Shown: positions 1-64,000 of the stretch, in pieces
Numbering within the stretch: the stretch's first letter is position 1
How the letters are laid out: every line of letters starts with the position of its first letter
Assembly (NCBI RefSeq): GCF_005473905.2
Contig: NZ_CP061336.1
Span: forward strand, 1,666,501-1,730,500
Direction of reading: 5' to 3'
Source of the DNA: Ruminiclostridium herbifermentans
GTDB lineage: Bacteria; Bacillota; Clostridia; Acetivibrionales; DSM-1351
DNA: 64,000 bases
The notes under the pieces: generated by a model
Seen by the model: the letters and a program-made list of their open reading frames with translations, nothing else
Told to the model about the DNA's origin: nothing
Database searches by the model: none
Made by a program: the position numbers and the translations under genes

Positions 1-60
1 ACTTTATGAAGCACTGCCAATGTAACAAATTTTTCTGGAATAGAAATCTTTTATTGAATT
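1..60 (+). repeat. Partial copy of dispersed structured element (family R1)
   Basis: This is the 3' part of a repeat unit cut by the window edge. The stretch reading TATGAAGCACTGCCAATGTAA matches the tail of the complete unit that follows, 146 bases downstream at position 151. The rest of the unit lies outside the window. Confidence 0.6.
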
Positions 61-73
61 CAAGCAATATAAC

Positions 74-200
74 GAGGCCTAAAAGAGGCATACGTTTCTA
101 AAAGTGGCAGGTACTGCTTGGCTTTATGGCTGTTAGAATATGTTTGCCTCTATGAAGCACCGCTAATATAATAAAGTTTTTCTGCAACCGGAAATTTATT
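74..200 (+). repeat. Dispersed structured element R1, near-complete copy
   Basis: The outer stem is GAGGCA (85-90; an extra GAGGCC sits at 74-79) pairing with TGCCTC (145-150). The inner hairpin GCAGGTACTGC (108-118) is followed by a TTGGCTTTATGG-like segment, and the 3' tail reads TATGAAGCACCGC. Related copies occur near 7.5, 7.75, 29.8-30.2 and 61.0 kb, all on the + strand. The layout suggests a transcribed RNA or an RNA-like mobile repeat; the function is unknown. Confidence 0.65.
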
Positions 201-221
201 GATTCTTGGTGTTTTAACAGT

Positions 222-262
222 GGGAACTCATTTCAATTTGGTGAAGTAGTTCCCGTTTTTGT
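222..262 (+). terminator. Intrinsic terminator after tandem R1 copies
   Basis: GGGAACT and AGTTCCC form a stem around an 18-base loop and are followed by GTTTTTGTG. It directly follows the tandem R1 units, so it could end a transcript that contains them. Bases 263-596 hold no gene that I can see, only AT-rich DNA. Confidence 0.6.
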
Positions 263-596
263 GTAATATTTTTATAATTTTTACATTTAATTATAATATT
301 ATAAATTTTTTAGTGATGGTTTAATCAAAAAATCATGATGACATACTTAAGATTACAATGATACTAAACATTACAAATAACTTGTAAGTCATAAAACTAA
401 CTTGTTTTGATGAAGTTATTTTGTTTTTCATTTGATATTGTTACTAAAGTGATATATCTAGGAATTACGCAGAATATTTAACTTCCAAATTCGAATAGTT
501 TGAAATCGTTAGTATGTAAACAGGATTTGAGTAGTTTGAGTTTGCTAATATATAAAAAACAGGCATAGAGTGCTTGATTAGAGGGATAATTAAAAT

Positions 597-1160
597 ATGG
601 GAACCTTAGAACTAATACTATTAGCAGTTGGACTTTCGATGGATGCGGCAGCGGTGTCTATATCCAATTCATTATGTATAAAAAAAATATCAATTAAAAA
701 TATTTTGCAGATGGCAGTGATGTTTGCATTGTTTCAAGCAATTATGCCATTAGCAGGATATTTTGCGGCAAGTGCATTTTCAGATGTAATTAATCAATTT
801 GATCATTGGATAGCTTTGATACTGTTATCAATTATTGGAGGAAAAATGCTGTACGAAGCAATAACTTCTGATGATAAACTGAATTGTGACTTAATAACAA
901 TGACATTAAAGCTTTTAGTGGTACAGGCAATTGCCACAAGTATAGATGCATTGGCCGTTGGCGTCAGCTTATCTGCACTCAATGTAAATATTTTTTACTC
1001 AATAAGCATTATAGGTGCTATTACATTTATTATTTGCTGTACTGCTGTTTTAATTGCCAAAAGGTTTGGAAGTTTATTGGGTAAAAGAGCGGGAGTTGTT
1101 GGTGGAATAATATTAATTGCTATAGGCATTAAAATATTCCTTGAGCATATGTTTTTTTAA
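597..1160 (+). CDS. mntP: Putative manganese efflux pump MntP
   Basis: A 187-residue, very hydrophobic protein with about six membrane segments. The first segment contains GLSMDAAAVSI and the second half repeats the pattern as ATSIDALAVGVSL. This internal duplication, with an aspartate in each half, is the hallmark of the MntP (DUF204) family, which exports Mn2+ across the cytoplasmic membrane. Length matches the family (about 185-190). The ATG follows AGAGGGATAATTAAAAT. I saw no yybP-ykoY riboswitch in the leader, although this RNA often controls mntP. It is followed closely by uvrB; co-transcription is possible but there is no functional link. Confidence 0.9.
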   Translation: MGTLELILLAVGLSMDAAAVSISNSLCIKKISIKNILQMAVMFALFQAIMPLAGYFAASAFSDVINQFDHWIALILLSIIGGKMLYEAITSDDKLNCDLITMTLKLLVVQAIATSIDALAVGVSLSALNVNIFYSISIIGAITFIICCTAVLIAKRFGSLLGKRAGVVGGIILIAIGIKIFLEHMFF

Positions 1161-1202
1161 ATAAAATGTAAAATAAAATTGTAAAAGTAGAACGAGGTTT
1201 TT

Positions 1203-3182
1203 ATGAATAAATTTGAAGTTATTTCTGATTATAGTCCAAAGGGCGATCAGCCGCAAGCAATTGAAAGGCTTAGCAAGGGGATACTTGATGGTATAAAGCA
1301 CCAAACACTGCTTGGAGTAACTGGTTCAGGAAAAACCTATACTATGGCAAAGGTCATTGAGAAGGTTCAAAAGCCTACTTTGATTATGGCTCATAACAAG
1401 ACTCTTGCTGCACAGCTTTGCAGTGAATTTAGAGAATTTTTTCCTAACAATGTAGTGGAGTACTTTGTAAGCTATTATGACTACTATCAACCAGAGGCTT
1501 ATATTGCAGCCACTGACACGTATATTGAAAAGGATTCATCTGTTAATGAAGAGATAGATAAATTGCGTCACTCTGCAACTGCTGCATTATTTGAACGAAG
1601 GGATGTTATTATCGTTGCCAGTGTTTCTTGCATATATGGCTTGGGTGATCCGGAAGATTACACAGATTTGATGATATCTCTTAGAGTTGGTATGCAAAAG
1701 GACAGGGATGAAGTTTTAAGAAAGCTTATTGACATACAGTATGAAAGAAATGAGATTGATTTTAGAAGAGGACGTTTTAGGGCAAGAGGAGATGTTTTAG
1801 AGATTTTTCCAGCTAATAGTTCTGAAATGGTGCTTAGAGTGGAGTTTTTTGGTGATGAAATAGAGAGAATAACAGAGGTGGATTATTTAACTGGTGAAAT
1901 TATTGGAACAAGGAATCATATTGCTATTTTTCCTGCATCTCACTATGCAACCACCAAGCCAAAAATGGATAGAGCTATTGTTACAATAGAAAAGGAATTA
2001 GAAGAGAGAATTGAGCAGTTTAAAATGGAGGGAAAACTCCTTGAGGCGCAAAGAATTGAACAAAGAACAAGATATGATTTAGAGATGATGTCTGAATTGG
2101 GCTTTTGTCAAGGAATAGAGAATTATTCAAGACATATTAGCGGAAGAGAACCTGGAAGTCCTCCGTTTACGCTGATGGATTACTTTCCTGATGATTATTT
2201 GCTTTTTATTGATGAATCCCATGTTACAGTTCCGCAGGTTGGGGCAATGTATAATGGTGACCGTTCCAGAAAAGAATCTCTAGTCAATTATGGTTTTAGA
2301 TTGCCATCTGCATTTGATAACAGACCACTTAAATTTTCTGAGTGGGAACAAAAGATAAATCAAGTTATATATGTAAGTGCAACTCCGGCTACTTACGAAA
2401 AAGAACATTCTACACAAATAGTTGAGCAGATTATAAGACCAACGGGACTAATAGATCCCGAGGTTATTGTTAGACCAGTTAAAGGACAGATTGACGATTT
2501 GATTGGTGAAATTAACTTAAGAGTAGAGAAAAATCAACGAGTTCTTGTTACAACTCTTACCAAAAAAATGGCTGAGGATTTAACTGAGTACATGAAGGGG
2601 CTTGATATAAGAGTAAAGTATATGCATTCAGATGTTGCTACATTTGAAAGAATGGAGATAATTAGAGACTTACGTCTTGGGGAGTTTGATGTTTTAGTAG
2701 GTATTAATTTATTAAGAGAGGGCTTAGATTTACCAGAAGTTACGCTTGTTGCAATATTAGATGCTGACAAGGAGGGCTTTTTGCGTTCTGAAACCTCACT
2801 AATTCAAACAATAGGAAGGGCTGCCAGAAATTCTGAGGGTAAGGTTATTATGTATGCCGACAGTATAACTGGTTCAATGCAAAGAGCAATAAGCGAAACT
2901 AATAGAAGACGTCAGATTCAGATGGATTATAACAAAAAGTATGGAATTGTTCCTACTACTGTTAAAAAGTCTGTACGTGACCTTATTGAAGCAACAAAGG
3001 CTGCAGAGGAGCAAGGGAATTATACTGTTGATGATAATAATGAAATTATGTCTGCAGAACAGATAGAAGAACTAATAGCAAAGCTTCAAAAGGAAATGAA
3101 ACAGGCTGCGAGAGATTTACAATTTGAGAAGGCAGCAGCTTTGAGGGATAAGATTGCTGAACTTAAGGAGAAAATGGAATGA
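1203..3182 (+). CDS. uvrB: Excinuclease ABC subunit B
   Basis: A 659-residue cytoplasmic DNA-repair helicase-like subunit. It receives damaged DNA from UvrA, opens it and loads UvrC for dual incision. Visible motifs are Walker A GVTGSGKT near residue 39, the beta-hairpin region [11 protein letters not shown] near 95, the [10 protein letters not shown] helicase motif near 396, the [10 protein letters not shown] and [14 protein letters not shown] motifs in the second RecA-like domain, the QTIGRAARN motif, and a C-terminal UVR segment ([13 protein letters not shown]) that contacts UvrC. The length is standard. The ATG follows AACGAGG. The stop overlaps the start of the next gene (ATGA), so the following LrgA-like gene is probably translationally coupled. 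uvrA and uvrC are not in the window. Confidence 0.98.
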
Positions 3183-3529
3183 AATTTCTTAGACAGTTTT
3201 TGATTATACTGATTATATGTGTGGTTGGAGAAGTTTTGAATAGAGTGGTGCATATACCGCTTCCAGGCAGTATCATTGGTATGATATTGCTTTTTATTTG
3301 CTTGCTATTTGGACTAATAAAGCTGGAAATGATAGAGGAGATTAGCAAATTCCTATTAGATCATTTAGCATTCTTTTTCATTCCTGCTGGGGTAGGATTA
3401 ATAGCATACGCTGGTATCATAAAGGAAAATTTGCTGCCCATATTAGTTATTTGCTTTGCCACTACATTTCTTGTAATGGTTATAACAGGGTGGACTGTGC
3501 AGGCTATTAAAGGAAAAATTAACAAATAA
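3179..3529 (+). CDS. LrgA/CidA family holin-like membrane protein
   Basis: A 116-residue protein with four predicted membrane helices and the family segment [15 protein letters not shown] near residue 26. LrgA/CidA proteins are holin-like and affect murein hydrolase activity and cell lysis; some members with LrgB handle small metabolites such as pyruvate. The start overlaps the uvrB stop by four bases. Its usual partner, LrgB, lies about 500 bp downstream instead of immediately next to it, with a small inverted-repeat insertion between them. I cannot tell LrgA from CidA by sequence alone. Confidence 0.85.
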
Positions 3530-3654
3530 TTTCATGAGTTGGCTAAATAGAAAAGCTTATGTGCAGGATGCATAATTTTTGTATTATTAAGTCATGAAAA
3601 CAGTATTCATGTATGATTAGAGCTAGTCAGCAAGTTCTAAATTTTTTGATGAAT

Positions 3655-3797
3655 GGGCTGTTGCAAAAAATATTTTCTTTATACTGATGTCTTATTACAT
3701 GAAATAGTACGCGAGCGAGCAATAGATATATATTGCACGGGAGTACTCTATTTAGCATTTTACTGTTGATTATATATTTCTTGTTTTGAAACAGTTC
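3655..3797. mobile_element. MITE-like inverted-repeat element (family M1, short form)
   Basis: The left end reads GGGCTGTTGCAAAA and the right end reads TTGTTTTGAAACAGTTC, an imperfect terminal inverted repeat. A nested inner arm reads AATAGTAC...GTACTCTATT. It has no coding capacity and is about 143 bp long. Both arms resemble those of the larger element at 42398-42728, so they are one family. It lies between lrgA and lrgB. No transposase of this family is in the window. Confidence 0.6.
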
Positions 3798-4025
3798 ATA
3801 GCACAATATGAACCATCGATGTTGAATGTGTGATACAGCAAAAAACTTAGCGTGAATTGTGCTAGTACCAATCACTTACTGATGGTGTTTTTTGGTATAA
3901 GCTAAGTTTGCTGAACTTTTATTTTAGAAGGCAAATAAAACAATAGAAAAGGAGTGGTAGCTAATTCCAGTACTTTCAAGGAATCCTTAGTTCCTTGTTA
4001 TTTTTATAAAAAGACTGGGTGAGGC

Positions 4026-4727
4026 ATGTTTATGAAGGAGATATTTGCTACACCAATTTTTGCATTGCTTATATCTATACTTGCTTATGAAATAGGCATT
4101 TTTATTAATAAAAAAACCAAGATAGCTTTCCTAAATCCTCTTATGATAGCTATAGCATTGGTAATTTGTACATTGATTGTACTGGATATTCCTCTTGAGG
4201 ATTATAAAAGCGGCGGGGATTTTATATCTATGTTTTTAACACCAGCCACTGTTATATTGGCTGTGCCTTTATACAAGAATATTAATTCTCTTAAAAAGGA
4301 TTATATTGCTATTTTATGCGGGGTTTTTGTGGGCAGCATTACGGCTATCTTTAGTGTTTGGGGGCTTGCAAAGGTATTCCAAATGCCAAAGGAATTATTA
4401 GCTTCCCTTATTCCAAAGTCCATAACTACACCCTTAGGGATAGAACTCTCAAATCAGCTAGAAGGAATACCCTCTGTGACAGTTGCAGCCATTATAATTA
4501 CAGGCATTGTGGGAGCTGTGTTTGCACAGTGGGTTTTAAAGGTATGCAGAATAACTGACAAAACTGCAAAGGGGTTAGCTATTGGGACTTCAGCACATGC
4601 CTTGGGTACAACCAAGGCAGTTGAAATGGGTGAAACTGAAGGTGCTATGAGTGGATTAGCTATTGGGCTCGCAGGTTTAGTTACTGTTATAGCTGCAACT
4701 ATACTATCAAAAATAGGTTTGTTTTAG
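4026..4727 (+). CDS. LrgB family membrane protein
   Basis: A 233-residue protein with about six or seven membrane segments. It shows LrgB family features: FLTPATVILAVPLYKN near residue 75, LIPKSITTPLGIELS near 127 and GTSAHALGTTKAVEMGE near 187. LrgB/CidB proteins work with LrgA/CidA at the membrane in autolysis or metabolite transport. GGGTGAGG lies only two bases before ATG 4026, and ATG 4032 is better spaced, so the start may be six bases later. The separation from lrgA by an insertion may give this gene its own promoter. Confidence 0.88.
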   Translation: MFMKEIFATPIFALLISILAYEIGIFINKKTKIAFLNPLMIAIALVICTLIVLDIPLEDYKSGGDFISMFLTPATVILAVPLYKNINSLKKDYIAILCGVFVGSITAIFSVWGLAKVFQMPKELLASLIPKSITTPLGIELSNQLEGIPSVTVAAIIITGIVGAVFAQWVLKVCRITDKTAKGLAIGTSAHALGTTKAVEMGETEGAMSGLAIGLAGLVTVIAATILSKIGLF

Positions 4728-4817
4728 CTATTAGTAGTAACTGTTATCTGATGTGGCAACATGTACAAATGGTTGGTTAAGTGAACAATAAAATTTGTGG
4801 AATTAAGGTGAAAAATA

Positions 4818-5471
4818 ATGAAGACCAAAGGCAAAATGAGTATACGATTGTTATGCTATTTTGGTGGAATGCTAATAATGACTCTAGGGGTGGCAGTATC
4901 TGTTAAATCAGTGCTTGGAGTATCCCCAATCAGTTCTGTTCCATATACTATAACAGTTGTATCTGGCATGGAACTAGGACTTACGACAACAATCTTTTCC
5001 ATTGTTGCAGCATTGCTTGAAATCCCCATTTTGCGAAAGAAATATAAAGCAATAAACCTTTTTCAAATTCCGGTCAGTATAGTATTCGGGTTATTCATGA
5101 CATTCTGTGTCAAGCTGGTTCAACAAATTCCCGATCCTTCAAGCTTTGTCATAAAACTCATTTTGGCACTTATAAGTACGGTCATCGTTGCAATTGGAGT
5201 ATTCCTATATGTCTCATCCGAATTAATACCTCTTCCGACAGAAGGAGTTTTGATAGCAATTACACAAGTCACGAGTTTAAGGTTTGCCACTCTGAAGGTC
5301 ATTGGTGATGTCACAATGGTTATAATATCTCTGGGTACCTGCCTGATTGTCTTGCATGCTTTCGGTAGCATTGGTATCGGAACAATCATCTCAGCAATAC
5401 TAGTGGGCAATGTGGTCAAGATACTGACAAAATACTTTAAATCTGCACTGAATAAAGCAATGGGTCTGTAG
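4818..5471 (+). CDS. YczE/YitT-like integral membrane protein
   Basis: A 217-residue protein with five or six hydrophobic segments and the N-terminal pattern LLCYFGGMLIMTLGVAVSV, followed by LGVSPISSVPYTI. This resembles the YczE (DUF6198) family of small bacterial membrane proteins with no settled function. AGGTG lies before the ATG. Base composition is a little less AT-rich than in the neighbours, which could mean acquisition, but this is weak. It has no obvious functional tie to lrgB or to the phosphoglucomutase downstream. Confidence 0.7.
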   Translation: MKTKGKMSIRLLCYFGGMLIMTLGVAVSVKSVLGVSPISSVPYTITVVSGMELGLTTTIFSIVAALLEIPILRKKYKAINLFQIPVSIVFGLFMTFCVKLVQQIPDPSSFVIKLILALISTVIVAIGVFLYVSSELIPLPTEGVLIAITQVTSLRFATLKVIGDVTMVIISLGTCLIVLHAFGSIGIGTIISAILVGNVVKILTKYFKSALNKAMGL

Positions 5472-5543
5472 ATTATAGCACAGGTGTTAATAATATATAT
5501 TTTTAAATATTAAATAATATATTATATTATGTAGATTGAATAA

Positions 5544-5571
5544 TTGAAATTGTAAAGTTTTATGATATACT
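5544..5571 (+). promoter_or_regulatory. Predicted sigma-A promoter of the phosphoglucomutase gene
   Basis: TTGAAA (5544-5549), a 16-base spacer and TATACT (5566-5571). Transcription would begin near 5578 and leave a leader of about 160 bases. Confidence 0.6.
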
Positions 5572-5622
5572 AGAAATCTATAGTATATTCTAAGCGGTAA
5601 AAATTGTTTTATTTTTGAGTAC

Positions 5623-5668
5623 CCACCACAGTAGTTTTGTGGTTAAAATAATGTTCACATTGTGGTGG
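5623..5668 (+). promoter_or_regulatory. Leader hairpin before phosphoglucomutase
   Basis: CCACCACA (5623-5630) is perfectly complementary to TGTGGTGG (5661-5668), with a small internal CCACA/TGTGG option. It lies in the leader of the downstream gene. No terminator U-tract follows. It could be an attenuator-like or stabilising hairpin; its function is unknown. Confidence 0.45.
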
Positions 5669-5741
5669 TCTGTTGATGAGCAGAGGCTCGGGGAAAATGT
5701 TAATTTATGTAAAAGATATTTTAGGAGGGTGCTAAAGAATT

Positions 5742-7472
5742 ATGGATAGTTTTGCAAAACTAAATTTTTGGTTAGAAAATGATTATTTTGATCAGGACAC
5801 GAAAGATGAACTTTTATCAATAAAAAACGATCCTAAAGAAGTAGAAGATAGATTCTACAAAAGCTTAGAGTTTGGAACTGGCGGTCTAAGAGGGATTATA
5901 GGTGCTGGTACAAACAGAATGAATATATACACTGTAAGAGTTGCGTCACAAGGTCTTGCAAACTATATTAACAAGCTTGGAAAACAAGACAAAGGTATTG
6001 TTATAGCGTATGACTCAAGATTTATGTCTCCTGAGTTTTCTTTAGAAGCAGCCAAGGTTTTCTGTGCAAATGGAATTAAAGCTTATTTATTTGATGAATT
6101 AAGACCTACTCCTCAGTTATCCTTTGCTGTAAGATACTTAAAAGCAGCAGCTGGTGTTGTTGTTACTGCAAGTCATAATCCAAAGCAATATAATGGCTAT
6201 AAGGTATATGGCGAGGATGGAGGGCAATTATCAATAGATGGCTCAAATGCAGTAATATCAGAAATCAATTCAATTGCTGATATAACAATGGTTAACATAA
6301 TTTCAAAGGAAGAAGCAATAGAAAAGGGTCTGCTGGAGATTATAGGAAGCAAAGTAGATGATGCATATATTGCTATGCTTAAAACTCTTTGTATTAATAG
6401 TGATGCAGCAGAAAAAGTAGGCGACAGCTTCAAAATAGTTTACACACCGTTACATGGATCTGGAAATAAACCAGTTAGAAGAATTCTTTCTGAAAATGGT
6501 TTTAAAAACGTGTTAGTTGTTAAGGAACAGGAACTTCCTGACTCTGAATTCTCAACAGTTAAATCACCTAATCCCGAAGAAAGGTCTGCTTTTGAACTAG
6601 CTATCAAGCTTGCTTCAGAGAACAATGTTGATTTAATAGTGGGTACTGACCCTGATAGTGACAGAGTTGGTGTGGTAGTAAGAAAGAATGATGGAGAATA
6701 TGCTACATTAACAGGCAATCAGACAGGCTGCTTATTGTTAGAGTATATGTTATCTGCCATGAAAGAAACAGGTAAGCTGCCTAGCAATGGTTTTGTTGTT
6801 AAAACTATTGTTACAACAGAACTTACAAGGGCTATTGCAAAGTATTATAATGTAGAACTTGTGGAAGTTCTTACAGGCTTCAAATTTATTGGCGAGCAAA
6901 TAAAGCTGAGAGATGAGCAAGGCAATCAGAAATATTTGTTTGGCTTTGAGGAAAGCTATGGCTACTTAGCAGGTACAGATGTTCGAGACAAGGATGCGGT
7001 TGTAGCTTCAATGTTAATAGCTGAAATGGCTGCATATTACAAGGCTAAGGGAATAACTCTATATGAGGCTTTAATAAACTTATTTGAGAAATATGGATAT
7101 TCACTTGAAGGAGTTAACTCATTTACTCTTGAGGGTAAAGATGGCTTAATGAAAATCAAAGCAGCAATGGCAACTATGCGCGAAGCAAAATATAAGAAGT
7201 TTGGTGCATTAAATGTAAAGGCTATCAGAGATTATGAAAAGTCCGAAAGATATATTATAGCAGATGGAACTACTGAAAAAATTAATTTACCTGTTTCTGA
7301 TGTTCTTTATTACGAAATGGAAGATGGTTCTTGGTTCTGCGTAAGACCATCAGGAACTGAACCTAAGATTAAGATATACTATGGTGTATCTGACAAAACA
7401 TTGGAATTGTCACAAGCAAGACTGGATACATTAAAGAGTAATGTATTAGATGTTATAAAGCCATTACTTTAA
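5742..7472 (+). CDS. pgcA: Phosphoglucomutase / phosphomannomutase
   Basis: A 576-residue alpha-D-phosphohexomutase that interconverts glucose-1-phosphate and glucose-6-phosphate (or the mannose equivalents) in the cytoplasm. Visible in order: EFGTGGLRGIIGAGTNRMN near residue 44, the phosphoserine loop VVVTASHNPKQYNGYKVY near 140, the metal loop GTDPDSDRVGV near 303, the sugar-binding GFEESYGYLAG near 405, and the phosphate-binding RPSGTEPKIKIYYG near the C terminus. Length fits the Gram-positive PgcA type. AGGAGGGTG precedes the ATG. It supports glycogen and wall precursor metabolism and joins the galactose-using genes elsewhere in the window only in a general way. Confidence 0.95.
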   Translation: MDSFAKLNFWLENDYFDQDTKDELLSIKNDPKEVEDRFYKSLEFGTGGLRGIIGAGTNRMNIYTVRVASQGLANYINKLGKQDKGIVIAYDSRFMSPEFSLEAAKVFCANGIKAYLFDELRPTPQLSFAVRYLKAAAGVVVTASHNPKQYNGYKVYGEDGGQLSIDGSNAVISEINSIADITMVNIISKEEAIEKGLLEIIGSKVDDAYIAMLKTLCINSDAAEKVGDSFKIVYTPLHGSGNKPVRRILSENGFKNVLVVKEQELPDSEFSTVKSPNPEERSAFELAIKLASENNVDLIVGTDPDSDRVGVVVRKNDGEYATLTGNQTGCLLLEYMLSAMKETGKLPSNGFVVKTIVTTELTRAIAKYYNVELVEVLTGFKFIGEQIKLRDEQGNQKYLFGFEESYGYLAGTDVRDKDAVVASMLIAEMAAYYKAKGITLYEALINLFEKYGYSLEGVNSFTLEGKDGLMKIKAAMATMREAKYKKFGALNVKAIRDYEKSERYIIADGTTEKINLPVSDVLYYEMEDGSWFCVRPSGTEPKIKIYYGVSDKTLELSQARLDTLKSNVLDVIKPLL

Positions 7473-7499
7473 AATTCAGTTGGTTGAATTCACTATATT

Positions 7500-7620
7500 G
7501 AGGCAAGAAGATTTCTATTATTTCTATAAGTGAGTGGCAGGCACTGCTTTGAATTTAAGAAGTTTAGGATATTTTTTGCCTCAATGAAATGGCGCTCAAT
7601 GTAATAGTTCGAAACAAAGT
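7500..7620 (+). repeat. Dispersed structured element R1
   Basis: Outer stem GAGGCA (7500-7505) with TGCCTC (7577-7582), an inner GGCAGGCACTGC hairpin, and the tail AATGAAATGGCGCT. Compared with the 85-150 copy, the inner loop differs (GCA for GTA) while the pairing is kept. Confidence 0.65.
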
Positions 7621-7736
7621 ATGTACCAACTAGGTGCATTTTCGAGCCAAAAGGTCACAAGTAGTTTTTTGAAGGTGCATATTTTTCTGCATCGAAAAAT
7701 TTTGTATTTATTCTATGTATTGTTGTGAGGCAAATA

Positions 7737-7850
7737 GATGTCTCAAATTCTATAAGTGTGGGGCAGGTGCTGCCATGGACTTAAGGCAATGAGGATATCT
7801 TTTGCCTCAATGAAATAGCACTGATTCTAATGATGTTTACACAACAGGTA
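7737..7850 (+). repeat. Dispersed structured element R1
   Basis: Outer stem GAGGCA (7737-7742) with TGCCTC (7803-7808), an inner GGCAGGTGCTGCC hairpin, and the tail AATGAAATAGCACT. It is the second of a pair about 227 bases apart, between pgcA and the oppositely oriented phosphoesterase. Confidence 0.65.
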
Positions 7851-7906
7851 AAGGTATAGCAAAAAATATTGTGATTTTCTTTGCAATAATTTTGATATGC
7901 CTTTAC
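7848..7906. terminator. Long AT-rich hairpin after R1 pair
   Basis: GTAAAGG (7848-7854) pairs with CCTTTAC (7900-7906), with further pairing inside (CAAAAATATTG with CAATAATTTTG). It sits after the R1 copies and before the convergent phosphoesterase gene, where a transcription end is expected. It has no clean U-tract. Confidence 0.4.
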
Positions 7907-8039
7907 TTGATATATTTGCGAGTTGCGATTATTAGTGGATTGCTAAGAAAATTTAGTTATATAAGAATGGTTATACTAATTTATTGAATTAATTTGCTAG
8001 TTAGTATAAGCTATGCTTTCAAAATAGTAAAAGTTATTC

Positions 8040-8852
8040 TTATGGCAGTTGTATTACTGCAATTTCAGGCTTTGAAAGGAATCTAAATGGGAACACAACG
8101 TTTCCTAATCCACGGTTTATATATATATTTATTCCGTTAATTTTGTGTGCTCCTCTTTTATATCCCATTTTACAGAGTTTTTCATTCCTCATTATTTTGA
8201 ATTCTAAACCAAAGGGCATCCATATTTGGCCGCCATGAAAATGCCCGCATAGAAAGTAATCTACTTTATCTTTCGGAAGATTAAAAAGCATATCAGGATT
8301 ATGGGAGAAAGCTATATTTATACAATTGCTGCCAAAAGAAGGAGCAATTGATTTGAAGGCTTTTTCTATATCTGGTTTGCCATGTCGCAGGTCATCAATT
8401 CCAATAAGGTTGTATATAGTACTATTTTTTTCTAGGCTAATACTGGAATTAAGCAGAACTATTGTACCAGTTTCTTGTATCGTATCAATAAAAGAAGTTA
8501 TCTTTGTCATGTCATGATTAAAAGCCTTATGGTCATGATTTCCAAGGGATAGGTAAACCTGACAGACACTATTAATTTCCTTTAATAGGGAAATAAACTT
8601 TGGAATATCTTTTTTGCTCTCAATGTAATCCCCGCTCATAATTATTATATCAGGGCTAATTTGGGCTAAAGAAGCTTTAATTCTTTTTGATGAGATATAT
8701 AGCTTTCTTACGTGCAAATCTGAAATATGAGCAATTTTGAGTCCCTTGCGGGCTGAACTGAAATTAATAAAACTTTTATTCAGTAAAGATGCTTCTATTC
8801 GCATATATACAAGCAGCAAGATTGCTAAGGTCACAACAATAGGAATTATCAT
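8040..8852 (-). CDS. Membrane-anchored metallophosphoesterase (YkuE/YaeI-like)
   Basis: A 270-residue protein with an N-terminal hydrophobic anchor (about residues 2-18) and a calcineurin-like phosphoesterase domain. Metal-binding motifs are visible in order: KIAHISDLHVRK near residue 40, IIMSGDYIE near 70, LSLGNHDHK near 99, FSHNPDML near 190 and LCGHFHGGQIW near 211. Family members are dinuclear-metal phosphohydrolases; some YkuE-like enzymes act on envelope lipids or UDP-diacylglucosamine-like substrates, but the substrate here cannot be read. It is transcribed towards pgcA and away from the HD-GYP gene. Confidence 0.88.
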   Translation of the reverse strand: MIIPIVVTLAILLLVYMRIEASLLNKSFINFSSARKGLKIAHISDLHVRKLYISSKRIKASLAQISPDIIIMSGDYIESKKDIPKFISLLKEINSVCQVYLSLGNHDHKAFNHDMTKITSFIDTIQETGTIVLLNSSISLEKNSTIYNLIGIDDLRHGKPDIEKAFKSIAPSFGSNCINIAFSHNPDMLFNLPKDKVDYFLCGHFHGGQIWMPFGLEFKIMRNEKLCKMGYKRGAHKINGINIYINRGLGNVVFPFRFLSKPEIAVIQLP

Positions 8853-8994
8853 ATATAAAATTGCTCCTATAAAAATAATAAAATATGGTAAGAATATATA
8901 TGGTTAATATTTTAAAATAATTTATAGTTAAAAGTATACATAAAAAAAATACATTTGTAAAATATTAAAAAAGTTTGAAAATAGTAAAATTATG

Positions 8995-9023
8995 TTGCTA
9001 GTGTTTAGGATAATAAGTATAAT
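8995..9023 (+). promoter_or_regulatory. Predicted sigma-A promoter of the HD-GYP gene
   Basis: TTGCTA (8995-9000), a 17-base spacer and TATAAT (9018-9023). Transcription would start near 9030 and leave a leader of about 130 bases with no obvious riboswitch. The rest of 8853-9162 is AT-rich intergenic DNA between divergent genes. Confidence 0.6.
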
Positions 9024-9162
9024 TATGATGAAAATGTATTTATTTAATCGATATATTATTTATTATGCTCATGTATTATACTAAGAAGCTTATTCTGTAA
9101 AATAATTATGTATAGTAGCACACCGAATGTATAAAACGGCATAATAAATTTAAGAGGAAATA

Positions 9163-10233
9163 ATGAGAAAAATTAATATTTTAAATTGCAAGGCTGGAAT
9201 GGTTGTTGGAAAAGCAATCATATATAATGATTCAAAAATTTTACTTGAGGCTGGTGCTCGGCTTACAGCTTCTTATATTAATAGACTAATTGGTTTAGGT
9301 ATTACAGAGATATATATTGAAGATGACATATCAAAAGATATTGTTGTAAGAGATATAATCGAAGAACAAACTAGATTAGAAGCTATTGAAATTGTAAAGA
9401 GCACGATGGATGCTTATTATTTTGGTGATAAGCTTAATTCAGATAAAGTATTTGAAGTTGTTAATAAAATAGTAAATGAAATTTTGTCTTTAGATGATAT
9501 TATTATTAATTTAATGGATATAAAGTCTTGTGATAATTATACCTTTTTACATAGTGTTAATGTATGTGTATTGTCAATTGCTACAGGCATTGAGTTAAAA
9601 TTAAACTATGACGAATTGATAGAATTAGGAATTGGCGCACTTTTACATGACATTGGAAAGGTCTTAATACCACCAGAAATTCTTCAAAAAAATTCTGCTC
9701 TTACAGACGAAGAGTATGAAGTTATAAAACAGCATTCTATATTTGGATACAACATTTTGAAAACAATGCCCCAAATTAGTGATAAATCCGCTATGGTTGC
9801 ATTATGCCATCATGAACGATTTGATGGAAATGGATATAATAAAGGACTGAAGCAAAATGAAATACACCTTTATTCGAGGATTGTTGCGGTTGCTGACATA
9901 TTTGATGCCTTAACTTCAGATAGAATATACAGAAAAAAAATAAGTACAATTCAAGCCATAGATTACTTGACTGTGATAGCGGCTTCATCTCTTGATTCAG
10001 AAGTATTACGCTGCTTTACAAAGATAATACCGCCATTTCCTGTTGGTACTGGTGTAATCCTTAATAATGGTGAAAAAGGGATAGTTGTTGATACTAATAA
10101 ATATTTACCAACAAGACCAATTGTAAGATTAGTTTTTAATGCAGATGGCAGTAAAAAATTAAATTTTGTGGAGATAGATTTAGCTAAGGAAAACGAGTAT
10201 TTTATCAAATCAACGGTTGAATTAACGAAATAA
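9163..10233 (+). CDS. HD-GYP domain protein, probable cyclic-di-GMP phosphodiesterase
   Basis: A 356-residue cytoplasmic protein. The N-terminal 110 residues resemble the DUF3391-like segment often found before HD-GYP domains. The HD-GYP domain spans about residues 130-270, with LLHDIGKVLIP (H162, D163), EYEVIKQHSIFGYNIL, and HHERFDGNGYNKGL. The GYP signature reads GYN here, a common variant. VAVADIFDALTSDRIYR completes the metal site. HD-GYP enzymes hydrolyse cyclic-di-GMP; the variant motif leaves activity uncertain. It is a single gene with its own promoter, followed by the tRNA-Leu transcription unit. Confidence 0.88.
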   Translation: MRKINILNCKAGMVVGKAIIYNDSKILLEAGARLTASYINRLIGLGITEIYIEDDISKDIVVRDIIEEQTRLEAIEIVKSTMDAYYFGDKLNSDKVFEVVNKIVNEILSLDDIIINLMDIKSCDNYTFLHSVNVCVLSIATGIELKLNYDELIELGIGALLHDIGKVLIPPEILQKNSALTDEEYEVIKQHSIFGYNILKTMPQISDKSAMVALCHHERFDGNGYNKGLKQNEIHLYSRIVAVADIFDALTSDRIYRKKISTIQAIDYLTVIAASSLDSEVLRCFTKIIPPFPVGTGVILNNGEKGIVVDTNKYLPTRPIVRLVFNADGSKKLNFVEIDLAKENEYFIKSTVELTK

Positions 10234-10390
10234 TAGAAGGCTCACTTCTGATTTTGAGCAGGGAAGTTGAACTTGTTAACTTTGTTAATAATATAAGAAA
10301 AGTTTAATTTGCAATGTTGCAAAAAACTGAGATAAGGATAGTAAATGAGAGAAATATTTATTTAAATTTAAAATTTTTATTAATTTGGTG

Positions 10391-10419
10391 TTGACAAAAC
10401 ATATATATGTATTTATAAT
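10391..10419 (+). promoter_or_regulatory. Consensus promoter of tRNA-Leu
   Basis: TTGACA (10391-10396), a 17-base spacer and TATAAT (10414-10419), a perfect consensus placed 13 bases before the mature tRNA. The second tRNA copy at 19402 has no comparable promoter, so this side is probably the native chromosomal locus. Confidence 0.85.
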
Positions 10420-10432
10420 TAATCTTGCTCGT

Positions 10433-10515
<83 letters not shown>

Positions 10516-10526
10516 CGAAATAAAGA

Positions 10527-10566
10527 GTTTCACAGAGTTTAAAACTTTGTGGAACTTTTTGTTTTA
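10527..10566 (+). terminator. Terminator after tRNA-Leu
   Basis: GTTTCACAGAGTT pairs with AACTTTGTGGAAC (G-U pairs allowed) and is followed by TTTTTGTTTT. It lies between the tRNA and the integrase, inside the direct repeat, and should limit readthrough from the strong tRNA promoter into the integrase. Confidence 0.8.
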
Positions 10567-10646
10567 TGCAGGGATTTAGCGAGAACAAAGTGGCACGCTG
10601 AAACTAATAAAGATTTTGCCATCTCAAATAAGAGAGAGGGAGAGAA

Positions 10647-11594
10647 ATTATAGGTAAACGAGTAACAAAAATCAGCCAATCAAAAAGTAAAAAATCATTT
10701 GAAGATGCACTAAATGAATTCCTACTTTTAAAGAGAGCAGAGGGCAGAAGTGAAACAACATTAAGTGACTATGAAAGACATGTCTATTACTTTTTTAACA
10801 GGTATCCTACTTCATGGACTGATAATACATTAAAAAATTGTGTATTGCAGTATATGTCTGATGATATTAAACCAGCAACTTATAATATAAGACGAGCATA
10901 TTTAAAGACATTTTTTGAATGGTCAGTAAATGAGGGATATCTTGATGTTAATCCGCTAGAGGGTTTAAAAAAGAGAAAAGCACAGGAGAGAATAGTAGAT
11001 GTACCTGAAGAAATTCTAGCCAAATTAATAAAACTTCCAGACCAAACATCTTTTACAGGGGTAAGGGACAAATCGTTGATTATTTTTACACTTGATTGCG
11101 GTATAAGACCTAAAGAAGCACTTTCATTAACTATATCAGATTTTGATTTAAAAAGACTTATAGTAACTATTCCAGCAACAGAAGCCAAAACAAGAATAGC
11201 AAGGACATTACCGTTGCTACAATCTACAGTAAATGCAATTAATCATTTAATTGAAGTACGTCATTCAAGTTGGAAAGATAATGTACCAGTTTTTTGTAGT
11301 AATGAAGGTACAAAAATGAATACAAGTTCATGGGGTGATAGATTAGAACTATACAGTAAACAACTTGGGTTTAAGGTAAGCCCATATGACCTCAGACATT
11401 CATTTGCATTATTATATTTGAGAAGCGGTGGCAACGCTTTTGGACTCCAAGCATCACTTGGACATACAGATATGAACATGAGTAAAAAATATGTTAATTT
11501 GTCAGGACGAGATTTACAAGAAGCTCATAATTTAGCAAGTCCATTAAATAGGCTAATAGACAATAAGAAGAGGGTAGGCAAGATAAAGAAGTAA
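10647..11594 (+). CDS. Tyrosine recombinase / integrase of the element
   Basis: An approximately 315-residue phage-type integrase. The open frame extends well upstream of the first ATG (10845) and includes a typical N-terminal SAM-like core-binding domain (…SFEDALNEFLLLKRAEGRSE…, LSDYERHVYYF), so a start near 10647-10650 (ATT or ATA, after AGGGAG) is likely; no ATG, GTG or TTG occurs before 10839. The catalytic domain shows DCGIRPKEAL (Arg), SPYDLRHSFALLYL (Arg, with Tyr in place of the usual first His), LGHTDMNMSKKYVNL (His and the nucleophile Tyr). It cuts and joins DNA at the att sites to integrate and excise the element. The start codons lie within the direct repeat. Confidence 0.88.
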   Translation: MIGKRVTKISQSKSKKSFEDALNEFLLLKRAEGRSETTLSDYERHVYYFFNRYPTSWTDNTLKNCVLQYMSDDIKPATYNIRRAYLKTFFEWSVNEGYLDVNPLEGLKKRKAQERIVDVPEEILAKLIKLPDQTSFTGVRDKSLIIFTLDCGIRPKEALSLTISDFDLKRLIVTIPATEAKTRIARTLPLLQSTVNAINHLIEVRHSSWKDNVPVFCSNEGTKMNTSSWGDRLELYSKQLGFKVSPYDLRHSFALLYLRSGGNAFGLQASLGHTDMNMSKKYVNLSGRDLQEAHNLASPLNRLIDNKKRVGKIKK

Positions 11595-11607
11595 ATATAT
11601 TCAATCA

Positions 11608-11638
11608 AGAGCCTTGGTGACAGGGTTCTTTTTCTTTG
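11608..11638 (+). terminator. Terminator after the integrase
   Basis: AGAGCC...GGGTTCT (with G-U pairs) followed by TTTTTCTTTG, starting 14 bases after the integrase stop. Confidence 0.6.
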
Positions 11639-11886
11639 TAAATTTAATCGAAAAAGGTACTTTAAACAGTTCAAATAATCTACCCTATAACTTATACCTA
11701 AACTTTAAATGAATGGCTTAAAGTGTCTATATCAATTAAATTATAAAAGATTTTGACCAATAGAAGTAAAACCTGTTATCCTCCTTAAACCAAGATAATT
11801 TGTGAATATAGTTTTACATTTTCTTGTAATTAATGAGTAATAAGGATATAATTAAGGTAAATATTACTAATGTGGAGGTTGATTAT

Positions 11887-12135
11887 ATGGCAGAAGAAAA
11901 AAAGTTAGATATTTCGAAAAGGTATTCAATTGAGATACAGAATATTAATAATAAACTTCAGCAATTAGAAGATGGTAGGATTTATGACTTAACAAATGCG
12001 CAAATGGATGGCTATCTTTCAACAAATATTGGTCAACTAAAAGAAATGATTGCCGATTTGCTTTACAAAATTGAGTATGGAGAAGATTCACGTAAGGAAG
12101 AGCTTGGAAAAAATATGGGTGGTATTAAACTTTAA
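11887..12135 (+). CDS. Small hypothetical protein of the element
   Basis: An 82-residue protein I do not recognise. It is charged and probably helical, with a heptad-like stretch (IEIQNINNKLQQLEDGRIYD) and ends GGIKL. The start is ATG 11887, preceded by GTGGAGG with good spacing; an upstream in-frame ATG at 11833 has no such site. It stands alone between two terminators, the second at 12229-12262. Its size and position between integrase and helicase suggest an accessory role in the element, but there is no direct evidence. Confidence 0.6.
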   Translation: MAEEKKLDISKRYSIEIQNINNKLQQLEDGRIYDLTNAQMDGYLSTNIGQLKEMIADLLYKIEYGEDSRKEELGKNMGGIKL

Positions 12136-12228
12136 GAATACTAATGTGTAGGTTGGAGTATGTTGAATGTTAAATTAATTTCAAAAATTATAAGTTCATT
12201 GTAAACAACTCATATTTAATCTGAGAAC

Positions 12229-12262
12229 AAAACGCTTTCACACAACGGAGGGCGTTTTTTGT
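12229..12262 (+). terminator. Intrinsic terminator
   Basis: AAAACGC (12229-12235) pairs with GCGTTTT (12252-12258), followed by a T-run. It ends the 82-residue gene's transcript. Confidence 0.65.
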
Positions 12263-12427
12263 TTGTCTTTCTTAATACTCTGATATTGTCAATGATGTTC
12301 AATTACAGAGTGATTGTATCGAGATGCATTTTTGAGTTGATATATCATTCTTAAGAAATCGCACAAGTTGTATTATAATGGTATAAGATATAGAATAATA
12401 CAACATATTAAACAGGAGAGAACATTT

Positions 12428-14047
12428 ATGCAACTAAAATTAGAATGGGTATCTGATGTTATTGGAGACGAATTTAAAAAATGGAAGTCAGGAACAGGAA
12501 TATTTATTGATTGTCAAACTGGAACGGGAAAATCATATTTTGTGGAACATACATTATTAAGCTATTGTATAGAAAATAAGAAAACAATGTTATATATATG
12601 CAATCGTATAAATATGAAGAGGCAAGTAAAATTAGACATTGCAGAAGCTCAGGGAATAGATTTATCTGGTTATGATATGGAAGCATTAAATAAATTAGAA
12701 CAAATAGGAAAATGTACTATTATGACTTATCATAAAATACAGAATTACAAAATTAGAGAAATATATAGTGCTGATGCTCAGAGTGAATTGATTGATTCTT
12801 ATTATGATTACATTGTCATGGATGAAGTTCAGTACATAAATCACGATTCATCATTTGTTGGCAAGATACAATACTTTTATAATAACTATTTTCCTAGGGT
12901 TATTAATCAGAGCATAATGATATATTTATCAGCTAACATGGATACTGTCTCTGGTGATATTAAAAAAGTATATGCCAAAAATAATAATTCCAATTTTTTT
13001 GATTATTCTACTGGTAGAGATTATTCATATGTTAATGCTTACTATTTCAATGACTATGAAAATCTAATTAATACAATCAATAATGATGATAGTGGAAATA
13101 AGTGGATGATATATATTAACTCTATTGATAAGGCAAAAGAAATTCAAAAAAAAATAGATGACTGTAAATTTATATGTAGCCAAAACAATGGAAGAGAAAT
13201 GGATGAAGAAATTTTACAAGAGATTATTTTAACACAAAAGTTTTCTTGTAAATGTGTAATAGCCACCAAAGCACTGGATAACGGGGTTAATGTTAAAGAT
13301 GAATTGTTAACCAATATAGTTATAATCACATTAAATAAAATTGATTTCATCCAAATGCTAGGCAGAAAGAGAATAAATATAAATGATGCTCAGAATGTTA
13401 ATCTCTACATACATAGCAGAGGTAAAAAGACTTTTAAAACATTATTAGATAAAAGTCTTAATAAGCAAATGGAAAAAGTAGAGTTATACAGGCTAGACCC
13501 TGTTAAGTTTAAAATAAAATATAATAATGACCATAGAAAGTTACCAGAGTATTTATTTTATCAGTCTCCTGAAGGTGGATGGTGTGTTAATGAAATTGGT
13601 TACAATAATCTAGTCAAGCAAATTGAGTATTGTAAATATATGATACAGAGATTCCAAAATAGTAAGTTTGCATATATTTTTGAACAACTAAATTTATTGG
13701 ATTTACAATATGATAGTGATAATTGGCTTTTAGATGTTCCTGATGCTAAAAGCATTAATAAAAAAGCTGAAGACCTAAGAAAATACTTAGGAGAGTTAGC
13801 AGATAATAAAATAAAACTATTAGAGGAACAACAAGAAGAACTAATTAGTTTATTAATTACACCAGAACTAAATGCTATGATTACTAATTTAAATGGTGGT
13901 CATAAAGATAGAGGACTAACAATGAATAAAATTAAACAATTGTTTCTTTTGTTAGATATTCCATTTACTATTGATAGTAAAAATTCTAGTAAAACTATTA
14001 ATAAGATAAAGAAAAGCTATCGGTATTGGATTATATACAGATTATAA
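12428..14047 (+). CDS. Helicase-like P-loop ATPase of the element (possible replication protein)
   Basis: A 539-residue cytoplasmic protein with a superfamily-2-like layout. It has Walker A FIDCQTGTGKSYFVEH near residue 26, a YICNRINMKRQVKLD motif Ia near 59, Walker B YIVMDEVQYIN near 131, and a second RecA-like region with CVIATKALDNGVNVKD near 280 and FIQMLGRKRI (motif VI-like, though lacking the usual QxxGRxxR) near 311. The C-terminal 190 residues are lysine-rich and unrecognised. Such proteins in small clostridial elements and phages often act in replication. AGGAGAG lies before ATG 12428, so I prefer it over the earlier in-frame ATG. Large hairpins follow the gene. Confidence 0.75.
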   Translation: MQLKLEWVSDVIGDEFKKWKSGTGIFIDCQTGTGKSYFVEHTLLSYCIENKKTMLYICNRINMKRQVKLDIAEAQGIDLSGYDMEALNKLEQIGKCTIMTYHKIQNYKIREIYSADAQSELIDSYYDYIVMDEVQYINHDSSFVGKIQYFYNNYFPRVINQSIMIYLSANMDTVSGDIKKVYAKNNNSNFFDYSTGRDYSYVNAYYFNDYENLINTINNDDSGNKWMIYINSIDKAKEIQKKIDDCKFICSQNNGREMDEEILQEIILTQKFSCKCVIATKALDNGVNVKDELLTNIVIITLNKIDFIQMLGRKRININDAQNVNLYIHSRGKKTFKTLLDKSLNKQMEKVELYRLDPVKFKIKYNNDHRKLPEYLFYQSPEGGWCVNEIGYNNLVKQIEYCKYMIQRFQNSKFAYIFEQLNLLDLQYDSDNWLLDVPDAKSINKKAEDLRKYLGELADNKIKLLEEQQEELISLLITPELNAMITNLNGGHKDRGLTMNKIKQLFLLLDIPFTIDSKNSSKTINKIKKSYRYWIIYRL

Positions 14048-14052
14048 AGAAT

Positions 14053-14105
14053 ACCACAAATATGTCAATAAATCTAGTATATTAATAAATTGACAAATTT
14101 GTGGT
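14053..14105. repeat. Inverted repeat after the helicase gene
   Basis: ACCACAAAT (14053-14061) pairs with ATTTGTGGT (14097-14105), with TGTCAAT and ATTGACA pairing inside. Six bases separate it from the stop codon. No clear T-run follows, so it may be a terminator, a 3' stabiliser or part of an origin. Confidence 0.6.
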
Positions 14106-14228
14106 TATATATTATACGCTAGTTAAAAACATATGTCAATATGTTTTTGCGTTTTATCAATATTTTTAATTTAGGATTTCTTATAAAAATTATGTAAATC
14201 AATTAATCAAAAAAGTAAATAAATTATA

Positions 14229-14345
14229 TTGCGTTATCTTTGAATTTTTATTTTTCATGTAGCGTAGCGAAATGAAAATAAAAAGCAAAGTAACGCAAAA
14301 CTTCGATTTAAATAGTAGGGCGGTTTTTGCCCTATCTATTTAAAT
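14229..14345. repeat. Two large adjacent hairpins (origin- or oriT-like)
   Basis: The first hairpin (14229-14298) has TTGCGTTA pairing with TAACGCAA, then CTTT with AAAG, then TTTTTATTTTTCAT with ATGAAAATAAAAA, around the loop GTAGCGTAGCGAA. The second (14306-14345) pairs ATTTAAATAG with CTATTTAAAT and AGGGC with GCCCT. They lie in the 560-bp gene-free space after the helicase gene. A replication or transfer origin is a possible role; I see no iterons or nic consensus. Bases 14346-14610 hold nothing clear. Confidence 0.55.
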
Positions 14346-14610
14346 TGTAAGTTAAGGGTTTTGATGTAAGCAGGACTAATTGATGTTAAACTCTTTATAA
14401 TTATAAATTATCACATCTATACACATATCAATGTTATCCAACGAACATACATTCAACTTTTTGCATAATGTGAAACTATTGCTATTACTGCTTTGTAGAG
14501 GGTGCTAAAATAGATAAATTGTTTAGGTATGCCTCTAATCCATGATATTAAAGCATTTGGTCGATGCATTATACGAAAGGTATTCATATTCTATTAATAG
14601 TTTTACCAAA

Positions 14611-14892
14611 CTATTTGTGCAGTAAATTAAAAAGCATACGGCAATCCGAAAATCCCTGTTCATAGAAAAATTTTTGATGACCTACTAAGTAACTTCCATG
14701 TAAACTGTCAAGCCTGTCAATTAAATCAGAGGATTCAGAGGGTAACGCTTCTCTTATCTGATTGAAAATATCATTGTACAGATAATAGAACTCTAAATAT
14801 TCAGCCGAATTACTATATTCGTTACTCAATTCTTTAATCCTATTATCCATACTTGATAAAATAAAACTTTCAAATTTACTGCTACAGCTCAT
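14611..14892 (-). CDS. Small helical protein, possibly DUF6809-like
   Basis: A 93-residue predicted all-helical protein. The C-terminal half (DLIDRLDSLHGSYLVG, then FYEQGFSDCRMLFNLL) resembles the DUF6809 family of small proteins common in Firmicutes mobile elements; the resemblance is from memory and tentative. GGAGGG (14901-14906) lies eight bases before the ATG. It is the only minus-strand gene of the element and has a leader of about 220 bases from a predicted promoter at 15121-15148. The leader is highly structured and overlaps a possible antisense RNA. Its function is unknown. Confidence 0.6.
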   Translation of the reverse strand: MSCSSKFESFILSSMDNRIKELSNEYSNSAEYLEFYYLYNDIFNQIREALPSESSDLIDRLDSLHGSYLVGHQKFFYEQGFSDCRMLFNLLHK

Positions 14893-15114
14893 ATATAGTT
14901 CCCTCCAAAAGTTAAAATGGAGGGAAAATTAAAAAGTACACATAAGGTATTAACCCTACACGCACTTGTATTTGCAAAAACAAAATAAACCAAGTATAAT
15001 TATAACTGGTTGCTGTGGTGGACAATGTCCATACGTGTGGGTGGTAACGCACCTGCATGAGTTTCTAAGTGTTCGAGCACTTAGAAATCACGGCAACTTT
15101 ATTTAATTTTCCCT
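14893..15114 (-). promoter_or_regulatory. Structured 5' leader with a sequestered ribosome-binding site
   Basis: On the minus strand the ribosome-binding site GGAGGG (14906-14901) can pair with CCCTCC (14924-14919). The same CCCT lies in a 13-base segment (14933-14921) perfectly complementary to AGGGAAAATTAAA at the predicted 5' end (15114-15102). The two pairings are mutually exclusive. Between them is a compact multi-hairpin domain (about 15099-15009), closed by GTTGCCGTG with CACAGCAAC. This is the plan of a translational switch. Confidence 0.55.
14972..15000 (+). promoter_or_regulatory. Predicted promoter of the + strand structured RNA
   Basis: TTGCAA (14972-14977), a 17-base spacer and TATAAT (14995-15000). 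Transcription would begin near 15006-15008, just at the closing stem of the structured domain. No open reading frame with a ribosome-binding site follows. Confidence 0.6.
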
Positions 15115-15143
15115 ACAAAGATTATATCATTGTAGGAAGTTTT
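15006..15143 (+). ncRNA. Candidate small structured RNA, antisense to the 14611-14892 leader
   Basis: The closing stem GTTGCTGTG (15010-15018) pairs with CACGGCAAC (15089-15097), full length with one G-U pair. Inside are TGGAC-AAT-GTCCA, a GGTG...CACC hairpin, and TTTCTAAGTG pairing with CACTTAGAAA around TTCGAG. The 3' end has CCTACAA (15112-15118) pairing with TTGTAGG (15130-15136), then AAGTTTTT, a weak terminator. The RNA would be about 137 nt and complementary to over 100 nt of the opposite leader. I match it to no family from memory. It could equally be read as the minus-strand aptamer domain alone. Confidence 0.5.
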
Positions 15144-15148
15144 TGCAA
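15121..15148 (-). promoter_or_regulatory. Predicted promoter of the minus-strand leader and small gene
   Basis: On the minus strand TTGCAA (15148-15143), a 16-base spacer and TATAAT (15126-15121). The start would fall near 15114, the first base of the segment AGGGAAAATTAAA. The -10 box lies in the loop of the opposite strand's terminator hairpin. Bases 15149-15570 hold no gene that I can support; a perfect palindrome AGTAGTCT-AA-AGACTACT is near 15301-15318. Confidence 0.55.
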
Positions 15149-15586
15149 GATATTTATAATTAACATTTATCAATTTGCCACTTATATCTCTATATTTTAT
15201 ATAATTGCTTTGTCTAGTGCTATTCTGTTTATTCTTTTTCCTTAGTCCTTATAAACAATTATTAAAGGGCATATAATTATCAAATAAATTAATCATAATC
15301 AGTAGTCTAAAGACTACTCCACTAACTTTTCATATTAACCTTTTTGCAGTACCTTGAATCGAGACTTATACAATGTTGTAAAAAATATTAGTGGGAAATC
15401 TCTTGCGTTACCATAGTCGACATATATACTCAAATATATACAAATAACGACACTATAAAAAGATAGAATGCTAAATCATATTATGTTAAAATTGTTAGTA
15501 TATGTTAAATGGGTTGATATATATTTAATTAATGTATCTAATAATTATTAATCAGAAAACGTATGATTAAGAGGGAGGGATAAAGG

Positions 15587-15616
15587 TTGAAATCTATTCG
15601 TGCGCCTGTTAAATGA
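15587..15616 (+). CDS. Nine-codon leader peptide overlapping the next start
   Basis: TTG at 15587 follows GGGAGGG with seven-base spacing and opens a frame of nine codons (MKSIRAPVK) ending in TGA at 15614-15616. The TGA overlaps the ATG of the next gene (ATGA), a typical arrangement for translational coupling. It could also be the true N terminus of the next gene after a small frameshift. No family is recognisable. Confidence 0.35.
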   Translation: MKSIRAPVK

Positions 15617-16068
15617 ACTACATAACTAATGTTAAGTGTATTTGTATTAGTAACTTGAAAACGGAGAAATTGAAATTGAGAAAAAAACAAACAACTACTA
15701 TTTTAATAGCACTAATTATTGTTACTTTAAGTGCTAATATGGTATTCGCCCTCACTAATTCTGTTAGTAACAGTAATTATAGATTAACTGGGGCATCTAA
15801 TTTGAATATAGGTTCTTCAACATGGACTGCATCATCATCTTCGTCCACAACAAAAAATGTTGATTACATTTTTTTAGAAACAGCAATTTATGTAGATGGT
15901 ATTGTACTTCATGAAGAAGATAAATCATCAACTAATACCAATCTTATAAGTTATAATTCACAAACATGGAATAAAGCCTATTTTACAACATTTGAGAATA
16001 TGTCATATCATTCATCATATGATACTGATTATGGTGATTTAAATGTAATATCAAATGTAACTTATTAA
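15613..16068 (+). CDS. Small exported protein of the element, unknown function
   Basis: A protein of up to 151 residues that I do not recognise. A Sec signal peptide is clear (LRKKQTTTILIALIIVTLS, ending ANMVFA near residue 47), so the best start may be TTG 15676, after ACGGAGAAAT, giving 130 residues. ATG 15613 is possible through coupling to the nine-codon frame. The mature part is rich in serine, threonine, asparagine and tyrosine (TASSSSSTTKN), typical of a secreted or surface protein. The next gene, 23 bases downstream, is also exported, so the two probably form one operon and act outside the cell. Bacteriocin-like, adhesion or exclusion roles are all possible; none is shown. Confidence 0.55.
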   Translation: MNYITNVKCICISNLKTEKLKLRKKQTTTILIALIIVTLSANMVFALTNSVSNSNYRLTGASNLNIGSSTWTASSSSSTTKNVDYIFLETAIYVDGIVLHEEDKSSTNTNLISYNSQTWNKAYFTTFENMSYHSSYDTDYGDLNVISNVTY

Positions 16069-16091
16069 TTATGAAAGGTGGAATATAAATT

Positions 16092-16655
16092 ATGAAAATG
16101 AAAAAAAATTTAGTATTAAGTATTATACTGGTAGTATCTTTGTGCCTTTCTGGTGTAATTTATGCTTCAACTGTTGCTAATGAAAACGTAGAATCCAAAG
16201 ATTCAACATCTGAGAGTGTTAGAGCTGAGAATCACAAAAAAGTAGATGAAAGGCTTAACACAGTCTGGCAGGACATTAAGAAAACCCACAGTATAAATGA
16301 AGATGAATATATAGAATTGGATATTGATAAACTAAACCAATTTATAAATGGTCAGTTAGAAGGATTTACAGACAAAGAATTAGTTGTCGAAATGAAAAAA
16401 ATTTTAAGAAATAATTATTTTAAAGTGCCAGTAGGCTCAACGAAACCGAAAATTTTACTTAACAAAAATGCAAAAGAGATTGTTTTGGCGTATAAAGAAA
16501 GTGATGGAACAAACACTTTAAGCTCATTCAAAAAAGCTGAAAAGAAGACTATTAAGTCAGATTCGATTAAATTAAATGCTGTTAATTCAGAAGATACTTT
16601 ATTTGAAAGTGTTGTAGAAAAAACAGAAGGTGAGCCAATTCCAAAGTTAAAGTAA
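16092..16655 (+). CDS. Exported hypothetical protein of the element
   Basis: A 187-residue protein with a clear signal peptide (KMKKNLVLSIILVVSLCLSG, likely cleaved after VIYA near residue 25). The mature part is charged and helical in the first half (VDERLNTVWQDIKKTHSINE) and lysine-rich and soluble in the second. I recognise no domain. AAGGTGG lies before the ATG. It follows the previous exported gene by 23 bases and ends ahead of a GC-rich hairpin (16692-16712). It has no cysteines for a lipobox, so it is probably secreted or wall-associated rather than a lipoprotein. Confidence 0.6.
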   Translation: MKMKKNLVLSIILVVSLCLSGVIYASTVANENVESKDSTSESVRAENHKKVDERLNTVWQDIKKTHSINEDEYIELDIDKLNQFINGQLEGFTDKELVVEMKKILRNNYFKVPVGSTKPKILLNKNAKEIVLAYKESDGTNTLSSFKKAEKKTIKSDSIKLNAVNSEDTLFESVVEKTEGEPIPKLK

Positions 16656-16691
16656 AGCGTATCAAATAATTAGGTCAATTTGTATAATTGT

Positions 16692-16712
16692 GGGGCGGTT
16701 GAAGACTGTCCC
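16692..16712 (+). terminator. Probable terminator after the exported pair
   Basis: GGGGCGG (16692-16698) pairs with CTGTCCC (16706-16712) with G-U pairs, followed by ATTAATTTTAT. The following 16713-17239 is gene-free; it contains a second short hairpin (AGCAGG...CTCCTGCT near 16840-16865) but nothing else that I can support. Confidence 0.5.
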
Positions 16713-17239
16713 ATTAATTTTATCTCTGTTTAAATAATTACTTTTGTATCGTGTTTTTCCATTCTGTGTAAATGCAACTGCTACGCCGTTCAATTTCAGG
16801 AAGTTATTTTTATTGGATTTATATATACCTAAAAAAAGACAAGCAGGGTTATTTCTCCTGCTCCTGCTAAACGAAATCTTTATGTACTGTTGTTTTTCGC
16901 TACACTCAAAGCTATTTAACATTACTTGTTCATCATTTTCAAAAACGCTTGAATTATATGATGTTTTATCAAGCCAACTATCTATATATAAACATAATTA
17001 TATTTTACTTTTATAGATATTCGTTCGTATATAACTCATTGTGTCGGAGTAGATGCACTATAGGTACATAGTTGATATAGAACAGTAAAAATTCTGTGAT
17101 ATACCCGTATCTATAAATAACCAAAGATTTATTGAATTGTTATACTTTTATTTGTATACAAACCATATTGTTTTCATAGACGTTTGGTTTTACAAGAAAA
17201 TAGCAGATAATTGCTAATAAATGGGCATAAATTTCCTAT

Positions 17240-17282
17240 ATAACTGTCTGTGATATTTGGATATGATTTCGTGGACAGTTAT
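17240..17282. promoter_or_regulatory. Possible res site of the serine recombinase
   Basis: ATAACTGTC (17240-17248) and GACAGTTAT (17274-17282) form a perfect 9-bp dyad about 35 bases before the recombinase start. Serine resolvases usually bind such dyads directly upstream of their own gene and repress it. Only one clear dyad is seen. Confidence 0.45.
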
Positions 17283-17317
17283 CATAGTATCATAAGCAAA
17301 TGAAAGGAATTGATACT

Positions 17318-17950
17318 ATGATATATGGATATATGAGAATTAGTACACAGAAAGAAAAGCAGACCACTGATAGGCAGAAAATAACACTAGAACAATATGC
17401 AAATGATAATAGATTTACTTTTGATAACATTGTAGAGGAACGAATAAGCGGAACAGTAAGAGCAGAGAACAGAGAAGTATATCGAGACTTAAAAAATAAG
17501 ACATTAAGAAAAGATGATATTTTAATAATTACGGATTTGGATAGACTAGGCAGAGATGCAGATGATGTAATTGCTGAATTAAAAGATTTAAAAATTAAAG
17601 GGATAAGAGTAATAGCCTTAGATATTCCATATATGAATGAATATAATAAGGCTCAGGATAGTAGCATATATAATATGGTTGTTGATATAGTAATAACTTT
17701 AAAAGCACATATGAGCCAACAGGAGAGGGAAAAAACAGTAGCAAGAATAAACCAAGGATTAGATGCAGCAAGAGCCAAGGGAACTAAATTAGGCAGACCA
17801 CAAGTAGAATTACCAGATAACTTTATTAAAGAGTATAAAAGGTTTAAGGATGGCAAGTATGGAGATATGACAGCAACAGGATTTGCAAAGTATCTGGGAA
17901 TTGGCAGAGCAACACTGTATAAATATATAAATCTATTTGAGCAGGGATAA
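17318..17950 (+). CDS. Serine recombinase (resolvase/invertase family)
   Basis: A 210-residue small serine recombinase. The N-terminal catalytic domain starts MIYGYMRIST, with the nucleophile serine in that motif, and contains DRQKITLEQYA, then ITDLDRLGRDADDVI (conserved Arg residues) near residue 75. The long E helix (QQEREKTVARINQGLDAARA) and GTKLGRPQV lead into a C-terminal helix-turn-helix (ATGFAKYLGIGRATLYKYI). Such enzymes resolve dimers or cointegrates or invert short segments. The start ATG 17318 follows AAAGGAATTG; an in-frame ATG 18 bases earlier has none. It could keep the element monomeric after replication. The dyad upstream may be its binding site. Confidence 0.9.
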   Translation: MIYGYMRISTQKEKQTTDRQKITLEQYANDNRFTFDNIVEERISGTVRAENREVYRDLKNKTLRKDDILIITDLDRLGRDADDVIAELKDLKIKGIRVIALDIPYMNEYNKAQDSSIYNMVVDIVITLKAHMSQQEREKTVARINQGLDAARAKGTKLGRPQVELPDNFIKEYKRFKDGKYGDMTATGFAKYLGIGRATLYKYINLFEQG

Positions 17951-17963
17951 AACCCTGCTTTTT
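17941..17963 (+). terminator. Terminator overlapping the end of the recombinase gene
   Basis: GCAGGG (17941-17946) pairs with CCCTGC (17953-17958), followed by TTTTT. The left arm includes the last codons of the recombinase. Bases 17964-18510 contain no gene that I can support. Confidence 0.75.
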
Positions 17964-18524
17964 AGCATCAATAAGGGTGGGCGGTATTTTACAATTAGCA
18001 AATGTCTTGTATTTTGGCATACGAACCAAGCACATGGGCGTGGTTCCCCAAGCCACAATGTAGACGACAGCGAGAATTATGCCAAAGTTATCTAGAACTT
18101 TATGATAGGGCAATGTAGTAGAACAACCTAAATGTTTTTTGAGTTTTACTATTTATAACCAAATATGCTACAATATTTCTATGCTGATATACTTCATTCA
18201 AAAGATGTAGCTCTATCAAATTAATTTTTGTGATAGAAACAAATGGGAACTTTGTGAGGTACATAATTGTTAGTTGTAGAATGAATTTGTAACTTCCATT
18301 TTAAATGGACTTGCTAAAAAAGGAGATTCTTACTGAATATATTCTCGAATGTGAGAACTTTGATGAGAATCAATTAGTTTAGATGCTGTTCTTTATAAAG
18401 AATATATAAATATTCAAGAGCAGTAAGTTATAAACAATTAAGTACATTGCATTCGAACCTATAGGATTTGCCAATTAAAATGGCAGAAAGAGAATAGCAA
18501 TAATGTGTATTAGGTGGTGATTTT

Positions 18525-19130
18525 ATGAGATATGGCGGAGAGTATTTTTTTGAGTATAAAGATATTTATTGCCTTCTTGACAATGATAGAATTACATCGG
18601 TACTTCAAGAAATGAAAGTATCCCCTGAAAAGCAAATTACATATTTTCATGCTTTGCCAGGATTACATGAAATTGAAAGAGAAATACAAAACTATTTAGT
18701 ATCTATGTACAAAAAAGATAAGGATGTCTTTGTGGATAAGTATTACAATAATGAATATTATGATGAGTATGCACAAAATATGTTAATTTACTATTTACGG
18801 GGATATGCTTATAAAGTTAAAAAAGCTTGCTATAACGAGTATTTTAATAAAGACAATCATAGATATGGTTTAAGTAATATCTACACACGAGTATTTAATA
18901 TAGATTCAGACCACTATACTATTTCATTATTTACAGTTAACAAATTTCTTTTTTATAATAAAATAAAATTTAATGGGCATATCTATTTTTCTATAAAAGA
19001 CATTTATCGTGTTAATGGTTCCCTCACCAACTTTTTTGTGGAATTAAAAAATAATGTAACTATTAATTTTAATGCGAATTATGTGAATGTTTATGTATCG
19101 AGAAGTAATTCTACTAATGATGGAGTATAA
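18525..19130 (+). CDS. Hypothetical protein of the element
   Basis: A 201-residue, tyrosine- and asparagine-rich soluble protein that I do not recognise. AGGTGGTGATTTT before the ATG supports it as a real gene. The composition (for example YYNNEYYDEYAQNML and KKACYNEYFNKDN) and AT-richness match the element, not the chromosome. The frame ends in TAA at 19128 but continues open for another 46 codons with a different, basic composition. It is the last gene before the right end, a position where elements often carry cargo. Confidence 0.5.
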   Translation: MRYGGEYFFEYKDIYCLLDNDRITSVLQEMKVSPEKQITYFHALPGLHEIEREIQNYLVSMYKKDKDVFVDKYYNNEYYDEYAQNMLIYYLRGYAYKVKKACYNEYFNKDNHRYGLSNIYTRVFNIDSDHYTISLFTVNKFLFYNKIKFNGHIYFSIKDIYRVNGSLTNFFVELKNNVTINFNANYVNVYVSRSNSTNDGV

Positions 19131-19271
19131 GGACATAAAAAAGAATATTGGGATGGAGCAAACAGAATACGTGTAAATAAGGCAAAAATACTTGTAGAAC
19201 TTTTGAAGGAAAATGTATATGAAATAGAAAAGGTAATAGACGTAGTGACTCGTACTAAATATAAAAAATAA
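19131..19271 (+). pseudogene. In-frame open segment after the stop of the 18525 gene
   Basis: Directly after the TAA at 19128, the same frame stays open for 46 codons. The product would be protein-like and helical (KEYWDGANRIRVNKAKILVE, then LLKENVYEIEKVIDVVTRT), ending in KYKK. There is no in-frame start codon, so it is either a remnant of a longer gene broken by one stop, or a readthrough extension. The family is unknown. Confidence 0.35.
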
Positions 19272-19305
19272 TTGAAATAGTTCAAAAATGGTGTTAGAAT
19301 TAACC

Positions 19306-19352
19306 CACTGGATTCTTTAAAATTTATATTCAAAAATCATATGAGTCCAGTG
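19306..19352. repeat. Inverted repeat near the right end of the element
   Basis: CACTGGATTC (19306-19315) and GAGTCCAGTG (19343-19352) are complementary at eight of ten positions. It lies 50 bases inside the right direct repeat, where arm sites or a terminator could be. Its core TCCAGTG also occurs in the tRNA-Leu. Confidence 0.4.
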
Positions 19353-19401
19353 CGTGAAAAGTATAAAAAAGTATTAATAATTGGTGAAACGCTTTATTTT
19401 A

Positions 19402-19484
<83 letters not shown>

Positions 19485-19495
19485 CGAAATAAAGA

Positions 19496-19535
19496 GTTTC
19501 ACAGAGTTTAAAACTTTGTGGAACTTTTTGTTTTA
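19496..19535 (+). terminator. Terminator after the second tRNA-Leu
   Basis: An exact copy of the terminator at 10527-10566, part of the direct repeat. Confidence 0.75.
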
Positions 19536-19752
19536 TGCAGGGATTTAGCGAGAACAAAGTGGCACGCTGAAACTAATAAAGATTTTGCCATCTCAAATAA
19601 GAGAGAGGGAGAGAAATTATAGGTAAACGATAAAGTAAAAAATAAACGTTAGCTTTTACTAAATTAATCATCTTTTTACATCTTCATTTGTTGATTAATA
19701 CCATATTCTGTAATATAATTACTACAAAAATATACATTGTGGGGTACCAAAT

Positions 19753-20562
19753 ATGAAGATTAATAAAAAAGATTGTTTTATTGAGACAATAACAGCTAAA
19801 TGGTGGTTTTTAGCACTTATCCCTATAGTGTTTTTCTTTTGCCCTCCATACTTGCAAAGAAATGGCTATCCTATAAGTGATTTTTTCAAATGGTACTTAA
19901 CAATTGGAGAAATAAGCTCTAATAACTTTACGGGCTTTTTTGCTAAATATTCTATAATAATGAATTTAGTAGCTATAGCAGTTGTAATTCTGGCATTTGT
20001 GCTAAAAAGTAAATTCACCCGTGTGTTTTCAATATATATAGCGATAATGATGGCTTTTTTTGGCATTACACAAAACACATCATATACTGAACAAAATGGT
20101 CTCGGAATCATCACATGCTCATATATAGTACTTCCCATACTATCAGGAATATGGATATGGGAAGTTTTTGTTTGTAAAAATGATTTTAGCAAGGCAAAAA
20201 AACTGAACATATGGACAGTAGGTGCTTTTTTACTTGCTCTATTTGCTTTTTGGAATCCTATAGATTCAAAAACTCTAATGCCTGATTTCAATCCAGCTTA
20301 TTTTCTGACAAATGGGGGCAACAGTATGTTTTGTACAATGACACCGATGATTATAGCTGTACTGTTTTTTATATATCCCAATATAAATACAGCCGCACTA
20401 AGGGTTACTGGAATAACGGGGGCGACAATTGGGTTTATACAAGTTGTGTTACATTTAGTGATAAATAGCAAAACTAATTGGTGGGTTGGCATAATACATA
20501 TTCCGGTGCTTTCACTTTCTATAGCTGCTATAATAGTTTCATTCAAGGCAAATAAGCGATGA
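19753..20562 (+). CDS. Multi-pass membrane protein, unknown family
   Basis: A 269-residue protein with about eight hydrophobic segments, for example WWFLALIPIVFFFCPPYL and IIVSFKANKR at the C terminus. No motif that I recognise. TGTGGGG lies eight bases before the ATG. It is the first gene to the right of the integrated element and is followed 60 bases later by another small membrane protein, so the two may be co-transcribed. Its sequence is not visibly element-like. A DUF of uncharacterised clostridial membrane proteins is the likely assignment. Confidence 0.6.
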   Translation: MKINKKDCFIETITAKWWFLALIPIVFFFCPPYLQRNGYPISDFFKWYLTIGEISSNNFTGFFAKYSIIMNLVAIAVVILAFVLKSKFTRVFSIYIAIMMAFFGITQNTSYTEQNGLGIITCSYIVLPILSGIWIWEVFVCKNDFSKAKKLNIWTVGAFLLALFAFWNPIDSKTLMPDFNPAYFLTNGGNSMFCTMTPMIIAVLFFIYPNINTAALRVTGITGATIGFIQVVLHLVINSKTNWWVGIIHIPVLSLSIAAIIVSFKANKR

Positions 20563-20624
20563 TATTAAACTAGCAACTTAAAATGAACTTAAGACAGAGT
20601 TCATAACAGTAAAGGGGAGTGTTT

Positions 20625-21029
20625 ATGTCAAAGCTTAAGAATATAAAAATTGTAAGTCTGATATTAATAGTAGCTTATGTACTTTTGAGTAAGAGTGAAC
20701 TGCTAAATGACGATGCTTTTTTTATCTGTATATATCTATTGTCAATAGGAGTAGCAACTGCATTACTATCTACATTAACATTTAAACATTTTGTTCGAGG
20801 ATTGGGATTAGGGGCTATTTTAACATTTATAGTCTTTTTGGTAGCTTTTATTACTATTCCGACGATTGAAGATTATTTGTACAAAATACCACATGAAGGA
20901 AATCTTTTAAAAGGAGCTGCCTTAGGGTTAAGATATATTTTTGCTCCTATGCTAATATCAAACCTTATAACCTATACAGTAACGTTTATATTATTAAGAT
21001 TTTCTTTGAACCTCAATAATAAATTGTAA
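20625..21029 (+). CDS. Small membrane protein, unknown family
   Basis: A 134-residue protein with four predicted membrane segments (near residues 7-25, 35-55, 62-85 and 105-128). No recognisable domain. AAAGGGGAG lies six bases before ATG 20625, which I prefer to the GTG six bases earlier. It lies between the larger membrane protein and the DUF4375-like gene; tight spacing on both sides suggests one transcript. Confidence 0.55.
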   Translation: MSKLKNIKIVSLILIVAYVLLSKSELLNDDAFFICIYLLSIGVATALLSTLTFKHFVRGLGLGAILTFIVFLVAFITIPTIEDYLYKIPHEGNLLKGAALGLRYIFAPMLISNLITYTVTFILLRFSLNLNNKL

Positions 21030-21033
21030 ATCA

Positions 21034-21525
21034 ATGTATGAATATAATGTAAATGAAAGTTGGTTGTATATTATGAAAAGGCGTATAATTTTAAAGAAAA
21101 TACTAGAAGATAACCCATTTGAAAAGTGGAATCAATTCATTGATTTACTCGCTATGGAAGATTATAAGGATTTAACTGAAATTCAAAGGGTTGCATATCT
21201 TTGTTTTTGGTATGATTCTGAGGTTCAAAACGGAGGACATTTACAGTATTTTGTGAATAGAGGAACTTCATTACTAAAAGAAACAGAACTTTCCCTTGTA
21301 GAACTAGGAGCATTACAACAAATTTCAATATTATCAGAAGCAATAAATGTTCTCTGTTCTTTAGGAATATCCCCAATTGAGGGTATAGACGATTATATAG
21401 CAGAAGCCCTTGAGGGCAAATATTGTGATATAGATTCTAAATATTATAGTTGTAAACCAACAATATCAGATTTGCTTGAGAAATATTTTCAGAAATACGA
21501 AGATGAATTTGTTTTAATAGAATAA
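21034..21525 (+). CDS. DUF4375 (DMP19-like) domain protein
   Basis: A 163-residue soluble protein. The segment WYDSEVQNGGHLQYFVNRG (residues 67-85) is the signature of the DUF4375/DMP19 family, which includes DNA-mimic proteins in other bacteria, although most members are uncharacterised. The protein is acidic at its C terminus (KYFQKYEDEFVLIE). No strong ribosome-binding site precedes ATG 21034, only four bases after the previous stop; ATG 21073 is an alternative that keeps the conserved domain. It may be translationally coupled to the gene before it. Confidence 0.7.
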   Translation: MYEYNVNESWLYIMKRRIILKKILEDNPFEKWNQFIDLLAMEDYKDLTEIQRVAYLCFWYDSEVQNGGHLQYFVNRGTSLLKETELSLVELGALQQISILSEAINVLCSLGISPIEGIDDYIAEALEGKYCDIDSKYYSCKPTISDLLEKYFQKYEDEFVLIE

Positions 21526-21842
21526 TTTCATAAATATTTTTTGTAAGACAATGCTATTCAACATATTCGAGAAAATAGTTTGATAATTGTATATATTTTA
21601 CTTTAATAAAAAAGTAAGTTTCCGATAGTTTATTTAAATCAAACAGGAATTGTCATAATTTAAGCACAAATAGTGGATGATTACAGTATAAAATAAATTT
21701 ATTAGATTATATTTTATTTTAATTACTTAACCTTTTATTGTACTTCACTATTCTTTTAAATATCAGACTGTAGTTTCTTTATACAAAATTGTATAATAAT
21801 GACGTTTAAATCAAATTAAATTAAGTTATTGGAGGTTTTGTA

Positions 21843-23684
21843 ATGAAAACAAGTTTTTTCAAGTTTCTAGTTTTAACTCTTCTTATTTTTAGCATCTTTT
21901 CTTGTACACAAGCAACTGTTTTTGCAGAAGAAGCTACAACTTTCACACCTATTCACGAGTATAATTTTGATAATGACAGTGGAACAACGGTTTTGGATAC
22001 GGCGGTTAGCGGAGGAATAAATGGTACTTGTTCGAGAAATAACATAATAACTGAAAATGGTCAAACATATAGAAGTTTTAATGGAAAAAGTGATGTAATA
22101 AAGTTTACAAGTCCTATTATTCCTACAGGTGAGAAAACCATCTGCTTTAGTATAAAAGTTCCTTCACTACCAAGCAAAGGTAATGTTTGGATAATGCATA
22201 CCTTAGACGGTAATAGTACACGCCCAAATGGAACAGGTATTTTGATACCTGGTAGTGGTGATGCATATGGACGCTTAATGGTAGTTGAATCTAGTGGTAG
22301 GATTATTTCTCCTATTTCTATTTGTGATGATAAATGGCACTATATAGTTTATACCTATGATGGTACTACCGATGAAAATGGAATGAAACTATATATAGAT
22401 GGAATATTAATGGGTGAAGCAAGAAATAAACGCTTATCAAGTACTGTAGATAACAATTTGGAAATAGGTTGTCACTATTCTGCTGATGAACATTTTTTTC
22501 TTGGGGACTTAGATAATATTAAGGTATATGATAAGGATATTTCTTGTAATGCACCAACCAATCTTAGAGCTACAGACGATAAATTAAAAATATGTTTAGC
22601 ATGGGATACTGTTGACAATGCAACAAGTTATGTCGTTAAGCGCTCTATGACTGCAGGTGGACTATACACAACACTTGCGACTGTTACTTCGACATCCTAC
22701 GTAGATAATAATGTAACAAATGGTAACTGCTACTATTATGTAGTCTCTGCAGTAAATTCAGTGGGAGAGAGTAAAAACTCAAACGAAGCTTCTGCCATTC
22801 CACAAGTAGCTAAACCCGAAGCACCAACAAGTTTAATTGCTAATAGTAGAGATTCTAAAGTAACTTTATCATGGAATAATGTTGAAGGAGCTACAAGCTA
22901 CAATGTAAAACGAGCTACTACTCCTGACGGGGATTATACAACGATAGCAACAACTTCAGCAGCTATATACATTGATAACAATGTAACAAACGGAATAACA
23001 TATTACTATGTTGTGTCTGCTATAAATGATGGTGGCGAAAGTGAAAACTCAAACGAAGTATCAGCAACTCCAAAAAATCCTGCTGTAACTCTTGAGGTTA
23101 CATCTGTCGATAAAGCAAAACTAGGAGAGGAAATAACAGCCAACATTGTAATACATAATGCGGACAAGATATGTGCAGAAGATTTAAAAATATATTTTGA
23201 TACTACAAAGCTACAGTTCATTAGTGCTGAGGGCGCTGATGGTATAAAGATATATAAGGAAGCAGATATAGAAGCTGGAATTAAAAGATTCATAACAGCA
23301 AGCCTTGGAAAAGAAAATGCCGCAAATGGAGATAAAGTGCTGCTAAAGCTAAAATTCAAGACTATTGCTAAGGGTGAAGCAAAGATTGATATATTAACAG
23401 GGCGTATCGCAGACAATGCAACACTAGAAGAAGATGTAAAAGAAGAATATTGCGGTGAAAAGCTTATAATTATAGAACCAGCAACAATAGATGTTAACCG
23501 TTCGGGAGAATATACCCTACTTGATTTAGGAATTGATGCTTGGTACTATGGTGATGTGGCTTCCTCCACAGATACATCAAAATATGATGCTGACCAAGAT
23601 GGAAATGGTGTAATTGATGATTACGACTTATGTATAATAGTAATGGAGATACTTAACAATACAAATTATCCTGCAAATAGCTAA
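21843..23684 (+). CDS. Secreted LamG / Fn3 / cohesin-like / dockerin-like protein
   Basis: A 613-residue protein. Signal peptide to about residue 28. A LamG-type concanavalin fold spans about 35-235 (HEYNFDNDSGTTVLDTA, DGTTDENGMKLYIDGILMG, LGDLDNIKVYD). Two fibronectin type III repeats follow (about 238-322 and 328-412, each ending in a YYYVVSA-type strand). A cohesin-like domain spans about 416-540 (AKLGEEITANIVIHNADKI, DLKIYFDTTKLQFISAEGAD). The C terminus has two EF-hand-like dockerin segments (IDVNRSGEYTLLDLG and DADQDGNGVIDDYD). Having both a cohesin and a dockerin would let it bridge other proteins. The first dockerin half departs from the usual pattern, so binding may be weak. GGAGGTTTTG lies before the ATG. 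Confidence 0.8.
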   Translation: MKTSFFKFLVLTLLIFSIFSCTQATVFAEEATTFTPIHEYNFDNDSGTTVLDTAVSGGINGTCSRNNIITENGQTYRSFNGKSDVIKFTSPIIPTGEKTICFSIKVPSLPSKGNVWIMHTLDGNSTRPNGTGILIPGSGDAYGRLMVVESSGRIISPISICDDKWHYIVYTYDGTTDENGMKLYIDGILMGEARNKRLSSTVDNNLEIGCHYSADEHFFLGDLDNIKVYDKDISCNAPTNLRATDDKLKICLAWDTVDNATSYVVKRSMTAGGLYTTLATVTSTSYVDNNVTNGNCYYYVVSAVNSVGESKNSNEASAIPQVAKPEAPTSLIANSRDSKVTLSWNNVEGATSYNVKRATTPDGDYTTIATTSAAIYIDNNVTNGITYYYVVSAINDGGESENSNEVSATPKNPAVTLEVTSVDKAKLGEEITANIVIHNADKICAEDLKIYFDTTKLQFISAEGADGIKIYKEADIEAGIKRFITASLGKENAANGDKVLLKLKFKTIAKGEAKIDILTGRIADNATLEEDVKEEYCGEKLIIIEPATIDVNRSGEYTLLDLGIDAWYYGDVASSTDTSKYDADQDGNGVIDDYDLCIIVMEILNNTNYPANS

Positions 23685-23721
23685 AATAGAGTTCAAATGC
23701 CAATATACCTTTAACATAAAA

Positions 23722-23750
23722 AAATAGCACTAGTAATAAGAGGGCTATTT
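23722..23750 (+). terminator. Weak terminator after the cohesin protein
   Basis: AAATAGC (23722-23728) pairs with GCTATTT (23744-23750). The T-tract is short. The remaining bases to 23990 hold nothing that I can support. Confidence 0.4.
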
Positions 23751-23993
23751 GGGGTTATGCAGGCAATTGCAAAATAAGTTTAGTCAGGATTAAATATATT
23801 AACCAAAAGGGAAAGAATCACGATGATGAGTCTTTCACTTTACCAATTATTTAGAGGAAATATTAATTGTGGAACATTTTATTGTTGTGTACTTGTAGAA
23901 TAAAACATAAGAATTAGCAAAAAATAGAGTAATGATGCGAGACAATTGCTTCAATTTCATAAATTTCATATACAAAGTGTGGAGTATTTGAGC

Positions 23994-24027
23994 ACAAAAA
24001 AGGCTACTGGAGAATCTCCAATAGCCT
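23994..24027 (-). terminator. Terminator of the esterase gene
   Basis: On the minus strand AGGCTATTGGAG pairs with CTCCAGTAGCCT, followed by TTTTTGTGC. The stem is 12 bp with one mismatch. It lies about 140 bases after the esterase stop. A decayed R1-like segment (ACTGCTTTGGTTTTCAGG) is near 24095. Confidence 0.75.
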
Positions 24028-24168
24028 AATCCTTTAATAACCCTAACCAATGTGAGTCATAAAACAAAGGTTTCCGACAATCACTACCTGATTACTGCTT
24101 TGGTTTTCAGGGTAGATAGTAGTAAGTTTGTTACTGAATTATATCTGAATCATATTAATTCAGTCCAC

Positions 24169-25128
24169 TTATTTCAACAGTTCTGCTTTTAATAGTGCCA
24201 AATCTAAAGCGTCAATGGAATTGTCATTATTCATGTCAGCTGCAGTGATATCTATTTCAGAGAAAGATTGCCTTAAAAGAGCAGTTTTTAACGCTGCAAA
24301 ATCCAATGCATCTACATTACCGTCTTTATTAGCATCTCCTTTCTTTGGGCCAGTGCTTACATCTACAAAATATTTGCTTGCAAATACTACTGCCTTTGGC
24401 AAGCACGCATTCCAGAACTCTACACTGTGAGAGCCTGGTCTAGTGATATATTCATGAGGTACTCCTGCTTGCTGTAATTGATTATGGAAATTTACATTCA
24501 TTTGCCAAACCAATGAATCCTCTGTTCCACATTCCATAGCAAAAGCAGGATATTTGTTTTTATTTACGACAGAGATTAAATTTCCAGTAACTCCTAGAGC
24601 TCCACTCATGGAATAAGCTGAGCTGAACTTATCAGGGTATTTAAATCCGTGATATGCCGCTCCAAAGCCACCCATTGAAAGTCCTGCGATGGCACGGTTT
24701 TTACCATTTGCAGTGTCTATTCTAAACTTTGCTTCAACATATGGTATAAACTCTTGTTCAAAATATGTATCCCATTTTATGCCGGCTTTGTATGTATCAA
24801 CGTAGAATGAATCGTTCAATCCATCAGGCATAATAATTACCATTTCTTTTCCACCAGCTCTGTCTACGATGGATTGCATGCCCATATCCTTCCAATTGCT
24901 ATATGCTCCTCCCATACCATGAAGAAGATACATTACAGGGTATTTTTTTGTGGTATCTGTGGAATAGGAAGGGGGAAGATAAACATTGTAATTCATGTTA
25001 CGATTTAATACTGTACTGAAATGAGACTCTGTTATAACCGAACTAGCGGCAAAGGTTGGAATTGCAAATAGGCTGCTAATTAATGTAACTACCATTAACA
25101 TTGCGAGCAGCTTTTTTATTGACTTCAT
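24169..25128 (-). CDS. Dockerin-bearing CE1-type esterase
   Basis: A 319-residue secreted esterase. Signal peptide to about residue 27. The alpha/beta-hydrolase (PF00756) domain spans about 30-255, with LLHGMGG near 69, the nucleophile elbow AGLSMGGFG (Ser151), the acid CGTEDS (Asp204) and a PGSHSVEFW histidine (His234). A type I dockerin at 263-319 has the two calcium loops (DANKDGNVDALDFAALK and DMNNDNSIDALDLALLK). Family members cleave acetyl or feruloyl groups from xylan; the substrate cannot be read here. The dockerin would attach it to a cellulosome scaffoldin. Start: GGAGGTGC before the ATG. It is divergent from the metalloprotease gene. Confidence 0.9.
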   Translation of the reverse strand: MKSIKKLLAMLMVVTLISSLFAIPTFAASSVITESHFSTVLNRNMNYNVYLPPSYSTDTTKKYPVMYLLHGMGGAYSNWKDMGMQSIVDRAGGKEMVIIMPDGLNDSFYVDTYKAGIKWDTYFEQEFIPYVEAKFRIDTANGKNRAIAGLSMGGFGAAYHGFKYPDKFSSAYSMSGALGVTGNLISVVNKNKYPAFAMECGTEDSLVWQMNVNFHNQLQQAGVPHEYITRPGSHSVEFWNACLPKAVVFASKYFVDVSTGPKKGDANKDGNVDALDFAALKTALLRQSFSEIDITAADMNNDNSIDALDLALLKAELLK

Positions 25129-25677
25129 AATAGCACCTCCGAAATTAAAATAGATTCATTTTTAAAAAAATTTATGCAGGTCCCCATACTTTAAAATAAA
25201 TTTGATTTTAAATATGGATTTACAATTTGTTACTAAAAATAATACCTCCTTTCATATAAAATAGGCTTTTTCATAACCAAATCCTACCATGAAATAGTAG
25301 CAGGTTCAAGATTTCTGCCATTCTATCACTCATTGACTAAGATAATATAACCCGAAAAGTACGGATTTTTAATGATTGTTTTTAAAACTAGAACAGCTGC
25401 GAAGACTCATTAAAATTTATTTATTATTAGCATAATTAATGTAAACAATTGAGGTACATAACCAATTATTTACTAATAAATAATCATGATAGGTTAATTT
25501 ATTTAGACGAAAGTAATTTGTTTTGTAGTAGCACTAGCAGTGACTACCCCTAAAACCCTCTCTATTACTATGTATCAATGCATATAAACCAACCCTAAAA
25601 AAAAATTCATTTCGCATTACTATAATATGGATAAGTTATTACTTTTATGGAAAGTGCATATTTAAGGGGGGGTTATT
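25129..25677. other. Divergent intergenic region between two dockerin genes
   Basis: About 550 bases with no gene. On the minus strand, AAAGGAGGTATTA near 25245-25258 resembles a ribosome-binding site without a following gene. The same strand has a short hairpin with CTAC and GTAG arms near 25290-25310. On the + strand, GTAG-TA-GCACT-AGC-AGTG-A-CTAC forms a hairpin near 25529-25551. The -10-like TATAAT near 25622 may serve the protease. No riboswitch that I know is present. Confidence 0.4.
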
Positions 25678-28452
25678 TTGAAAGGAATAGTTAAAAAGGC
25701 TTTAGTGTCAACCATTTTTACTTGTATTATTTCGTTTTTAGGTTCAGGGGTATATGCTGCACCTTACGTTGATAGGATTATTGAATTTAAACAGCCTGAT
25801 AATTCTGTAGTTGAAGTTAAGGTAACAGGTGATGAATACTATCAACATGTTGAAAGTCCAGATGGCTATACCCTTTGTCGTGATCCTGAAACAGGATGGA
25901 TTTGCTATGCAGACTTAAATAGCGATCAAACCGAACTTGTTTCGTCAGGGGAAATCTATAGGGGAGTAAACAATGCAATCCAACAAAGTGCTCCTAAAGA
26001 AGTAAAAAGTGAAGCTATTCAAGACTCAAATGAAGGCAGACGCCAAAAACATTTGGAAATAAAACCTGAATTAATTGCTGAAAAAAGAAATAAAGTAAGG
26101 AACGAGCTTTTCCCAAAGGAAGATATAAAGAACAATATAACACAAAGAAGCAGTCCTAATTTATCGTCAGCTTCTTTTCAAGCGGCTCCTCTGCAAGGAA
26201 ATGTTATCGGACTTACAATATTGATTAATTTCCCAGATGTATCAAGCAGCATTTCTAAGACAGATATTGATAACATGTTCAATAAGGTTGGATACACTGG
26301 ATATGGAAATAATGGCTCCATTAGAGACTACTTTTATGATGTTTCTGGTGGAAAGCTAAATTATACAAATACTATAACAGGCTTTTATATGGCAAAGAAA
26401 CCTAAATCCTATTACGATTCAGGTGCAGACTATAGCAGAGCTCTTGAACTTGCATATGAAGCTTTGTCATGGCTGGATTCTACAGGTTTTAACTTTGCAA
26501 CATTAACAACTAATTCACAAAAGTATGTACTTGCTGTAAATTTCTTATATGCAGGTGATATTGCACAGAATTGGGGTAAAGGAATATGGCCGCATCAGGG
26601 CTGGCTTCCATATGTGTTCAATGCTGATGGAGTAAAGGTTCAAATGTATCAAATGTCAGAGATAGGAAGGGATTTGTCAATTTATACAATTTGTCATGAA
26701 AATGGACATTTAGTTTGCGACTATCCTGATTTATATGATTATGATGGTGATTCGGCTGGGTGTGGAAACTATTCACTTATGAGCGGTTCTGTAAATTACA
26801 AAAATCCTGCGCCTCCTGACCCATTTTGCAGGAATATTATTAGTGGATGGAATAGTACTGTAAGTTTGAATAGTTATCCTAAAGGTTCTACTATTAATGC
26901 AGAGTCAGATCCTTTGGCGACACATACAGTATATAAATGGAGTGGCAGTAATGCAAATGAATATTTTCTTATAGAAAATATCAAGAAGGCAGGAAGATAC
27001 AGCAATATGCCTGATGAAGGTCTGCTAATTTGGCATATAGACGAGAAAGGAATAAACGACTATAACCAAATGACAGCTTCAAGACATTATCAAGTATCGG
27101 TAGAACAGGCAGATGGTCTTTTCCAATTAGAAAAAAATATAAACTTGGGCAGGGCAGGTGATTTATTCCGTGCCGGATATAAGACTGCTTTTGATGATAC
27201 AACTACACCTAATTCAAAGTGGTGGAATGGAACATCCTCAGGATTAAAAATTTCTAATATTGGTCCTGTAGGAACAACTTTGACATTTACTTTGGATAGC
27301 GGAACAGCTGCTGTAAATACTGCACCTGTTGTTGATGCAGGGGCCAATTGTGCATTTACGTTACCTTCCAGCATAAAACTCAGCGGAAAGGCTAGCGACG
27401 ATGGGTTGCCAGGTGGTTCTAGTTTAACTACAACATGGAGTTTGGAAAGCGGACCAGGCACGGCTACATTTGAGAATGCAAAAGCGCTAAAAACTAATGT
27501 TACAGTATCAGTGGAAGGTACTTATGTGTTTAAGCTTACAGCAAGTGATGGAGTATTGTCATCCTCAGATACAGTTACAATAAAAGTAAATCCAGCAGGT
27601 ACACTTCCATTAATAGCACATTATAATTTTGATGAAACAAGCGGAACAACTGTTAATGACTCTTCCGGATTAAATTATACTGCAAAACTAAATGGAGGAG
27701 CAGTGTGGGCAGAGGGACAAAACGGAAATGCTGTTTCTTTAGATGGAAAAAATGGCTACGTAAGCATTCCAACTGGAATATTGAGCAATGTAAACGAAGT
27801 TACAATTTCTACATGGGTAAAATTGAATAGTTTAACTCAATGGTCTAGGATATGGGATTTTGGAATAGATACAAATTCATATATGTTCTTAACGCCTCAA
27901 AGCGACCAAAATAAACTAAAATTTGCAATTAGTATAAACAGCTATAATAATGAGGAACAAATAAATGCACCTGAAATAGAGACAGGTGTCTGGAAGCATA
28001 TAACCGTTACACTTTCAGGGAATACAGGTATTCTATACGTGGATGGTGTAGAAGTTGCTAGGAACGATAAAATGACATTGAATCCTACAAGTATAGGAAG
28101 CACAACCCAAAACTATATAGGAAAATCTCAGTTTGACCATGATCCATATCTGAATGGTATTGTTGATGATTTTAAAATTTTCAATAAGGCTTTAAATGCT
28201 GATGAAGTGAAAGCATTATTTGACAGTAAGCAAGGTATATACATATATGGAGATGTTAATGGCGATGGTGAAGTGGATGCAATTGATTTTGCAGTAATGA
28301 AAAAATATCTCCTTGGAGATGAGAGTGCTATGCAAAGCAAGGACTGGCAAATAACCGGAGATTTGAACAAGGATGGCACTATAGACGCTATTGACATTGC
28401 TAATATGAAAAAATTCCTTTTAGGAATAATTGAAGAACTTCCAGTAAACTAA
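25678..28452 (+). CDS. Dockerin-bearing M6-family metalloprotease
   Basis: A 924-residue secreted protease. Signal peptide to about residue 27 (LGSGVYAAP). The pro-region is followed by an M6 (immune inhibitor A-like) catalytic domain at about 175-510 with the zinc motif HENGH (340-344), then DYPDLYDYD and SLMSGSVNY. A PKD-like domain covers about 545-640 (DAGANCAFTLPSSIKLSG). A LamG domain covers about 645-850 (LIAHYNFDETSGTTVNDSSG). A type I dockerin ends the protein (DVNGDGEVDAIDFAVMKKYL and DLNKDGTIDAIDIANMKKFL). TTG 25678 follows AAGGGGGGG. A cellulosome-attached protease is unusual. Possible roles are matrix turnover or trimming of cellulosome proteins. Confidence 0.88.
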   Translation: MKGIVKKALVSTIFTCIISFLGSGVYAAPYVDRIIEFKQPDNSVVEVKVTGDEYYQHVESPDGYTLCRDPETGWICYADLNSDQTELVSSGEIYRGVNNAIQQSAPKEVKSEAIQDSNEGRRQKHLEIKPELIAEKRNKVRNELFPKEDIKNNITQRSSPNLSSASFQAAPLQGNVIGLTILINFPDVSSSISKTDIDNMFNKVGYTGYGNNGSIRDYFYDVSGGKLNYTNTITGFYMAKKPKSYYDSGADYSRALELAYEALSWLDSTGFNFATLTTNSQKYVLAVNFLYAGDIAQNWGKGIWPHQGWLPYVFNADGVKVQMYQMSEIGRDLSIYTICHENGHLVCDYPDLYDYDGDSAGCGNYSLMSGSVNYKNPAPPDPFCRNIISGWNSTVSLNSYPKGSTINAESDPLATHTVYKWSGSNANEYFLIENIKKAGRYSNMPDEGLLIWHIDEKGINDYNQMTASRHYQVSVEQADGLFQLEKNINLGRAGDLFRAGYKTAFDDTTTPNSKWWNGTSSGLKISNIGPVGTTLTFTLDSGTAAVNTAPVVDAGANCAFTLPSSIKLSGKASDDGLPGGSSLTTTWSLESGPGTATFENAKALKTNVTVSVEGTYVFKLTASDGVLSSSDTVTIKVNPAGTLPLIAHYNFDETSGTTVNDSSGLNYTAKLNGGAVWAEGQNGNAVSLDGKNGYVSIPTGILSNVNEVTISTWVKLNSLTQWSRIWDFGIDTNSYMFLTPQSDQNKLKFAISINSYNNEEQINAPEIETGVWKHITVTLSGNTGILYVDGVEVARNDKMTLNPTSIGSTTQNYIGKSQFDHDPYLNGIVDDFKIFNKALNADEVKALFDSKQGIYIYGDVNGDGEVDAIDFAVMKKYLLGDESAMQSKDWQITGDLNKDGTIDAIDIANMKKFLLGIIEELPVN

Positions 28453-28533
28453 TACCTGCACAAATTCTGAGAGTTTGTGAGTTATATTGAAGTGATTTAT
28501 AAATATATAAAAATTCAGAGTAGGGAAAAAGAT

Positions 28534-28587
28534 AATACTCATTAAGGGTTAAAAGCTAATTATTAACCTTTAATGAGTATTTTTATA
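28534..28587 (+). terminator. Terminator after the metalloprotease gene
   Basis: AATACTCATTAAGGGTTAA pairs with TTAACCTTTAATGAGTATT and is followed by TTTATAATT, a near-perfect stem of about 19 bp. Confidence 0.85.
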
Positions 28588-28624
28588 ATTAACTAGAGAT
28601 TTTGATTTAGCATACGAATATCTA

Positions 28625-28674
28625 TTGACTTTTAAACATTGATTTGATACTATAAATACAGTTAAACGTTTCAC
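28625..28674 (+). promoter_or_regulatory. Promoter and palindromic operator of the LacI-type gene
   Basis: TTGACT (28625-28630), a 17-base spacer and TACTAT (28648-28653). The operator GTTAAACGTTTCAC (28661-28674) overlaps the expected start site. Its core TTAAACGTTT recurs at 30299-30308 before the kinase gene. It is a typical LacI-family dyad with a central CpG, so autorepression is likely. Confidence 0.65.
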
Positions 28675-28690
28675 GAATGAAGGTGATTAT

Positions 28691-29698
28691 ATTTCTGCTA
28701 CAATGAAGGATGTTGCTAAGAAATCAGGACTTTCTATAGCGACAATATCAAAATATATAAATGGCGGTAATGTCCTGGAGGAAAATCGTGCTGCTATTGA
28801 TAAAGCAATTAAAGAACTGGGATTTGAAGTTAACGAGATTGCAAGAGGACTAAAAACAAATAAAACAATGACTATTGGGTTATTGATTCCTAGTCTTGAG
28901 AATATATTTTTTACAAGTATAGTTTCAAATATAGAAAATATTTTAATAAAGAATGGTTATAGTACGATAATTTGTGACTATAAAGAAGATGAAATGCTTG
29001 AAAAGCAAAAGCTTGATTTTTTAGTAAGAAAAATGGTCGATGGTATTATAACTATGCCAATGGGATGTAATTTAGAGGCTATTAAATCAGTTGTTAACAA
29101 GAAAATACCAGTTGTACTTATAGATAGAGCTCTGAAGGGTGTAGAGTGTGATACAGTTGTAGTAGATAATCTAAATGCTTCTTACAATGCAGTAGAGCAA
29201 TTGATAATACATGGCCATAAAAGAATTGGAATTATCTGTGGACCTAGTGATATATATACTGCTCAAGAACGCTTGAAGGGTTATGAAAGGGTACATGAAG
29301 ATTATGCTATGGCTATTGATAACGAGCTGATTAAGAAAGGTGACTATCAGGTAGAGAGTGGCTATCGGTTATTACTAGAGTTGATAAACATGAAGGAACC
29401 TCCAACTGCTGTTCTAGTTACAAACTATGAAATGACTCTTGGTGCCATAATGGCTATCAACGAAAGTGACATAAAAGTACCTGATGATATATCTTTTATT
29501 GGCTTTGATAATTTGCAGCTTGCAAAGGTGGTAAAGCCTGCATTATCTATAGTTATTCAGCCAGTTAAGCAAATTGGTGAAGTAGCGGCAAATATCATTT
29601 TAAAGCGACTAAAAGGTGATAATTCGAATTTTCCTTCAATGATACGGCTTAAAACAGAGTTGGTTTTAAAGGATTCTATTAAAAAAATAGATAAGTAG
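28691..29698 (+). CDS. LacI-family transcriptional regulator
   Basis: A 335-residue regulator. The N-terminal helix-turn-helix reads MKDVAKKSGLSIATISKYIN, and the hinge EVNEIARGLKTNKT leads into a periplasmic-binding-like sensor domain (TIGLLIPSLENIFF; VVLIDRALKGVECDTVVVDN; DISFIGFDN). Family proteins begin a few residues before KDVA, and AAGGTGA fits an ATT codon at 28691 (seven-base spacing) much better than ATG 28703 (19 bases). It is probably a repressor released by a sugar. It is transcribed towards the kinase and dehydrogenase genes and shares an operator with them. Confidence 0.9.
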   Translation: MSATMKDVAKKSGLSIATISKYINGGNVLEENRAAIDKAIKELGFEVNEIARGLKTNKTMTIGLLIPSLENIFFTSIVSNIENILIKNGYSTIICDYKEDEMLEKQKLDFLVRKMVDGIITMPMGCNLEAIKSVVNKKIPVVLIDRALKGVECDTVVVDNLNASYNAVEQLIIHGHKRIGIICGPSDIYTAQERLKGYERVHEDYAMAIDNELIKKGDYQVESGYRLLLELINMKEPPTAVLVTNYEMTLGAIMAINESDIKVPDDISFIGFDNLQLAKVVKPALSIVIQPVKQIGEVAANIILKRLKGDNSNFPSMIRLKTELVLKDSIKKIDK

Positions 29699-29789
29699 TA
29701 TGATATTTAATTGTTGTGATAATTTTGTTATATCAAGGAAAGGGAAAGTCCTATGCTTCTTTAAATGAATGGATATAGTCTTTATTTTC

Positions 29790-29880
29790 AGGTGGTGAGG
29801 ATTCTATAGCCTCGGTGAAATACTTGATGTAATATCGCAAAAGTGATGAAATTAATCTGCAAAGGAGAAATTTAATTTTA
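29790..29880 (+). repeat. Dispersed structured element R1, truncated copy
   Basis: Only the 3' half is clear: GCCTCGGTGAAATACTTGAT (29809-29828), then an AAAAGTGATGAAATTAATCTGCAA segment. The tail repeats 173 bases later almost exactly. First of three tandem copies between the regulator and the kinase genes. Confidence 0.6.
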
Positions 29881-29904
29881 TATATTTAAATTAGATATTA
29901 AAAC

Positions 29905-30050
29905 GAGGTAAGAAAGAGTTACATTCTTCTACAACAAAGTGGCGGGTGTTGCTTTAGTTTTCAGGACTTGAAATATATTTTGCCTCGGTGAAATACTTGA
30001 TGTAATATCGCAAAAGTGATGAAATTAATTTGCAATGGAGAAATTTATAT
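29905..30050 (+). repeat. Dispersed structured element R1
   Basis: GAGGTA (29905-29910) pairs with TGCCTC (29981-29986) with one G-U pair. The inner hairpin region reads GGCGGGTGTTGC. The tail matches the previous copy and includes TGATGAAATTAATTTGCAATGG. Second of three tandem units with a period of about 170. Confidence 0.65.
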
Positions 30051-30070
30051 TTAAATTTATATATTGATAT

Positions 30071-30215
30071 GAGGCATGAAAAAGTTCCAGTACTTCCATA
30101 AGTATGAGGGTACTGCTTTGGTTTTAAGATGGGTGAGTTATTTATTTATATCCTCAATGCACTACAGATGATATGCTTGATGTAACATCTGTACTGTGAT
30201 GAAATTAATCTGCAA
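30071..30215 (+). repeat. Dispersed structured element R1
   Basis: GAGGCA (30071-30076) faces TCCTC (30151-30155). The GGGTACTGCTTTGGTTTTAAG segment is the conserved inner part. The tail includes TGATGAAATTAATCTGCAATGG. Third tandem unit, ending about 80 bases before the operator of the kinase. Confidence 0.6.
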
Positions 30216-30297
30216 TGGAAAAATTTCATACTGATTATAGGTATCAAAAACTATACGAGAAGTGAAGTGTTTTACTTCTCAAATATTTTAGAACAAA

Positions 30298-30311
30298 GTT
30301 AAACGTTTAGA
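30298..30311 (+). promoter_or_regulatory. LacI-type operator before the kinase gene
   Basis: GTTAAACGTTTAG, sharing TTAAACGTTT with the operator at 28661. It lies 45 bases before the kinase start. A nearby hairpin GAGAAGT...ACTTCTC (30258-30281) could terminate upstream transcription. Confidence 0.6.
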
Positions 30312-30355
30312 CTAAAATGCTAAAAATAATAGTAAAACGTAATGAGGTAAACGAT

Positions 30356-31867
30356 ATGGAAAAGTTTTTATTAGGAATTGATATTGGTACATCTGCCTGT
30401 AAAGTAGCAATGTTTGACCTTCAGGGGAAAGTAATATCACAAGCTGCAAGGGAGTACAAGGTATACTATCCCCATTTAGGATTTGTAGAACAAAACCCGA
30501 ATGAGTGGTGGGAATGTGTTTGCTTAGCAATAAAGGAGACTATTGTTTCTTCTAAGATAAATGCAAAGCAAATAGCAGGAATAGGTGTTGATGGACAGAG
30601 TTGGTCTGCCATTCCTATAAATGCAAAGGGTGATGTGCTTAGCAATACACCAATATGGATGGATACAAGAGCTTCTGATATATGTAAAGAAACTGTAAAT
30701 AGAGTTGGAAATGACAGAATTTTTAGACTTTGCGGTAATTCCTTTGAGCCTACATATTCAACACCTAAAATACTGTGGTTTAAGAAAAACATGCCCGATG
30801 TATACAATTCAACATATAAGTTTTTGCAAAGTAACAGTTTTATAGTTTATAAACTGACAAGACATACATCCCAGGATTTATCACAGGGATATGGTGTACA
30901 TTCCTTTAACATGAAGGAAGGTAAATGGGAAGATAGCTTTTGTGAAGAACTAGGATTTGATAGAGAAAAACTTCCTGATATTTATCAATGCCACCACATA
31001 ATAGGAGAGGTAACTAGTGAGGCTGCAGATCAAACAGGACTAATAAAGGGTATTCCGGTTGTTGCTGGTGGATTGGATGCAAGCTGTGGAACACTTGGTG
31101 CTGGAGTTCTAAAAGTTGGTCAAACGCAGGAGCAAGGCGGGCAAGCTGGCGGAATGAGTATTTGTTTAGATTCATCAATTGGCCATCCCAAGCTTATTTT
31201 AAGTTTCCATGTTGTACCCAACCTTTGGCTTTTGCAAGGAGGTACTGTTGGCGGTGGTGGAGCTATAAAGTGGTTCAAACAGGAGTTTGGAGCATTTGAG
31301 GAATTTGAAGCTAGGGAAAAAGGTGTAAGTCCCTTTAAAATTATGGATGAAGAAGCTGAAAAAATACCTGTAGGCTCTGATGGGTTAATATTTTTACCAT
31401 ATATGGCTGGAGAAAGGTCTCCTTTGTGGGACAAAAATGCTAAAGGAGTATTTTTCGGTCTGGGCTATGAAAAAACAAGAGCTCATATGATCAGAGCTGT
31501 TATGGAAGGCTGTGCATTTGCATTACAGCATAATATCAAGACAGCAGAGAAAATTGGTGTAGGAATAAATGAACTAGTTGCAATAGGAGGCGCTGCTAAT
31601 AGCAGAATTTGGACACAAATTAAAGCAGATATAACAGGTAAAACTATCAAGGTTCCAACTTCAGACACAGCTACCACACTAGGAGCCGCGATTTTAGCAG
31701 GTGTGGGTACAGGATTGTATAAGAGTTTTGAGCAGGCAGTAGAGGATACTATTGAAATTACACGTACACACCAGCCGGATATGCAAGCTCATACAAGGTA
31801 TAAAAACAATTATGATATTTATATTGAACTATATGAAAAACTAAAGGACACAATGCAAAAAGTATAA
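30356..31867 (+). CDS. FGGY-family carbohydrate kinase
   Basis: A 503-residue cytoplasmic sugar kinase. It has the N-terminal phosphate loop LLGIDIGTSACKVAMFD, the substrate residues in VGVDGQSW-like GIGVDGQSWSAIPI near residue 78, GGLDASCGTLGAG near 240, and the C-terminal ATP loop AIGGAANSRIWTQIKADITG near 420. It is closest in look to xylulokinases, but FGGY substrate cannot be read from the fold. With a GatD-like dehydrogenase and a GatZ-like protein next to it, a ketohexose such as tagatose (or a related ketose) is the likely substrate. The start is ATG 30356 after GAGGTAAACG. The LacI-type operator precedes it. Confidence 0.88.
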   Translation: MEKFLLGIDIGTSACKVAMFDLQGKVISQAAREYKVYYPHLGFVEQNPNEWWECVCLAIKETIVSSKINAKQIAGIGVDGQSWSAIPINAKGDVLSNTPIWMDTRASDICKETVNRVGNDRIFRLCGNSFEPTYSTPKILWFKKNMPDVYNSTYKFLQSNSFIVYKLTRHTSQDLSQGYGVHSFNMKEGKWEDSFCEELGFDREKLPDIYQCHHIIGEVTSEAADQTGLIKGIPVVAGGLDASCGTLGAGVLKVGQTQEQGGQAGGMSICLDSSIGHPKLILSFHVVPNLWLLQGGTVGGGGAIKWFKQEFGAFEEFEAREKGVSPFKIMDEEAEKIPVGSDGLIFLPYMAGERSPLWDKNAKGVFFGLGYEKTRAHMIRAVMEGCAFALQHNIKTAEKIGVGINELVAIGGAANSRIWTQIKADITGKTIKVPTSDTATTLGAAILAGVGTGLYKSFEQAVEDTIEITRTHQPDMQAHTRYKNNYDIYIELYEKLKDTMQKV

Positions 31868-31873
31868 ACTTAT

Positions 31874-32050
31874 AATTAGGAATTGTACATATAGACAATC
31901 AGCTTTAAATACTAAAATGTTTGTCACAGTATAAACAGAAATTAGGAATTCTGATATGGCTATAAATACTCAAATATATATCACATTACAAACACATAAA
32001 TTGAGAATTCTGATATAGCTTAAAACATTAAAATATATGTCATAGCGAGA
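31874..32050. repeat. Degenerate tandem repeat between kinase and dehydrogenase genes
   Basis: Three imperfect units of about 59-66 bases begin AATTAGGAATT at 31874, 31940 and (as AATTGAGAATT) 31999. Each contains TCTGATAT-like and ATATATNTCA-like segments. AT-rich and noncoding. Confidence 0.5.
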
Positions 32051-32113
32051 ATTCAATAATGATGATTAAGCAAGATAATACGAGCAAATGAAAGTAATTA
32101 TAAGGAGGCAACA

Positions 32114-33160
32114 ATGAAAGCAGGAGTATTACATGCAAAAGATGATATTCGTTATGAAGATATGCCTATACCTGTAGCATCAAAGGGAGAAGTTTTGGTA
32201 AAGGTAAAGGCTACTGGTATTTGTGGTTCGGATATTCCAAGAGTTCTTGGAGATGGAGCACATTTTTATCCAATAGTATTAGGTCATGAATTTTCAGGGG
32301 AAGTGGCGGAAATAGGTGAGGGAGTAACCTCGGTTAAGGTAGGTGATAGAGTAGCAGGAGTTCCATTGGTTCCATGTCTTAAATGTGATGACTGTCAGAA
32401 GGGTAATTATTCATTATGTAAGTACTACAGCTTTATTGGCTCAAGAGAGCAGGGTAGTTTTGCAGAGTATGTAAAGTTACCTGAAAGAAATGTTGTCAAA
32501 TTTGATGACAGCGTTTCTTTTGAACAGGGAGCATTTTTTGAGCCAGCTACAGTAGCACTTCATGGTTTGCTTTGTGCTGATTATCGTGCTGGAGAGGATG
32601 TTGCAATTCTTGGCGGTGGAACAGTGGGTATGTTTACTGCACAGTGGGCAAAAATATTCGGTGCAAAAAGAGTATTTGTGTTTGATATTGATGAGGATAG
32701 ATTATCTCTTGCTAGAAGATTGGGCGCTGATGAGACTATTAATACTCTGGATAAGGATTTTCGACAACAGGTAGATGAACTCACCAATAAAAAAGGATTT
32801 GGGTTTGTATATGAAACTTCTGGTGTTGATATAACAATGAAGCTAGCTTTTGAAATAGCGGGAAATAAATCATCCATATGTTTCATTGGAACACCCACTA
32901 AAGATTTAATATTTACACCAAAGCTTTTTGAAAATATGAATAGAAAGGAATTTAAGCTTACTGGTTCATGGATGTCATATAGTGCACCCTTTCCCGGCAA
33001 AGAATGGACTCTAACTGCACATTATTTCTCAACTGGAGCGTTAAAGTTTGACAGCAGTTTTATATTCAAAAAGGTTCCCCTTAGAAACATAAAGGATGCT
33101 TTTTATATGTTTAAGGTACCTAAAACTGTTAAGGGTAAAGTACTGATAGTTAATGACTAA
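32114..33160 (+). CDS. Zinc-dependent polyol dehydrogenase (GatD-like)
   Basis: A 348-residue medium-chain alcohol dehydrogenase. Catalytic zinc residues lie in GICGSDIPR (Cys38) and the GHEFSGEVAEIGEG motif; the structural zinc cysteines are in PCLKCDDCQKGNYSLCKYY (about 95-110). The Rossmann motif VAILGGGTVGMFTAQW lies near 165. It resembles galactitol-1-phosphate 5-dehydrogenase (GatD) and sorbitol dehydrogenases: polyol (phosphate) + NAD+ to ketose (phosphate). No phosphotransferase system is present, so the substrate here may be a free polyol such as galactitol, oxidised to tagatose. AAGGAGG precedes the ATG. Part of the putative galactose operon. Confidence 0.85.
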   Translation: MKAGVLHAKDDIRYEDMPIPVASKGEVLVKVKATGICGSDIPRVLGDGAHFYPIVLGHEFSGEVAEIGEGVTSVKVGDRVAGVPLVPCLKCDDCQKGNYSLCKYYSFIGSREQGSFAEYVKLPERNVVKFDDSVSFEQGAFFEPATVALHGLLCADYRAGEDVAILGGGTVGMFTAQWAKIFGAKRVFVFDIDEDRLSLARRLGADETINTLDKDFRQQVDELTNKKGFGFVYETSGVDITMKLAFEIAGNKSSICFIGTPTKDLIFTPKLFENMNRKEFKLTGSWMSYSAPFPGKEWTLTAHYFSTGALKFDSSFIFKKVPLRNIKDAFYMFKVPKTVKGKVLIVND

Positions 33161-33174
33161 AGCTTTTTAATTTA

Positions 33175-33294
33175 CTCAACTTTCCATTGTTAAGTTTAAA
33201 CAACTCTTGTGTGTCCTCCGATACACAAACACCGTAATTACTCAACTTTCCATTGTTAAGTTGAAACACCAACATATCAGTTGGTAAAGTTGAG
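33175..33294. repeat. Inverted-repeat element family R2, two copies
   Basis: The second copy (33241-33294) has arms CTCAACTTTCC and GGTAAAGTTGAG around CATTGTTAAGTTGAAACACC. The first (33175-33230) shows only the left arm CTCAACTTTCCATTGTTAAG. Relatives of the left arm (ACTTTTCCATTGATAAG-like) are at 40519, 58318 and 63132. Confidence 0.6.
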
Positions 33295-33367
33295 CTGTTT
33301 AATAAAAATCAACTAATTAGCATTATTCAATTCAAAGGTTCACTTCAATAAAGAGGGGGTTGTAAGA

Positions 33368-34708
33368 TTGGCAGATTTACATCCATTAAAGGAGTTAGTT
33401 GCATTGCATAAGCTGGGCGTACCTGTGGGAATATACTCTGCCTGCAGTGCAAATGAGTTCGTTATTGAGGCAGTTATGGAGAGAGCATTAGAACTAGATA
33501 ACTATGTGTTGATAGAAGCAACTGCAAATCAAGTAAATCAGTTTGGCGGCTATACTAATATGAAACCGCTGGATTTTAAAGAGTTTGTATATGGTATTGC
33601 TAAGAAAATTAAATTTCCAGAAGAAAAAATAATACTTGGCGGAGACCACCTTGGACCACTTACATGGAAAAATGAGAAATCCAAAGATGCAATGGAAAAA
33701 TCATGTGAATTAATAAAACAATACGTCATGGCCGGATTTACGAAAATACATATTGATACAAGTATGCATCTTGCAGATGATAATATAAATGAGAAATTAG
33801 ATACTGGTATTATTGCCGAAAGAGGAGCTTTGCTGTGCAAGGTTGCCGAAGAGGCTTATGCTGAACTTTTAAAAAATGATAAAGCTGCATTGCAGCCAGT
33901 ATATGTTGTAGGAAGTGAAGTCCCTGTTCCAGGAGGAATTCAGGAAGAGGAAGAGGGAATTCAGGTTACGAAGGTTTGTGATTTTGAAGCCACAGTTGAG
34001 ACCTTTAAGCAAGCATTTTATAAGCTAGGGCTTCAAAAGGCATGGGATAATGTAATTGCTGTTGTAGTTCAACCCGGTGTTGAATTTGGTGATGAAACTA
34101 TTCACGAATATGACCGAGAAGCAGCAAAGGAATTGAGCCAGGCACTTAAAAGTTATCCTAATCTTGTTTTTGAAGGTCATTCCACCGACTATCAAACGAG
34201 AACTAAGCTAAGAGAAATGGTTCAGGATGGAATAGCTATACTTAAGGTGGGTCCAGCATTGACTTTTGCTCTGAGAGAAGGTCTGTTTTCACTTTGTATG
34301 ATAGAAGAAGAAATATTCCGATATAATCCTGATATTCATCTTTCAAATCTTATTAGTATATTTGATGAGGCTATGCTTCAAAATCCTGATAATTGGAATA
34401 AGCATTATCATGGAAATGGAGTAAAGATTAGATTTGCCAGAAAATATAGCTTTTCTGATAGATGCAGATACTATTTACCAGATACAAATGTACAGAATTC
34501 AATTAGAAGATTGTTGCAGAACCTTGGAACAGTTACAATTCCACTATCATTATTAAGCGAATACATGCCTATTCAATATAGTAAAGTTAGAAGCGGTAAA
34601 TTACATAATGACCCTGTAAGTCTTTTAAAGGACAGAGTTGTAAACTGCATTGATGACTATTTGTATGCTACTAAGCAAGATGATAGCTTCAAGTCAGTTG
34701 TATACTAA
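33368..34708 (+). CDS. GatZ/KbaZ-like tagatose-bisphosphate aldolase family protein
   Basis: A 446-residue member of PF08013. Typical segments: HKLGVPVGIYSACSANEFVI near residue 14, LIEATANQVNQFGGYTNM near 48, ILGGDHLGPLTW near 88, and KIHIDTSMHLADD near 130. GatZ/KbaZ was described as a non-catalytic subunit for the class II aldolase GatY/KbaY. Homologues without a GatY partner have been reported to work as tagatose-6-phosphate kinases; I recall this from work on Agrobacterium and cannot check it. No GatY/KbaY gene is in this window, so a kinase role fits better. Start TTG 33368 after GAGGGGG. Confidence 0.85.
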   Translation: MADLHPLKELVALHKLGVPVGIYSACSANEFVIEAVMERALELDNYVLIEATANQVNQFGGYTNMKPLDFKEFVYGIAKKIKFPEEKIILGGDHLGPLTWKNEKSKDAMEKSCELIKQYVMAGFTKIHIDTSMHLADDNINEKLDTGIIAERGALLCKVAEEAYAELLKNDKAALQPVYVVGSEVPVPGGIQEEEEGIQVTKVCDFEATVETFKQAFYKLGLQKAWDNVIAVVVQPGVEFGDETIHEYDREAAKELSQALKSYPNLVFEGHSTDYQTRTKLREMVQDGIAILKVGPALTFALREGLFSLCMIEEEIFRYNPDIHLSNLISIFDEAMLQNPDNWNKHYHGNGVKIRFARKYSFSDRCRYYLPDTNVQNSIRRLLQNLGTVTIPLSLLSEYMPIQYSKVRSGKLHNDPVSLLKDRVVNCIDDYLYATKQDDSFKSVVY

Positions 34709-34838
34709 GTGCATTAAAATTGCAGAATCACATTTATTAGTCACATTTACTGCCATTTAGTAAAGCTTGCTAATGCTGTTCAAATATTTACCTTACACAC
34801 CTATTTTTATATAACATTCACTACACTGCAAACCAAAC

Positions 34839-34857
34839 ATCACATGTGATTTTTTTT
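34839..34857 (+). terminator. Possible terminator after the GatZ-like gene
   Basis: A perfect palindrome ATCACATGTGAT is followed by seven T. The stem is only six base pairs with no loop, so it is a weak candidate. Nothing else is recognisable in 34709-35000. Confidence 0.4.
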
Positions 34858-35000
34858 AAATGCGTTATGTTGGTACAGACTTTGCTTCAGGTCTAACTGT
34901 GCATAACCTCTTCTTTGCATTTTCTGCGACCTTAGATTATGTACGAAGTTTAAGCTAGAAATTAAATAAATTATTTTAAATAAAAAAGGAGACGTATCTT

Positions 35001-36014
35001 ATGAGTAATGATATTATTAATCCCAATTTAGTACCACAGAGAACCTTGCGTGGAGGAGACAAGATGCCTTGTATTGGTATGGGTACTTTTGGCTCGGATA
35101 GATTTTCAGCTGAAGATATTGCTGCTGCTGTAAAAGGCGCAGCAGAGGTGGGTTTCAGAATGTTTGACTGTGCATCTGTATATGGAAATGAGCATTTAAT
35201 TGGAGAGGTTTTTGAAGATATTATGAAGTCTGGTATAAGGAGAGAAGAACTCTTTATTACTTCAAAGGTTTGGAATGATATGCATGGAAAAGGGGATGTA
35301 TTGCTTTCTTGTGCAAAATCCTTGAAGGACTTAAAACTTGATTACATAGATTTATATTTTGTACACTGGCCTTTTAGAAACTTCCATCCAAAGGGAGCTG
35401 CTCCTGATTACCATAATAAAGATGCAAGACCATTTTCAATTGAGCAGTATATGGAAACATGGTATCAGATGGAGAGATTACAGAAGGCTGGCTATGTTAA
35501 GCACATAGGAACATCAAATATGACTATTCCTAAATTAAAGGAATTGTTCAAGTACTGCACAATTATGCCTGCGGCAATTGAAATGGAACTTCATCCATGC
35601 TTCCAACAGCCTGAGCAATTTAAATTTGTTATAGACCATGGTATTCAGCCCATTGGTTTCTGTCCAATAGGGTCGCCTACTAGACCTGATCGTGATAAGA
35701 CTTCTGAGGACTATGTGGATATTCAGGAACCTGTAATTGTTGAGATAGCTAAAGCTCATAATGTTCATCCAGCAGTTATTTGTATAAAATGGGCTGTACA
35801 GAGGGGCCAAACTCCAATTCCATTCTCAATATATAGAAACGAATATGCTAGTAATATCCGATGTGTAGTGGAGGACCCGTTAACTGAAGAAGAAATGAAG
35901 AAGATTGAAGGCGTTGATAAAAACTGCAGATTAATTAAAGGTCAAGTATTCCTTTGGGATGGAGCAAAGGATTGGACTGATTTGTGGGATATAAATGGAG
36001 AGATAACAAAATAA
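35001..36014 (+). CDS. Aldo/keto reductase
   Basis: A 337-residue NAD(P)H-dependent reductase. Catalytic tetrad visible: Asp and Tyr in FDCASVYGNE (about residues 51-59), Lys in FITSKVWND (about 88) and His in YFVHWPFR (about 123). Substrate and cofactor segments include HIGTSNMTIPKL and the C-terminal IPFSIYRNEYASNI. Such enzymes reduce aldoses to polyols or act on small aldehydes. In this operon it could reduce galactose to galactitol, supplying the GatD-like dehydrogenase. AAAAAGGAG precedes the ATG. It is followed 31 bases later by an RbsD/FucU-type gene. Confidence 0.9.
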   Translation: MSNDIINPNLVPQRTLRGGDKMPCIGMGTFGSDRFSAEDIAAAVKGAAEVGFRMFDCASVYGNEHLIGEVFEDIMKSGIRREELFITSKVWNDMHGKGDVLLSCAKSLKDLKLDYIDLYFVHWPFRNFHPKGAAPDYHNKDARPFSIEQYMETWYQMERLQKAGYVKHIGTSNMTIPKLKELFKYCTIMPAAIEMELHPCFQQPEQFKFVIDHGIQPIGFCPIGSPTRPDRDKTSEDYVDIQEPVIVEIAKAHNVHPAVICIKWAVQRGQTPIPFSIYRNEYASNIRCVVEDPLTEEEMKKIEGVDKNCRLIKGQVFLWDGAKDWTDLWDINGEITK

Positions 36015-36044
36015 TGATAACGCTAATTGCTAATTGGAGGCTTT

Positions 36045-36479
36045 ATGTTAAGAGGGATTCCGTCTATTTTAACTCCTGAACTACTAAAAACACTTATGGA
36101 GATGGGGCATGGTGATGAACTAGTAATAGCAGATGGCAATTTTCCATCAAGCACCTTTGGGAAAAAAGTAATCAGACTCGATGGACATGGTGTACCAGAG
36201 GTTTTAGATGCAATACTTAAATTTTTTCCGCTGGATTCATATGTTGAAAGCCCTGTAGCATTGATGCAGGTGGTGAAGGGGGATACTGTAGAAACTCCAA
36301 TATGGGACATCTACAAGAACATAATTAATAAACACGAATCAAGAAACAACAAAGTAGAAAATATTGAAAGATTTACTTTCTATGAAAGAGCGAGAAATGC
36401 GTATGCAGTAATTGCCACTAGTGAAACTGCGTTGTATGCAAATATCATTTTAAAAAAAGGTGTTGTAATAGAGCAGTAA
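36045..36479 (+). CDS. RbsD/FucU-family sugar mutarotase
   Basis: A 144-residue protein. The family features are MLRGIPSILTPELLKTLMEM at the start, GHGDELVIADGNFPSST with the catalytic His and Asp, and FYERARNAYAVIATSE near the C terminus, typical of FucU more than RbsD. FucU interconverts alpha and beta anomers of fucose and related sugars, including galactose. It could speed supply of the anomer used by the reductase or kinase. ATG 36045 follows TTGGAGG. It is the last gene before the two-component pair. Confidence 0.88.
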   Translation: MLRGIPSILTPELLKTLMEMGHGDELVIADGNFPSSTFGKKVIRLDGHGVPEVLDAILKFFPLDSYVESPVALMQVVKGDTVETPIWDIYKNIINKHESRNNKVENIERFTFYERARNAYAVIATSETALYANIILKKGVVIEQ

Positions 36480-36591
36480 TTATAAAGTGATACTTCCCAA
36501 ATAAAAATGAGAGATTGAGTACCATTAATACAGCGCACTACTCCAGCTTGATACTCATTTATTAGAAAATAGTATTATACTAAATATAGGC

Positions 36592-36639
36592 GGTTAAAAG
36601 TAATTGTTATAATTTTAGGCATGGCAATTACTTTTAACC
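36592..36639. promoter_or_regulatory. Perfect 15-bp inverted repeat before the sensor kinase gene
   Basis: GGTTAAAAGTAATTG (36592-36606) and CAATTACTTTTAACC (36625-36639) are fully complementary around an 18-base loop. No T-run follows. It could be an operator, an RNA hairpin or a terminator without a tail. Upstream lies a weaker AATGAG/CTCATT pair. Confidence 0.5.
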
Positions 36640-36709
36640 TGGAATGGGTTAATATGTGGGTTTAAGCAGGAATTTGAGTATTTAAAATTCAATTATAAGG
36701 ATTGATGAA

Positions 36710-38512
36710 ATGGGAAAAATACACTTTAATCACATAACTAAATTATTTAAAGAAATATCAATTAAGAATAAGATTTTTATTTTCTATATTGTTATTTTAG
36801 GAATTTCACTAAGTATATTTACTTTGCTCACTATCAGTATATCAAATAAGGCAATAATCGAAAAAGCTCAAAAAAATGCAGGACGTGAGTTAACACTTAT
36901 TGATAAGAGTCTTATGAACTTGACCAGAAATTGTGAGGACTATGCAAGAATACTATCTACTGAGAACAGATTGCAAAATCAACTTGAATTAGTGAGAAAC
37001 AATGATTTAAATTCAATTCAGAATATAGATGTTGAAAAAACATTAAAGGAAGTAATTAGTAATATAGTACAGCCTAATACCAAGATGTCGGCTGCTAGTA
37101 TTATGTCATCGAAAAATATACTTTTTGACATAGGTTATGCAGATAATTTAAGTGTTTATTCCCAGTTTGATAACGCTTTGATAGATAAAGTAGTTGAAAT
37201 AAAAAGCCCTGTTTGGACCAGCTTATTCAAACTAAAGTATCGTTATGGTGAAGAGGAGAATGTTTTTGCAATTGCAAAATCTATTATAGGAAAAAATACA
37301 GGGGCTAGATTAGGAATAGCAATACTTTATCTTAAAGAGACAGAAGTTGCATCAATATATTTAAATAACATAATAAATGAAAATGATAAGTTTTTTATAC
37401 TCGATAGTGAAAACAACATAATATCAACTCAAGATAAAGATGACTTGTATCAAAAATTTGATGAAGAGAAATATTTGGGTAAATATAAACTTGATAATAT
37501 TCAAAATGATGAAAGTTTAATAGTCAATATTGATGGTATACAGACGTTAGTTACTTTACATAAATTCGATAAGCTTAATTGGAAGATTATCAGTACTATT
37601 CCTATGAATGAAATAACCAGTGAAAATAAAGGTATAACAAGACTGATAATTATTATTGGCGTTGCATGTCTAGTTTTTGCATTTATAGCATCTTATCTAT
37701 TATCTTACACAATATCAAAGCCTATATTAAATTTAGTTAGAATTATGAAGGAAATAAAACAAGGAAATTTAGGCCTGAGGGCAGATTTTAATGCTAATGA
37801 CGAGATTGGTATGCTTGGGGATGGCTTTAACAGCCTTATGGATAGAATCAACAAACTATTAGAACAAATTTATAATGAACAAAGGATAAAGCGCGAAAAC
37901 GAATTCAGACTTCTTCAATCACAGATTAAGCCGCATTTTCTCTATAACACCATTGAAACTATTATTTCATTTATAAAACTAGATTTAAAAGAAAATGCCA
38001 TAATGTCAGCAAAATACCTTGCTGGATTTTATAGAATTTCATTAAGTAAAGGAAATGACATTATAACCATAGAAGACGAAATGCTTCTTATCAAGAATTA
38101 TTTGTCTATACAAAAGTTAAGGTATATAGAATATATGGATTATGAACTGTATTTTGATGAGGAGATATTAAAATATCAAATTCCAAAGTTGACATTACAG
38201 CCTCTTGTGGAAAATTCCATTTACCATGGCTTGAAGCAAAAAGAGGATAAAGGCACATTGATAATTAAAGGCTATAAAAATGAAGAATGTGTTTTTATTG
38301 AAGTTTTTGATAACGGAATAGGAATAAGTCCAGATAAAATTGACAGCATACTTCACAGTTCAGCAGTTCAGAATAAGCTGACAGATTTTGGAGTTAGCAG
38401 TGTTGACACCAGATTAAAGCTACTGTATGGAGAAGAATACGGTTTAAAGATAGAAAGTATAGTTGGAGAATATACCAAAGTCACTGTCAAACTACCGGCA
38501 ACAAAATTGTAA
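36710..38512 (+). CDS. YesM-type sensor histidine kinase
   Basis: A 600-residue membrane kinase. First membrane segment at about residues 20-42, an extracytoplasmic Cache-like sensing region, second segment at about 305-330, a HAMP domain (about 332-385, SKPILNLVRIMKEIKQGNLG), the His_kinase (PF06580) motif LLQSQIKPHFLYNTIETI with His409, and an ATPase domain with LQPLVENSIYHGLK and VFDNGIGISPDKI. It senses an external sugar or bound transporter and phosphorylates the YesN-like regulator encoded next. No strong ribosome-binding site; ATG follows AAGGATTGATGAA. Such pairs usually control adjacent ABC transporter genes. Confidence 0.93.
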   Translation: MGKIHFNHITKLFKEISIKNKIFIFYIVILGISLSIFTLLTISISNKAIIEKAQKNAGRELTLIDKSLMNLTRNCEDYARILSTENRLQNQLELVRNNDLNSIQNIDVEKTLKEVISNIVQPNTKMSAASIMSSKNILFDIGYADNLSVYSQFDNALIDKVVEIKSPVWTSLFKLKYRYGEEENVFAIAKSIIGKNTGARLGIAILYLKETEVASIYLNNIINENDKFFILDSENNIISTQDKDDLYQKFDEEKYLGKYKLDNIQNDESLIVNIDGIQTLVTLHKFDKLNWKIISTIPMNEITSENKGITRLIIIIGVACLVFAFIASYLLSYTISKPILNLVRIMKEIKQGNLGLRADFNANDEIGMLGDGFNSLMDRINKLLEQIYNEQRIKRENEFRLLQSQIKPHFLYNTIETIISFIKLDLKENAIMSAKYLAGFYRISLSKGNDIITIEDEMLLIKNYLSIQKLRYIEYMDYELYFDEEILKYQIPKLTLQPLVENSIYHGLKQKEDKGTLIIKGYKNEECVFIEVFDNGIGISPDKIDSILHSSAVQNKLTDFGVSSVDTRLKLLYGEEYGLKIESIVGEYTKVTVKLPATKL

Positions 38513-38638
38513 TACTATTTCGTATTTAATATAAGGGAAGCTATTTTTAAATCACCGATAGAGTTGTGCGCTGTAAGTAGATATTCATAGTTTGATAAAT
38601 GCAAATTATGAAAATAGTGCATTCATTATACTTTTCAC

Positions 38639-38667
38639 ATATACAAAAAGATAAGCTTTTTGTATAT
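38639..38667 (+). terminator. Hairpin between kinase and regulator genes
   Basis: ATATACAAAAAG (38639-38650) is fully complementary to CTTTTTGTATAT (38656-38667) around ATAAG, followed by TTTGAG. It may act as a partial terminator. Confidence 0.55.
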
Positions 38668-38741
38668 TTTGAGTAAACCAAGGGATGGTGGGTTTTGCTT
38701 CATTACTTTAAATGCAAATTGGTACAAAGGGGTTAATAAAT

Positions 38742-40364
38742 ATGTACAAGGTTATGATTGTAGATGATGAGTTTTATTTCAGAGAAGCTTTAAAAATCTC
38801 ATTGCCATGGGAAAAATTGGGGTTTGAAATATGTGGTGAGGCTAAAAATGGAAAGGAAGCAATAAAAAAAATAGAGGAATTAAAACCGGATATAACAATT
38901 GTAGACATAAATATGCCAATAATGGATGGGCTTGAGTTTGCCAAGAATTTAAAAGAAAGTGGGATTGAAACTAAAATACTGATTTTAACTGGACACAGTG
39001 AATTTAGTTATGCTAAGCAAGCAGTTTCGTTAGGAGTATACAACTATTTGCTAAAGCCAGTAAATGAAGAAGAACTAGCTAATTGTTTATGTGAAATGAA
39101 GATGGATATACAAAAGGAAGCTAATTTAAAAATTGAGTTAGAAAAGTTAAAGGAACAAGTCAAAGAAAATATTCCATTATTAAAAGAAAAATTTTTAAAT
39201 GACTTAATACAAGGAAACTCAGTAATAAAGTCGGAGGAAGTAGCCAGCAAAATAAAATATCTCAAAATGAATATACCTACTGGATATTATCAAGTAGCAT
39301 TAATAGAAGTTGACTATGATGAGAATCTGAAATGGACTGATGAAGATAAGCAGCTGTGGCTATTTTCTGTTAAAAACATTGCAAGTGAGATACTACAGGA
39401 GTATTTTGAATTTGAAATGTGCTATGACAGAGATGACCGGTTATGTATAATAGTTTGCTTAAAAGGAAATGAAGCAGATTTTTTGTTCGAGAATACTCTT
39501 GAGAGGGTCAAAATATCAGTCCACAAATATTTGAAATTCACTATATCAATAGGAATTGGAAATAGAAAGAGCGATATATTTGATGTTGCCAGTTCATTTA
39601 AAGAAGCTATTATTGCATTAAAGAATAAGCTTACCATAGGCAGTAACAAAGTAATATTATATAGCTCAGTAGATGATTTAGATATAAAACACCATTTATT
39701 TACTGCTGAACACAGAAGCCAACTCTTATTGGGTATGCGTACTGGAAATGGTGAAGAAATTAAAATGATTCTAACCAATATTTTTAGAGATGTTCGCGGC
39801 AAGAACATTCACTGTGAAATACTATATGTAGTCTGTGTGGAAATTGTGTCAGTATGCATGGAGATATTCGCAGAAATGGGTATTAGCTTCAAGGAAATTT
39901 ATCACAATAGTCAAATGAATATCTTTGAAGAAATACAGCTAAAGCAATCTATAGATGAAATGGAAGGCTGGATTAAGGAGATATTTTCAGATGCAGTTGA
40001 ATACATCAATAAAAACAAAAATAAAAGGGCATCGCAGTTGATTGAAAAAGTTAAGAAATATATTAGTGACAATTATCAAAATGATGAACTTGATATAAAT
40101 ATAGTGGCGAAAAGCCTTTTTGTGAATTATGGACATCTTTGCTTTGTATTCAAAAGGGATACAGGTATTACTATAAATGAATATATTACTGAATTCAGAA
40201 TTAAAAAGGCTAAAGAACTCATTGATAATGGAGAACAGCTAGTTTTTAGCGTAGCAAAAAAGGTTGGATATGCAGATGCCAACTATTTTGGTAAGTGTTT
40301 TAAGAAATTTTATGGGCTTACTCCAAGTAAATATATTGAAAATGTAAGTCAAAAAAGAAATTAA
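38742..40364 (+). CDS. YesN-type response regulator with AraC domain
   Basis: A 540-residue DNA-binding regulator. The receiver domain has VMIVDDE at residues 4-10, the phosphoacceptor in TIVDINMP (Asp55), the TGH switch and YLLKPVNEEEL. A 280-residue middle region is like that of other YesN proteins, and two AraC-type helix-turn-helix motifs end the protein (DINIVAKSLFVNYGHLCFVF; VFSVAKKVGYADANYFGKCF). It probably activates the ABC transporter operon downstream when phosphorylated. ATG 38742 is preferred over an ATG 30 bases upstream because the receiver fold begins there, though AAAGGGG is close to both. Confidence 0.93.
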   Translation: MYKVMIVDDEFYFREALKISLPWEKLGFEICGEAKNGKEAIKKIEELKPDITIVDINMPIMDGLEFAKNLKESGIETKILILTGHSEFSYAKQAVSLGVYNYLLKPVNEEELANCLCEMKMDIQKEANLKIELEKLKEQVKENIPLLKEKFLNDLIQGNSVIKSEEVASKIKYLKMNIPTGYYQVALIEVDYDENLKWTDEDKQLWLFSVKNIASEILQEYFEFEMCYDRDDRLCIIVCLKGNEADFLFENTLERVKISVHKYLKFTISIGIGNRKSDIFDVASSFKEAIIALKNKLTIGSNKVILYSSVDDLDIKHHLFTAEHRSQLLLGMRTGNGEEIKMILTNIFRDVRGKNIHCEILYVVCVEIVSVCMEIFAEMGISFKEIYHNSQMNIFEEIQLKQSIDEMEGWIKEIFSDAVEYINKNKNKRASQLIEKVKKYISDNYQNDELDINIVAKSLFVNYGHLCFVFKRDTGITINEYITEFRIKKAKELIDNGEQLVFSVAKKVGYADANYFGKCFKKFYGLTPSKYIENVSQKRN

Positions 40365-40518
40365 AGCGAAAAAATTATCAACTCAAAATTTCTATATAAA
40401 AAGAATAGGTGTTTATTATGCAATTATTTTAACTTTACTTCCGCATGAAAAGCCCAGCCATTCTAAGGTTTATAAATGGATTGTTGTTCAGTGAACCAAC
40501 TTATTTTATGAAGCTATT

Positions 40519-40562
40519 TAACTTTTCCTTTGATAAGCTTAAACACCTATAATTCACCGGGA
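40519..40562. repeat. Inverted-repeat element family R2, partial copy
   Basis: AACTTTTCCTTTGATAAG then CTTAAACACCTATAATTCACCGGG. This matches the left half and centre of the copy at 58318. The right arm is not clear. Confidence 0.45.
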
Positions 40563-40641
40563 TAAATATTTGTTAATAAATGTGAACTAATATTATTTTT
40601 TGATAATTTAGATATAAACAGATAAATTTCCTTATTGCCCT

Positions 40642-40676
40642 ATAATTTTCTCTTAAATAGGGTGGGAGAAAATTAT
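40642..40676. promoter_or_regulatory. Perfect 11-bp inverted repeat before the transporter operon
   Basis: ATAATTTTCTC (40642-40652) and GAGAAAATTAT (40666-40676) are fully complementary. It is about 80 bases before the binding-protein gene and could be bound by the YesN-like regulator or mark a small hairpin in the leader. Confidence 0.45.
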
Positions 40677-40754
40677 ATCATTTGAATATAATTCAAAATC
40701 TTTCGGAAGAGAAAGAGATATGTAAATCATTAAAATGTTATAGGAGGCAATAAT

Positions 40755-42101
40755 ATGATTAAATTGAAAAAAGTTGCGTTATTTGTTATCTCAGCAGCAA
40801 TGATTGTTTCAATAGCTGCTTGTGGAGGTGGCAATACAGCATCAGATAGTTCAACATCATCAGAAGCTTCAAATTCACAAACATCTGTTCAATCAGGTGA
40901 AAAGATTAAGCTTAAATTCCTTTCTTTAAGTGCAGATGAAAACAGAAATAAAATCAGAGAAGACTATATTAAGAAAAATATAGTAACAGAAATGCCAAAT
41001 GTAGAAATTGAATATGATTTAGGCGGAGGCGGAGATGATTACGCCAATAAGTTAAAAACTTATAACGCTTCAGGAGACATGCCAGATGTATGGTTCTCAG
41101 AACAGAATCTTTCGTCTGTAGTTATCTCAGCAGGAAATGCATTGGATTTGGCTACGTATGTTGAAAAAACAGGCTTTGATAAGAAGTTTACTATGAAAGA
41201 AGTAATAGCACCGGATGCAGATGGAAAAATATACTGTGTACAGCCTGGTGCAGACCAATACTTTACTCCAAGATTATGGTACCACAAGGATATATTTGCA
41301 AAGTATAACATCCAGGTACCTACCACCTTTGATGAATTGTTAAAGGTTTGTGAAACATTGAAATCAAAAGGAATTATCCCTATTTCTATCGTTGGTAAGG
41401 GTGGATGGACTCCTAATCTTCACTTGATTCAGACTATGATAATGGCTGAAGACCCACAGGTTGCAGTTGATCTTGCTAATAATAAAACCGATTTCAGCAA
41501 TCCTGTTGTTAAAAATGCTTTGGGAAGAATTCAGCAGCTTGTAAAAGTTGGTGCATTTGCACCGGGTATTACAAACATAGATTATGGCCCAGCTGTTGAA
41601 ATGTATACCTCAAATAAAGCTGCTATGCTTGCAATGTTCACATGGGAACTTCCAAATCTTGAAAAAGCTAGTCCTGATACTGACTTTATGGTTTGGCCGA
41701 CAGCAAAAGAAGGTGTTGATGCAAATGCAGCAATTCAGTACTGGGGTGCACCATTAAGCGGGTATTTAGTATCCTCAAAAACAGAAAACCCTGAAATAGC
41801 AGCTCAGTTTGCAATGTTCTGTGCAACTCAAGACGCTCTATTCTACAACACTGAAAACAAGTCTATGACAGCTCTTGATACAGGTATAAAAATTGAAGGA
41901 ATGTCTGACTTAGCAAAGAGGAATTTAGAACAGTTTAATAATGCGAAACTAAAAATACCTTCATTATGGTCTGCTGTGTACAATACAAGGATGTCTGCAG
42001 AAATAACTACTCTTGACAGTAATCTTTTAACTGGCGATTATTCACCTGATGATTTTATTAAGGCAATAAATCCTATATGGGCTAAAAATTTTGATAAATA
42101 A
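40755..42101 (+). CDS. Sugar ABC transporter substrate-binding lipoprotein
   Basis: A 448-residue family-1 solute-binding protein. The N-terminal signal has lipobox IAAC at about residue 23 and a Ser/Thr linker. Typical segments are YNASGDMPDVWFSEQN near 100, YYTPRLWYHKDIF-like FTPRLWYHKDIFAKYNI near 170 and GWTPNLHLIQTMIMAED near 216. It is anchored outside the membrane, captures an oligosaccharide, and delivers it to the permeases encoded downstream. Given the GH36 and GH31 enzymes, an alpha-galactoside or branched oligosaccharide is likely. AGGAGGCAA precedes the ATG. A long hairpin follows the gene. Confidence 0.93.
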   Translation: MIKLKKVALFVISAAMIVSIAACGGGNTASDSSTSSEASNSQTSVQSGEKIKLKFLSLSADENRNKIREDYIKKNIVTEMPNVEIEYDLGGGGDDYANKLKTYNASGDMPDVWFSEQNLSSVVISAGNALDLATYVEKTGFDKKFTMKEVIAPDADGKIYCVQPGADQYFTPRLWYHKDIFAKYNIQVPTTFDELLKVCETLKSKGIIPISIVGKGGWTPNLHLIQTMIMAEDPQVAVDLANNKTDFSNPVVKNALGRIQQLVKVGAFAPGITNIDYGPAVEMYTSNKAAMLAMFTWELPNLEKASPDTDFMVWPTAKEGVDANAAIQYWGAPLSGYLVSSKTENPEIAAQFAMFCATQDALFYNTENKSMTALDTGIKIEGMSDLAKRNLEQFNNAKLKIPSLWSAVYNTRMSAEITTLDSNLLTGDYSPDDFIKAINPIWAKNFDK

Positions 42102-42128
42102 TTCAAGCTTCCTACATAATGAACTAAT

Positions 42129-42273
42129 GGTGTGGCAGCATTATCAATGGTTTGTCTGCACAGCTTTCGGATGAAAAGTATAGTTAAGCTCAAGTTTACC
42201 AATGGATTGCTGGGTTAAAAATTAACTTATCTTATTATATTATTTACTTTTCATTTGAAAATGCTGCCACACC
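42129..42273 (+). promoter_or_regulatory. Long intercistronic hairpin after the binding-protein gene
   Basis: GGTGTGGCAGCATT (42129-42142) is fully complementary to AATGCTGCCACACC (42260-42273). Inside, ATGAAAAGTA and TACTTTTCAT can also pair. Such hairpins after a binding-protein gene often protect its mRNA and lower expression of the permeases. Confidence 0.6.
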
Positions 42274-42397
42274 TGATTCTAATAAACTTTAGGATGTATA
42301 TTTAACTGAGAAGTTCGAGTAATGTATTTTAGAATGCAATTTATCATTATAAATAAAATGTAATTTATATAGTACTTGAACTAAAAATAAATATAAT

Positions 42398-42728
42398 GGG
42401 GTTGTTGCAAAACATATATCAACAGTTAACTGCTTAAATAGTACTTCCGTAATATATATTTATAGCTTGCTCACAAAATTGACGCTGAAATTATGGTGAA
42501 GGACAAGAACTTCCGCCGACTGTATGACCAAGTCGTCCTCTCTCGGGTCAATACTCACAGCTACCGACTCTCGCTGTGTCGGTTACGATACTTGTTCTTC
42601 ACCTATTATTTTTAGCATAAATTTTTAACCGAACTTCGCAATTAGATATATATTGATACATAGTACTATTTCTTGCAATAATGCATAGTTACAGAAAATG
42701 TTGTTATTTCTTGTTTAGCAACAGCTCC
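42398..42728. mobile_element. MITE-like element (family M1) with a structured insert
   Basis: Left end GGGGTTGTTGCAAAAC (42398-42413) and right end TTGTTTAGCAACAGCTCC are inverted copies. The subterminal arms (AAATAGTACTTCCG...; ...AGATATATATTGATACATAGTACTATTT) continue the inverted pairing, as in the 3655-3797 element. The middle about 42491-42610 is an extra hairpin domain (GGTGAAGGACAAG with CTTGTTCTTCACC) related to 46925-47035. No protein is encoded. Confidence 0.6.
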
Positions 42729-42749
42729 TTTATTAATTAGGGTGATGAT

Positions 42750-43634
42750 ATGAATAAAAACTACAATAGTAAACTTGCAATTTTTATTTTTGCTTTTCCA
42801 ACTTTGCTTCTATTTACAGCTTTTGTTGTGTATCCAATTATCCCGGAATTAATTATTAGTTTTCAAAATAATGATGGTTTCAAAAACATGGGATATGTAG
42901 GATTTGACAATTATCGAAGTGTTCTTACATCAGCCACCTTCTGGAAATCAAATGCTAATACATTAATAATAGTAGCAATTTCAACGTTTGTAGGGCTTCC
43001 TATTTCATTACTCCTTGCTTTATTAATGGATAGGCAAGTTGAAGGAATAAGAAGATTTTTTAAACTAAGCAGTGTATTTCCCGCAGTGCTTTCAGTTACT
43101 GTAATAGGTCAGATGTGGATAGCTATATATGAACCACAATGGGGAGTAATTAATAGTTTGTTACGCTCAATAGGATTAGACAATCTTGCATTAGAATGGC
43201 TATCTGATAAAAGAACAGTTGTAGTTGCAATTGCTATAGCCTTCCTGTGGCAGTACATAGGGCTGAATGCATTGCTTTTCTATACAGGTATAAAGTCTAT
43301 ACCCAAAACTTATTATGAAGCAGCTACTATAGACGGAGCATCCTTCCTAAAAACTAGTATAAAAATAACAATACCTCTTTTGCAGGATGTTACTAAGTAT
43401 TTATTAGTATTATCAGTACTTGGATGTATGTCCCAGTTTGCACATGTAAGAATAATGACAGCAGGAGGGCCTGGCGATGCTTCAAGAACTGTTATTTATC
43501 AATTGTATTATACAGCTTTTTCAGCATCTGATTACGGACAGGGATGTGCAATTGCTATTTTATTTGTAATTGAATGTCTTATATTGACATTAATAATTAA
43601 CAAATTTGTTGCAAGAGAAAAAATAGAATTTTAA
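42750..43634 (+). CDS. Sugar ABC transporter permease 1
   Basis: A 294-residue membrane permease with six predicted helices, of the MalF/UgpA type. The EAA loop reads YYEAATIDGASFLKTSIKIT near residue 190, followed by IPLL, which contacts the ATPase. It carries sugars with the binding protein and the second permease. GGGTGATG lies before the ATG. No ATP-binding gene is in the locus, as is common for this class, which shares a MsmK-like ATPase encoded elsewhere. Confidence 0.93.
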   Translation: MNKNYNSKLAIFIFAFPTLLLFTAFVVYPIIPELIISFQNNDGFKNMGYVGFDNYRSVLTSATFWKSNANTLIIVAISTFVGLPISLLLALLMDRQVEGIRRFFKLSSVFPAVLSVTVIGQMWIAIYEPQWGVINSLLRSIGLDNLALEWLSDKRTVVVAIAIAFLWQYIGLNALLFYTGIKSIPKTYYEAATIDGASFLKTSIKITIPLLQDVTKYLLVLSVLGCMSQFAHVRIMTAGGPGDASRTVIYQLYYTAFSASDYGQGCAIAILFVIECLILTLIINKFVAREKIEF

Positions 43635-43652
43635 TGGGGGTGATGAATTAAC

Positions 43653-44480
43653 ATGAAGCAAAAAGTTATTAACAGTATAATTAAGATAACACTAGTTATT
43701 ATAGGATTAACCTTTCTTTTTCCTCTATATTGGATGGTGAATCTATCCTTCAAATCAAAAAGTGAGGTATATGACAATCCATTTGGACTTCCGAAGGAAT
43801 GGGTTTTTAGCAACTATGGTGATGCATTGGAAAAGTTTAACTTCCTTAGATACTTATCAAACAGTGTGATATATTCTATTGGTACTATTATTATTACAAT
43901 CCTTTTAGGAAGTATGTTTGCATACTGTGTAAGCAGAATGAACTGGAGATTTAAAAATACTGCTTTGACATATGTTTCACTGGGATTGATTATACCAGTT
44001 CAGGTTGTAATTATCCCCCTTCTTATAATGGTTAAAAATATGGGACTTAAGGATACTCATTTGGGATTGATACTTCCGTATTCAGCTTTTGCATTATCCT
44101 CATGTATTTTAATGCTTTATGCATTTTTCAGAACTTTACCTAAGGAACTTGAAGAAGCAGCGTGCATTGATGGCTGCAATATATATCAAACATTTTTTAA
44201 GGTAATACTTCCTACAATTAAGCCTGCAATTGCTACACAATTTGCGCTTATATTTATGAATACATATAATGAGTTCTTTTTAGCATTTATTTTGGCTGCT
44301 AACGATAATATCAGACCATTGCCAGTAGGTTTGTTAAATTTCTTTGTAAGTATAGGTGTATCGCATTGGGGGCAGATTGGTGCTGCTATGGTTATAACAA
44401 GTATACCTACAGTTTTAGTGTATTTATTTGGGAATGAGCAAATAGAAAATGCTCTTACAGCAGGAGCAATTTTGAAATAG
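43653..44480 (+). CDS. Sugar ABC transporter permease 2
   Basis: A 275-residue permease of the MalG/UgpE type with six helices. The EAA loop is LEEAACIDGCNIYQTFFKVI near residue 170, followed by LPTIKPA. LFPLYWMVNLSFKSKSEV at the N terminus is typical. It is 18 bases after the first permease, which places them in one operon. GGGGGTGATG precedes the ATG. It is followed by two copies of a 95-bp repeat ahead of the GH36 gene. Confidence 0.93.
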   Translation: MKQKVINSIIKITLVIIGLTFLFPLYWMVNLSFKSKSEVYDNPFGLPKEWVFSNYGDALEKFNFLRYLSNSVIYSIGTIIITILLGSMFAYCVSRMNWRFKNTALTYVSLGLIIPVQVVIIPLLIMVKNMGLKDTHLGLILPYSAFALSSCILMLYAFFRTLPKELEEAACIDGCNIYQTFFKVILPTIKPAIATQFALIFMNTYNEFFLAFILAANDNIRPLPVGLLNFFVSIGVSHWGQIGAAMVITSIPTVLVYLFGNEQIENALTAGAILK

Positions 44481-44490
44481 AGTTTAAGAT

Positions 44491-44680
44491 AAGGCTGAGA
44501 GTAGTAATAAATAAAACAAAAGGAGGTGCCCAGTCCATGTCAATACAGTCATGTGATTTTACTTAGAAATGTGGGACATGGACATAAGGCTGAAAGAAAT
44601 AAAAAATAAAACAAAAGGAGGTGCCCAGTCCATGTCAATACAGTCATGAGATTTTACTTAAGAATGTGGGACATGGACAT
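44491..44680 (+). repeat. Tandem 95-bp duplication before the GH36 gene
   Basis: Units at 44491-44585 and 44586-44680 share about 88% by eye. Each has AAAAGGAGGTG, then a perfect 9-bp inverted repeat GTCCATGTC...GACATGGAC (44533-44541 with 44575-44583; 44628-44636 with 44670-44678). Each unit also has a ribosome-binding site before a short ATG frame (MSIQS...). The arms would sequester the ATG region. Confidence 0.7.
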
Positions 44681-44683
44681 AAT

Positions 44684-46780
44684 ATGCATAAAGTTTTATC
44701 AGAATACGTTTTATCAGATATGATAGTAAGATATTTAGTAAATGAAGATGGGAATGTAGGCTTTGAGACTATACCAGCTAGTCTGAAAGATAAAATAACT
44801 ACCTCAAAGAAGTATAATATTGATCCGCTTGTGCAAATTTTTATCAGAGGAGATGACTTCTCAGGAGGGTTTGCAAATGGACACACTATGAGAAACGGTC
44901 AACAGGCCAACTCACTTCAATACCAATCTCAAAAAGTTGAAAACATAAAAGAATCACAAGTTATAACAACAATACTAAAAAGTAAAAGTGGTTATGTTGT
45001 AAAGCATATACTTACCTATCACAATGGGCTTAATGCCTTTGAGGTAAAGACGGTATTTGCCAATAAATCAGATAAAAATATTTGTTTGGAGATGCTTTCA
45101 AGTTTTTCTATTGGCGGGTTGACTCCTTTTATAGAAGGAGAAGCATCGGAAAGCATGAATATACATAGGATTAGGAGTTGCTGGAGTAATGAAGGCAGAG
45201 TTATAACGGAATCTGTTGAGGATTTGCAGCTTGAGCCATCTTGGTCAGGTCACGGTGTAAGAACAGAAAAGTTTGGCCAGATTGGTTCTATGCCTGTAAG
45301 AAAATTCTTCCCATTTTTAGCAGTGGAAGATACCGTTACAGGAGTAGTATGGGCGGCGCAGTTAGCCTGTGCTTCATCATGGCAGATGGAACTGTATAGA
45401 AAAGATGATTCCCTATGTATATCAGGTGGACTTGCAGACTATGATTTTGGACATTGGATGAAGGTAGTGGAACCTGAGACTGAATTTGAGACACCGACCG
45501 CATATATAACTGTGGGTATTGGAAATATAGACAATGTATCACAAAGATTGCTTTCAATTCAAAAAAACAATATTAATAAACTAAATAAATTTTACAGGCT
45601 GCCGGTTTTATTTAATGAATTCTGTACTACTTGGGGAAATCCTTCCCATGATAATATTAAAAAGATTGTTGATATTATAAAAGGAAAAGGAGTGGATTAT
45701 TTTGTTATAGACTCAGGGTGGTTCGCAGACGAAAAATATGGTTGGGATGGTACACACGGGGATTGGATAGTAAGTTCAGAAGTTTTTCCCTATGGTCTGG
45801 AAGAGACTGTGAGGATAATTCGAGAGGCAGGGATGATTCCCGGAATTTGGTTTGAATTTGAAAACTGCGGCTATCTGTCAAAATCATATAAAAACGAAAA
45901 ACACCTTCTAACTAGAAATGGAAATGTAATAACTTCAGGGCTCAGGAGATTTTGGGATATGACTGATCCTTGGGTTATTGATTACCTAAGTGAAAAAGTC
46001 ATATCAATGCTTAAGAAATACGGCTTCAAGTATTTAAAGGTTGACTACAATGAAACAATTGGTATAGGTTGCGATGGATATGAGTCACTGGGAGAGGGGC
46101 TTAGACAAAGGATTCTTGCTTCACAGGAATTCTTCAGGCGGATAAGAAGGGAAATTCCTGACATAATCATAGAAAACTGTTCTTCGGGAGGTCATAGGCT
46201 TGAGCCATCTATGATGAAATTATGTGAAATGGCTTCTTTTTCTGATGCACATGAGTGTGATGAAATACCAATTATAGCTGCTAATCTCCATAGGGTTATA
46301 AATCCATGCCAATCACAGATATGGGCTGTCCTTCGTAAAAAAGACAGTAAAAGAAGAATAGTTTATTCTATTATTAATACTTTCCTTGGGGTAATGTGCC
46401 TATCAGGTGATGTTTATGATTTAGATGAAGAACAATGGAAGTTAATTGAAAGGGGAATTAGTTTTTACAATTCCATTTCAAATATTATATTAAATGGCAC
46501 AACTTACTTCTTCGGTTCAAAGCTTAAAAGTTACAGAAATCCTAAGGGATGGATGGGTATTTTAAGAAAGTCTGAGGATGAAAGGGAAGCAATTGCTTTA
46601 ATTTATACCTTCAACGGTGAATTCACCGATATGCTGGAAATACCTGTTGGCAGCAACTATGAAATTAACTATATCTACTGTGCAAACGAAAATGATGTTT
46701 TACTAACTAACGGAAAGCTTTTTGTAAAAATGAAGGAAGAGTTCGAAGCAGTTGCTGTACATTTGAAAATGATTAAATGA
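44684..46780 (+). CDS. GH36-family alpha-galactosidase
   Basis: A 698-residue cytoplasmic glycosidase. GH36 landmarks are NEFCTTWGNPS near residue 310, FVIDSGWFADE near 345, the nucleophile YLKVDYNE (Asp454), ENCSSGGHRLEPSM near 500 and the acid/base SFSDAHECDE (Asp521). It hydrolyses terminal alpha-1,6-galactosides such as melibiose and raffinose. No signal peptide is visible, so the substrate must be imported. The open frame extends to a GTG at 44621, inside the duplicated leader, but ATG 44684 is the likely start. It follows the transporter, which supports uptake then cleavage. Confidence 0.92.
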   Translation: MHKVLSEYVLSDMIVRYLVNEDGNVGFETIPASLKDKITTSKKYNIDPLVQIFIRGDDFSGGFANGHTMRNGQQANSLQYQSQKVENIKESQVITTILKSKSGYVVKHILTYHNGLNAFEVKTVFANKSDKNICLEMLSSFSIGGLTPFIEGEASESMNIHRIRSCWSNEGRVITESVEDLQLEPSWSGHGVRTEKFGQIGSMPVRKFFPFLAVEDTVTGVVWAAQLACASSWQMELYRKDDSLCISGGLADYDFGHWMKVVEPETEFETPTAYITVGIGNIDNVSQRLLSIQKNNINKLNKFYRLPVLFNEFCTTWGNPSHDNIKKIVDIIKGKGVDYFVIDSGWFADEKYGWDGTHGDWIVSSEVFPYGLEETVRIIREAGMIPGIWFEFENCGYLSKSYKNEKHLLTRNGNVITSGLRRFWDMTDPWVIDYLSEKVISMLKKYGFKYLKVDYNETIGIGCDGYESLGEGLRQRILASQEFFRRIRREIPDIIIENCSSGGHRLEPSMMKLCEMASFSDAHECDEIPIIAANLHRVINPCQSQIWAVLRKKDSKRRIVYSIINTFLGVMCLSGDVYDLDEEQWKLIERGISFYNSISNIILNGTTYFFGSKLKSYRNPKGWMGILRKSEDEREAIALIYTFNGEFTDMLEIPVGSNYEINYIYCANENDVLLTNGKLFVKMKEEFEAVAVHLKMIK

Positions 46781-46877
46781 GAATTAATTTTTGCAAATTA
46801 ATTAACCTGATGTGTTAGTTTAATTTGGCTCTCAACTTATGGATAATATGTTATGGCGATTACGGGCACGCCAGTAC

Positions 46878-47080
46878 AACCTCAATCAATGTGACACAAG
46901 TAAAAGTGATTGCTGAAATTTATAGGTGAAAAACAAGTATTTTTGACGGCAAAGTGACAGGATGTCACCATGAAGCGGCATGGGATACTAGAATGGTCTA
47001 GCGACTGTTACGGTATGAAATACTTGTTGTGAACCGTACTGCTTCAATCAACCACTTTGTGTAATCTATTGATTGAAGTT
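46878..47080 (+). repeat. Nested hairpin element (family R3) between GH36 and GH31 genes
   Basis: Outer arms AACCTCAATCAAT (46878-46890) and ATTGATTGAAGTT (47068-47080); a third segment CTTCAATCA (47042-47050) can pair with the same right arm. Inner arms GGTGAAAAACAAGTATTT (46925-46942) and AAATACTTGTTGTGAACC (47018-47035). A GTGAC-AGGAT-GTCAC hairpin is inside. The inner unit resembles that within 42491-42610. Confidence 0.55.
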
Positions 47081-47192
47081 ATTATGGAAGTACCCGTATA
47101 AGCATAACAATTTTTTATATTAAAAGTTAATAATCTTAACTAGCACAGAGTGTTAATTATATACATAACAGCCTAATACGGGAGTGGAAAAG

Positions 47193-49556
47193 ATGGATAC
47201 TCAAAATAAATCTTCTTTATTTGTTAATATAATGCCATTGACTGAAAACATAATAAGAGTTGTATATACCAAAAGCAAAGAAAAACCTAGGAATAGTATT
47301 CTTATTGCGGAGGATTTCATACCAGAGAGGAATTTGAACACAGATAAGTATTTATCATTAGATGACTGCATTTTATTTAAAAACAAACAAGGAGAAGTAA
47401 TTTTAAAGGAAATAGGACATAGCTTGACTGAAAAAGATGTTTTTACATATCATGCAGACGGCGAACCAGTCATAAAGAGCAAACACACAGCAAATGGTGA
47501 AGTAGCCTATATAGAAAATTTCATACATAAGTATTCAGGAACTGCATATGAGGGAAAACTTGTTTTTTCAATAACTGAAGAAGAGGGAATCTATGGTTTG
47601 GGTCAGCATGAAGCTGGAGTTTACAATTATAATGGAAAGAAGGAGTACTTATTTCAAGCAAATATGAAAATATCCATTCCATTTATGTTGTCATCCCGCA
47701 ATTATGGAATACTAATAGATACTGAAAGTGCTGTGATTTTTGATAGTAAAAAAGGTGAAATAACATTCACAATTGATACTACCAATGAACTTTCTTACTA
47801 TATAATTACTGGGGATAATTTTGATGAAATTATAAAATGGTTAAGAAGCTTGACAGGAAGAACACCAATGCTGCCAAGATGGGCTTATGGCTATATTCAA
47901 TCTAAAGAACGATATAAATCCTCTGAAGATATTTTAAATACCGTAATACAATTTAGAAACTCTGGAATTCCAATAGATTGCATTGTACAGGATTGGCTTA
48001 CTTGGGAAGAGGGCTTATGGGGAGATAAACATGCAGATAAAGAGAGATATCCGGATATTAATAGTCTTGTAAGTAAACTTCATGAAAATCATGTAAAACT
48101 TATGGTTTCTATTTGGCCTAATATGGCAGAGGGTGGAAGTAATCTCCGTGAGTTCAAGGAAAAAGGGCTTTTATTGCCAAATACAACTACATATGATGCA
48201 TATAGTGAAGAGGCGAGAACTGCTTACTGGAAACAATGTGAGGAAGAATGGTTTTCAGCAGGGATAGATGCATGGTGGTGCGATAATGCTGAACCATTTT
48301 CCGATGTGGATTGGAATGGAGAGGAAAAAAGGCCGGAAGAACTGCGATATAAATTGATTGTAGACCAGTCTAAGAAGTGTATGGATTGGACACGTCTTAA
48401 TTCATATGGTCTTTTACATTCAAAAGGTATTTACGAAAACTGGCGTAAAGTTAGAAATGAAAGTCGTGTTGTAAATCTTACACGCTCATCCTACATATCA
48501 GGGCAAAGATATGGCACAATTTCATGGTCAGGAGATATTAGCGCAAAATGGTCTGTCTTAAAAAAGCAGATTACAGAAGGAATTAAATTTTCAATGAGCG
48601 GTATGCCCTATTGGACTTTGGATATTGGGGCGTTTTTTACAGTTAAGGACAAATGGGAAAACAGAGGTTGTAATTGCAGCGAAAATACCAGCAAGCTATG
48701 GTTTTGGGACGGGGATTATAATGATGGTGTTGATGATTTGGGATATAGGGAGCTTTATGTAAGATGGCTTCAATTTGGTACGTTTTTACCTATGTTCCGC
48801 TCACATGGAACTGATACACCGAGGGAACCATGGAGATTTGGTAAACCAGGAGATATTTATTATGAAACAATACTTAAGTTTATAAATCTAAGATATCAGC
48901 TGCTTCCTTATATATATTCATTGGCAGCAGATGTTCACCAAAACCATTCAACAATTCTTCGCAGCTTAATGTTTGATTTTTCAGATGATGAAAATGTGAA
49001 AGAACTCAGTGACAGCTTTATGTTCGGCAAGGCATTTCTTGTTTGTCCGGTCACAGAGCCCATGTACTATGATGTAAATAGTGTACCGTTGTCAAATATT
49101 GAAAAAACAAAAATTTTATATTTACCTAAAGGTACTTGGTGGTTTGATTTTTGGACCAATACTATACATGAGGGGGGTCAGACCATTACATGCAAAGCAA
49201 CATTGGATATGATGCCGCTTTTTGTTAGAGCAGGTTCTATTATACCAGTGTCTGAACAGCTTATGTATGCGGACGAGAAAAAGGGAGAAGTATCTGAAAT
49301 CATTATTTACAGCGGGCAAGATGGAGAGTTTACCTTATATAATGATGAGGGGGACAATTATTCCTACGAAAATGGGAACTTTTCAGCTATTAATCTTATC
49401 TATAAGGATGAAGAAAAAACATTAACCTTCGGAAAGGCCTACGGTGAATTCCAATACCAGGAAAGATTTAGAATTAAATTAATTACAAGTAGGGAAATTC
49501 CAAAAACTATTGAGTTTATATACAAAGGAATAGAAGAAAAAATTTTATTAATATGA
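47193..49556 (+). CDS. GH31-family alpha-glycosidase
   Basis: A 787-residue cytoplasmic glycosidase. GH31 landmarks are EEEGIYGLGQHEAG near residue 130, PRWAYGYIQSKERY near 225, the nucleophile DAWWCDNAEPF (Asp364), the acid/base region ISWSGDISAKW (Asp448), and MPMFRSHGTDTPREPW-like FLPMFRSHGTDTPREPWRFG. GH31 includes alpha-glucosidases, alpha-xylosidases and some alpha-galactosidases; the WWCDNAEP motif alone does not fix the substrate. ATG 47193 is preferred over a GTG nine bases upstream. With GH36 it would dismantle an imported branched oligosaccharide. Confidence 0.9.
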   Translation: MDTQNKSSLFVNIMPLTENIIRVVYTKSKEKPRNSILIAEDFIPERNLNTDKYLSLDDCILFKNKQGEVILKEIGHSLTEKDVFTYHADGEPVIKSKHTANGEVAYIENFIHKYSGTAYEGKLVFSITEEEGIYGLGQHEAGVYNYNGKKEYLFQANMKISIPFMLSSRNYGILIDTESAVIFDSKKGEITFTIDTTNELSYYIITGDNFDEIIKWLRSLTGRTPMLPRWAYGYIQSKERYKSSEDILNTVIQFRNSGIPIDCIVQDWLTWEEGLWGDKHADKERYPDINSLVSKLHENHVKLMVSIWPNMAEGGSNLREFKEKGLLLPNTTTYDAYSEEARTAYWKQCEEEWFSAGIDAWWCDNAEPFSDVDWNGEEKRPEELRYKLIVDQSKKCMDWTRLNSYGLLHSKGIYENWRKVRNESRVVNLTRSSYISGQRYGTISWSGDISAKWSVLKKQITEGIKFSMSGMPYWTLDIGAFFTVKDKWENRGCNCSENTSKLWFWDGDYNDGVDDLGYRELYVRWLQFGTFLPMFRSHGTDTPREPWRFGKPGDIYYETILKFINLRYQLLPYIYSLAADVHQNHSTILRSLMFDFSDDENVKELSDSFMFGKAFLVCPVTEPMYYDVNSVPLSNIEKTKILYLPKGTWWFDFWTNTIHEGGQTITCKATLDMMPLFVRAGSIIPVSEQLMYADEKKGEVSEIIIYSGQDGEFTLYNDEGDNYSYENGNFSAINLIYKDEEKTLTFGKAYGEFQYQERFRIKLITSREIPKTIEFIYKGIEEKILLI

Positions 49557-49701
49557 ACGATGATTTTGTTAGTTGAATAAACAGTTCTAATATGATGATT
49601 TGTATAATATTTCCAATATTAAAGGGTACTGGTTATTAAATGAATAATAATAATCATATACTATTTCGTGTGGATTATTTATTTTAAGGAGGAGTCTAAA
49701 A

Positions 49702-50067
49702 ATGGAAATTGAAGATTTTGTTTTAGATGACCATTATTATGAAACAGAGGCAGAAGGGGTTTTAGTTAAGATTCACAAGGATTCTATGAATCAAAATACG
49801 GTTGCCTACGCTAATAAAATATTGGATTTATATTTTTACAAGAAGCCAGAAATTATAGAATATATACTAAATTATTGTGTTCTAGATTTTTACGAAGGTA
49901 ATTACAATAGGGATGAAATACTGGAAAGGCTAAAAGAAGCTGATATAGAGATTGTTAATGACAGATGGGGCTGCTTAAGCTGGAAAAAACATGATTTAGA
50001 TGAACACATTATTCAGGTTGAATTTAATGACGAAATGCAATTATCTTATGTGAGTATAGAAAGCTAA
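49702..50067 (+). CDS. Small hypothetical cytoplasmic protein
   Basis: A 121-residue acidic protein with no family that I recognise. It is about a quarter Asp, Glu and Tyr (DDHYYETEAEG, FYEGNYNRDEILERLKEAD). GGAGGAGTC lies before the ATG. A clear terminator follows at 50108-50133, so it is transcribed on its own or at the end of the glycosidase operon. Predicted mixed alpha/beta structure; no membrane segment. Confidence 0.55.
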   Translation: MEIEDFVLDDHYYETEAEGVLVKIHKDSMNQNTVAYANKILDLYFYKKPEIIEYILNYCVLDFYEGNYNRDEILERLKEADIEIVNDRWGCLSWKKHDLDEHIIQVEFNDEMQLSYVSIES

Positions 50068-50107
50068 TTATCAATAACTACGTAACAAATATCTTCAATA
50101 CATATAT

Positions 50108-50136
50108 AAAAGCTCCTGTTTTCAGGAGCTTTGTTA
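50108..50136 (+). terminator. Intrinsic terminator
   Basis: AAAGCTCCTG (50108-50117) pairs with CAGGAGCTTT (50123-50132) around TTTTT; a TTG and T-rich tail follows. The stretch 50137-50480 holds nothing further that I can support. Confidence 0.8.
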
Positions 50137-50480
50137 ATTTAGCGCTTGTTCTAATTATTTTATGAACCTTGCAGGTAAATTTATAGGACTTGCTAACTGA
50201 TATTTCCATACTAAATTATCTAAATGGATTACTTCTAAGATTAAACATATTGACATTTATATCCAAAAGCTTAATAATTTTATTAAAATATTATAATATA
50301 TGTTTATTGAGCAAAATATTTAATGACATTTAAGGCAAAATAAATTGTGTCTAGTTTTGTGATTTTTACAGTTGATTTGGATTAGATTTATTTTGACTTA
50401 GGGGGATTTAGCCCATAGGATTAACTATTATACGTAAAATATTTATAAGATAATTATAAAAAATGAAATGGGGTATAGAT

Positions 50481-51872
50481 ATGAAAGGGTATTACTTAAT
50501 GCCGCACCCACCACTTATGGTACATGAGATTGGGAAAGGTGAAGAAGCGAAAATTCAAAAAACTATAGACAGCTGTAATGCTATAGGTGAAGAAATATCG
50601 CAATTAAACGTTGATACTATTATTATAATAACGCCTCATGGAACTATTTTTAGAGATGCCATTGCCATGATAGGCGAGGAAACCCTAGAAGGTAATTTAG
50701 GCAAATTTGGGGCAAGTAAAATATCTTTCAAATTAAAAATAGATACTTTGCTTACCAATGAAATTATCAAGGAGGCAGAGAAAGTTAATATTCCAACAGT
50801 TAAATTAAATAAACAAAATGAAAACGTATACAGAGTTAAACTTAAACTAGATCATGGAGCAGCTATACCTCTGTATCATATTAAGGATATAGATAAATAT
50901 AAAATTGTGCATATTACTTATGGAATGTTAGCTCCGATAGAATTATATTACTTTGGAATGGCTATTGAACAGGCGTGTAAAAATACAAATACTCAAGCTG
51001 TATTAATAGCTTCGGGTGATCTTTCTCATAGGCTGACAGAGGATGGAGCATATCCATACAGTCCATATGGAAAGAAATTTGATTTACAGTTAATAGATAT
51101 TCTTAGACAAGGGAGAATTAGTGATTTATTCAATATGGATCAGACTTTAATTAATGAAGCAGCAGAGTGTGGTCTGAGATCTATATATATTTTAGCAGGT
51201 GCTTTGGACGGCAAAGAGGCAAAGGCAGATATTTTGAGTTATGAAGGTCCTTTTGGAGTAGGATATGGAGTAGCAAAATTTAATTTTAAAGATGGGAAAT
51301 CAATATATACTGATTTAAAGGAAATAGGGAAGTTAAAGCACTTAAGAAGATTAAAAGAAGGTAATGCATATACTAAGCTGGCTAGAAGAAATTTGGAAAA
51401 CTATTTAAAAAATGGAAGGCCGTTATCTATTAATGATATAAAGGATGCAAAGCTTTTAAATAATAGAAAAGGTGTATTTGTTTCACTAAAAATTAAAGGA
51501 GAACTAAGGGGGTGCATAGGTACTATTGAAGCGGTTACACCGTCTATAGCAGAGGAAATAATGCATAATTCAATCTCCGCTGCATTTAATGATCCGAGAT
51601 TCCCGCCACTAAGAGAAGATGAATTGTTTGAAATTGATATTTCTGTAGATTTGCTATATCCTGCTCAGAAGTGCAGTTTTAATGAATTAGACCCCAAAAA
51701 TTACGGTGTAATTGTGACTAGTGGAAGGAAAAGGGGATTGCTTCTCCCAAACCTTGAAGGAGTAAATACAAAGGAAGAGCAGATTTCTATTGCTCTTCAA
51801 AAAGCCGGAATAAATCCAAATGAACCTTATGAAATTGAAAGATTTAAAGTAGAAAGATTTATCGAGGAATAA
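50481..51872 (+). CDS. Fused MEMO/LigB-like and AMMECR1 protein (AmmeMemoRadiSam A/B)
   Basis: A 463-residue two-domain protein. The N-terminal half (about 1-275) resembles class III extradiol dioxygenases and MEMO: YLMPHPPLMVHEIGKG, DHGAAIPLYHI near 129 and IASGDLSHRLTEDGAYPYSP near 180. The C-terminal half (about 285-463) is an AMMECR1 domain, with GVFVSLKIKGELRGCIGTIE and FNDPRFPPLREDEL. These domains occur with a radical SAM partner, encoded 15 bases downstream. No biochemical function is established for the trio. ATG 50481 follows TGGGGTAT; an in-frame ATG lies 18 bases earlier. Confidence 0.88.
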   Translation: MKGYYLMPHPPLMVHEIGKGEEAKIQKTIDSCNAIGEEISQLNVDTIIIITPHGTIFRDAIAMIGEETLEGNLGKFGASKISFKLKIDTLLTNEIIKEAEKVNIPTVKLNKQNENVYRVKLKLDHGAAIPLYHIKDIDKYKIVHITYGMLAPIELYYFGMAIEQACKNTNTQAVLIASGDLSHRLTEDGAYPYSPYGKKFDLQLIDILRQGRISDLFNMDQTLINEAAECGLRSIYILAGALDGKEAKADILSYEGPFGVGYGVAKFNFKDGKSIYTDLKEIGKLKHLRRLKEGNAYTKLARRNLENYLKNGRPLSINDIKDAKLLNNRKGVFVSLKIKGELRGCIGTIEAVTPSIAEEIMHNSISAAFNDPRFPPLREDELFEIDISVDLLYPAQKCSFNELDPKNYGVIVTSGRKRGLLLPNLEGVNTKEEQISIALQKAGINPNEPYEIERFKVERFIEE

Positions 51873-51887
51873 TAGCGAGGTGCAAAG

Positions 51888-52784
51888 GTGAAAAAGGAAG
51901 CACTGTTTTATAGTATAGAAAATGAAAAAGTAAGATGCAGCCTTTGTCCTCATAATTGCCTTATTTCTGCAGGACATAGAGGAGTTTGCGGAGTCAGGGA
52001 GTGTGATGAAGAGGAAGGCAAATTGAAGCTATTTACTATTAATTATGGTGAAATAACTTCTATATCCTTAGATCCAATAACAAAAAAGCCACTGTATCAT
52101 TTTCAACCCAATAGTAACATTTTATCAATTGGTACTTTTGGATGCAATTTTAAGTGCAGCTTTTGCCAGAATTATGCTATTTCACAGTATGAAGCAGAAA
52201 GCCGCTTTATTCCTGCTTTGGAAATGGCGCATATTGCATTGAATCAAAAAAATAACATAGGCTTGGCTTTTACTTATAATGAGCCTACTATTTGGTATGA
52301 GTATGTTTATGATGTGGCGAGAGAGATTAAGAAAAAGAATATTTATTGCAAGGTTGTACTTGTAACTAATGGGTATATAAATAATGAACCTTTGAATAAG
52401 CTGCTTCCTTACGTTGACGCTATAAATGTTGATTTAAAAGGTGATGATGAATTTTATAAAAGACTCTGCGCAGGAAGCTTAGAGCCTGTAAAAAATACTA
52501 TTGAACTGGCTCATAGCAAGGGCTGTCATGTGGAGATAACAACCTTATTAATATCAGGAGAAAACAACAGCAATGAAACATTAAGCAAGCTTGTTGATTT
52601 TATTTCAACAGTAGACAGAGACATTGTTTTGCATATATCAAGGTATTTTCCTAATTATAAAATGGATAAAGAAAAAACAACTCTTATGGACTTAAAAAAT
52701 GCATACAAGCTGTCAAAGGATAAACTCAACTTTGTTTATATTGGTAATGTAACTAAGGATGAAATGGCATATATTACTGATTAG
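51888..52784 (+). CDS. amrS: AmmeMemoRadiSam-system radical SAM enzyme
   Basis: A 298-residue radical SAM protein. The iron-sulfur motif is CNFKCSFCQNY (CxxxCxxC) near residue 85, with GTFGCNF before it. The N terminus has a further cysteine group (CSLCPHNC...GVCGV), as in glycyl-radical activating enzymes. FTYNEPTIWYEYV near 125 and DAINVDLKG near 180 match the AmrS family. The substrate is unknown; the radical may modify the MEMO/AMMECR1 partner. GTG 51888 follows GAGGTGCAA. The 15-base spacing places both genes in one operon. Confidence 0.9.
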   Translation: MKKEALFYSIENEKVRCSLCPHNCLISAGHRGVCGVRECDEEEGKLKLFTINYGEITSISLDPITKKPLYHFQPNSNILSIGTFGCNFKCSFCQNYAISQYEAESRFIPALEMAHIALNQKNNIGLAFTYNEPTIWYEYVYDVAREIKKKNIYCKVVLVTNGYINNEPLNKLLPYVDAINVDLKGDDEFYKRLCAGSLEPVKNTIELAHSKGCHVEITTLLISGENNSNETLSKLVDFISTVDRDIVLHISRYFPNYKMDKEKTTLMDLKNAYKLSKDKLNFVYIGNVTKDEMAYITD

Positions 52785-53221
52785 TAGCTTAGCGTTCTCT
52801 GTTGATTATAGATGCTTAAAATATCTAATGTAAATTAATTATTCAACTTACTTTCCATGAAAATCTACAGTATCTACAGTTTAAGATTATTAATGGTTTG
52901 TTGACGATATAACTCGAAAGTATAGCAAGTAATTACTTGGTTCACTTTGGAGTCTCCAAAAACGCAAGCGTTTGATATATGTGAATATATAATCAATTTT
53001 GCAAAGCTTAAACTAAGTTGTAAAAAAGCTTAGTTGAATAATTAAACCTCTTAGTTTATACTTAACACAATAATGGTATAGCCTAATAAGAATTGCTTTA
53101 AAGATACAACCTTAATAAAAAATGTTTAGGATTCTATTATTGTTCTTTTTGTTGATTTTATATTGTTCATAGATGTTAGAAGAAAGACAAGTACTATAAT
53201 TTTAGAAAGGATTATGCTAAA
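52785..53221. other. Gene-free region before mscL
   Basis: About 440 AT-rich bases with no gene. It contains ACTTACTTTCCATGAAA, an R2-like fragment near 52848, an AATGGTTTGTTGACG segment like that at 42147, and a small hairpin AAGCTTAAACTAAG with GCTTAGTT near 53005-53035. A promoter for mscL is not obvious. Confidence 0.4.
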
Positions 53222-53641
53222 ATGAAAAAATTTATATCTGAATTTAAAGAGTTTATCTCAAGAGGTAATGTCATTGATTTAGCTGTTGGTATTATTATTG
53301 GAAGTGCATTTACTTCCATTGTAAATTCATTAGTAAATCAAGTTATAATGCCTGCTATTGGTTTTATAATAGGCAAAATTGACTTTACTGGCCTCAAATT
53401 TCCATCTGATGCGGTAGAAGGTGAGGCAGCAATAATGTATGGTGCTTTTATTCAGCAGGTAATTAATTTCTTAATAATTGCATTTGTTGTATTCTGTATG
53501 GTCAAGATGATAAATAAGCTTAAAAGAATTAAAGCGCAAGAGATGAAGGAAAAGGCAGCAGAAACTCCTCCACCATCAGCTGAACTGCAAATGCTGACGG
53601 AAATACGAGATTTACTCAAGGAAAGCAATTCTGCTAAATAA
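53222..53641 (+). CDS. mscL: Large-conductance mechanosensitive channel
   Basis: A 139-residue MscL. The first helix reads FISRGNVIDLAVGIIIGSAF, including the conserved FxxRGNVxDLAVGxxxG, followed by FTSIVNSLVNQVIMPAIGF, a periplasmic loop and the second helix INFLIIAFVVFCMVKMINKL. The C-terminal charged helix ends in LLTEIRDLLK-like MLTEIRDLLKESN. It forms a pentameric pore that opens under membrane tension to release solutes on osmotic downshock. Length is standard. AGAAAGGATTATGCTAA precedes the ATG. Confidence 0.97.
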   Translation: MKKFISEFKEFISRGNVIDLAVGIIIGSAFTSIVNSLVNQVIMPAIGFIIGKIDFTGLKFPSDAVEGEAAIMYGAFIQQVINFLIIAFVVFCMVKMINKLKRIKAQEMKEKAAETPPPSAELQMLTEIRDLLKESNSAK

Positions 53642-53869
53642 GAGAAAACTTAATATAAGTTATGAAAAATGGCAAGGTGTACTTAACATACTATCCTTAT
53701 TTTGTAGTGCATTTTTAAACAATATTTTATTGATTGATCCAGATAAAGCATCAATTTATAATTAGGTTTTCAGTTTTTATTGCTAGTTATTGAATTGATA
53801 GGTTTAAGTATCGGTAATTTATATTTTCGTAGGTTAGTTAATTATATAAACAGAATGGTGGTGTAATAT

Positions 53870-54685
53870 ATGGAATGGCTAAGTAATCAAAATCATGTTT
53901 TATTAGCTCTTTTGGCAACATTAACTACATGGGCGCTAACAGCACTTGGAGCATCTATGGTATTCTTTTTTAAGGAAATAAATCAGAGGATACTTAACAC
54001 TATGCTGGGATTTGCAGCAGGGGTTATGATTGCTGCCAGCTTTTGGTCACTATTAGCGCCAGCTATAGATATGGCAGAGGACTCTTTTTTACCTGCATGG
54101 CTTGTTGCAGCAATAGGATTTGTGGGTGGAGCTGCATTTTTGGGATTGGCTGATAAGATTATCCCACATACCCATTTTAATTCTAAAGAAGGCGAAAATG
54201 AAGGTATATCCACAAAGCTTAGACGCAGCATACTATTAGTATTTTCAATTACGTTACATAACATCCCAGAAGGCTTGGCGGTTGGTGTAGCGTTTGGTGC
54301 CGTAGCAAATGGTATAAATGACATTTCTATTATGTCAGCAGTGGCTGTAGCCATTGGAATAGGTATACAGAACTTTCCAGAGGGTGCTGCTGTATCCATT
54401 CCTTTAAGGAGAGAGGGGCTTTCACGCAAAAAGAGCTTTTTTTATGGACAGGCTTCTGGTGTAGTAGAACCAATTGCAGGAGTTATAGGAGCACTTGCTG
54501 TTACTTTTATACGGCCTATATTGCCATATGCCCTTGCTTTTGCAGCAGGTGCAATGATTTTTGTTGTAGTTGAAGAACTTATTCCAGAGGCGCAGAGTGG
54601 AAATCACAAGAGTACGCATCTTGCTACTGCAGGGTGTATAATTGGATTTGCTGTTATGATGATATTAGATGTTGCATTAGGCTAG
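53870..54685 (+). CDS. ZIP-family metal transporter
   Basis: A 271-residue membrane protein with eight predicted helices. The metal-binding helices carry ITLHNIPEGLAVGVAFGA near residue 128 and GIQNFPEGAAVSIPLRREG near 165, with GVVEPIAGVIG near 200. A histidine-containing loop (KIIPHTHFNSKEGEN) lies between helices. The family (ZupT/GufA) imports zinc, iron or other divalent metals; the GufA branch is the likely one. The ATG follows GGTGGTGTAA. Its neighbours suggest no operon. Confidence 0.92.
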   Translation: MEWLSNQNHVLLALLATLTTWALTALGASMVFFFKEINQRILNTMLGFAAGVMIAASFWSLLAPAIDMAEDSFLPAWLVAAIGFVGGAAFLGLADKIIPHTHFNSKEGENEGISTKLRRSILLVFSITLHNIPEGLAVGVAFGAVANGINDISIMSAVAVAIGIGIQNFPEGAAVSIPLRREGLSRKKSFFYGQASGVVEPIAGVIGALAVTFIRPILPYALAFAAGAMIFVVVEELIPEAQSGNHKSTHLATAGCIIGFAVMMILDVALG

Positions 54686-54836
54686 GATACACACTGCTCT
54701 TGTTAATGCTTAATTGTAACTTATTGATAATTTCATCAAAAAACGAAAAAAGCTGTTTAATTTACATAAGAATTAGTTTATTATTAGATTGTTAATAATA
54801 TATAAATTAAATACAAATGTACAGGAGGATAAAGCT

Positions 54837-55895
54837 TTGAGTATTACAAAGAAATATTTTGGCACATTACCAGATGGTACAAACGTGGATATCATTACTT
54901 TGAAGAATTCTAAAAATATGTCTGTAGATATTATTAATTTTGGTGGAATTGTAGTTTCAATTGGTGTTCCTGATAAGAGTGGTAACATAGCTGATGTAGC
55001 ATTGGGGTACACACAGTTGGATAAATATATCGATAACGATGGTTACATTGGTGCATTAGTAGGAAGGCACGCAAATAGAATTGAGGATGCAAGGTTTGAA
55101 TTAAATGGTAAAGTTTATGAATTATTAAAAAACGATGGTGAAAATCATCTTCATGGAGGTGCGGTAGGTCTCCATAATGTTGTTTGGAATGCAGAAATAT
55201 CAGAACAGAATGGAAATGAAAAATTAGTTCTTACACATACAAGTCCAGATGGTGAAGAAAATTACCCTGGAAAGTTAGATGTTACAGTTGAATACTCATT
55301 GTCAGAGAAAAATGAACTGAAAATAGATTATACTGCTGTTTCAGATAAAGATACTGTAGTTAATTTAACAAATCATGCATATTTCAATCTCGCTGGACAT
55401 AATTCTGGAGATGCAACACAGCATCAGCTTTTTATAAATGCTGACTACTTTACTCCTGTAGATGATGAATGTATACCAATTGGAGAAATTAAAAGCGTTA
55501 AAGGAACTGTGATGGATTTCACAAAAATGAAGTGTATCGCTGATGATATAAATAGCACAGATGAGCAAATTGTAAATGGAAAAGGCTATGACCATAACTG
55601 GGTTCTTAACACAAAGGGAGATGTTAATAAATTAGCAGCTGAACTATATGACCCTAAAAGCGGAAGGGCTATGGAAGTGTATACTACAAAACCAGGAATT
55701 CAATTTTATTCGGGTAATCATTTAAGTGAAAAGTTAGTAGGTAAGGATGATGCGGTTTATAATTCGAGAACTGGACTTTGTCTTGAGACTCAGTATTTTC
55801 CTAATGCGATGAAACATAAGAACTTTCCATCACCTATTTTAAGAGCTGGTGAAAAGTATCATCACATAACAATATACAAGTTTACAAATAAATAA
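54837..55895 (+). CDS. galM: Aldose 1-epimerase
   Basis: A 352-residue GalM-type mutarotase. Motifs: INFGGIVVSIGVPDKSG near residue 35, GRHANRIEDARFELNGK near 77, LHGGAVGLHNVVWN near 105, LTNHAYFNLAGH near 175 (catalytic His), ETQYFPNAMKHKNFPSP near 320 (catalytic Glu is in the C-terminal part). It interconverts the anomers of galactose or glucose. TTG 54837 follows ACAGGAGGATAAAGC and is a better start than the ATG upstream. It could serve galactose released by the alpha-galactosidase elsewhere in the window. Confidence 0.93.
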   Translation: MSITKKYFGTLPDGTNVDIITLKNSKNMSVDIINFGGIVVSIGVPDKSGNIADVALGYTQLDKYIDNDGYIGALVGRHANRIEDARFELNGKVYELLKNDGENHLHGGAVGLHNVVWNAEISEQNGNEKLVLTHTSPDGEENYPGKLDVTVEYSLSEKNELKIDYTAVSDKDTVVNLTNHAYFNLAGHNSGDATQHQLFINADYFTPVDDECIPIGEIKSVKGTVMDFTKMKCIADDINSTDEQIVNGKGYDHNWVLNTKGDVNKLAAELYDPKSGRAMEVYTTKPGIQFYSGNHLSEKLVGKDDAVYNSRTGLCLETQYFPNAMKHKNFPSPILRAGEKYHHITIYKFTNK

Positions 55896-55937
55896 TCAAT
55901 TTTCGTAAATATAATTTTATTGTTACGATAAACAAAA

Positions 55938-55963
55938 ACCCCTGAACTCTTACAGGGGCTTTT
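55938..55963. terminator. Bidirectional terminator between galM and the zinc-ribbon gene
   Basis: CCCCTG pairs with CAGGGG, flanked by AAAA before and GCTTTTTG after. It serves galM on the + strand and, in reverse, the convergent zinc-ribbon gene. Confidence 0.8.
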
Positions 55964-56015
55964 TGATGTCTGTCTGATTAATCAAAGCAACGTCAGTATA
56001 TAATTGAGTTGCATA

Positions 56016-56192
56016 TTATCTTTGACTGTATCCGCTATTGAAGTTTTTCTGTGAAGCCTTCTTAGCTTTTCTGCAATCAGGACATCTTGCAGGTTCATTT
56101 GTAAATCCTTTTTCAGCGTAAAACTGCTGTTCGCCAACAGTAAAGGTAAATGTTGCACTGCAATCTCTACAAGTAAGAGTTTTATCTTCCAT
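56016..56192 (-). CDS. Small zinc-ribbon protein
   Basis: A 58-residue protein with two CxxC pairs: LTCRDCSATF near residue 6 and ARCPDCRKAKK near 35. This is the small zinc-ribbon family (zf-trcl, PF13451-like) found in many Gram-positive bacteria, sometimes as the N-terminal part of cold-shock-type proteins. The role is unknown; binding of one zinc ion is expected. ATG 56192 follows AGGAGGTAG, and an in-frame ATG 33 bases upstream lacks one. Confidence 0.85.
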   Translation of the reverse strand: MEDKTLTCRDCSATFTFTVGEQQFYAEKGFTNEPARCPDCRKAKKASQKNFNSGYSQR

Positions 56193-56378
56193 GAGACTAC
56201 CTCCTAAAATTTTGTTGCTGAGCATATAAAACCTTATACATTACGGGATGAAAAAGGAGATGATATCAGAATAAGAAATTATAAAGCTTAGCAATTTAAT
56301 TATACTATCGAGAATTGTAAAAATCAAGAAATTTTGAAAAGCTTGGTATTAAAAAAAATAAAAAAAATAAAATTTCTA

Positions 56379-56407
56379 TTGACAAAAATGATATTGTGCC
56401 GTAAAAT
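56379..56407 (+). promoter_or_regulatory. Promoter of tRNA-His
   Basis: TTGACA (56379-56384), a 17-base spacer and TAAAAT (56402-56407), about 42 bases before the mature tRNA. Confidence 0.75.
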
Positions 56408-56448
56408 ATCAAATGTGCCTTGCGAGACAACATTTCAGAGGCGTATAT

Positions 56449-56526
56449 GGTGGGTATAGTTCAGCTGGTTAGAGCGCCAGATTGTGGTTCTGGATGTCGT
56501 GGGTTCGAATCCCACTATCCACCCCA
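56449..56526 (+). tRNA. tRNA-His (anticodon GUG)
   Basis: Begins with the extra G typical of tRNA-His, then acceptor GTGGGTA pairing with TATCCAC. The anticodon stem-loop is CCAGA-TTGTGGT-TCTGG and the T-arm contains GGGTTCGAATCCC. The CCA is encoded. It is a single-gene unit with a terminator right after it. Confidence 0.95.
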
Positions 56527-56562
56527 AAAAATAGTATAAACTTTTGTTTATACTATTTTTTT
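56527..56562 (+). terminator. Terminator after tRNA-His
   Basis: AAAATAGTATAAAC pairs with GTTTATACTATTTT, followed by further T. A 12-bp stem with a four-base loop. Between here and 57019 there is AT-rich DNA; a GTGAAAAACTACACAATA...TATTGTGTGAAC inverted repeat lies near 56898-56940. Confidence 0.85.
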
Positions 56563-57019
56563 ATGCAACAATAGCCCAAATAAATTCAATTCTAATCCAA
56601 TATCTTTTTAATTTATATCTAACAATTTTACTAAAATTATGAAATATAAATGAAACATTTTTCTTTTTTTTGCGTCTATAGTTGTTATAATAGACTTAAC
56701 ATATTAACGATAATTGTTGGGATGAATCACAACATATAAACAAAGCTATTATACAACAATACCGAAATTTATGGAGTAGAGTATCGCCTCAAAAAGCATT
56801 TTGTGAAAAAATTGTACATTTATGAACTGGAAACCTCCAATATTAATGTAGCTACTGTAGTGATTGAGGAGTGATGATTGAAGTACATAAGTGAAAAACT
56901 ACACAATATTAATTACATGACAAGTATTGTGTGAACAGAATGTTTCTTTGAGATGTAACAGCAATTGATTTTGCAAAATAGCATACCTAATTTATGTACA
57001 CAGAGAGGAAGGATCGCTT

Positions 57020-57985
57020 ATGGTTAGAAAATTATTAATATGGTCACTAATATTAGTTGTATCAATTTCAGCAGTTGGATGCGGTAATAAGTCCACTGAA
57101 TCCGTTGCAGCTTATAATGAGCAATATTCATTAAGTGAACCAAATGGTGCAGTTGAAATTTATGATATGGAATCTACAGAATCAGTTTCAGAAACAAAAT
57201 CAATAGCTGCAAAAGAAGACGAAAGTAGTCAAAGCTTAGCTAATATGACCAGTGGGCAGAAAATTATTTTTTCGGGGCAAGTAAATTTAGAAACTTTAGA
57301 TTTCGAAAAAACTAAAACTGAGTTAAGCCAATACATAGAATCTATAGGTGGTTTTATTCAAAATTCATCAATTCGGGGCGGAAGATTAGGATATGCAGGT
57401 TTAAAAAGTGCAGAATATGTATTTAGAATCCCTAAGGCTAAATACAATCAGTCACTTATTGACTTAAAGAAATTCGGAACTGTAGTATTAGAAGAATCAA
57501 GTGGAGAAGATGTAACAGAACAATATTTTGATACCGAAGCACGATTAAAGTCATTAAAAATACGACAGGAACGTTTACATGCACTTCTTAGCAAGGCTGA
57601 AAAGATGGAGGATATATTAAAAATAGAAAAAGAACTCCAAGAAGTATTATATGCAATAGAAAATTACACAGGAACCCTCAGAAAATGGGACTCACTTATA
57701 GAATACTCAACATTGAAGGTTAATATATCTGAGGTTGAGCAAATAAAGCCAGAGACTCCTAAAGAAAAAGACGGATTCTTTGAAAGAGTAGCTTATAGCT
57801 TTAATAACAGTTTAATAGGTTTGGGAGAATTTTTACAGGATTTTGTAGTAGCATTAGCAGCTGCATTGCCAATACTTATACCTATAGGAGCAATTTGTTA
57901 TTTAATATTTAAATTTATAAGAAAGATAAAACGTACATTGGAGAAAAAGGAAGTTAGTGAGAAAGAAGATAAAAAAGAGGAATAA
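57020..57985 (+). CDS. DUF4349 lipoprotein
   Basis: A 321-residue envelope protein. The lipobox is SAVGC near residue 21 and the mature N terminus is an acidic linker (to about 80). The DUF4349 domain covers about 83-305, with IIFSGQVNLETLDFEKTK, RLGYAGLKSAEYVFRIP, EESSGEDVTEQYFDTEARLK and a helical hairpin (LHALLSKAEKMEDILKIEKE). A C-terminal membrane segment (near 280-300) and a lysine/glutamate tail (ERTLEKKEVSEKEDKKEE-like) end the protein. Function unknown; members are thought to act in the envelope. GAGAGGAAGG precedes the ATG. Confidence 0.85.
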   Translation: MVRKLLIWSLILVVSISAVGCGNKSTESVAAYNEQYSLSEPNGAVEIYDMESTESVSETKSIAAKEDESSQSLANMTSGQKIIFSGQVNLETLDFEKTKTELSQYIESIGGFIQNSSIRGGRLGYAGLKSAEYVFRIPKAKYNQSLIDLKKFGTVVLEESSGEDVTEQYFDTEARLKSLKIRQERLHALLSKAEKMEDILKIEKELQEVLYAIENYTGTLRKWDSLIEYSTLKVNISEVEQIKPETPKEKDGFFERVAYSFNNSLIGLGEFLQDFVVALAAALPILIPIGAICYLIFKFIRKIKRTLEKKEVSEKEDKKEE

Positions 57986-58072
57986 CAACTAGAGAGCCGA
58001 TATGATATGTAATTTGTGTTGAATAGACGGTAAATATTATGCAAGCAGTAGTAATATATTACGAATAACTAA

Positions 58073-58163
58073 GGGCTGTTTCTATATGTATTAACCCATA
58101 TATTGTTTCTAAGTATCAGTAAATATTATATGGATTAAGATTATTAGGAACAGCCTTTTTATT
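58073..58163. repeat. Short inverted-repeat element, possibly M1-like
   Basis: GGGCTGTTTC (58073-58082) faces GGAACAGCC (58148-58156), followed by TTTTTATTATT. The end sequence resembles the M1 ends at 3655 and 42398, but the arms inside differ. It may be a terminator with a long loop instead. It lies 90 bases after the DUF4349 gene. Confidence 0.45.
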
Positions 58164-58317
58164 ATTTAAGATTTCTGAAATTATAACATACAAAGTAACA
58201 TCATTAAAAATATATATTATTCATATTTATTGTGAGCAGTTTTAGGAATGTTTTTTAGGATTGTATTGTTTTAAGCAAGCTTTACTAACCAACTAATTCA
58301 TGCAATTATTTCTAATC

Positions 58318-58369
58318 CAACTTTCCATTGATAAGGTAAGCACCTACGATTTTTCAACTGGGGAAGTTG
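58318..58369. repeat. Inverted-repeat element family R2
   Basis: CAACTTTCC (58318-58326) pairs with GGAAGTTG (58362-58369) around ATTGATAAGGTAAGCACCTACG. It matches the copies at 33241, 40519 and 63132. The nearby tail reads TTTTTCAACTGGG. Noncoding. Confidence 0.6.
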
Positions 58370-58514
58370 AATATATTAAGAAAAAACTGGAATCAAAAAT
58401 ATATATGAAGTAGAAATAGAAGCTGACAATATTAAGTTGCATAAAAAGGGGAAATATGTAAATTGATTTATTGTTATAAAATAAAAAAGCCTTTAATCAA
58501 AAGATTAAAGGTTT

Positions 58515-58590
58515 TGGTGACCCATCGCAGATTCGAACTGCGGACACCTTGATTAAAAGTCAAGTGCTCTGCCAACTGAGCTAATGGGTC
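58515..58590 (-). tRNA. tRNA-Lys (anticodon UUU)
   Basis: On the minus strand GACCCAT...ATGGGTC forms the acceptor stem, the anticodon stem-loop is CTTGA-CTTTTAA-TCAAG and CCA is encoded at the 3' end. It lies seven bases after tRNA-Gln in the same transcript. Confidence 0.95.
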
Positions 58591-58597
58591 AAATGGC

Positions 58598-58674
58598 TGG
58601 CTGGGATGGCTGGACTCGAACCAACGCAATGCCAGAATCAAAATCTGGTGCCTTACCGACTTGGCGACATCCCA
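58598..58674 (-). tRNA. tRNA-Gln (anticodon UUG)
   Basis: On the minus strand TGGGATG...CATCCCA is the acceptor stem. The anticodon stem-loop is CCAGA-TTTTGAT-TCTGG and CCA is encoded. It is the first tRNA of a two-gene transcript that includes tRNA-Lys. The open + strand frame over this region is spurious. Confidence 0.95.
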
Positions 58675-58692
58675 ACGTCAAGCGCAAGACCT

Positions 58693-58721
58693 ATTATAAA
58701 GAGGTTTGCACTTTTTGTCAA
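58693..58721 (-). promoter_or_regulatory. Consensus promoter of tRNA-Gln and tRNA-Lys
   Basis: On the minus strand TTGACA (58721-58716), a 17-base spacer and TATAAT (58698-58693). The upstream AT-rich tract is a possible UP element. The remaining 58722-59200 holds no gene I can support. Confidence 0.85.
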
Positions 58722-59205
58722 GCAAAAAAACAAAAAAAATTAAATATTTTTTTAAAATTTTTTAAAAAGCAAGAAAACTTTCTGTATCCCCTTATAATTT
58801 CAAATTAAGATAAGGCTGTAAGCTTACTAATATCAGTAATTCTAGGCTCTTTTATATTATATTTAACACTTTGTATTAATTATTTTATGAACTTTTCAGA
58901 TAAATATACTGGCTTTCTGGTACTTCTGTAAAAACTTATCTAAATGGTTAATCCAAATATATTTGTTGAATTAGTAGTGGCTCATAATAACTAATTATAC
59001 AGCCTTACCACATTTAGCATCCATGCTTTATGCTTCGTTCTTTATTACTTCGTTGGTAGACATTAAGTATTCTTCGCCTATAAATTCAAGCAAAAATCTT
59101 TAACCAAGTAACCCATTTATATAAGTTGTACTCCTGTACCAGTAATAGCAATAAAAAGTTTACCTGCGAATTAAGTTTTATTATGTATTTTGTGAGAAAG
59201 TTGAG

Positions 59206-59253
59206 GTGATAAAAATAAAAGCAGGCATTTGCCTTATGCAAAATTAGCCTGCT
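59206..59253 (-). terminator. Terminator of prfC
   Basis: On the minus strand AGCAGGC (59253-59247) pairs with GCCTGCT (59226-59220), followed by TTTATTTTTATC. It begins 10 bases after the prfC stop. Confidence 0.85.
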
Positions 59254-59262
59254 AACATGATT

Positions 59263-60876
59263 TTATAATTTAAAGTCTTGAGTTGCTATGTCGATTAGCT
59301 CTAAACCTTTATTTCTTTCTTCAGTCATTCTGATTGACCATTCATTTTCAAATAGTATTGAGTTTCTGCCAAGCTTGTCTTCAACAATTATTGCTGTACT
59401 AGGAAGGTTAAGCTTTCGTGGATCCAAGCCTTCATTTTTAATCCATCTTGCATGTCTAAAAGGTAAGTTTTGAACTCTAAGCTGCACACCGTACTCATTT
59501 TTTAATCGGTATTCTAATACTTCAAACTGAAGTGCACCTACTACACCAACAATCAATGCTTCAATACCAATGTCAATTTGCTTGAATACCTGAATAGCTC
59601 CTTCTTCAGAGAGCTGATTAATACCCTTAATAAACTGCTTTCTCTTCATTGTATCAGCAGGAGTAATTCTTGAGAAAAATTCTGCAGGGAATATAGGAAT
59701 ACCTTTAAACTTAATATTGTCATTACCCTCAAATAAGGTATCTCCAATATTGAATATTCCAGGATCAAATAAACCAATGATATCACCAGCATAGGCTTCT
59801 TCAACAATAGTTCTTTCTTGTGCCATAAACTGCTGCGGTTGTGAAAGACGAACTTCCTTTCCTGCATTTACATGCTTTACTGACATTCCTTTTGTAAATT
59901 TACCGGAGCAAATCCTTAAAAAGGCAAGTCTATCTCTATGAGTTGGATTCATATTTGCCTGTATTTTGAAGATAAAACCAGAAAATTTGTCACTTTCGGG
60001 GTCAACATCACCTCCGATTGCCTCAACTACTCCTGGTGAAGGTGCAAGTTCTAGAAATTCCTCCAAAAATGGTTGTACTCCAAAATTAGTCATAGCACTT
60101 CCAAAAAACATAGGAGTAAGCTCTCCATTACGAACTTTCTTTTTGTCAAATTCGTCACCAGCCATATCCAATAGTTCAATATCTTCACATAACTTATCGT
60201 GATAATGACTTCCAAGCAAATCAGCAAATACGGGATCATCTACTTTTCCAACCTGAGATGAAACTTGGGTTTGTCCATGCTCACCACCGGTAAAAAGCTC
60301 AATTTGCTTTAATTTACGATTGTATACTCCTTTAAAATCTCCATCAATACCAATTGGCCAATTCATAGGATATGAACGAATACCAAGTACTCTTTCAATT
60401 TCTTCCATTAACTCAAAGGGGTCTTTACTTGCACGATCCATTTTGTTTACAAATGTGAAAATTGGAATACCTCTGAGTTTACATACATGGAAAAGCTTTA
60501 TTGTCTGTGCCTCAATACCTTTTGCACCATCTATAAGCATAACAGCACTATCAGCGGCTACAAGAGTTCTATAGGTGTCTTCACTGAAGTCTTGATGGCC
60601 TGGTGTATCTAGTATATTGATGCAATAATTATTGTATTCAAATTGCATAACACTAGAGGTAACAGAAATTCCTCTTTGCTTTTCAATTTCCATCCAATCT
60701 GATACGGCGAATTTGTTTGCTTTTCTTGATTTTACAGAACCAGCCATTCTGATGGCTCCCCCATAAAGCAAAAGTTTTTCTGTTAATGTAGTTTTTCCTG
60801 CATCTGGGTGAGAAATAATAGCAAACGTTTTTCTTCGTGATACTTCTTTTTTAATTTCAGCTTTTAAATCTGGCAT
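59263..60876 (-). CDS. prfC: Peptide chain release factor 3
   Basis: A 537-residue translational GTPase that removes RF1 and RF2 from the ribosome after peptide release. G1 is FAIISHPDAGKTTLTEKLL near residue 18, the switch region has QRGISVTSSVMQFEY, G3 ILDTPGHQDFSEDTYRTL and G4 FVNKMDRASKDP. The C-terminal portion has FKFSGFIFKIQANMNPTHRDR-like and EYGVQLRVQNLPF segments typical of RF3. ATG 60876 follows GAGAGG with eight-base spacing and is preferred over a GTG 33 bases upstream. It is divergent from the nucleoside kinase gene. Confidence 0.95.
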   Translation of the reverse strand: MPDLKAEIKKEVSRRKTFAIISHPDAGKTTLTEKLLLYGGAIRMAGSVKSRKANKFAVSDWMEIEKQRGISVTSSVMQFEYNNYCINILDTPGHQDFSEDTYRTLVAADSAVMLIDGAKGIEAQTIKLFHVCKLRGIPIFTFVNKMDRASKDPFELMEEIERVLGIRSYPMNWPIGIDGDFKGVYNRKLKQIELFTGGEHGQTQVSSQVGKVDDPVFADLLGSHYHDKLCEDIELLDMAGDEFDKKKVRNGELTPMFFGSAMTNFGVQPFLEEFLELAPSPGVVEAIGGDVDPESDKFSGFIFKIQANMNPTHRDRLAFLRICSGKFTKGMSVKHVNAGKEVRLSQPQQFMAQERTIVEEAYAGDIIGLFDPGIFNIGDTLFEGNDNIKFKGIPIFPAEFFSRITPADTMKRKQFIKGINQLSEEGAIQVFKQIDIGIEALIVGVVGALQFEVLEYRLKNEYGVQLRVQNLPFRHARWIKNEGLDPRKLNLPSTAIIVEDKLGRNSILFENEWSIRMTEERNKGLELIDIATQDFKL

Positions 60877-61014
60877 TTTATTTAACCTCTCCATCAACAC
60901 TTTTTCCACGTTTCATTGTATATTATAGCCAAATTACTGTCAAATACAAATAAGAATAAACATTTGATTCATCAATCAAAACGAGAATATAATAAGTGAG
61001 ATAAAATCTTACAT

Positions 61015-61095
61015 TAATAAGAACAGATGCTGCTCTGGTTTTTAGGTGGTAAAAAAATATCTACTGCCTCTTTGAAACCACTCTGAATCAATTGA
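61015..61095 (+). repeat. Dispersed structured element R1, partial copy
   Basis: CAGATGCTGCTCTGGTTTTTAGG, then an ATATCTACTGCCTC (61057-61070) and TTTGAAACCACTCTGAAT tail. The conserved inner hairpin and TGCCTC arm are present; the 5' GAGGCA arm is not clear. Between the divergent prfC and nucleoside kinase genes. Confidence 0.5.
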
Positions 61096-61283
61096 AATTC
61101 TACAATCAAAAAATATTGACATTATAATTTTTTTAGAAATATTACATTAAAAGGATATTTTACATTTTGTATAGAATATTATAAACTAGAGAAAAGTAGA
61201 AAAATATATTAATATCTGAATAAATGGCAAGCTAATAACATCAATTTGGATTACGCAAAAATTCATTTTAAAACGGAGGGTGT

Positions 61284-62942
61284 ATGGAAAATAAAAAAGT
61301 TATTGTTACTATAGATAATAATAAATATGAAATTGATATAAAAACCTCTCTTTCAGAATTAAGTAAACGTTTTAAAAGTAATAATACTTATGCTATTGTT
61401 GCAGCAAGAGTAAATAATGACATAAAGGATTTGAATTATGAAGTAAATGAGGATTCAGAAATAAAGTTTATAGACTTAACTGATGAAGATGGTATGAGAA
61501 TATATAGGAGAAGTTTGTACTTTATTTTTATCAAAGCAGTAAATGACATTTTTCCTGATAGAAATGCAATAGTCAGCCATCCTATGAGCAATGGTGTGTA
61601 CTGTGAAATTAATGGAAGTGAAGCGTTAACAGAAATTGATGTTGAAAAAGTTGAAAAGAAGATGAGAGAGATCATTGCAAGCAACTTGCCTTTTAATAAA
61701 AAGGTTATTTCTTTAGAGGAAGCCAGACAGCTGTACAAAAATACTGGAAGACTTGATAAATATGAAGTGCTGGAATATAGGAAAAAATCACATGTAACAG
61801 TTTATAACTGTGGAGGTTATGAAGACTATTTTTATGGATATATGTTACCAAGTACCGGCTATATAGATTGCTTTGCACTTAAATTTTACCAACCCGGTGT
61901 TATAATACAGTTTCCATCAAAATCTAACCCAAAGGAACTTCAACCATTTGAGGAGCAGAAAAAGCTATTTAAAGTTTTTATTGACTACAAAAAGTGGGTA
62001 CGAATTTTGGGAGTACAAAATGTAGGAGCACTAAATGACATTGTAAATGCAGGTAAAATAGGAGATTTAATAAGAGTAAGCGAAGCTATTCATGAGAAGA
62101 AAATAGCTGAAATTGCTGATAAAATAACAAACCATGAGGAAGAAAAAAGAATTGTTCTTATTTCTGGACCATCCTCTTCTGGTAAAACTACCTTTGCAAA
62201 TAGACTTGGTATTCAGCTTAGAGTCAATGGTTTCAATCCTCAGACTATTTCGTTAGATAATTATTTTGTAGATAGAGAAAAAACTCCAAAGGATTCAGAT
62301 GGTGACTATGATTATGAAGCACTTGAAGCCATAGATGTTGATTTGTTCAATAAGCATCTTAATCAGCTATTAGAGGGCTTTGAGGTTGAAGTTCCAATTT
62401 ATAATTTTGAAACAGGTTCAAGAGAGCCCTTTGGACAAAAAATGAAAATGAATAAAAATACCATTCTTGTAATAGAAGGCATACATGGTTTAAATGATAG
62501 GCTTACAGCATCAATCTCACCAGAAGATAAATATAAGATTTATGTCAGTGCACTGACTTCAATGAATATTGATGATCACAATAGAATACCATCTACAGAT
62601 ACCAGATTATTAAGAAGAATCGTAAGGGATAATCAATTTAGAGGATGCTCCGCGATTAATACAATAAATAGATGGCCTTCAGTGAGAAGAGGTGAGGAAA
62701 AAAATATATTTCCTTATCAAGAGAATGCTGATATTATGTTTAACTCGTCGCTTGTATATGAGTTGTGTTTGTTGAAGACATATGCAGAGCCTCTTCTAAT
62801 GGAATTGGGACAAGAAAATGAAAGATACTCTGAGGTTAAGAGATTGATTGAATTTTTGAGTTATTTCTTACCTATAGACGCAAAGGATGTTCCTAATAAT
62901 TCTATAGTGAAGGAATTTATTGGAGGTAGTTGCTTCTTTTAG
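61284..62942 (+). CDS. Nucleoside kinase with TGS and uridine-kinase-like domains
   Basis: A 552-residue cytoplasmic enzyme. The N terminus (about 1-65) resembles a TGS domain, followed by a threonyl-tRNA-synthetase editing-like region (about 70-250). The kinase domain starts near 290 with the P-loop VLISGPSSSGKTTFANRL and has SLDNYFVDREKTP near 325, DYDYEALEAIDVDLF and LVIEGIHGLNDRL. The last part is unlike phosphoribulokinase. This architecture is typical of clostridial proteins annotated as nucleoside (uridine) kinases, phosphorylating uridine or cytidine; the true substrate is not established. CGGAGGGTGT precedes the ATG. It has no operon partners. Confidence 0.88.
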   Translation: MENKKVIVTIDNNKYEIDIKTSLSELSKRFKSNNTYAIVAARVNNDIKDLNYEVNEDSEIKFIDLTDEDGMRIYRRSLYFIFIKAVNDIFPDRNAIVSHPMSNGVYCEINGSEALTEIDVEKVEKKMREIIASNLPFNKKVISLEEARQLYKNTGRLDKYEVLEYRKKSHVTVYNCGGYEDYFYGYMLPSTGYIDCFALKFYQPGVIIQFPSKSNPKELQPFEEQKKLFKVFIDYKKWVRILGVQNVGALNDIVNAGKIGDLIRVSEAIHEKKIAEIADKITNHEEEKRIVLISGPSSSGKTTFANRLGIQLRVNGFNPQTISLDNYFVDREKTPKDSDGDYDYEALEAIDVDLFNKHLNQLLEGFEVEVPIYNFETGSREPFGQKMKMNKNTILVIEGIHGLNDRLTASISPEDKYKIYVSALTSMNIDDHNRIPSTDTRLLRRIVRDNQFRGCSAINTINRWPSVRRGEEKNIFPYQENADIMFNSSLVYELCLLKTYAEPLLMELGQENERYSEVKRLIEFLSYFLPIDAKDVPNNSIVKEFIGGSCFF

Positions 62943-62960
62943 GCAAAACTTAGTGAGAGT

Positions 62961-63020
62961 GAACCTCTAGTATATGGACGGTTAAAAAATTGGTTTATGG
63001 TGTTTAATTTCTAGAGGTTC
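62961..63020. terminator. Inverted repeat after the nucleoside kinase gene
   Basis: GAACCTCTAG (62961-62970) is fully complementary to CTAGAGGTTC (63011-63020) around a 40-base loop. There is no T-run, so it may not terminate; it lies 20 bases after the stop. Confidence 0.45.
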
Positions 63021-63131
63021 TAGTAACAATCATTAAAAAGACCTTAACTTTGGCGCTAATAAAAGATTTATCGGTGCTGGAGATTTATCATTGGCTTGTT
63101 TATGCAAATTAACTTTATTTTAGCTATAATA

Positions 63132-63185
63132 AACTTTTCATTGATAAGTTCTCCTATACTAATAATTTTCAACTGCTAAAGTTGA
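63132..63185. repeat. Inverted-repeat element family R2, degenerate copy
   Basis: AACTTTTCATTGATAAG (63132-63148) with CTAAAGTTGA (63176-63185) and the TTTTCAACTG segment seen at 58351. The centre reads TTCTCCTATACTAATAA. It lies before the DRTGG gene. Confidence 0.5.
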
Positions 63186-63242
63186 TTAGTCAATATATTG
63201 CAATATTATTTTTTAGGTACATACTCTATAAGGGGTGGGAAA

Positions 63243-63587
63243 ATGAAGCTACGTGAAATATCTGAAATATTGGAGGCTCAAGTAATTACTGGCGAAGATT
63301 TGTTGGAACATACTGTTACAGCGGGATGTGGTTCTGATTTAATGAGTGATGTAATGGCTTATGTAACAGAAAGTGTGTTACTGCTGACAGGACTTATTAA
63401 CTTACAGGTTATCAGAACTGCAGAAATGATGGATATAAAGGCTATTGTTTTTGTAAGAGGTAAGCTTCCATTAGATAGTATGGTTGAATTGGCAAGAGAA
63501 AAAGGGATTGTTTTAATGTCAACTAAGCTTACTATGTTTGTTTCGTGTGGCAGACTATATAATGCAGGTCTGCAAGGGAAATCTTAA
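63243..63587 (+). CDS. DRTGG-domain protein
   Basis: A 114-residue protein. It starts MKLREISEILEAQVITG and has TAGCGSDLMSDVMAYVTES near residue 30, LLLTGLINLQVIRTAEMMDI near 46 and AIVFVRGKLP near 70, which match single-domain DRTGG proteins. In clostridia these are often encoded beside hydrogenase-linked histidine kinase or anti-sigma-type proteins, perhaps as ligand-sensing subunits; function unknown. GGGGTGGGA precedes ATG 63243, chosen over an upstream in-frame start that lacks a ribosome-binding site. The window then ends in another gene's start. Confidence 0.8.
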   Translation: MKLREISEILEAQVITGEDLLEHTVTAGCGSDLMSDVMAYVTESVLLLTGLINLQVIRTAEMMDIKAIVFVRGKLPLDSMVELAREKGIVLMSTKLTMFVSCGRLYNAGLQGKS

Positions 63588-63945
63588 AATGCTTGCTGAA
63601 AGGTTTGAGCTTTTTGAAATGGTATATAGATAATATATTATTCTAATTAGTGGTGAACATTAGCTTAGTAAGGGGTACACCTTATGATTAGCGGTTAAAA
63701 CAAGTTCTAGTTCGTTTGTGAAACTAGAAACACAAATAGTAACATTAAAGTGTATGCTCTGCTTTATTGCTCAAATCATGAAAAGCTGCTCGGTGCATTT
63801 TGATATGCTGTGAGAAGGATGAATGCTTGAAATGTAACTTTCATTTTTCTAGCTAGCTTTATAAAACTTTAGTATTTCTATAATCAGGTGATAGAGGAGG
63901 ACTGCGTCTGTGCCAGAATGTAAGTGGTATTGAAAAATGCTGAGC

Positions 63946-64000
63946 ATGGATGTTAATCTAAATATGAGTACTATAAAGCTAAAGTATGAAATACCTGCAA
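63946..64000 (+). CDS. Start of a gene cut by the window end (possible ATP-binding protein)
   Basis: A frame from ATG 63946 (alternatives 63937 and 63964) reads MDVNLNMSTIKLKYEIPA and runs off the window. The MSTIKLKYEIPA part recalls the N terminus of anti-sigma-like ATP-binding proteins that follow DRTGG genes in clostridia. No clear ribosome-binding site, so this is tentative. The gap 63588-63936 has GAGGAGG at 63893 but no gene. Confidence 0.35.
   Translation, partial: MDVNLNMSTIKLKYEIPA

What the first reader, a model, noticed from the sequence alone, without database searches (positions are those of the whole stretch)
1..61095. Unrecognised structured repeat (R1) in tandem and single copies, always on the + strand
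About eight copies (1-60, 74-200, 7500-7620, 7737-7850, 29790-29880, 29905-30050, 30071-30215, 61015-61095) share an outer GAGGCA/TGCCTC stem, a GCAG-loop-CTGC hairpin, a TTTGGTTTTAAG-like single-stranded segment and a TATGAA/AATGAAA tail. Bases in the stems change while pairing is kept (loop GTA, GCA or GTG; GAGGTA with a G-U pair). Units sit in tandem with spacings of about 146-227 bases, only between genes. A transcribed RNA class, a riboswitch-like pair or an RNA-derived mobile repeat would all fit. I cannot rule out that it is already catalogued.
Basis: partly seen in the sequence, partly recalled or inferred. Interest (0 to 1): 0.75.

Follow-up and report, generated by a model that had tools for sequence, protein, structure and literature searches.

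The report
Small jumping repeat with two hairpins
The eight copies belong to a family of short, gene-less, two-hairpin DNA repeats that inserts itself at the word ATAA, mostly between genes, in many clostridia and some Selenomonas-like bacteria; it behaves like a small parasitic mobile element rather than a new regulatory RNA, and the enzyme that moves it was not found.

Summary
In detail: all eight copies are real, and one covariance model finds these eight in the window. They belong to a dispersed family with at least 132 copies (E<=0.01) in this Ruminiclostridium genome. The true unit is about 150-160 nt: two hairpin domains between ATAA(CG) and (CG)TTATAA. No Rfam 15 match. "Always on the + strand" reflects the window's place in one replichore: genome-wide, 88 of 108 copy clusters point with replication.

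Best explanation: a small non-autonomous mobile repeat (BOX-, RUP- or MITE-like). A Selenomonas-like genome holds 22 near-identical young copies. In one empty site (flanks 94-98% identical) the occupied version has the element plus one more TATAA. Both junctions read ATAA in 29 of 29 young copies. Tandem copies usually share one ATAA. In the window's genome copies are intergenic, old and decaying.

Stem covariation is real, but G.U is hardly preferred over A.C, young copies ignore gene orientation, and orthologous copies decay. An RNA class is therefore not supported, though expression was not testable. The mobilising enzyme is unknown: the genome with the youngest copies has only a fragment of a Y1 transposase, and shows no significant replication bias.

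The parts
1..73 (+). 3' part of a copy that begins before the window (genome 1666423-1666573); shares ATAAC with the next copy
   Evidence: sequence
69..218 (+). best-preserved copy in the window: ATAACGAGGC ... TTGCCTC ... hairpin ... GGTGTTTTAA
   Evidence: (115.8 bits), fold (RNA parameters, z -3.15)
7495..7726 (+). long-form copy: second domain carries an extra module (TTCGAAACAAAGTATGTACCAACTAGGTGCATTTTCGAG...); core match 7495-7653
   Evidence: 56.7 bits; module found next to 11 of the sampled own-genome copies; end at 7726 read by eye from the sequence
7722..7890 (+). copy with divergent second domain
   Evidence: (48 bits)
29730..29876 (+). decayed copy, first of three in a row
   Evidence: (29.8 bits, weak)
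29900..30049 (+). second copy of the array (GAGGT/GCCTC stem with G-U)
   Evidence: (41 bits)
30067..30250 (+). third copy of the array
   Evidence: (51.7 bits)
60989..61129 (+). decayed single copy between divergent genes
   Evidence: (29.1 bits, weak)

Best explanation
The repeat is a non-autonomous mobile DNA element, a small interspersed repeat of the BOX/RUP/MITE kind. It has constant ends (5' AACGAGGC, 3' GCGTTATAA), a first hairpin domain whose inside is freely variable (full form, bare hairpin, or other inserts), a fixed linker (GCCTCGTTGAAACGC) and a second hairpin domain. A transposase or recombinase supplied in trans by another element (not identified) is inferred to recognise the folded ends and insert the unit at an ATAA word; one extra ATAA results, so a new copy can land at the end of an old one and head-to-tail arrays can form. 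Shown: mobility, target word, absence of a variable target duplication in young copies, arrays sharing the word, structure. Inferred: action in trans, recognition of the hairpins. In the window's genome the family is an old, decaying burst; in a Selenomonas-like genome it moved recently. Why old Ruminiclostridium copies point with replication (88 of 108 clusters) is open: biased insertion through the lagging-strand template, or selective retention.
For: Empty sites: G042 carries an operon segment without the insertion that is otherwise 98% and 94% identical to the occupied one; empty ATATT-TATAA-AGAAGG, occupied ATATT-TATAA-CGAGGC..GGCGT-TATAA-AGAAGG. L244 versus G001 L320 is also clean (flanks 94% and 81%). 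L246 versus G001/G008 and L231 versus G008 fit insertion after TAT. Young copies: 38 matches in G331 (150 of 414 candidates scored); 29 of them were read, 22 near-identical: ATAA at both junctions in 29 of 29; the base before it is T 25, A 3, C 1 on the left (my recount by eye, three copies being printed one base off) and T on the right each time (the right end was located by its GCGTTAT). Flank conservation stops at these words in 108 own clusters. Tandem neighbours share ATAAC in 27 of 35 gaps. Modular interior. Horizontal spread: an identical 101-nt copy in an identical 400-base context in three genomes from two families. Age: median 26% divergence from consensus over 115 own copies.
Against: No autonomous partner with these ends was found. 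Two empty sites (L075, L077) lie in AT-rich sequence and do not fit to the base; some 'empty' sites are remnants of decayed copies (L249, G009 copy of L075). Orientation bias is not significant in the genome with the youngest copies (17 of 29 by contig skew, my count; 18 to 11 by local skew), so insertion bias is not shown. Of 29 young insertions, three lie inside ORFs of at least 100 aa, so intergenic position is not absolute. Stem covariation in 115 own copies (346 double changes against 157 shuffled) exceeds what plain neutral decay of one master would give.
Confidence: 0.8

Rival explanations
1. It is moved by a Y1 (HUH) transposase as single-stranded DNA, like IS200/IS605: hairpins at both ends, insertion 3' of a fixed short word without duplication, preference for the lagging-strand template.
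For: Fixed 5' word and no variable target duplication, hairpins at both ends, 88 of 108 own clusters and 36 of 47 loci in other genomes oriented with the G-rich leading strand; in divergent or convergent gene pairs 29 to 4. PMC5371812 (passages read) states that orientation of IS200/IS605 members follows replication.
Against: G331, with the youngest copies, has only a Y1 fragment (46 model positions, one stop) and G041, with 29 copies, has no match. 29 Y1 loci, one from each of 29 relatives and out of many more Y1 matches, plus the own genome's, show no such ends. G331 shows no significant orientation bias. PMC5371812 also says other IS families show such bias. Guide words were not identified.
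Confidence: 0.25
2. It is a conventional MITE cut from an unknown DDE-transposase element, with very short terminal inverted repeats (TTATAACG/CGTTATAA) and a duplicated ATAA.
For: Ends are inverted repeats of about 8 bp; empty sites hold the word once, occupied sites twice.
Against: The base before ATAA varies on the left (A or C in 4 of 29 young copies) but not on the right, so a 3-bp TAT or 5-bp TATAA duplication is excluded for those copies; only a fixed ATAA duplication remains possible. Inverted repeats are shorter than usual (recalled). A DDE MITE does not predict covarying internal hairpins.
Confidence: 0.3
3. It is a structured RNA (regulatory or small RNA) that also spreads, i.e. the fold is selected at the RNA level.
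For: Covariation: 109 double-change cells against 34 shuffled in 58 copies from other genomes, 346 against 157 in 115 own copies, slid controls far lower (alignments fitted to the model, so leaning towards it). Strong fold of a young copy (z -6.39). Own copies mostly sense to neighbouring genes (56 same/same against 16 opposite/opposite).
Against: G.U to A.C at stem positions is 379:326 (shuffled 459:409) and 98:56 (shuffled 114:79); a working RNA usually tolerates G.U far better (recalled). Young copies are neutral to gene orientation (6 same/same, 5 opposite/opposite, 16 mixed). The first domain is replaceable by a bare hairpin. Orthologous copies lose pairs. No Rfam match.
Confidence: 0.08

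Closest known systems
BOX, RUP and SPRITE repeats of Streptococcus pneumoniae (PMC3049150, passages read)
   Same: Typically under 200 bp, no transposase, fold as stem-loops, BOX and RUP over 100 copies per genome, modular interior in BOX, described there as parasitic non-autonomous elements from a past burst.
   Different: No sequence comparison was made; different ends as far as the passages show; leading-strand share there 61-63%, here 81% of clusters; host range here spans several clostridial families and a Selenomonas-like family.
REP/REPIN elements and TnpA-REP (PMC6006769, passages read; PMC3116915, start of abstract seen)
   Same: Intergenic hairpin DNA repeats, many copies, singly or in clusters.
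   Different: REPs are 21-65 nt hairpins with a GT[AG]G foot and inverted pairs; here about 100-230 nt, two different hairpins in fixed order, ATAA word, head-to-tail arrays; no Y1 gene with these ends in the loci checked.
IS200/IS605 insertion sequences (PMC6006769 and PMC5371812, passages read)
   Same: Insertion beside a fixed short word, end hairpins, orientation following replication in Ruminiclostridium.
   Different: No transposase gene, no copy with these ends around a Y1 gene in the loci checked, no intact Y1 in the genome with the youngest copies.
Bacterial MITEs (PMC10969869 review, start of abstract and one passage seen)
   Same: Small, non-autonomous, dispersed, inverted-repeat ends.
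   Different: Inverted repeats only about 8 bp, no parent element found, strict ATAA.

Membership tests
Small interspersed non-autonomous mobile repeat (BOX/RUP/MITE-like) | Dispersed, many copies, intergenic, no gene | tested here: met
   143 copies at E<=1, 132 at E<=0.01, out of 150 scored of 2526 candidates; intergenic in 105 of 105 clusters judged; in G331 26 of 29
Small interspersed non-autonomous mobile repeat (BOX/RUP/MITE-like) | Mobility shown by empty sites or young copies | tested here: met
MITE of a DDE element | Terminal inverted repeats shared with an autonomous element | tested here: inconclusive
   Ends match over about 8 bp only; no autonomous element found in the fetched loci, but only a minority of each genome was read
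MITE of a DDE element | Target-site duplication | tested here: inconclusive
   3- or 5-bp duplication excluded in 4 of 29 young copies, fixed ATAA duplication possible
IS200/IS605-type single-strand element | Insertion 3' of a fixed short word, no variable duplication | tested here: met
IS200/IS605-type single-strand element | Y1 transposase with these ends, or intact in the active host | tested here: not met
   29 loci; G331: fragment only
IS200/IS605-type single-strand element | Orientation follows replication | tested here: inconclusive
   Met in the window's genome (88 of 108) and in loci of other genomes (36 of 47), not significant in G331 (17 of 29)
Known Rfam RNA family | Match at the family's gathering score | tested here: not met
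   Only tRNAs in the window; lax search of 1-300 and 7480-7920 gives chance-level hits
Structured RNA class | Covariation with G.U tolerance | tested here: inconclusive
   Covariation yes, G.U preference hardly
Structured RNA class | Expression as a defined transcript | not testable with these tools
   No RNA-seq available

The most novel reading that the evidence does not exclude
A class of hairpin-recognised mobile DNA that inserts with near-absolute preference at ATAA, without a variable target duplication, and is moved by an enzyme that is neither a resident Y1 transposase nor the transposase of any element sharing its ends: a new single-strand or hairpin-based mobilisation route in Clostridia and Negativicutes.
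Probability: 0.2. Interest if true: 0.7.

Novelty: new member of a known kind. Interest (0 to 1): 0.5.

Why it matters
It explains a large set of apparently structured intergenic repeats in clostridial genomes that could otherwise enter ncRNA lists, and defines a repeat family (ends, target word, structure, young and old hosts) in bacteria used for cellulose degradation. The Selenomonas-like genome with 22 near-identical copies but no intact Y1 gene makes the question 'what moves BOX-like repeats?' directly testable.

Tried and rejected
Rfam: no known family. Y1 transposase as resident mobiliser: the own genome has one Y1 gene with different ends; 29 Y1 loci from 29 relatives scanned, no such ends; G331 only a fragment. 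Autonomous copy: lone 5' ends and six partial matches in G331 (about 0.3 Mb in 18 stretches plus 3-kb loci), of which those printed enclose no gene. Phage vector: no match in 50,697 phage records; no exact match to three patterns in IMG/VR, which would miss diverged copies. Plasmids: one record, Selenomonas pSRC1. E. coli genomes: none. A first anchor-based covariation test was badly anchored and gave no excess in own copies; it is not used. A first end-triplet count was too noisy and is not used. Unconstrained RNAalifold on the MAFFT alignment found only the outer stem. 5S rRNA expansion segments (PMC7812874, passages) were looked at and gave no link.

Rows dropped: one search counts 105 of 108 clusters (three lacked a flanking ORF); one search uses 56 of 59 matches, 53 loci, 47 with clear skew, and these loci were picked by an exact core pattern; one search uses 115 copies and 11 adjacent pairs; one search reads 29 of 38 G331 matches (30 had a locus; one at a contig end left out). 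One of the 108 clusters is an antisense match to a palindromic copy (1565421). Searches use strict filters and score at most 50 and 10 candidates per genome, so absences there are weak.
Full report
What is there. The window is positions 1666501-1730500 of a 4.82-Mb single-contig genome. A model built from nine copies finds 143 matches at E<=1 in the genome, 132 at E<=0.01, out of 150 scored of 2526 first-look candidates, so this is a lower bound.

Anatomy. Consensus of own copies: ATAACGAGGCAAGAAAATGTCCCCCACTTCTATAAGTGGCGGGTACCGCTTTGGTTTTCAGGCGGTGAGAATATCTCCTGCCTCGTTGAAACGCCGCTGATGTAATGAAATTTTTCTACAAT(CG)AAAAATTTCATTTTGAATCTAGGCGTTATAA; the printed majority consensus reads ...CAATGAAAAA..., and the bracketed CG is put in by me from single copies. 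Domain 1: outer stem CGAGGC/GCCTCG with an inner hairpin (CCACTTCTATAAGTGG) and a weaker third helix. Domain 2: stem AACGCC/GGCGTT and a long A+T-rich hairpin. In other genomes domain 1 can shrink to a bare hairpin or be replaced, while the ends, the linker and domain 2 persist. In the sampled part of the window's genome 11 copies, one of them at 7495-7726, carry an extra module of roughly 80 nt in domain 2. The design is modular.

Structure. On 115 own copies 78.3% of cells form standard pairs against 71.4% shuffled, with 346 double changes against 157; on 58 copies from other genomes 91.7% against 84.2% and 109 against 34; slid controls fall to 39-54%. These alignments were fitted to the model and lean towards it; unconstrained folding of a sequence-only alignment found just the outer stem. 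The clearest pairs are in the domain-2 stem (C-G 36 and U-A 28; G-C 42 and A-U 25); the copies with the two states form only weak subgroups elsewhere (1% excess identity, 1 of 300 permutations as high). G.U is barely favoured over A.C (379:326 and 98:56, against 459:409 and 114:79 shuffled), which is unlike a working RNA family (general knowledge) and suits hairpins that matter as DNA.

Mobility. Flank conservation over 108 clusters stops at TATAAC on the left and TTATAA on the right. Empty sites: in G042 a copy of the same operon segment, 98% and 94% identical on the two sides, lacks the insertion and has one TATAA where the occupied one has two; G004 L244 against G001 is also clean; L246 and L231 place the break after TAT; L075 and L077 are ambiguous in A+T-rich sequence; L249 and one relative of L075 are decayed remnants, not empty sites. 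A phylum-wide draw of 299 genomes, under strict filters, gave 5 with matches: the own genome and four of one family, f53. One of these, G331, has 38 matches; of 29 read, 22 are near-identical. The closest named record is a Selenomonas ruminantium plasmid (79.6% over 95%), so f53 is probably Selenomonas-like (inference). In the 29 copies both junctions are ATAA; in four the base before it on the left is A or C while the right side has T, so a 3- or 5-bp duplication is excluded there and only a fixed ATAA could be duplicated (recounted by eye). Three of the 29 lie inside ORFs of at least 100 aa.

Arrays. Tandem neighbours share the word in 27 of 35 gaps, as expected if copies insert at the ATAA of another copy's end. 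Likeness of neighbours is mixed: of 11 adjacent pairs, 5 rank among the ten closest of 114, 2 rank 15th and 23rd, and 4 rank 77th or worse. So both fresh insertion beside a copy and local duplication seem to build arrays; the array near 2468133 (85-98% identity) is a clear duplication.

Distribution. 29 of 60 genomes of the order-wide relatives set, the own genome included, have matches. Named hosts of the core include Sinanaerobacter, Acetivibrio mesophilus and several clostridial MAGs. A 101-nt short form is identical in an identical 400-base context in three genomes from two families, so that stretch moved horizontally. No phage record matched and no exact pattern match was found in IMG/VR.

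Orientation. GC skew flips near 2.4 Mb. 88 of 108 clusters point with replication (P 2e-11). In divergent or convergent gene pairs, where gene sense is neutral, 29 of 33 do. In other genomes 36 of 47 loci have the element on the G-rich strand. In G331, however, 17 of 29 do (my count), not significant, and gene orientation is neutral. So either insertion is biased in some hosts or old copies are retained selectively; this is not settled.

Mechanism. Shown: it moves, it targets ATAA, its ends and two hairpins are kept. Inferred: an enzyme acting in trans recognises the ends. A Y1 transposase would explain much of this, but the genome with the youngest copies has only a Y1 fragment, G041 with 29 copies has no match, and the 29 Y1 loci checked have other ends. 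I therefore file it as a small non-autonomous mobile repeat and leave the enzyme open. Near-perfect palindromes in domain 2 are seen in three copies of three genomes (L047, L248, L403), which may mean template switching within hairpins during replication (inference).

Known relatives. In what they work like, the pneumococcal BOX repeats are closest: modular, mostly under 200 bp, folded, mildly leading-strand biased (PMC3049150, passages). No paper describing this family appeared in the listings of nine searches of the open-licence library; subscription journals and ISfinder could not be searched, so an existing name is possible.

Noticed in passing
window 7600-7700 and ten further own-genome copies: An extra module (TCGAAAATAAAGTATGTACGAACAAGGTGCATTTTCGAG plus a CCACAAGTGG-like hairpin) sits inside domain 2; it may be a nested second repeat family.
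   Followed up: partly
window 10433-10515 and 19402-19484: Two identical tRNA-Leu genes (anticodon tag) 9 kb apart, followed by 146 identical bases but with no identity directly upstream.
   Followed up: no
L047, L248, L403: Three copies in three genomes have a second domain turned into a near-perfect palindrome, as if one arm had been rewritten from the other.
   Followed up: no
G000:2468128-2468616: A three-copy array whose units are 85-98% identical, the clearest recent duplication among the 115 own copies compared.
   Followed up: no
G042:3465611, G012:607439, G045:135612 (L070-L072): A small operon segment, identical over 400 bases in three genomes from two families, carries the short form right after a stop codon; the upstream protein looks thioredoxin-like by eye (not searched).
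   Followed up: partly
G008:C69:6346-6435 (L239): A short copy lies beside what looks like a 5S rRNA gene (recognised by eye); three rRNA loci of other species printed lack it, the rest were not examined.
   Followed up: partly
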